37,138 bases of DNA from Candidatus Ghiorseimicrobium undicola (GTDB lineage: Bacteria; Omnitrophota; Gorgyraeia; Ghiorseimicrobiales; Ghiorseimicrobiaceae). The position numbers were made by a program, and so were the translations under genes. Position 1 is the first letter of the stretch, and each line of letters starts with the position of its first letter. Shown here in pieces: positions 1 through 37,138 of the stretch. The notes under the pieces are model-generated. The model was not told the DNA's origin, did not search any database, and saw only the letters and a list, made by a program, of their open reading frames with translations. The DNA lies in the NCBI GenBank assembly GCA_002796125.1, contig PCWA01000103.1, positions 1 through 37,138 on the forward strand, written 5' to 3'.

Positions 1-1975
1 CATTAATAAATTCGTCAAAGAATTGATCATAAAGGCCTAGATAGGCGTATGAAGACATGCCCAAACCATAAGAAGAATAAGGATTCAGACCAAAATCAAT
101 TGTCATTCTGAATATTGTCTCGAAATCTTTTCCGCTATTTACTGCCAGCTGTCTTAATTCTTTATCGTAGTATATCTTTCTTAATGCCTCATGAGAATTT
201 ATAAAGTTATTAAATTCCTCTCTATCCTTCTCTTCCTGCCACCAGCCGCTTATATCTTTCTTGCCTCCAAAACTATCGTGTAATACCTGCGATGTAGGGA
301 ATCCTAATCTTTGTTCGCCCAAAGCAATCAACTGATGCCCCCAGCCTAACGCTTTTAATTCCAATGCCTCAACAATTCTGTATATAGGCTCTCCGATTAT
401 GCCAAATACCGGGTGCTGAGACAAAGCATAGCTTGAATCAACTACTGCGCCTATTTCAGCGCCGATAATGGACATATAACCGAAGCTTGGCCAAAAGCCC
501 ACATATCTATAAAGCTCTAAGTATTGATTTTTGAAATAATGCTTGTTGAGAAGCGTGATTATAGGCGATAAATATGAAGTGAATATAACGCTTAAAGCTA
601 TTAAATCGTTAAAAAGGTAATATTTAATATCTTCGGATAGCGGAATTCTTGCGCTGCCGGTTACCATCTTTCTCTGTCCCGGCCTGCCCCTTAAGAAACG
701 CGCCATTTCTTTATCGTCTGACGTCAAATTCTCAACTCCATCTCTTTTCTTTATTAAAGCATCTATTGTAAAATTAGCTAAACCGTATTTTATCTTCGCG
801 TCAATATCTTGTTTCATATTTCTATAGTTTCCCAAAGATATCAACTTAAGCCCTATTACAAGCATGGCTATCCCAGCCAAGCCAACCACTGTATACGGTA
901 AGTGTGCAGCGCTTACAATGCTACTTATCGAAGGTAAGCCTATAATTTCAAATATGCTTTTTGAAGCGGTAGCCGGTGAAAACAAGAGCGGGAACGCTGC
1001 CTGCCCAAACACTCCGGAAATAACTGCTATACTTAACCTTGAACGCACAAAGCTAAATATACCCGCAAAGACAGGCAGGTTAATCTTTAAGAATATACCG
1101 ACTGCTCTAGGCAAATAATACGTGTATTTTCTTGTTGCCAGTTCTTTTTCGTATTTATCAGCCAACGCACTTATTTCTTTATTATTATCTATGCCCTCTT
1201 TCAATATTTCTTTTGCCTTCTCTGCGTAGAAGATGTTCTGCTTTATCTCTCTGCCAAAGAATTCTTCCGTGACTTTATATAATAACGGAATAAGCAGGCC
1301 TATAAACGCGCCTTTAATTACTAGCGGCCAACTAACCGCAAAACTCAAACCTATTAATCCGCCTAATGTTGCAAGATAAAATATTCTTACAGGTTTTTCT
1401 TTCAAGTAGCTTAGATAATCATTATATCCATAATGCGAAACTTTAATGTTCTTAGACAGATATTCTTCTAAGGCAAATAATTTTGCTATATTCATTAAAG
1501 AATTAGTTTCGGCAAAGCTTAAAGCCGAAGGTATTATCTGGCTTTTTATGAGATGTATAGTGAATAATAGGTACGAAATGCTCACGAACACGAATACTGG
1601 ATTAACCGCCAAAGAAATTATTACCTTAGCAGTTCCGGCGGCAAATAATCCTGCTGCATAGGGAATACCATAGAGAGTAATTACAAATAATCCTGCGCTC
1701 ATTAATACATAAGGAATATAGGGAAGTATTATTTTATCTTTGAGATTATTAATTAAAGTGTTGAGATAATTGTTGCTGGCGGATAAATCTAAAGTCACGG
1801 CTCCGATTAATAATGACACACCGGCAACAGCGAGCGGAATAAAAGCTGGGTTAATAAAAGATAATGCTGCTAATAGCGCTCCTATCGCCGGCGGGCCGAG
1901 GATCAAGCCTTTGTTTGAAATATCCTTGACTCTTTTCTCGTTTTGGGCGTTTTGAGCCAAAGGCGAAGAAGACCC
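1..1975 (-). other. Polytopic membrane domain, runs off the left edge
   Basis: After GSSSPLAQ there are about nine hydrophobic segments, including LILGPPAIGALLAALSF, LAVAGVSLLIGAVTL, IPYVLMSAGLFVITLYG, VFVFVSISYLLFTIHL, LATLGGLIGLSFAV, LPYTVVGLAGIAMLVIGL and LIALSVIFTSYLSPIITLL. The last ~150 residues before the edge are soluble, aromatic-rich and of unknown family (VGFWPSFGYMSIIGAEIG). No transporter family is recognised. Confidence 0.6.
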
Positions 1976-4900
1976 CTTGATTTTACTAACTATCCTGCCT
2001 TTCATCGCAGATATGCCGATATTTTCAAATGCCGTGTCAATAACTTCTTCTTTGTTCAGCGCCGCGTGATTGGCTAAAATTACGCCTCTATATTCTCCGG
2101 ATACTGCTATTGCTTTTATTTTATTTAATAAGCCGTTTTCTCCATGATCGACAATTTTATTTATCAGGCCTTCTGTTTTAGCTATATTCTCCAGTAATTT
2201 TATGGCCCGCTGATTTTCGCTTACGAAACGCTTGACTTTCACGTTATGCTCAAGGTCTTTTTCAACAATATCCGTGCTTCTTCTCTTGTCAGCGCCTGCC
2301 TTATAAATCTCTATGACATGCCTGTCAAAACCAAGATGCTCTTTATAGAATATTTTCAAATAACTTGCCACCTCTTCCATATTGTTTAAATCCGGCATGC
2401 GTAACTGGCTTTCCTGTAAGAGGTAATATACGCCTAACTGTACTAAAAACCAGAGGTTAACATATAACAGGTTATATTCGCTGGCCATCGCCCTTGCCAC
2501 AGGTTTCAGCTTCATAATATCATCGCCGTAAAGATTAATTATTTCCGCGTTAAAATCATCCTTTCTTGCAATGCCGTATATTTCCATGGCTTTGTTTAAT
2601 TCATCGGAGGGCAGAAGCGGCAGCGAAAGCGTTACTTTTGTCCATTCGCCGTATTCGCTGTCTATGCTTAAATTACCGCCCACATCCTCAACTATCTTTT
2701 TCCAGCTGATAAAGCCCGAACCCGTTCCTTCAATATTCTCGGTCCCCTCGCCTCTGGTCTTTATGCCGTTGTTAAGCATTTTTAAATATTGCGCTTTTAC
2801 TCCCATGCCTTTATCTTCCACAACCACCACCAGCCTGCCCTGCTCATTAACTGTTATTAAAATTGTAATTTGGGCTGTTTCATTCTTTCTAAATTTTCTG
2901 GCATTGAATAATGATTCAAAAATAATGCCTTTTAGATGCTTAATATAGGTAGACAAATCGGCATAGGGCAATTTGTCCACAAATATGCTTATTTCGGCAT
3001 CCTCGCCTCTAAATTCCCCTGATATATCTTCAATTATTTTGACTATATTTCCGTGCTCCATAGTTTTATCAAACCAATCGCTAAGCACAATTTTAACAAG
3101 CCTGCTGATTTCGGTAAAAAGTTCTCTCATCTGTTCGTCGGCAGTATCGTGTATTTCCCCTTCCCATTCGCTTAGCTCTTCGGCGTATTCGGAAATTTGC
3201 TTTTTATATTCGCCAAAGGTAATCTTTCCGGGAAGCTTTCCTTTTAATATCTTATAACCCTGCTGTATGGCGAGGGACTTATTAAAAATATTATCAAATA
3301 ATTCTTTGGTTTTATCATTTACCGCTTCTCTTGCCTTGCGCTTGGCAAAACCGCCGAACGCGGTAAGGCGGTTGCCAAGCTCGTGCATCATAGTATCAAC
3401 TTCCGGAAATATTTCTTCGGTTTGATAGGCCTCTTCGCCCTGCTCTTTGCGCGCTACTTCATCATTTATCTCTTTTATTCTACGGCCGATTTCCTTAAGC
3501 GTTTCCTGATAATCAAAAGTGAATAATGGATTACCGATTATTTTCTTATCGCGTAATATATCAAGCACGGCCCTTGTAGGATGCTTCCTCGCCTGCTCCA
3601 GGCTAATCTCTCCTTTATCAAGCGCCTCTTTATATGTTTCTACCGCCTGCTCTATGAACACGTTGAGTATGCCTGTTAAAGATAACGCTTCTTTTAATTC
3701 ATCACGGACATCCTCATTCTTAGGCAAATCTATATACATCTGAAGCAACTCCATGGATATATCGCCCTTAGCCCTTACGATTTTCATTACTTCGCCGTTT
3801 AAGATGCCTTTATCCTTAAAGCTGAATAACTTCAAGATGTTCTTTTCTTTTGTTGTATGAATATCAATTTTGTCATTTACCGCTTTTAAGCCATCGGCAA
3901 TGTTATAAAGCTCATTGACATCTTTAATATCCCTAAACCCTACAACCCGCGCTTCCAGAATAACCTGGGCTTTGCTCTTTTCATTTATCCCTTTGGTTAT
4001 TCTGTCTAAGCCATCCGATAAATCATCCCTTAGTCCCGCTACACCCTGCGCCGGCACCCTGGCGATAAAGGAAAACTCATCGACATCTCTTGAGAAGAAT
4101 CCTTGCGCGATATTATATGCCTTAGCATGCTCTTTTATATCATTAACCAGCTCGCTGTATAGCAAGACGATAAACTGATCGGCTCCAAGATAGCCATAGG
4201 CGCCGTTTACGCCTTTAAAACGCACGTAAAGTTTACCGTATTTCTCAAGCACGATTATGTTTTCTCTGTCCTTGCCGAACTTAGAATCTAAATATCTTTG
4301 TATGTCTTCATTGCTTTCAAAGTGCGCGGAAACTTGCACCAAGGCATAACCGCCGCCGATATAATGATGCAGGATGCGGCGGAAAGCTTCCGGCTTCACC
4401 GCGCCGCCCTCATCCACCTCGTCAAGCCAAAACATATTAAAGCTGTTCATTACCTCTATTTGTTCAGCTGCGAATATATTCAGTAATTCCAAATAATCGC
4501 TGGATTTTAATATCGGCTTGCCGTCTTTATGATTATGCTGCGGCACGCCTTTTAAGGTTATCTGGTATGATATATCTTCTGATTTCTTAACTTTATTTAA
4601 GGCATCATTAAACCTCTTAACTATCTCGCCATACCAGGCATCTACGCTCATTCCGCCGCGCGCCACCTCATTTGTCTTAATGGCTGCCACCGATACCATC
4701 AGCCCTATTTTGCTAAGCCCGGAGCGTATTTCTTTAATAACCTCTCTTATTTTTTCTTCGCTAAACTCTCCCGGTAGAATACCCAGCCATTCATCTCCGG
4801 CGTAGAATCTATGCGCCAAACCGCCTCTTTTCCTGATTGCCTCGCTGATCAGGTTAAATCCCTGGCTAAAACGTACATTAACATGCGACTCGCCGCTAAA

Positions 4901-7900
4901 TGCGCCGAATATACTCTTAAATATATCATTGGTGAATCCTGCCTTATCTAGGTCGCCGCCGATTATCCATGCCGGATGATTATCAATATAAGCTTTTGTT
5001 ATGGCTATACCCGGCTCCCGGGGAAGAAGCTCTGTCTCTATCTGCCACCCGTACTTAGATGATTTTAGGGATAATTTAGATTTCTTGTAGGCGTCTTTAG
5101 CCGCGCGGCTAATTGAAACGGAATCTTTCTTTTCATTTTCTCCCATAGGGCTGGAAGACAATAACGCGTATTTTCTATACTTATCTATATCTATAATCTC
5201 AGCTTTTTTCGCGTTTATTAAATCAGCGGACAGCTTGTTAAGCTTTTCTACTGTTTGCCCTCTGATAACATCAATAACCGTTTCATCTATGCTGTTCCTG
5301 GCGCTTATCTCTGCCCAAATTATCAACGCTGACAATATGGATATCAAGCTGTGCTTTAATTTATTTATATCTGATCCGCGCGCGACGGACAGATAAAACT
5401 TCGTCATGTCCTCAAGGGCATAATATTCACGGCTGCCTATGATTTGGATAATATCCCTGCCTAAAACAGCTACATCATATAATTTCGCTTTCTTGAGCCT
5501 GTCTTGATTAAGTCTCTTAACCTCTGTAATGCGGCTAGTTAAGTCTTCTGTGTATCTTTTAAGTTCTTCCCCCAGCTGGTTAGCTATTCTTATTATCTCT
5601 ATTTTCTCTTTTTCATATAACGGCGAGTTGGCAGGCGAAGAAGATGCCGCCCGATCTTTCTTCGCTATAACTTCCGGCACTTCAAATTCATTCAGGAATT
5701 TATTAGCTTGCTTCGCCGGTATGGCCGTACCTGTAGTCGGATATCCTTTTGTATTAACATAAACCCCTTCTCCTTCTCCGCCATGACCCGGGACAAATAC
5801 AATATCACCCAACTCTTCGCCTTTCTTTTCCGCGATGTATTTAACCAGAATATAAATATCATTAAGAAGGCCATTCCAGCGTACTACATCTTTATTATTT
5901 AATAGCTCTTTCCCGCCGGGAAATTCCAGAAGAATAACTTCGTTTGCCTCAAAGGCGTTGAAGATATTTGATAGATCGCCTGCTGCGATATGATTCAATG
6001 ATTTTACCTTACCTTGCTTATCCAAAATGTACTTGCTTACATATCTGACTTGTTTTATAGTAAACTTAGCGGCATCATTCTCTTCTATTTCTTTGAATTC
6101 TACTGTCTTGCCTTCCCATGTAAAAAGCATCGGATGAGCAATCTTTATTTTCTTATCGGCGCCGTTTACATGGACTTCCACCAAAATATCTCTTTTTCCG
6201 TCAAAACCTTGCTCCATTGCTTTCTGGCGTAATTGATTAAAGTAATCATTGCTTCTATTTTCCGCTGGCTTAATAACGCGGACCCTAAGGTTTGCGTCTC
6301 TGCTATTTATGTAGCGCGCTAACATATTAGCAAGAGGGGCGGTTATGTATTTTTCTGATATGCTCTTCTTTCCTTCTTTTCTTGCCCTAAGCAATCCGAT
6401 ATTGAATACTTCCTTTATATCTTTAGCAATATCCACCACCGTATATTCAGTTTTCGGAAGATATTGCTTTATCGGCTTTTCTTCAATATGCCTGGCAACT
6501 GCCGGGGGAGCTTTATTGTGGAAAACATTTCTTATGTCAGTAAATTTAATATTTAGCGAACTAATTATAAATGTGGAAATTATCGCTATGATAACAACGG
6601 TAGAAGTTATGGCTATGAAAGCTTTGTTCAAGGGTTTCTTTATTTTTACTCCGGGCAGCTCTGTTGTCTTAACAGGCTTTTCTCTGCCTTTAGACTTCTT
6701 TTCCTGAGCGGCCTTTTCCTTCCTATATTGCTTAATTGCCTTTCTGGCGGCTTCCGTATCAGCTTTCTGTTTAGCTACCTGCTCCTGCATATAAATATCG
6801 ATTTCTTTCTGTGTGGCTTCTGCAACAGCGGCTTCTTCCTTGCGGGTAACTTCATTCTCCTGCACCTTTAACGCATTATACTTATTGTTTAAAGATACCC
6901 TCTGCTTCTCCTCTTGCGCCGCCTTTTCCTGCGCTCTTTCAATAAACGCATTATTTATCTGTTCTTCTATGCGGCCGGCTTCCTGCTCTGCTTCAGTATC
7001 TCTATTGGCATAATAAGATTCCTCAGCCTTATTCATCTTATCTTTTCTCTCTTTTTCTGCAGCATGGCGTACTTCCCAGGCGATGTCTTTTTCTATGGCT
7101 ATATCTTCATCTGTTTTCTCAGGCTCTACTATTTGTCCATCTATGATAACGGATATTTCTTTCATTTCTTCTTCCATGCCTTTAAGGTGATCCGGATATT
7201 CCTGGGCGTACCTTCTTAATCCTTCAAATAATTCTTTGGCTCCGGCAGCATCTCCTTCTGCTAACCTGCGCTTAATCATGATTAAAATAACTACGGGGGT
7301 CATGCCTGAAGTTTCACCCGCGGGAATTTCTTGGGCGGATTCCTCAGGCTCTACTATTTGTCCATCTATGATAACGGATATTTCTTTCATTTCTTCTTCC
7401 ATGCCTTTAACGTGATCCGGATATTCCTGAGCGTACCTTCTTAATCCTTCAAATAATTCTTTGGCTCCGGCAGCATCTCCTTCTGCTAACCTACGCTTAA
7501 TCATGATTAAAATAACTACGGGGGTCATGTCCGAAGTTTTATCCGCAGGCACTTCTTTGGCTGCTTCTTCGGGCCTGTTTTCATCTTTTATACTCTGTTT
7601 TTTAGCCGCCTCTTTTCTGTATTTCAAAATATTTTTGCGGGCGATTTCTGTCTCCTGCTTTTCCTTTCTCTTCTGCTCCTTTAAATACTGGCCAATTTCT
7701 TTCTCTGTTTGCTTAGCGGCTTTTCTAGATTCTTTATCAGCGCTTTTTGCCTCTACCTTCTTCATCTTTTCATATTCGCTCTCTAAAGATGCTCTCTGCG
7801 CGGCTTCTCTCTCTGACTTTTCTTTTGCCCTTTCGTTGAAGACTTTATCTATTTCGGCTTCAATAGATTCAGCTTCTCTCCCGCCTTCTTGCTTCTTAGG

Positions 7901-10900
7901 CAGGGCTGTTTTCCCTTTCTTAACGCCTACGCCTAAATCTTTTAGAAGATTATAGAATAATACAAAGAAGCCAACGAACAAAACAACGTAAGGAATATAT
8001 CTGTTAGCGGGCGCTTTTTCTATAGGCCTTATTTCTTTTGTCTCTAAAGCGGGTTTTTCTTTTAAAGCTTTTTGTGCGTCTTTTATGGGCGGAAGTTCTT
8101 TCTTCTCTGTTTTTGTATCTTTTATAAGCGGCTCGACCGGTTTTTCTTTCTTTTCTTGATCTATCTTCTTTATGGGTTCTTTCTCTTTGGGCTTTTCTTC
8201 CTTAACAGGCGCGATAGGCTCTGCTTTTTCGCCTGCTATGTAAGAATTCATGTTGATGGGGTATTCTGTATTGGCCTGGATGATATCCGGGGCATTCACT
8301 TTAAGCTGTTCGGCCACTTTTTCTACAAGCCCGCCTTTAGCCCAGATAGAAGTTTTCTCTATATCTATGCCTTTAGCCTTTAAATCTCTTAAGGCTTTAA
8401 TCACGGCATCGCCAAGCGTATTGTCTGCCGGGTAATCCTTGTGCCATTTCCCTGTCTTATAGTTGTAAATAGCTTTGGATATTTCTGTTATGACTGAGGC
8501 TTTGTATTCGGATTCCGCTTCTTTAACGACTACCGGCTCAGCCTCAGAAACCTTCTTTCCGATTTCAACCTTGGATATATTTTCTTCCGGCGCCTTTTCT
8601 ATGGCCACTGGCTGGACTGGCTCTGCCTTATCCGCCGCAACGATTAAAGCCGCGCTGTGATTATTTAACGCGTTATCCACAACTGGCTTTACTATATTAC
8701 CGATACTGCATCCAAATATGTCCAAAGCCATCAATATACCCATTGTACCCACAGATATTTTCTTAAATATACCCCTGCCTGAATCTTCGCGTTCTTCCAT
8801 GCTAGAAGAATAACCATGTAGACCGCGTAGGTCTACAGAGGTTAAATCGGCAGCTCTGTATTCTTTCTTTTTAGAATTAGTCAAAGGGGACGAACTTCTT
8901 TTTATTGCTATGGTTACATGCTCAGCTTTAATTATCCTAACTAAGTCTTCTCTTAGCTTAATGCTGTTTACCGGATCTTTCTTAGATTCAACCGTAAACT
9001 CAAAGATTATCTTATTAGCATCCTTAACAGGCCTCTCCATTTCAGTTATGTTATAATGAAGCTTTGTAAAGGCGGATGTTATATCACTTAATAAGTAATC
9101 TCTATCGTTGGCCTTGATAATAACTTTTCTTGTCCTCTCATTGTGAAAATAAGCGCGAAATTTCCCCGCATCAATAATGCCTAACCCTATAGCGGCATAA
9201 AGTTCTCCGGAATTTTCCAGGCCTTCTTTTTTCGCAAAGGATACCGCGATCTCTCCGTTTATTTCGCCCGCCAGCGGCCTCATGATATTTCGTCCAACAC
9301 CGCTCCATCCGTCTGTCTTGCCTTCTTCCATAGCCGCTATAATCAACTTTGCGCGCGGCAGTTTTACCAGAGCTTTAAGCGCGGCATAGGAATCTTTTGG
9401 CAAAGGGTCGGCTTTCACGTTTAGCGCAACAATCATGCCTGTTTCGAGCGCGCTATATTCATCCAATGGCTCGCGGGAAACCTCTCTAATCCCCACGTCT
9501 CCTTCTTTTGCGGCTTTCACGCGCAGTAATCCTGGGTATTGAGGATTGAGCTGATTTATTTCAGGCAGAGCAGCCAAATCTGCGGGATATGCGCCGGCCG
9601 GTAATTCAATTATCTGCATGATTATCCCAATCCATTTTTTTTCTAAATACATCGCATATATCTTATCTTTAAGCGATTGTTTGATTTGATAAAAGTTATT
9701 CCCAAAATCATACCCGAGCTTAATTCCATCGGATTTAAACACTTGATCATCCGCCAAGCCCAACAGGGCGTACAATCCTTTTATCTTATAGGCGGCATGG
9801 CTTAAAGGAGCAGGCAAATGTTCATCAACAGAGTATCCGGAAACATACTTCGCGTAATCCCCCTCTTTCATAACCATTATTTCATATGGAAGGGCTGTTT
9901 TACTGCCTGGGAATCCTTTATTAAATCTTAAATGATAGGCCTTGTAGCCTTTTTTATCTTCATTAATCGGTTTTATCGGCATAGGCAATATATTCTTAAT
10001 GAAAAGCCAAGAATTTATTGCGCCTACCACATCCTCTAACGCCCGATCGGTATTTTTAGTAATAATCCTAAAACCAATGACATCGTTTAAGGCCATTAGC
10101 TTCTTATCTAACACCTCTTTATCTTCCAGTGATTCCGGCATCGCGAAATATTCTTCTCTTCTGCCAGAGGATATCTTTTCGAATATGCTAAACGTCGTCT
10201 TTACCCTAGATGCGATATCATCCCAGTTTATCTCGACGCCCCTTTCATTTAAATATTGAAGCAGATCTTCCAACATGGCTTCCATCTCTACCTTCATTTC
10301 ACGATAAGAAAGCCCCCACACTCTCTTACGAGCTGCCCTTGCCATATCAAACTTGTTCTTATCTGGGTTCTTACTGCGTTCATAAATCTCAAATGCCTGA
10401 TTTCTTACATCTTCAAATAATGACGGATTATTCAGGCGGTTAGCCAGGTGGGCATAAACCTTCATCTCTTCATAACGGTATTCTCTCTCTTTGTCTCCGC
10501 TTCTTGCCAAAATCTCAAAACCGTATAATTTATCGGAAATTATAAGCAATAATGTAGACGGATCGCCCGCTAATTGTATAATCCTGTTTTGAAAATGCTG
10601 CAGGGTGTTTTCTCCTTTCATGTATCTGATATATTCACCAAGATACGGCCAGCTATTGTGGCTCATATTTAAGCGCCTTATCATTTCTGCTATTTTAACG
10701 GCATTAGTTTCATCTAGATTTGCCCTTGCGATTAAATCTCCCTTAACCAGCAAATCTAGTTGCTTATCATCCAGCTTATGAAATATGGCCGCAATTATGG
10801 GTAGAATATCATGCCCTTCGGCAAGAATATCCGACTCAGACAAGAAAGATGCTATTTCTAAAGCATGCTGCAGATAGCTTTCTTCGGGCGAAAACATCTT

Positions 10901-13900
10901 GCCGTTATATAATTTTATTGCTTCATTAATTGTCTTTAATACTAACTCTATTGCTTCTTTTGAATAATGCTGGCTGTCAAGCTCTGCTTCTATTTTACCC
11001 CGGAGGTAAATTTCCTTTTGGGAGAGCGCTGAGCTGCTGGAATTTTTAAGCGGTGAATTAGATTTTCCGCCTTCGCCAAGCCATGCTTTATAATGCATAG
11101 CGGCGACATCATCAGTAAGCAATAAGTAAGCGACTCTGTTTTTTCTCCTAAATAAGGTAGTTTTCTCGTTAAAGGCATGCGCCCCTTCTGCTCCCTTATG
11201 CCTCATTGCTTCCTTGCTTTCCATAACTTTCAGGTAACGCCTCTGAATCTGTTCCCTGGACGCGTCTTTAGAAATCCCCAAGATTTTGTATGGGCTTGGA
11301 TTTAATATCTCTTCATACAACTCTTTAAAAGACGCGTACTTTGGTAACTTAACTTTTCCTAGCTCGTAATTTATTTTTTCAAAAACATATACTGCCGGGG
11401 TCTTCTGCTTGCCGTTTATTTCTTTGATATCTTTATTGCCGAGGCCGACATAATAGTAAAGGTATAATTTTTCTCCTATCTTATTAATCCTCGCCTGCAG
11501 CAATTCATAGCTTAGGTCTTCGCCGGCCTTTTTATCTAAATTATCTATGCCGCCTTTTACCTGGCCAAAAGAAGGATTGACCACGCCGGCGTCAACAAGC
11601 TCGTTTACCACATAGATAATATAGAAGCTTAACGGATCTATTTCTAATCTTTCGTGGAGCGCGATAGTAACTAAATTTGGATATTTTTCATTAACCAGCT
11701 CCACGATATTGTTGATGAATCTCTTATAACTGCCTTTTGATTCCTTTGCCGCCGCAACAGCAATCACCCTAATGTCTTCTTCTATCGCATCCATTGATGG
11801 AGCTTTCTCATTTCGCTCGGCAGCGCTAGAAGAAGAATTAACTGGTGAATTTACCGCAGGAAGAGCCTCTCCCTTGTTAATTGTGAAGAGGCCCTTCGTT
11901 GTGTTCTCCGTTAAGGATGTAGATGGGTACTCTTTGCCTTGCGGCATTGATGCGGTATTTGATATCGTCGGCGAGTTCGCCTTCAACGCGTTCCCAACTG
12001 TCCGCGCGTCCGTTTCTTGAATAGACGCGGCCTTTCCCGTCTTCAAATACGAGAAATATACGGGTGTGGCCGTTGCCGTTGACTTTTGCGCAGGCAAATA
12101 TTGTCCTGTCGTACTTAAATTCAACGATGTGGTCAAAGCTAAGTTCGTTAAGCTGCGCTCTTGTAACCATAATACACCTCCATAGTTAATGGACACTTGC
12201 GTCATGCCATTTAGCGTAATGTGCCCATAAGTTAAAATGAGGGCCGCAGGAAGAAGGGTCAGTCCCCGGAGGTCAGGGGATCTTCCCGCGGTCCGCTCAT
12301 TTTTAGCTGCAGATATAACTCCTGCCACGGAAGGAATACCTTGCAGCTGGGTTAAATTTATAGCTGGAATTAAAAGCTGATTATTAGTTGTAATGAGGGC
12401 CTCATGGACAGGTATCCAGCCATAGAGGATAGCGGCTCCTCTTTCAAGGCCCTCATTAACAACAATAGTTGCAGGTAGTATTCCTGCCACGGAAGGACTA
12501 CCATACAACGGGGTCAAATATATTTTGATTAATTTAAATGGTTTTTCGTAGGATTTTAAAGGAGAATTAACAACAGAAAGGGCCTTAGCTGGCCGCGGAG
12601 GAGCCCTTCCTAAATAGACGAATAGAACCTCAAGAATTTTCGCGGATTTCGCTCTTTCGTTTATATAAGCGAAGAATTCAGGGATTCTATATTTCAGGCT
12701 CTTGCCAACAACAGCTGTAAAACTATGCTTATTGTATTTATTACTGCCGGAAGTATTACCTTCTTTTGTTTCTTTTACCGGTATTGCCGGGATCTTTCTG
12801 GCCGCACCCCGGGAATCTTCCTTATTTTCATCTTTTCCAGCTGACGCACTCTTAGAACCTGCCTTATTGAGCAAAACTATGCTAAGAATGCTTAGATAAG
12901 GAACATTTATACCTGCAATACTTCTCGTGCTTCTGCCGGTCGTAGGCAAGTATCTTGGGGTATTTCCTGCTACACCCCGGGCACCTGCCGTAACTTTCTC
13001 GGCTTCTTTTCCGGTTCTCTTTGATACACCTCGGGAACCTGCCTTAACTGTCGGTATCCCCGCTTTGGATACTTCCACCGCTGCCGGAATATTCGTCCAG
13101 CCAAGGGCCATGCTTACATTTCTTCCAAATTGTATTACTTTTTCGCTCGTGTATTTCGCTGCGCGACTGGCAATTGAGCGAATTGCCGCCGCGATCTTTA
13201 TAGGCCCGGCGCGCGCAGCCAATTCATTTCCGGCTGCTTGCGTAATAGATACCATCGGGCTTATAAAGTACTCATTAGTAGAAGCGTTGGCCGCTTTAGA
13301 AAATGCCTGCTGAGGCATGAGCATATCCGCTAGAGCCAATTGCTGCCCAGGCACCCGCGGTGTCTGAGCCGGCGAATTTGTTGCTGTGCCGGCAGCCGCG
13401 GCCGGTAGAGCGGCTGGATTACTATCAGCCCTTTCATCCGGCTTAGTAGATTGCTTATCTTCATTGGCCTGCTTTATAGGCATCAAAGAACCAAATAATA
13501 ACCTTTCAACAGACGGAAGGTGAAATATTTGTAAGCCGGGTAGGCGAGGCATTAGCTTCGGATCTACAATATCAATCACTTGTTTACTATTGCTTAATAC
13601 CGGAACATTCGACGCTCCAGGAGCATTACCCATGCCATGCGCGTTTCCGGATGTGCCAATAGTACCGCTTCCCGCGCTATCTCTTCCTATTGCCTCTGAT
13701 GACTCTACGCCATCAACTCTGTCTTCTTTTGAAGCTAAAACAGGGCTTTCTACAATTTTCTTATCTTCTTCTTTCTTGGCTATAGCAGAAGGCGGTTCAG
13801 GCGGCCGCTGGTTAGTGCCTACAGCGCCGGTATCTACTTTTGCTAATTCAGTATAATAATCGTTGCGCGCTAATTCTTCCTTGCCATTGCCGATTATTTT

Positions 13901-16900
13901 GGCGGCTATTTGCTTAACTTTTCCGGACAAAGCGGCTGCGGCCTTAACCACGCCTGTTTTAAGCTTATCTATCATGCCCGTCTCTATAGGCGAAGACATA
14001 ACTTTAAGCGCAACACCCGGCTTTGCGGCTACGGAAGCATCGCTTCTCGGCTCATAACCAGCTATAGAGCCGTTAATTTCATTGTTATTGCCTATTATCT
14101 GACTATTAGGCAGGCGGGAAAGCTCAGGAGCTTTCACAGCCATAGACATATAATTAGAGGTATCTGCCATCCTGGATACGCCCGGTAATTGATTCATGCT
14201 TGGTAGATATGCAGCACCGGTTAATCCATAATTAGATTCAGGCAGCTGGGCATTGCCTAAAATAATTAACGGCGAAGAGCCTTGCCCGAAGTATTTCTCC
14301 TCCTTAAATAACTGCTCCGCGTTTCTTGTCTGCTGCAGATAATAAGTAATATCTTTTCTAAGTTTTTTCGTACTATCATCTAGAGGTATAAGATCCAATG
14401 ACCCCTTAATCTCGCCGCCTGCGCTTATGAATTTCTTAACTTTGCCCAATCCGGCGTTATGCACGGCGGGGCCATACTTGGCATAATCGTTACCTAAAAC
14501 CTGCTTTGCTTCAAATTGTATAGCAGAAACGATTCTTGCCGTAAAAAGCCTGCCCTTTTCATTCTCCGTCTTAAGCAAGCCTGCTATTTCATTCATGGCG
14601 GATTTTCTATCTAAAGTTAATAAATAATTATAATCTGTAAGCCGGCTATCTTTATATGTTTTTATTATGTTATACGCGGTCAAAGGAGCTGTCTGGGAAT
14701 CACCTATTGTCGTCAGATAAGCGGCCTCATTTCTATTTAATAAACTTAAAGACTTATACTTTAGGCTGTCAATTAAATCTTCCCCTACTATCTTATGCCT
14801 GGTTTCTCTGTCAAAAATTGCCGCCACCCGCTCCGGGGCTATATTAAATTCCCGCGAGGCCTGCTTTATAGCGGATCCGTATTCGGCAACTATTGTTTCG
14901 GGGATGGCATTTTGGGTTTTATTATAATAACCAACGCCGGCATACAACAACGCGGCAAGCGAAGCTGTAACTGCCAGCGTAGTTAAAACGGTCTTTAAAT
15001 TGCTGCTTGAAGGAGAAGACGCGCCGATCTTAGAATAATTATTACGCCCTAAAGGAGAATTAGCTGCTGCCGGAATTTCACTAACCGTTGATTTGAATTT
15101 ATCTAATGATGGATACGCGCCTTCCGGGATAGGGACAAAATTATTAGCGGCAACTTCATTAAAATCAACTCTAATTTCTGAATCTCCGGAATGTATAACG
15201 CTAACCGTAACTCTCCCGGAGCTGGTTAAATTATGAAATATATTATTTACTTCCTTATAATCATTGCTATTGATAACAACTGTTTTTGTTATAGTGGGCA
15301 GATTTTCACTATCACCGATGTTAATTTTTTGCAAGCCCCCGATCTTGCCTGCTTCCGGCTGAGGCGAGGCATAAAATGTATTCTTAGCAGAATTAATGAT
15401 ATCCGTTAGCCTGTCCAATAAAGGGTTAGCTTCTATTAGGTTATTTAATTTGCTTTCGTTTAATCCATAGTGTATAGCCCTGGCAAAGCTCTCGGTAGCA
15501 TCTGAATATTTTCCCGCCGATAAATTCGCTATACCAAGCCTGGCGTAAAGATCAGGATAAACCGCATGAGAAATACCTGCCGGAGTGTTATTTATCGCCA
15601 AGTGGTAACTTTCGCCGCTGGCATCAAAATCTCCGCGCTTGTAATCTATGTCGCCTTCATTCATAACCTTAGCAACGCTTCCCGCTTCTACCTCTAAACT
15701 GGCAGCGCCTGCAGAAACCACAGAGTTTAAAGTAAAGGTTAAGAGCGCGGCGGGAATTATTACTCCGCTTGCGAGGAAATTCTTTATTTTCGCCGCCAGA
15801 GGCGAATTTACAGCCGGCGAAGAAGCGCCGCGCTTTGCAAACATAGCTGGTTCTTCCTGCCCGCTGGCAAATTTATTATAATATTTCTTGAATCTATTGT
15901 TGTGAATCTTGGTTTCAGGCACACCTAAGCTGGAAAGCCATTTTTCAGGGCCATGTTTTTGTAATGCTTTTATGATGGGTGCGCGGCCACGGTTATACAT
16001 GGCAACCGCCGCCTGTTCAAACCTATAATTATGGCTCGCATCTTCAAAGAAATGAAGCGGCTTCTTAACTAAAGAGAATCTACCTTCGCTCTTGGCCACC
16101 AGCTGCTGGCTGCGGGCAAAATTCCAGTCAAGGTAAAGCTTGGCTGTGCCGACATTAACATTGTATTCCCATGAATCTTTGACTCTCTTGCGGTCAACTT
16201 TATTGCCCACCAATTTACGCAAAACAGAAGCATTAGGCGTATTCTTTTTTATCTGCCTGTCAATCTCATCCATAGCTATCGGCATAACCTGCATCATGCC
16301 CACGGCTCCGTCTTCGGATAAATTTAAAGAGCCATCTACATCAAAATGATGGAAATCGCTCTCTGCTCCGGCAACGGCAAGTATATACCGCGTATCCATG
16401 CCGCTAATCTTCGCCGCGTTTTCAAAAACAGAATATCTTATGCCTGCTTGTTTAACTTTTGGCTGGCTTTTTTCTATTGAAACATTAGGAACAATAAAGG
16501 CGCTATCAACTATTTTCTGGGTTTCTAAACTCAGGGTTTTTACCTTTGCTTTTGTCTCTGGCAGGTCCGCGTCAATGATGACACGGGTGAATTTCTTGCC
16601 ATCTTTCCTATATCCAGAAAGATAAATATCATATCCTTGCTTATTTAATTTCTCGGCAAAAGCTAAGGCATTATTTTTGTTGGCAAAGGAGCCGGCGACA
16701 ATATCATAGCCCGGCTGCTGCTGAGTTTTAGATGCCGCGGCCGCAAAAGAAGGAGACAAGAAAGATAAAGACATAACGCCCAATAAACCCAATGTTATTA
16801 TTTTATTCTTTAGCGCGGCAGGAATGCTGTTGGTTATTATTTGCTTGGGAGAATATCCAAATATATCTGAGAAATAATCTGTACGCATGGCAGGAGAATT

Positions 16901-19900
16901 CGCGGAAGAAATCTTAATCGGCTCAGGCGGAGCTAAGTCTGTCGCCTTTAGAATGTCAATCTGGCTGCTTCTCAACCCCGGATTCATCGCGGGAACGGGA
17001 CTGACCACGGCGGAAGAAGAATCTTTCTCAACTTGCGGCAATGAATCAGCTAATGTTCCTGCTAGAGATTGCCTGCCTTTTTCAGAAAGTTTTTCTACTT
17101 TAATACGCTTATCCAATTCCTCATCTTTCTGCTGAGAGGCAAGCGCGAAAGACTGTATCTTATAATAGCTGTCCACGAAATTATAAGGATGGGATAAATC
17201 CAGCTCTAATGAGGAATATTTTCCTTTTCCTCTCCTTAGCGCTTCTGTAGCATCTTCAAAACCGGTCCGTTCATTCGTAAATTTATCCTTAAACCAGTTA
17301 TATCCCAATATATTCATATCGGCCTTGCCCGATATGTTCTTGGCGATAATTTCTTTTGCTCTGTCTGTGGCGAAATCATAATTGGCGCCGTGCAAATATT
17401 GCTTATCTTGTATAGTGCTTAATATCTTAATCAGGGTGGTGTTTAAAGTATGCTTGAGCTCCTTGGCGCGGTAGGTAATTTCTTCCACATCGCCTGATAC
17501 AGCCAGGCGCTCGGCTAACGGCGTGGGATTGCTCGGGCCGCTTTCGGCGTTGGGCACACCCAGAAACAGATGAAGCCCATGTTTCATTTCATGGCCAAGC
17601 TCCTGCAGGCCGGCATGATTTAATTCAGGCGTTACCAGGTAGCCATTTTCCCCGATTACAGGATTTTTAAACCTGTCTTCCGGGAATCTTATCTCAAGAA
17701 TTCCTGAGTTTGTATCAAAACTTAAATTGGCAGACGGCCTGTGATGAATGTCTAATCTTATCTTGCCTTGTTCTATTTTCTTGCTGTATTGGGTAAGCGC
17801 TTTTTGCAGTATCGCCTGTTTTCCGCTCTGGGCCTGGAATTTCATAAATAGCGATGCGGGGCTTTCTCCTTTTTCCAGCATGCTTGCCAGCATGCTATGC
17901 TCCATAGAAAAACCGTACGGCTCTAAGATTTTCATCTGCGTTGCGTTAGGCAGGCGCCTTATCTTGCTTAATAACCCGTAGATATCCTTGACATTGCTTA
18001 TATCAATATTCGGCGTATTAAAATCCAGTATAGCCAGCTGCGTGGAAAGAGCTTCTATTTTAGCCATGTCATTTGTCTCAAAAGCGTTCTTTATCTCTTT
18101 CTTAAGCATGGCCTGCGCCAAGGTTCTCGTACCCTTAGGCGCCTGAAGGCTGATAACTTCCGCTATCTGCGAAGACAGGTTATCTGTATCCACATTCCTG
18201 CCGCTCATTAGGGTATCCAGGTCCCGGAAAATATTTTTAATGCTTTCTCTCTTTCTTATATTAATATCAAGATTCTCCAATACCTTCTTAAAAATCTTGG
18301 GGTCTTCAAGATTAAGGCCCACATTATCAACCACTTTACTAAAGCCCTGCAAAGTCGGGCCGAATACCTCAAAGGCACGGCTGGTTTTATCTATACCGTA
18401 GAAAATATCTCTCTTGTTCTTTAAGTTGTTGCCTACCGCGTCCAGAATACTTTTTAATCCGTCTTGGTCATAAATTAACTGATAAGTATTGTGCAGGCCT
18501 AAGGCGTAATTTTCTATATTTGTTTCGGTTATGGGTAAAAATACGCCGCCCATCGTAGAAAGCCGCTCAAATTCTGTGGCGTTTGTGCTGTTAAAGGCCG
18601 CCTTTAACGAAGGTGGGCGTCCCGGGTCTTTTTCGGAAACATTCGGCACTATTCTATTTTTAAGTATGCGTAGACGAGCCACTTCTTTTAACTCCGAAGG
18701 AGCTTCCATGCTATCTAATAGAGATTTCTTGCTCCTAAGATAACTATCTTTTATTAGCCTATCAGTGAGCCTGTCTATCTCTTTATCTACATCGGGCATG
18801 GCATCAAAAATATTGCCTGCCATGCTATAGGCCGCTGGATTCACTTTATACAGATTATTGATATTCATTGATTCATTATAAAAAGATAATGTATTTATAA
18901 TTTGCGCGCGGCCGGAAATGTCCGCCTTAAGCATTTCTTTTTCATCCAACAACGACGCATCAAATAATTTATGATAATTAAACATCTCTGCCGCTCTTTC
19001 CTTATATTGATAAGAACGCCTCGCCAGCTCATTCCAGTCCAGTTTGCTCATTTTCCAGCCTTCTTTTAATAAATGCCAGTCAAGGCCAATATATTTCTGC
19101 GCGGCTATCTTGGACATAGAGTATAAGACGCGCGGAGCAAATGAAATGATATTGCCGATAAGCTTAGCTTTGTTATTCTTCCAATTATCCTGTATAGATC
19201 TGGCGGCATCCCGGGCCGGCTGCAACAGACTGGGATAATTAGCGCGGAAGGCGGCGAATTGCCCGGAGAACTGGCTTCCTCTGTATTTTCTTGCCTGTCT
19301 AAGGCGCTCAATCCAATTTGCGCTATCTAGGCCGGCAATATACTCTGTGTTTAATAAATTATTTTTTTCTTTCTTTAAATTATCTATTTCTGCTTCCTGG
19401 CCAAGCTTTATGTTTGCTATCCTTGTTTGCGCTTCTTTACGCAAGTTCGCGATTTGATTCTGGATATTTGTATTATTGCGGTTTTTGACAAGCCTTTGGC
19501 GAAGATTGTTTACCTTGTTCTTCCATGAGTCATCTTCCAGCACTTTTATAATTAGATTATCTTTTTCCGTTTTTAGGTTCTCTATATTTTCGGTCAATGA
19601 TTTAAACTGGGCCTTCCTTCTGTTCTTTTTATTCTTGCCTATATTATCTCTTTGTTTTCCAAGGCTATCTATTCTATTATTCAACTCTTCTATTTTCTTA
19701 ATATCCGATAATTTACTTCCGTCTCCGGAAAGCTTTGTAATCTGAAGGTTTTTCTCGGCAATCGCCCGTTCTTTCATCAGCGTATTCAGCTCTCTGCCTT
19801 TTAAAGATATTTCTCTTGCTTCGTTGCCTATAAATGGTATCCTGCTGAAGATATTTCCTCTTCCCACGAAATTATCTTCTAAGAATCGGCTCTTTACATA

Positions 19901-22900
19901 GTCCTTCTTCGCGTCCATATAATGCGAATATCCGCCTGAGAAAAGCCCCTGCGTAAAATGATCCGTGGAATTAAGCGCGGCAGCTCCGGCAAAGATAAAA
20001 TTAATCCTTGAATAATCCTGCCTTGCCTTCTCAAAATTCGTCTGCCTTATGCGCCTTCCCATGCTAAAAGAAGGCATAACACCAAAATCCTTCAATAGCC
20101 ATGGATAGCTTGCGTCCAGGAAAGTATTTTCAAGCGGACTTAATCCTGCAGGCGAGGCATTCTTTCCGAATAAACCTTTCATCTTATTATAACCCCACGG
20201 TAATAACCCGCCCTGTGCATCTATGGACTTAAACTTATTATCAAACCACGCCTGCATGCCGCCCAGGCCTGAGCCGAGGTATACGCTGCCGCCGGGGCCT
20301 TTACGGGAAGATCTATTCTGCGAAGACGTGCTGTTTACAAGCTTTAACTCAGGCGGCAAGGCGGGTAGGTCAAATTCTAAGCCATTTCCTAAATCAGCAG
20401 TAATTCTCTCTGAAGAATCTACAATAATTTCTGTAGGCAAGGAAGGTAGTGAGCCTTGCGTGTTTATTTCATTTGAACTCTGCGTTATTTGCGTAGAGCT
20501 GATATCTCTATTATCATCCATCCGCTTTCTAGCCCAATCAGCATAAAGCGTTTTATATTTTTCAATTATTGCCTTGTTATTCTTAGCAAATTCTGCATTA
20601 GACCCGAGCAATCCTTCTAATTTATTTTTGAGCTCATTATATTTATTTTTTGATACGCCCGTAAGGTTTAAATTCAATCCTTCTAAAGCATAATTTGATA
20701 AAAGGTCAGCGGTGGTTTGGTTATTAATTCCCGGTATCGTACCATCTAATAATGCGTGGCCTATTTCATGGAATAAAATATCAGCTATTTCCGTAAAATC
20801 TTTTCTAGACATAGCTTGATCATCTACGGAAACTATCCTATTTTTGTATGCCCCAAATTTATCGTGGGTTCCATCCGCTAAAGCTATTTGCCTTATTCTA
20901 TCTTTAAATTTATTTTGAAATTTAGGAGGTAAGTGTGAAAATAGAGCGGTGGTTAACTCATTAACAAAATTTATGTAAATTTCTGCTTCTCCGTCACGAT
21001 AGAAATTCATATAATCTTTTATCTCAACCGGATTCGATACCAAAGTAGATATTTTTCTATTTCTCCAACTATTAATCTTACCTTTTACCTTATTGTAGCC
21101 CCACGGCAATAACCCGCCCTGCGCCTCTATAGATTTAAACTTGTTATCAAACCATGCTTGCATTCCGCCCAGGCCTGAGCCGAGGTATACGCTGCCGCCT
21201 GGTATTTTTTGGAAAGGTATGTTTTGAGAGCTAGAAGGCGAAGAGATACTGGAAGTATTTAATCTATCTCCTCTTCTTGCGCTTTCGGTTAAAGCCGCCA
21301 TATCAAGGCTGGATGCCATTCTTCCCATCAAGGCAAAATCAAGATTTAGAGATGAAGAATTAAGCGTCAGCCTGTTAAGCGTTACGTTTTTTAAAGTTTT
21401 CTTCCTTTTAAGCTGGGATAGCTGTTCGGAAGTCAAATTATCCTGCAGGAATTTATTCGCCTCGTCATTTTTAAGCTCTCTTCTCTGGTTATTCGCGAAT
21501 GTTACTGTGCTGATTATGTCTTTGCCGTTATCTTTATAGGTTATTCTATTGATCGTAAGGGGCTTTATGCCTTTTGAGCCCGCCGGTAAATCTATAGTGG
21601 TTATGCCTGTTGAGACCAAATCCTGTGCTTTATTTTGAGGTAATATATTAACCAATAAATCTAAGGCCGCCTGCCCTCTGGCATTGGTATTGCCGGCGCC
21701 GTTAAGCATCGCTTCCTTATAAAGATAAACGGCGTTATCATAAGAATAATGCTGGTCATTTGATATATCAGACATATCTATGCCTAACTGATTTGCCATA
21801 TTTATCTTATGCATCTGGGTCTCAGCCGCCATGGAAAGCTCCTTATTGGTCGTGCTGAATACCCTGCCGTCGGTAAGTTTTATCTCTATCTTTGTTTCCT
21901 GCGGAAAGTTTTCTTTGTTGGCCAGGAAAGAAAGCGTGGCGTTATTCGGCATGTTATTATTGGGAGCGAATAGCGTCTCAATGGCGGAGACGGTATTTTC
22001 TAAATCGCTCTGGCCGAAACTTACGGCGTCTTTTCCGATAAATTCCATGTCGCTTATTTTTACGCCCTGTTTAAATGCCAGAGAAAGGCTGGAATTTAAA
22101 AATACGCTTCTTTTACCAATAAAGTCGGTAAGTATTTCCTGCATAGACTCGTTAAAGGCATTTGCCTGGACGGAATTTCCGCCGAACATACCTGTTGCCT
22201 TTAAAAGCCCGTCGGCAAAGATGGCTTCTTTAAAGAATTCTTCGCCCATGAACGTATGCACCCTGCCTAAGACAGGCGTCTTATTAAAGAACCTGCCTCC
22301 GATAATGCTGTCTCCGGCTACCTCGTCTAAATACTTCATTGATTTGCTGAATACCGGTATACGGTGGAATACCGGCTCAAGCAGGGGCCTTACAAAGTGC
22401 AGGGAGAAACCAAACGCCGCGCCGGTAAGCGCGCCATATTTGGCTTGTCTAGCGGCATTGCGGGCGAATAAATTCCAGGTGAAATCAGCGGCGTTTCCGT
22501 TATCGTCATAGATCATGGACATCTGGTTCAGGCTTGATGCCGCGCCAGCCAAACCCTTATTCGCGCGCATACCAAATACATATGTAAGCACTGACTTTGT
22601 CGCGCTATCTAACGCGCCAAGTTCCTGCCCTTTAGCGGCATATAAATCTTTCATGTAAGGAACCAGCCCATTATAATAGCCTGCCTGGATGCTATACATT
22701 ACCGGCTGGAATACCGCCAATATTTTTGCTACGGATGCCGACTGCTGAATGCCGCTTTGCAATATACTGCCAAAGCTATAACTGGTATTATAATAATTCT
22801 TAAGACGGGAAACGGAACTGCTCAAAGACATATCTGTTGCGATACCAGACGCTATGCCTTTTGGCTGACGCGCAATCCGCCCGTATAAAGACACCGGCTC

Positions 22901-25900
22901 ATAAACAATTTTACCTGCCGGGGTTACTGTTCTTGTCCGCCACGCCTTAACCGCGCCTAATGTTCCGATAATGTGGGCGATATTTATACCGGTATTAATT
23001 TTACTGTAAGTACCATATGAAATGTCTCCGTCCAATAATGCTTTGTTATTATAAACTTTAGCGCCGACAGCCAATCCCTGTACAAAAACCTGGGTAGGTA
23101 TCTTGCCTATGCCCCGGCCTAAGCCGCGGGCAAGAGAACCGACAACTGGAACTTTGCTGATATAGCCTGCTGCCCTGCTTAATGCTGCAGAACGCGGCAT
23201 AACATCTCTCACGCGGTCTCTGAACAACTCGCGAATTATACTGCTCTTTCCTAATTCCGGCCTGCCACCCCTGCCCAATGAAACCATAATCATAATCGGG
23301 ATCATTTCTTTGGCTATTATGGAGAGGGTTTTAATTGTCTCTGATTTGCCGGAGAAATGATCCAATCCTTTGTATACGGCATATGTAGCGCCTACGCGCG
23401 GTATCGCCCTTACCACGCTGTCTTTGGCATATTTTAGGAAAAGGTGTGTCCCCATGCGCGAGGATATCGGATTGCCCGGGAAAACACGCCTAAAGGCCAC
23501 GCCTAATACAAAACTTTCCAGCATGGATGAGGAAGAAGGCAAGTTATGATTCATCATAAATTGAATACTGGCATTAGCCATTGTCGCGGTAGCGCCGGGG
23601 ATAATAATCTTCTCCATTGCCTCAAATCCTGCCTGTGAAAGGAATACCCTGGCTTTAAATAATCTGGAAGAGGGCAGTAAATTACCCATACGCATATCGT
23701 TCATGCGCAGGCGGGATAATGCGTTCTTATTTACATAGGAAACCTTAGTCCCGAAATTATTCACCACCGGCACATATCTTCCGCCGGAAATCGCTTTATA
23801 TATATGGCCTTCCGACGCAAAAGTCCCGAAAAATCTCTCGGCGTTTCTGCCCGCGGTATTTAAAGCCGTGTATGCCGCTTCTGACTTTATGCCTCCGGCA
23901 AATAAACTTCTTACGGCAGTAGAAAATCCTTTTTGATTTGCGATTACCTTAAAGGCAAGCGCGCGCGATGAAAAAATACCGCCGCTCTCTATCCTGTTTA
24001 CAACATTGCTGATTATCTTCATCTGGGCGGCATCATCCAGGATACCGGTAATTCCTTTTGCCGCCTGCGCCACTCTGCGCGGAAGATTTTTAACAGAAAG
24101 AACAAATCCGTTTTCAACCGCCTTTCCTATAGTCATGCCGGAAGTCACGCCGCCCGCCGCCCTGAACGCGCTTCTTACGATACCGGCGCCCGTCATAGCT
24201 AAAGGAATGGATTCAAAAGCAATGGCGGCTCCCTCTCCCAATGTATAATCGTCCATTGCCTTCTGGTTCCTTAATTCCATAGCATAATATGCCTTCTGCG
24301 AAGGATTAGAAGCATCCAATGCTAATTTATTTAAAACATAGTTTGCCTGCGAATCATCAAGATAGCCAATCTTAACATCCCCTGAATCGTCCGTGTATAT
24401 AACCGGCCTGTCGTTAATGCCTAAACGCAATAAGCCGTCGCCTTTTTCCGAAAGAAGATGAATGGTATTCCCTTCTATTGCACCATCTTCCTTTCCTGTT
24501 AAAGAATACCAGCCATCGGCAATTTCCCTGCCTCTGGCAAGCTTTGCGGCTACAGCGTAAGCTTTATTCATATTTTCATTTCCATAATATCCGCCCACGA
24601 GAGCGCTTAACGCCATCACTGCCAATGCCGTGCCTGCCCCAATATTCACCCCCGGGATTAACATCGCTGTTCCAAGCCCTGTGAGCGCGATCCCCGCTCC
24701 TTTTGTAGCGCCTCCAACCGTATCATTTAATGAACCCAGGCCGCCAGCCGCGCCTACATGAAAATAATCTGCCATCCTTGAATCAAAATTATCCGCGGTT
24801 AGGCTCTTGCCACCGGCAAACCTCATATCATCTAATTTAGTAAGGCCGTAGTCGGAAAGATGCAATTTCCTATCCTTTAATTGGCTAATAATCAGCTCTT
24901 TATTTCTGCGGCTATCGCCTACTATAACCTCGCCTTTTTTAGTTATTAAAGCGAATATATCACTATTATCCTGCAGGCTCTTTATATGTATAATAGAGCC
25001 GCCTTTCATCACATCAATCATGCCCTGTTTTATTCCGTTTATTTTTCCGGAAGGAGTCAATATAAACTGCTCGCCTTTATCGGTAATAATATCCGGTAAG
25101 CCCGTGCCGTCGTTTCTTCTTAACCCGTAGACGGGTTTTCTATCTTTAAAATCAACGATGGCAAAATGATAATCGCGCTCGCCGAAGGCATGCGTATATG
25201 CCTGTCCGCCAATACCAAATCCTTTATAATTAAAGCTTAAATGCTGGCCTTCTTTTAACATCCCCGCGCCGTCCTGTGAAAGAAGTTTTTCCGCGGCGGA
25301 TAAATCGCCGGTGGATTCGGCTAAATTATAGGCAGCATTAATGTAAATCTGATTAACCGGGTTGCCACCAACGGTTAGCGGCTGTTTGTTGTATAAATTA
25401 TCCTGCATCCAGGAAAGAGAAGCTACCGGCACGTTTTTCTTGGCAAAATCAAGGCCGATAATTTTATTATAATCTTTATTTTCTTTTCCGCGCTCGGATG
25501 AATCTGTATATACTGCATTAAACATATGATAAGGTGCCGAGGCCGTGGTAAAGAAATTTTCTACGCCTGTTAACGCTTTATCATCTGAGGCGAAAGATTT
25601 TGCCCATCTGTCAAAGCCTAAAGTCTGCACGACACAGTTGCCGCCCACAAGGCTTATCTTAAACTTATCGGAACTTGAATCGGCAGGCAGCACCTGTGGC
25701 ATCACGTCTTCTGTGGGGAAACTTACCATCTTATATAAGGCCGCCATCAGATAAATAAACTTCTTGTCGCTATCATTTATTACTTTTTTATTTTGAAGGG
25801 AATTAAGCATACTGCCTATTTTATTATCCATGTCTTCTACTTTTGTAATGCCTAATTCTTTCATGTAGTTCTTTAAGGTAGTCCTTTCTAAGACCTTCAT

Positions 25901-28900
25901 TGTCTGGGCGTCATGGAAAATTATCTCGCTGTTTGCTATTTTATCCTGCATGTCTTTTAATCCGCCGGCATCTTTGGCATAAAGCAGGCCTACCAGATTG
26001 CTTATCGCTTCTTTTACCGGGGCGGTCTTAATCCAGGTATCTATAGCAGTGTATATTTCCTGGGGCGCTGCCGGGGAGTTAAGGCTTATTTCTTTTCCGC
26101 CCGGAGCGGTGATCGTAGTCGGTATTTCTTTTAAGGCAACGCCTTCAAGGCCGATAGATATCGCCTGCCTGCGCTGGGTACCTTCGGTGCGGAATAAAAT
26201 CATGCTCATCTTGTCATTGCCCATTACCACGTTCCAGTCCTTATTATCAAGGGGTATCCATTGACCTATTTTTCCGGCATTGTTGGTGATGTTGCCGTTT
26301 TTATCTATCTTGGCAAATTTTACGGTATTGCCAAGGTCGTTATGCACGCGTTCATCAAAAGCGGAATAGCTTGTATTTAAATGGGAAATTTCCAATATTT
26401 CACCCGTGCCCGTACGCTTATTGAAGTTTATAAATTGTGCTCCGTCTACTCCGCTTGCACCTAAAATAACAGGGGTGTCCTGGAAGTATCTTAGATTTAC
26501 ACCGGCACCGGCATAAGGCATAGTCGCGTTAACTACGCGGTTTTTGCTGTAAGGAAGGGTAAAAAAAGTATTATCCGTGATTGAATTTAAATTAATATTG
26601 CCTAATTTATCAAAATTGAGGTTGCCTAAGCTAAGTGTACCGTTATTATTTCTGGATAAAGCGATTTCATATGAGCCTTGTGGTAGCTGCACTCTGTCCC
26701 TATGGACTATGTATGCATCCGTCTGCTTATCGGCAATATTTTTTGCTTCACCTGAGCCTCTGTATGCGCCTGTTCCCTTTATAATATGCACGCCTAAGGT
26801 GTCTAAATCTTTTTTACCGTCATCCCCTGGCAAAGATGCATAAGGCAGCGAATATATAAAGCCGTCTTTTAAGGCGTCAATTTGCACCGATGAGGCAACA
26901 TATCTGTCGTCTATCTTACTGATTAAGGTAAACGGGGCCATGGCTCCAAGTTCTAATTTATTTGATTCTATTGGAACGGCACTGTCATGATAGCCTTTTG
27001 AGTCGCGCGCCAACTGCTGGATAAGATTAGATGTTCTGGCATCTTTCTTTTCGTAATGTTTGCGCAAGCTGTCAACTCCTGCCCAGCCCAAGAACCTGCC
27101 CATACCTTCTATGGGGTCAACATATTTATCGATAAAATTCAAGAGACCGTTGCTAACAGTGGACTGGGCAAATTGCGCAGACCACTGCTCCAGCTTATTT
27201 AGCTCTCTCCTGCTCATGGCCATAGCTGAATCCGGCGCGCCGCCTAAGCTTTCTAATAAATGTTTTTCATTGTGATTCACATTTAAATACCCGCCTATCT
27301 CTTTATCTTCAAGAAGGAACCTGTCAAACGAAGCCATTCCTTTTAAGCCGCCGGAATTAGCCACAAATTCATCCATGGTCATAGCAGTCTTTAAAAGCAT
27401 ATCGGAAACCTTGCCGCCGATGATCTCGGCTGATTTCATATTCACGTCTTTATAGGCTAAAACCTTGGAAATAATATTTCCGCTGTATCTATCCACTATC
27501 GGCTTATAGCTTACTTTATCGCCTGCTCTGGTAAGCGGGGTAGTTTCATTGCGGAAAGGAATAACATCAAGGAAGTAACCTCTATTTATCGCTAATCCTT
27601 GCCTGCCGTCGGAGAGTGCCCCGAATGTGCCCTTATTTACAAAAAGATTATTATTTAAACGCACGCCGGAAAGCCGCGTTGAGTCAATTACCATATCTTG
27701 ATGTATTGTTTGGCGTATTTTATTATCTTCTGTCGTAGCGGCGGATATCTTTCCCGGAAGGTCAAATTTAACCCCCTGAAGCTCAGGGAATGTCCTATAG
27801 GCAAAATCAGCAAACTGCGGCAGTCCGTCTTTTACAGAAAGGGCTATTTTGACATTTTCTCCCTGCTTAACTATACCTGCCTCATACGATAGTTTATCGC
27901 CGTCTATTGTCGGAATGGCTCCGCCATCAAAAGTAATATATGATTTGGATATAAAATTAGGTAATTCCTGCTTAGGCGTCTCCTGCGCTTGAAGAGTTTG
28001 AGCAACCGCGCCTTCTATCGGCTGAGGAGTTATTTTCTTTGCGTTATCTGTATAATATTTAGGATCAAGCTTTAGCGTGCTAGTACCTTGAAGGCCGGAA
28101 GAATTTAGCTTGTCTAAATCTATGCTGCCAGTTTCAAGGGCTGGTGCTGATTTTGTATCGGCAAGTGCTTCGGTCTTAAATAAATCAGCTGCTGGTGATT
28201 TCTTGCCGATGTCTTTAGGATCCACCTTTAAAGTGCTGGCGCCTTGAAGGCCGGAAGAATTTAGCTTGTCTAAATCGCTGATATCTGCATCAAGCGCAGG
28301 CATTGATTTTTTAGCACCAGAGTTATCCTCGGAAGTAGAAAGCCTCATCATCTCATCCACATAGTTACGCGCAGCAGCCAATTCCTTATTTTGCGCCTCA
28401 ATTTCATTCTTTAATGCCGTATAAGAATGCGTATTAGCAGGATGAGACATATCTACGATAGACTTTGGCGGGCTGGTTTTAGCCGGGGTTCCTGCACCTG
28501 CTCCGCTATATTTATTATTGGCAAAAACCATGGCCAATTGATCGCGGTCGGCTTTTATATTAATGATTCTGGCGCTCTTATGCCAGTCCAATATATCGCC
28601 TTCTCCCAGCTTGGAAATCGTCTGCGCCGGGGCTTTTCTTATGTCTTTTATTTTCCATCCGTCAACAACAGCTCCCGTATCAAATATTTCATATGTTTTC
28701 TGGACCTCTATGCCGCCTTTTTCAATGATGGAAAAATTAATGCCTTCAAGCAGTTTGGAATTTATTTTATTATCTTCAATAAGGGGAAGCTGGCTCGCTG
28801 TTTTACCTAATGCCAAATCAGAGGTCTTTGCCGCTATATTAATCTGGAGTTTTACCAAATCAGCCGCCGGATTATTATTTACCTGCGGATTCTCTTTGTT

Positions 28901-31900
28901 TATCCCGGAAATAAGGGTCTTTGTAGCATCGGTCTTATTAATATCAAGCCCGAAGGCATAACTGGTATTTTTAGCCAATGCTATCTTTCCTTCAATATCA
29001 AAAAGCATGCTGCCCTTTCCGATATATGTATCTATGGCTGTGGGCGCGGATAAAATTTCAAGTGAATTATCTTTTACATAAGAAACTTTCTTGCTGCTAT
29101 CCATCTTTGCGATTTTATCTTTATCGCTTTCAAACCCTTTAATATCCCATATGGCGTTTTGTTTTAAAAATGCCTGGCCGGAGGTAAAGTCAGAATCAAA
29201 CGCATCCCATAATCTTCCGGTAGCTGAGGCGTATTTTCCGGCGCCTGTTGTATCTACGTTTAACTTTGTAATCACTCCGTCTATAAAACCGGCATCATTA
29301 GCCACTGGCTTAAGAACATCCTGCAGGGACCTGCCGCCGGCCTGCTCCTGCGGATTATTCGGAGAGATGAATTTTTCCTCAATACTTAAAGGATTGGCTT
29401 CATTAAAATCCCACCCCAGGAATACATTATTGTTCTTAATCGCCAAATTCTTATCTTGCGCGCTGAACCTCTTGGAATACATCTTATTGTCTTGCCTGAA
29501 GAAATCTCCTTCCACGTAACTTTCCTGTTGAGAGGCACCCGTAAGAATAGTCTCTTTCCAGCCAATACCGCTCTTTGTGCCCTCGCCTACTAGGCGGGCA
29601 AAAGTCAACGCCCGGGAATTATCAGTCCCGGATATTTCGCCTGTATATATGTACTTATTATTATTAATACCTCTTATGGTCTTCTCGTATTTGTTGCCTT
29701 CGCCTGACCAGCCTCTGGCGGTGTTAAATAAAGCGAATTCCTTGCCCGCATCTCTGTTATCGGTAAAGGCGGATATACCGGTCAGGCGCTCGGTATTCAT
29801 AAATGCATCAACCAATACTTTTGAGAAACCCGTGTATCTGGCGATAGCGCCCTCGGTCTTTGCGAGCTTAACCGCGCTATCTTTAAGCATGCCTTCCTTG
29901 CCGAAATAAAGCGGCTTAAACACCGTGCCTTTTATGCTCTTTTTATCAACATTGAGTGTAGCGGGAACTCGATAGCCCCAATCCAGGCCTTTTGCCTCAC
30001 CTACGAAAGGAATACGGCCGGCGAAGCCTGAAGGTGTCGCGCTAAATACGGCAACCGGTGATTGGGCAGGCCCGGAAATACTTAACATTTTATTTTCAGT
30101 GTCGTACTTATGGGTCTCTGGCGTCAGCAATGCTTTATATTTTCCTAACTCAAAACCGCTTCCGAAGCTAAGCCATTCTTCCTGGGCTGTACCTGCCTTG
30201 CCTGAGTTATCGGGTATGTTTTTGGCGCTTTCGCCGTAAATAAACTTGCCTTCCGGCATACCGCTTACAAAAATAGTGGACATATCCCAGAGGCCGCCTT
30301 TGGCGCCTTTTAACGCGCTGACCTGTGAATGGGTATCTCCGGCAAAATGTTTTCTGTCATAAGTATCAAAAGCGTTATTAATGAATGTTTCTTTTACGCC
30401 TTCTCCGGCCTTGCCACTTGATGGCCTGCTTAAAGTTTCTACTACTGTTGCAAGGTGCTCATTGGGTGTCCATCCGCCATCAGCAACCTTGAAATTACCG
30501 TCTTTGCCGGTGAACTTGGTGGATATAAATTTTGCCGTATCTATCAAATTGTCTACTTTTGTTTTACCCTGTTTATCCAGCACTATCATTTCCAAAGGAG
30601 ACTCTTTGGATGCATAATAGAACATTTTCGGCGCGCTATCCATAAGGCCCTTGTCCTTTAACACCCTCTCGGCATCTACGCTACCCGCTTGTTTTCCTGT
30701 CGGCCCATATGATAGCTTCAGATAATTATCAAATTTACTGCCTGAGATGGCAGTCGCATCTTTTATTACTTCATTCTTATCATTAATGGTGCTTGTAACT
30801 AATGCTTGGTCAAAACCTACGCGTGAGTCATAAGGAGAAGCGCCGCCATATACTTCAAATTTACTTATATCCGATATATTTTGCCAACCGGTATTTTCCG
30901 AGAATAAAAATCCTAAGTTTCCTTCAAATATCGCGCTTGCTTTATTGTAATCTAGGGCATGATCATATTCAATCAGGCGGCCTTCTGTACCCTTGCCTAA
31001 AACTTCTAAAGCCCGGCTCAAGCCAAGGTGTTCAGCGCCTGCCGCTAATTCTATTTGATTAGGCGTTTTTAGCTTGCTATCCGCGCCAGCCGTATATTTC
31101 GTATTCCAAGGCGTGTTTACATCGGTAACTTTACCGACCATCGCTGGAAATAACCCGCTTCCTTTGGTATCCAGCCCTAAATCAATAGCATACCTCTTGC
31201 CTGTTTCTGTAACTCCCGTAATAACCTTCTCGCCCGTTAAACTATGCTGGCCCAAATTTATCTTTGTATCTAATCCTTTCTCGCTGCCTAATATGCCTAC
31301 CATAATTTCCGCGTCTAATTTAGACAGCTTATTATCTGCCCATTCTCTTCCTATATAAAAATCTCCTCCATGATCAACGCCTAAGACAGATACGCTGGAC
31401 AGATGGCCTTTTCTCGGGCCGATATCCGCGTAATTTCCTTCGTATTTGGCTAAATAAGGATAATTATTGTCGCTTGCGCCCTGCGCCTTAAGTTCTGAAA
31501 GCAACGGGCTGTAAAAAGTAGAGGTCATTTCTTTAGTATTCATACCAGAAATAGCATTGGTTGCATCTTCAAGCATATTTTTTACCACCGGATTTATTAA
31601 GCCATCCAGTTTTGGATTAGAGGTATTTGCCTCAATGCCTAAAGCGGTATCGCGTGATACAGGAGCTGTCCAATATTGCTTTTCAATTTTTAACAACTCT
31701 GACGTTTTCCCGTCAAAAATATCCCTTCTTTCACCCGCGGTAGCCATCGGTGCCACATCATTTAGTTCTCCATAGCCCACCACGCGGTTTATTGTCTTTG
31801 CGCTTCCGTCTTTAAACTCCTGCATATAAGTACCTTTTGTCTTCGTAACACCGCCTCCGGCATTTTCCGTAAATTCTTTAAAGGACACGGACTTCATATT

Positions 31901-34900
31901 ATCTTTTAACCCGCTTAAAAGATCCGAAGGCATGGCAAGCTTTAATTCCCTGTCTTGCGGATTAACATTGAACGCCAGGATGCTGTGCGTGTTAACATTT
32001 AATCCGGTAATTTTACCGATATTCATAAAGCCTCTTTCAGGTAAAGAAGTGTATTGTTGACGCGGAGAATCAGGCAGCGAAACAGCATAGGACATTTTAT
32101 TGTTATATATAGCAACCTGTGGCTTATTGCCGACGAGCGCGCCAAGGCCGTAACCCACCAGACTTCCGCTGGATGCGTCATACACCTTGGCATTTGCGGC
32201 AAGAAAACCTATTAATACGGGATTTAACTTATCTCTTACGTCAGTAATCTGCCAGTAGCTGGCTTTTTCCTTTATACTGTCTCCTCCGAATTGCAATCCG
32301 TTATATGTATAATCTACACCGATTTTCTCACCTATTCCCTTGGTTGAGTCAAATTTCCACGGGCGGTCTTTTCTTAACCTAAAGAAGCTGTCTTTATCCC
32401 CGAATATTGACCAACGGAAGGTATCCGCGTGTGTCGCCTCAACACTATCCAAGGTGGTATAAAGCGTGAGCCCTGCCTGCTTATGATATCCCGCGGGTTT
32501 AAAGTTATCGTCTGTTAACTTGTTCTGTAGCAGTATCTCGCTTGTCCCATCCTTTAAAATTAATGAGCCGTCTTTGGTTATCTCAAGCTTTCCGATTTCC
32601 TTTCCTGCTTTATCTAAAAGAAGCGCGCCGTCTTTTATTGGTTCTGTAGCGTTTAGTTTATCTTGGATATATTTCGGCAATTGATTACCTAAAGAAATTT
32701 CTGTATTGCGGTCTATCCCCGGCTTTCTCGCAAACCTTATTACATTCAGCGCGTTAGTGGCTATGTCATTCCAGTTCTCAACTGCTCCATAATGAAAACT
32801 ATCGGCAAAATGCTGGCCAAGCGCGCTGACTACGCCGATATTTGAATTGGCAGCATTGGTGCCTACCTTTACAATGCTCGCGATATGATTGTAGTAATTA
32901 ATGCTGTCGCTGGGGTCAACCGGCCCGCCGAAAGATAAAGCATTCTTTGTGACATCCCCCACTCTGTCAAACGTGTTTTGCCAGAATGATTTATCGTTGT
33001 CCGTAACAAAAGCCGCCTGCGCTGCTGAAGATGTCCACAGGGTCGCGTTGGACGCCGTAACCGGATCCCAGCTTTTCTCGTTGACAAGGTAGTTTCTCAA
33101 ATAGGCATTGCCTAAAGAAATCGCGCCCTGTTTAATGCCCTCAAAAAGATAATTCGGCAGTTCTGACGCCTTAAACGGCCCGGATAAAAATGTACTGCCC
33201 AGCGTTTCAACCGCAGTACCCAAGCCGGAGTAATATATCTCATAGCGCGCCATCTTTGAACTGACGTATTCGTCAAAATCATCGTCATCTCTATCTTTGT
33301 TATCTGTAAGTCCTCTATCCCTAGCTTCTTGTCTAAATTTTTCTTCTTTGCGGCTGCGGTAATGTTCTTCTATTAAGATAGCCGGAGCCTTGATGGCAAT
33401 TTGTTTCAATACTTTCCCGTAGCTGGAATTAAACACGGGATCCAATGCCCCCGCGCCTGCCAGGCCGCCGATACCCGCGCCGATGGCGGCGTAAGTCCAG
33501 CGGTTTTTCTTACTGGCTGAAGCATATCCGATACCCGCGCCGATAACTCCGCCGGCCAAAGCCCTGCCAGATGTGCTGCTAAAAAAGTTAGAAGACGACG
33601 CGGGGGAGCTGGAAGCTATCGCACCTGACACATCTTCGTATTTAAGATAATCGGCGTCTATTTGGGCCATTAATTTATCAGCGGAGCTAGGGCCTAACTT
33701 ACTTAATAGATACCCCACGCCCGCGCCGCCCACAGCGCCCAAAGCCGCGTATTCCGCGCCGTGTTTCTTGCCGCCTATAGCGTAACCTGCGCCCGCGCCG
33801 ATTAAAGCGCCGGTCAAAGTCTTATTTTGAGAGAGATAATTTAGTGCTGCATTACCCAGATTGGATAATGAGCCTGTTTTATATATTCCGTATCCAAGGC
33901 CGGCACCACCTACTGCGCCGATAGTTGCGTAAGTTACGCCGTGCTTCTTGCCGCCGATGGCATAGCCAAGGCTACCGCCGACCAAGGCGCCGGTTAGTGT
34001 TTTATTCTGGGATAGATAATTTAAAGCTGAACTGCCGAGGTTGGATAACTTATTATAATTATACCCTGCTAATCCGCCTGCGCCCGCGCCGATGGCGGCG
34101 TATTCTGTGCCATGTTTCTTGCCGCCTATAGCGTAACCTGCGCCTGCGCCGATTAAAACGCCGGTTAGTGTTTTGCCATATGTACTATTTAAGAAATTAT
34201 CCAGGGCTGAAGTCTTATTTACAGAATTACCTAAATTACTGAGATTTGACGAATTATTGGCCAAAGTTATATTTGTGGGAGTCTTAAACATTAAATCCTG
34301 CGCGCCGTGCTGCAATGTCAGCCCGACTGCCATAGAGGCTACCTGCGCCCGGCCCCTTGAGCCCGGTTTATCCGCGTCATACAAAGACAAATATACCCGT
34401 GTGGCAGCTGCTTGAGCAATACCGCTTGCCAACGGCTGTAATATTATTCCGTTAAAAATAGCGCGAGTAGGAGATATGCCATTGCTCATATTGTAAGAGA
34501 TAGACCCTTGTTCGGATAAGCCGCCCAAAGATCCAACCGCGCTTGCTGCTATACCGCCCCAAAAGGCGCCTGCCAACTGTGCCCTCTGTTGAGACCAGCC
34601 ATCACTCATAGCCTTACCTTGAAAATAAGTCTGGACGGCATACTGCGCAGTGAATTGTCGCAAACCCGTTGTAATAGATGAGCCAAAATTGCTTACAAAC
34701 GCGCTTGGTAGAGCGCTCAACGTATTGCCGATGTTAGTGGTAAGGCTGGCGTTTTTCTGCCATGCTGAACTATACGCGCTCGACACCGCGGATGAAAGCA
34801 AGTTTATTCCTATGTTCATCAACAAAGCGGTGCCCATCTGCTTTTCCCACTGCTTCCAGTTGGCGGCATTGGAATAGTGCGCGCGCCTTCTTTCCCGGCC

Positions 34901-35851: not shown

Positions 35852-35854
35852 AGT

Positions 35855-35896
35855 CTACGTTCGCTAATCCGCTCAACTATCACATACTACGTTCGC
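35855..35896. repeat. Direct repeat CTACGTTCGC at the start of the giant ORF
   Basis: CTACGTTCGC occurs at 35855-35864 and 35887-35896, 32 bp apart. Both copies fall in the 5' untranslated region between the 41-bp palindrome and the ATG at 35851. They could be regulator half-sites or part of a dispersed intergenic repeat. No good Shine-Dalgarno is visible before this ATG. Confidence 0.5.
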
Positions 35897-35899
35897 CAT

Positions 35900-35940
35900 T
35901 TAACTTTACATTTTAGTCAATGACTAAAATGTAAAGTTAA
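35900..35940. promoter_or_regulatory. 41-bp near-perfect palindrome upstream of the giant ORF
   Basis: Two 20-bp arms (35900-35919 and 35921-35940) are perfectly complementary around one central base; each arm contains ACTTTACATTTTAGTCA or its complement. It lies about 50 bp upstream of the ATG of the giant ORF. A perfect symmetric repeat this long could be an operator for a dimeric regulator, a cruciform or RNA hairpin, or a mobile-element relic. The sequence does not decide between these. Confidence 0.6.
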
Positions 35941-35951
35941 GCCCTTTGGGT

Positions 35952-35981
35952 AAATTTTGCTTGTTTTCACAGGCAAAATTT
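35952..35981 (-). terminator. 9-bp inverted repeat downstream of tadC, possible terminator
   Basis: AAATTTTGC at 35952-35960 pairs with GCAAAATTT at 35973-35981 around a 12-nt loop. It lies about 75 bp after the tadC stop in the direction of transcription. The stem is AT-rich and no clear T-run follows on the minus strand, so intrinsic termination is possible but not well supported. Confidence 0.35.
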
Positions 35982-36013
35982 GAGCAGCTACTCCTCCTTT
36001 CCTTGAGATTTTT

Positions 36014-36052
36014 AATCTGTGCCATCTGCTTCCTTAATCTGTGTAATCTGTG
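36014..36052. repeat. Three copies of AATCTGTG just after tadC
   Basis: The octamer AATCTGTG occurs at 36014-36021, 36036-36043 and 36045-36052, ending two bases before the tadC stop codon. Short intergenic repeats of this ACACAGATT type recur in many uncultured bacterial genomes. Here they mark the start of the intergenic region. No function is evident from this window. Confidence 0.6.
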
Positions 36053-36054
36053 TT

Positions 36055-36939
36055 TCAAATGCTTATCCCTCCCCGCATAAACTGCAGCATTATCGGCCCG
36101 GCGATAATCACCAAAACTACGGGCATAATAAATAACATCAAAGGAATTAAAAGCTTAATCGGCGCTTTTGCCGCCTGCGCTTCTCCATGCTGAAACCTGC
36201 GTACGCGTATCTCTTCTGCCTGTATGCGCAACGCCTCTCCCATGGGGGCCCCCATTTTATCTGTCTGTATAAGTGTCCTGACAAAAGAAGTCACCTCTGC
36301 TAAATTAACCCTCCAGGCAAGGCCGCGCAGCGCCTCGCGCCGGCTTCTTCCAATTTGCGACTCGCGCCATACTTCGGATAACTCATCGCGCAGAGGGCAT
36401 GGTTTAAATTCTTTTATAACCTTATGTACCGCGAGCATAAAATCCACGCCCGCGTTTACGCAAAGATTAAGCAAGTCTATAACATTAGGCAAATCCTGCC
36501 GTATTAAACTGTGCCTGGCCGATATTTTCTGCTTTAGCCAGAAATCCGGGTACATAAACCCGCAGAAAACAAAAAACGTAATATACATCGGCTCGCGCGA
36601 AGAAATAATCGCTCCGCAAACAAAGCCAAAAAAAGTAGTCAGTATTTTAAAGGCTACAAATTCCGGCACCGTCAACCACGACCCCCCTGATTTAAGAGCG
36701 CGCTCTGTCTTCTTCTGCTTTATATAAGGCAGGAGTTTTTTACCCAAAGGCGAGAGCACCTTTAATATCTTCGCCGCTTCCCTCTGCTTATCTTTTTTCT
36801 TTCTCTGGGCCACTTCATCAAGCGGCAGCCTTAAAAACAACTCCTGCTTTTGGCTTACTATCTGGTTTATAACCAAAAAGACGCTGCCGAATACTAATGT
36901 TAAAAACATATAATATAAAATCATATTCTGCATATTCAT
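36055..36939 (-). CDS. tadC: TadC-like type II/IV secretion system inner-membrane protein (T2SSF family)
   Basis: A 294-residue protein of normal length for TadC. A first membrane segment lies at about residues 6-26, followed by a basic cytoplasmic stretch rich in K and R, and two more membrane segments at about 94-130. The T2SSF cytoplasmic domain spans about 145-255 and includes the motif DLPNVIDLLNLCVNAGVDF, typical of TadB/TadC. A final membrane segment runs over about 262-288. The family works with TadB as the inner-membrane platform for Flp pilus assembly, driven by the TadA ATPase. The start ATG at 36939 follows the tadB-like stop by 12 bp, so the two are probably co-transcribed; a G-rich stretch precedes the ATG. 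The stop is TGA at 36055. The next gene downstream on the same strand is the giant ORF, after a 203-bp gap containing inverted repeats. Confidence 0.88.
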   Translation of the reverse strand: MNMQNMILYYMFLTLVFGSVFLVINQIVSQKQELFLRLPLDEVAQRKKKDKQREAAKILKVLSPLGKKLLPYIKQKKTERALKSGGSWLTVPEFVAFKILTTFFGFVCGAIISSREPMYITFFVFCGFMYPDFWLKQKISARHSLIRQDLPNVIDLLNLCVNAGVDFMLAVHKVIKEFKPCPLRDELSEVWRESQIGRSRREALRGLAWRVNLAEVTSFVRTLIQTDKMGAPMGEALRIQAEEIRVRRFQHGEAQAAKAPIKLLIPLMLFIMPVVLVIIAGPIMLQFMRGGISI

Positions 36940-36951
36940 GGCCCCCGTCCT

Positions 36952-37138
36952 TTATACCTTTATGCGGCTCAATACTTTAATAAGAATCAAGCCGATTATC
37001 TCTGAAATAATTCCATAGCATAATAACGCCTGCCCAAGCTGCTCTTTAAGCATTATGTCAAAATAATGCCTGTCCATGCTATAGACGCCTATAGCGAATA
37101 CAATGGGTAAAAAACCCATAATAATGCCCTGTAATTTT
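36952..37138 (-). CDS. tadB: TadB-like pilus assembly membrane protein, C-terminal part only
   Basis: Only the last 61 codons are in the window; the 5' part lies beyond the right edge. The visible residues give a hydrophobic segment (motif GFLPIVFAIGVYSMD), a short polar stretch (MLKEQLGQALL), then a second membrane segment ending SRIKV before a TAA stop. This two-segment C-terminus is typical of the T2SSF family inner-membrane proteins TadB and TadC, which form the platform of Tad/Flp pilus machines. The gene lies 12 bp upstream of a complete tadC-like gene on the same strand, the usual tadB-tadC order. The family call rests mainly on that context, because the conserved T2SSF core is not visible here. 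Confidence 0.7.
   Translation of the reverse strand, partial: KLQGIIMGFLPIVFAIGVYSMDRHYFDIMLKEQLGQALLCYGIISEIIGLILIKVLSRIKV

What the first reader, a model, noticed from the sequence alone, without database searches (positions are those of the whole stretch)
1..35851. A single ORF of at least 11,950 codons, still open at the window edge
Line-by-line inspection finds no in-frame stop over 35.85 kb, and recognised domains on both sides of every region lie in the same frame. A stop-free run this long cannot arise by chance. Known family context: giant proteins occur in Omnitrophota, but this combination of modules is not one I know.
Basis: partly seen in the sequence, partly recalled or inferred. 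Interest (0 to 1): 0.95.

Follow-up and report, generated by a model that had tools for sequence, protein, structure and literature searches.

The report
Giant gene chaining punctuated whole proteins
A bacterium of the little-known phylum Omnitrophota carries one gene of at least 11,950 codons whose second half looks like a string of complete ordinary proteins separated by a short repeated signature, as if many proteins were made as one chain and then cut apart.

Summary
One ORF, 35851..2 on the minus strand, ATG start, 11,950 codons, no stop, runs off the end of the contig, which is the whole window. It belongs to a family of giant genes in Omnitrophota whose members share an N-terminus (signal peptide plus C39-like cysteine peptidase); most that could be checked lie downstream of Tad-like genes. 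Giant ORFs in this phylum are already published.

The new part is the second half. From aa ~6,300 the chain consists of modules divided by a tetrapeptide, [S/N]-S-P-[A/V/I/L]: 18 copies against 1.7 expected here, and strongly enriched in eight other giant ORFs, including that of Ca. Velamenicoccus archaeovorus. The motif avoids Pfam domains (0 of 113, then 2 of 44 inside), and modules begin near the natural N-termini of known proteins (glycogen synthase, CheY, epimerase, Tat preproteins). Many catalytic motifs are intact; selection is purifying in the one pair tested.

Best reading: a polyprotein, probably a predation weapon, cut at this motif. Cleavage is inferred, not shown. Nine other long giants of the family show no such enrichment. 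Existing mass-spectrometry data from the LiM culture could test it.

The parts
2..35851 (-). giant ORF, at least 11,950 codons, 3' end beyond the contig
35762..35851 (-). signal-peptide-like N-terminus (aa 1-30) ending in the family signature F-[LVI]-P-[EQD]-Q-[VA]-[AS]-[WQ]-A
   Evidence: alignments A1/A2
34952..35548 (-). C39/papain-like cysteine peptidase domain (aa 102-300), Cys122 and His257 invariant in 35 rows
   Evidence: Pfam; A2; model and PDB fold search
33452..34186 (-). glycine-zipper repeats (aa 556-800)
   Evidence: Pfam; DNA tandem repeat 33730-34174
25112..25654 (-). weak candidate second Cys/His protease-like stretch (Cys3406, His3562), by eye only
   Evidence: no Pfam hit
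20756..20770 (-). HExxH zincin motif (aa 5028)
   Evidence: motif only
17579..17593 (-). HExxH zincin motif (aa 6087)
   Evidence: motif only
15824..16891 (-). module SPOR + lytic transglycosylase SLT (aa 6321-6676) with internal signal-peptide-like segment; homologous to a G073 module at the start of its motif run
   Evidence: Pfam; catalytic Glu and GMMQ
15062..15799 (-). module with signal-like segment and TPR-like repeat (aa 6685-6930)
   Evidence: (below Pfam cut-off), sequence
14279..15010 (-). module with TM segment and SLT-like motifs (aa 6948-7191); no NCBIfam hit
   Evidence: motifs
11060..11842 (-). module with J-domain-like stretch (aa 8004-8264)
   Evidence: Pfam (below cut-off)
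8894..11050 (-). RelA/SpoT-like module: HD_4 - RelA_SpoT - ACT (aa 8268-8986); RelA_SpoT and ACT scores below Pfam's cut-offs
   Evidence: Pfam; NCBIfam (far below its cut-off)
5642..8884 (-). module with lipobox-like start, TM segments and coiled-coil-like sequence (aa 8990-10070)
   Evidence: LMBR1 below cut-off
1970..5146 (-). histidine-kinase-like module (aa 10236-11294), H, N, G1 and G2 boxes present
   Evidence: Pfam
2..1960 (-). multi-TM module (aa 11298-11950), cut by the contig end
   Evidence: sequence; no Pfam hit
16889..16900 (-). motif NSPA (aa 6318)
15812..15823 (-). motif SSPA (aa 6677)
15797..15808 (-). motif NSPL (aa 6682)
15050..15061 (-). motif NSPL (aa 6931)
15008..15019 (-). 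motif SSPS (aa 6945)
14267..14278 (-). motif SSPL (aa 7192)
13985..13996 (-). motif SSPI (aa 7286)
13367..13378 (-). motif NSPA (aa 7492)
12557..12568 (-). motif NSPL (aa 7762)
11966..11977 (-). motif NSPT (aa 7959)
11840..11851 (-). motif NSPV (aa 8001)
11048..11059 (-). motif NSPL (aa 8265)
8882..8893 (-). motif SSPL (aa 8987)
5630..5641 (-). motif SSPA (aa 10071)
5618..5629 (-). motif NSPL (aa 10075)
5144..5155 (-). motif SSPM (aa 10233)
1958..1969 (-). motif SSPL (aa 11295)
36055..36939 (-). upstream gene, 294 aa, T2SSF family (TadB/TadC size), 203 bp before the giant ORF
   Evidence: Pfam; synteny

Best explanation
The ORF is a real gene of a family widespread in Omnitrophota. Members start with a head, about 4,300-6,300 aa where I could measure it: an export signal, a C39-fold cysteine peptidase, then largely uncharacterised sequence. 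A cargo part follows, made of many complete, otherwise ordinary proteins in one frame. In this gene and several relatives the cargo proteins are separated by [S/N]-S-P-[A/V/I/L]. Most likely the chain is a polyprotein: translated as one, then cut at or near this motif by a specific protease, releasing cell-wall hydrolases near the head and signalling and metabolic enzymes behind them. The likely use is attachment to and consumption of other cells, together with the Tad apparatus encoded next door. Shown here: the ORF, the family, the Tad synteny, the motif and its position between domains, selection on the protein in one related pair. Inferred: cleavage, the protease, export, and predation.
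For: ORF and frame. Family: N-terminal matches in 14 of 59 genomes, the window's own included; 80 loci in a genome collection, which is also the per-call maximum; 76 of 80 ORFs open to the end of the held DNA, 39 of 80 at least 3,000 aa; 16 of 16 genomes chosen for long contigs have ORFs of 3,936-39,957 aa with this N-terminus. T2SSF (Tad-like) genes upstream in 52 of 62 loci with 3 kb or more upstream, 40 of 62 ending within 3.5 kb on the same strand. Motif [NS]SP[LAVMIT], observed vs shuffled: window 18 vs 1.7, C107 15 vs 0.7, LiM 44 vs 3.4, G027 24 vs 1.9, G062 57 vs 3.2, G064 20 vs 1.3, G073 20 vs 1.9, G072 19 vs 0.9, G059 13 vs 1.5. Background: 2 in 47,216 aa, 1 in 25,022, 2 in 23,058, 23 in 147,590. 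Motifs inside Pfam domains: 0 of 113 vs 15.3 expected; G062 2 of 44 vs 6.7. Module ends: G062 glycogen synthase module 6-498 of 507 match chain 3d1j 2-475 of 477; REC 1-106 match CheY 1tmy 1-108; epimerase 15-359 match 2c20 3-328 of 330; LiM oxidoreductase 8-174 match 3hnp 4-170. Tat-like signals in motif-bearing giants: 7 of 7 found by my pattern lie 4-29 aa after a motif. Codons at the motif vary and the word is mostly frame-locked on the coding strand. Residue after Pro is A/V/I/L/M in 211 of 251. dN/dS between LiM and G027 0.11-0.42 in eight zones, 0.40 in the zones around motifs. No ribosome-site signal after motifs: 18 of 220 vs 12.1% of 4,400 controls.
Against: No cleavage product has been seen by me. 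Nine other long giants of the same family show no enrichment, although several carry modules homologous to those of G062, so the motif is not needed for the architecture. The N-terminus with the C39 region occurs in both kinds, so the peptidase is not specifically tied to the motif. Not every module join carries a motif (G062: about 390 aa beyond the epimerase without one). An unsegmented test went the other way: motifs lay inside alignments between giants 66 times vs 48.1 expected, probably because conserved joins are aligned through. TM segments after motifs are only mildly enriched, 18 vs 11.1, p 0.027. Some short Ser-Pro linkers are expected between domains anyway. TCG is over-used at the second Ser (101 of 268 vs 75 of 337 at other Ser-Pro), which a purely protein-level reading does not explain.
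Confidence: 0.55

Rival explanations
1. An uncut modular surface or secreted megaprotein: SSP-[AVIL] is merely a short hinge between folded modules, as interdomain linkers are in other multi-enzyme chains.
For: Motif sits between domains; sequence around it is depleted in order-promoting residues only over some 10-15 positions; related giants do without it.
Against: A fixed tetrapeptide is more specific than a flexible linker needs; residue after Pro is restricted; interior Tat-, lipobox- and Sec-like starts behind motifs make most sense if modules are separate; cytoplasmic and exported protein types alternate in one chain.
Confidence: 0.25
2. A polymorphic-toxin-like delivery protein: conserved head, exchangeable cargo delivered into prey and released there by proteolysis, the cargo acting as effectors. 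This does not exclude the best explanation; it is a stronger claim about where the cut modules act.
For: Conserved head with C39 region, variable cargo; cell-wall hydrolases among the cargo; RelA/SpoT-type domains are described as toxin domains (PMC3482391, passages); in five genomes a glycogen synthase copy in a giant ORF stands beside an ordinary one; Tad neighbour.
Against: Cargo includes many housekeeping-type enzymes with no evident toxic role; immunity genes were not looked for; size far above toxins known to me.
Confidence: 0.4
3. Internal translation starts or many overlapping in-frame genes rather than one product.
For: Modules look like whole proteins.
Against: No excess of ribosome-binding-site plus start after motifs, 18 of 220 vs 12.1% of controls; the joins are open and under purifying selection in the pair tested.
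Confidence: 0.06
4. Stop-loss fusion of decaying genes, or misassembly.
For: MAG contig ending inside the ORF; related scaffolds are broken by N gaps (G059, C107).
Against: The closed genome of LiM has the same kind of ORF (a third of it is masked here, its 39,678 aa are published, PMC10066038 passage); G062 has 30,185 aa without gap and with its stop; purifying selection; many catalytic motifs intact; same head in dozens of assemblies.
Confidence: 0.03

Closest known systems
Giant ORFs of Omnitrophota (Seymour et al. 2023, PMC10066038, passages read; Kizina et al. 2022, PMC9004380, not held), including the 39,678-aa protein of Ca. Velamenicoccus archaeovorus LiM
   Same: Same phylum by relatives, same class as LiM by the tool's kinship label, homologous N-terminus, LiM has the same punctuated cargo
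   Different: The passages read describe few domains, transmembrane helices and adhesion; a common C39 head, a separating tetrapeptide or a polyprotein is not mentioned in those passages
Polymorphic toxins (PMC3482391, passages read)
   Same: Variable domains, peptidases for release, RelA/SpoT-type domain listed as a toxin
   Different: One C-terminal toxin per protein as a rule (recalled); here many whole enzymes per chain
MARTX toxins (recalled, not tested)
   Same: Several effectors in one long chain, cut by a built-in cysteine protease
   Different: No MARTX family among the Pfam hits; a few effectors against dozens here; different protease fold (recalled)
Viral polyproteins (recalled)
   Same: Whole proteins in one ORF, separated by a short protease site
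   Different: Bacterial chromosomal gene, unrelated proteins, much longer

Membership tests
Omnitrophota giant-ORF family | ORF over 20 kb without stop | tested here: met
Omnitrophota giant-ORF family | common N-terminus: signal peptide plus C39-like domain, shared with LiM | tested here: met
   aligned with LiM (L041, L131)
Omnitrophota giant-ORF family | Tad-like genes upstream | tested here: met
   one T2SSF gene before the contig ends; a pair could not be checked; relatives
C39 peptidases | fold and catalytic Cys/His | tested here: met
C39 peptidases | cleavage of a double-glycine leader | not testable with these tools
   no biochemistry
Polyprotein | whole proteins in one frame separated by a recurring site | tested here: met
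   the end-to-end matches are from relatives, not from the window itself
Polyprotein | proteolytic release of modules | not testable with these tools
   needs peptide or N-terminus data
RelA/SpoT synthetase-hydrolase (module) | HD hydrolase motif | tested here: not met
   HD replaced by HK, HG or KG in 6 of 6 modules
RelA/SpoT synthetase-hydrolase (module) | synthetase acidic residues | tested here: met
   conserved D and E in 6 of 6; their role is recalled; Pfam score 21.9 is below cut-off 27
Polymorphic toxins | adjacent immunity gene | not tested
   gene end lies outside the window

The most novel reading that the evidence does not exclude
A general gene-expression strategy new to bacteria: dozens of unrelated, complete enzymes are encoded as one chromosomal polyprotein of 10,000-50,000 residues behind a shared export/protease head and are released at a lineage-tuned S-S-P-aliphatic site. 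Modules are gained, lost and reordered between species.
Probability: 0.4. Interest if true: 0.95.

Novelty: new variant of a known kind. Interest (0 to 1): 0.82.

Why it matters
The function of the largest predicted bacterial proteins is open because they seemed to be single molecules with few recognisable domains. If they are polyproteins, the size puzzle dissolves into many normal-sized proteins, and their cargo becomes a readable list of what an epibiotic predator makes. The motif gives exact predicted cut sites, so the question becomes testable with existing mass-spectrometry data.

Tried and rejected
Relatives of the last 750 aa: none in 59 genomes but itself. Overlap of contig ends C107/C93: none. 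DNA-level repeat as cause of the motif: codons vary (60 motifs in LiM use 35 different 9-mers) and the commonest DNA word is mostly frame-locked on the coding strand, though TCG is preferred. Alternative separators in motif-less giants: R-[AS]-P-[PTAS] is weakly enriched in three (9 vs 2.0, 13 vs 3.2, 6 vs 1.9) and little in three others (2 vs 0.9, 4 vs 2.2, 3 vs 1.6), left as a hint. RelA/SpoT module against PDB sequences: no hit at 0.001. Single origin of the motif: not supported. On an N-terminal tree of 22 the label needs 7 changes, at least 5 forced by well-supported branches, but that tree counted five short, uninformative ORFs as lacking it; with the 17 informative rows it needs 5, at least 4 forced, and is no more clustered than shuffled labels (long branches, some weak support). 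Internal translation starts: not supported. Motif avoidance in unsegmented alignments: not supported. Papers on polyproteins in this group: none found in the held library (searches; preprints not held).

Full report
OBSERVATION. The ORF is real: minus strand 35851..2, 11,950 codons, ATG, no stop, open at the contig end. The window is the whole contig G000:C93 of a 1.83-Mb, 115-contig assembly, 94% complete. Frame 0 has the best codon score in 385 of 395 windows and no other same-strand frame ever wins.

HEAD. Pfam finds a C39 peptidase and glycine zippers near the start, then nothing from aa ~800 to ~6,380. The first ~330 aa match in 14 of 59 genomes, the window's own included; two of the 14 are marginal, and the matches lie in open frames of 970 to 39,687 aa. 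A search of one genome collection with nine such N-termini returned 80 loci, also the per-call maximum; 70 of 80 record titles contain 'Omnitroph', three name genera I recall as Omnitrophota, and seven carry other or no labels. Of the 80, 76 run open to the end of the held DNA, 39 reach 3,000 aa, and four stop at 409, 415, 1,704 and 2,158 aa. Sixteen loci chosen for long contigs all have ORFs of 3,936-39,957 aa. Cys122 and His257 are invariant in the 35 rows that I aligned. The model (pLDDT 82) matches C39 peptidase domains best, of a PCAT transporter and ComA, with E-values of 1.6e-4 and weaker. Hence a C39 fold with its catalytic pair; activity untested.

NEIGHBOURHOOD. The gene upstream in the window is T2SSF, 294 aa. 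With a profile made from six such proteins (the window and three loci of the set served as seeds), 52 of 62 loci with at least 3 kb upstream have T2SSF-type genes upstream, two of them in 51 of the 52, and 40 of 62 have one on the same strand ending within 3.5 kb. Between these genes and the giant other genes can stand (OprB, DUF1016). Two T2SSF genes of ~290 aa in tandem are the mark of TadB/TadC (recalled). Seymour et al. report Tad genes and giant ORFs as separate symbiosis traits in the passages I saw (PMC10066038).

MOTIF. The most enriched tetrapeptides of the window protein are NSPL and SSSP. [NS]SP[LAVMIT] occurs 18 times vs 1.7 expected in shuffles within 500-aa blocks, 16 of them after aa 6,250. 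I then measured 23 ORFs from 22 genomes. Nine are enriched: window 18 vs 1.7, C107 of the same genome 15 vs 0.7, LiM 44 vs 3.4 (13,333 of its 39,687 residues are masked), G027 24 vs 1.9, G062 57 vs 3.2, G064 20 vs 1.3, G073 20 vs 1.9, G072 19 vs 0.9, G059 13 vs 1.5. Fourteen are not, with 0 to 7 motifs and at most about 2.4 sd above the shuffles; five of these are short or truncated near where the cargo starts (G002, G003, G005, G046, G074), nine are long and informative (G033, G057, G060, G061, G065, G066, G069, G070, G071). Ordinary ORFs hold 2 in 47,216 aa, 1 in 25,022, 2 in 23,058 and 23 in 147,590 aa. In the eight enriched ORFs with a start, a few isolated motifs occur earlier but the sustained run begins at aa 4,300-6,300, i.e. 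after a head of similar length. Of 251 motifs, 211 have A, V, I, L or M after Pro; lineages differ in preference: SSPA in LiM, SSPV in G062, SSPI in G073, SSPL/NSPL here. Median spacing is 260 aa over 211 intervals, 29 of them under 40 aa, so motifs sometimes come in pairs.

MODULES. In the window: SPOR-transglycosylase, TPR-like, a second SLT-like module, J-domain-like, RelA/SpoT-like, coiled-coil, histidine-kinase-like and multi-TM modules. In relatives and C107: deaminase, glycerophosphodiesterase, methyltransferases, Fis-type HTH, phosphorylase, kinases, response regulators, CheR, GGDEF, epimerase, glycogen synthase, CofD, PEP-utilising enzyme, oxidoreductase, M48, M23; the chunks sent covered the motif zones, not whole ORFs. 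I listed domains by hand from those tables (only the best stretch per family is shown, fixed chunks cut some, and some hits are below Pfam's cut-offs). Motifs inside domains: 0 of 113 vs 15.3 (sd 3.9) by circular shift; in G062, scanned afterwards, 2 of 44 vs 6.7, one being NSPQ and one at the rim of a coiled-coil hit. The G062 glycogen synthase module fits chain 3d1j from residue 2 to 475 of 477, the response-regulator module fits CheY from residue 1, the epimerase fits 2c20 3-328 of 330, the LiM oxidoreductase fits 3hnp from residue 4, the C107 deaminase fits a RibD-type chain from residue 15. In a LiM LOG-type module the best stretch reaches residue 207 of a 210-residue chain 13 aa before the next motif. 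All seven Tat-like signals that my pattern found in motif-bearing giants lie 4-29 aa after a motif; in two giants without enrichment it also found one each, 88 and 3,975 aa after an NSP/SSP. Three of four lipobox-like sites lie within 60 aa. Catalytic motifs are present in many modules checked; some patterns did not match, such as one GlgA and one transglycosylase pattern. Whole modules recur between species, e.g. response regulator G062/G064 78% over 120 aa, SPOR-SLT window/G073 41% over 314 aa; two LiM modules have partial matches in G064 in the opposite order, which paralogy could also give. Between LiM and G027 one slot flanked by the motif holds different proteins.

TESTS THAT WENT AGAINST OR GAVE LITTLE. 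Alignments between giants made without cutting at motifs contain motifs more often than expected, 66 vs 48.1 (sd 9.5), probably because conserved joins are aligned through; the segment matches were made on pre-cut pieces and should be read with that in mind. TM segments after motifs 18 vs 11.1. The motif is scattered on the N-terminal tree: 5 changes among 17 informative rows, at least 4 forced; G062 and G060, which cluster together, differ (with 22 rows gave 7 and 5, but counted uninformative rows). Motif-less giants carry homologues of some modules.

RELA/SPOT. Of 16 genomes searched with PF04607, six have a match, each in an ORF of 3,581-37,731 aa; four of the six pass Pfam's cut-off, the window's own and G064's do not; no free-standing match was found at this threshold. 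A protein search had also found a homologous stretch in a 1,989-aa ORF of G031, which PF04607 missed. All six lack the HD aspartate and keep the synthetase D and E. In four motif-bearing giants (window, G073, G059, G064) the RelA domain starts 228-283 aa after a motif; in G033 and G023 it does not. By contrast 15 of 16 genomes have a glycogen synthase in an ORF of 461-506 aa, and six have copies in ORFs above 5,000 aa, five of them beside a normal one. So cargo can be an extra copy or, as far as these searches see, the only one.

HOW IT WORKS (inference). The signal peptide directs export; the head may anchor or process; cargo modules are released at SSP-[AVIL]. The enzyme that cuts is unknown: the C39 region occurs in both kinds of giant. 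Cell-wall enzymes near the head (window, G073, G027) and signalling or metabolic ones behind fit a weapon that first opens and then reprograms or digests a neighbour. Peptides of the LiM giant ORF were reported 3-fold up in attached cells (PMC10066038, passage). No step of this is shown here.

NOVELTY. Giant ORFs of this phylum are known (PMC10066038, PMC12057145, PMC11573180, passages). I found no paper in the held library that describes a separating motif or a polyprotein (searches; preprints and most subscription papers not held; a preprint on giant genes and cell-wall degradation is known to me by recall and by citations only).

Noticed in passing
window 7118-7561: A 225-bp unit present twice in tandem at 94% inside the ORF: a recent in-frame duplication of 75 aa.
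   Followed up: no
window 20168-20293 and 21080-21202: A ~40-aa segment (PGGSVYLGSGLGGMQAWFDNKFKSI...) occurs twice about 300 aa apart, almost identical, with double-glycine pairs; pieces of it were not found in eight other giant ORFs checked.
   Followed up: partly
G000:C107 (L053-L055): Second giant ORF piece of the same genome, 9,102 aa plus a 1,328-aa frame beyond an N gap, entering from the contig's right end: a candidate continuation of the window ORF (total would exceed 22,000 aa)..
   Followed up: partly
G059:C3: ORFs of 14,792 and 37,731 aa appear to abut across a short N gap on one strand; if one gene, about 52,500 codons.
   Followed up: partly
16 Omnitrophota-related genomes: No free-standing RelA/SpoT match (PF04607, E up to 0.001) in any of 16; matches were found only inside ORFs of 3,581 aa or more, plus a homologous stretch in a 1,989-aa ORF of G031.
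   Followed up: partly
G060, G066, G033 giant ORFs: R-[AS]-P-[PTAS] is 3-5 times more frequent than expected and in one case precedes a lipoprotein-like start: a possible alternative separator.
   Followed up: partly
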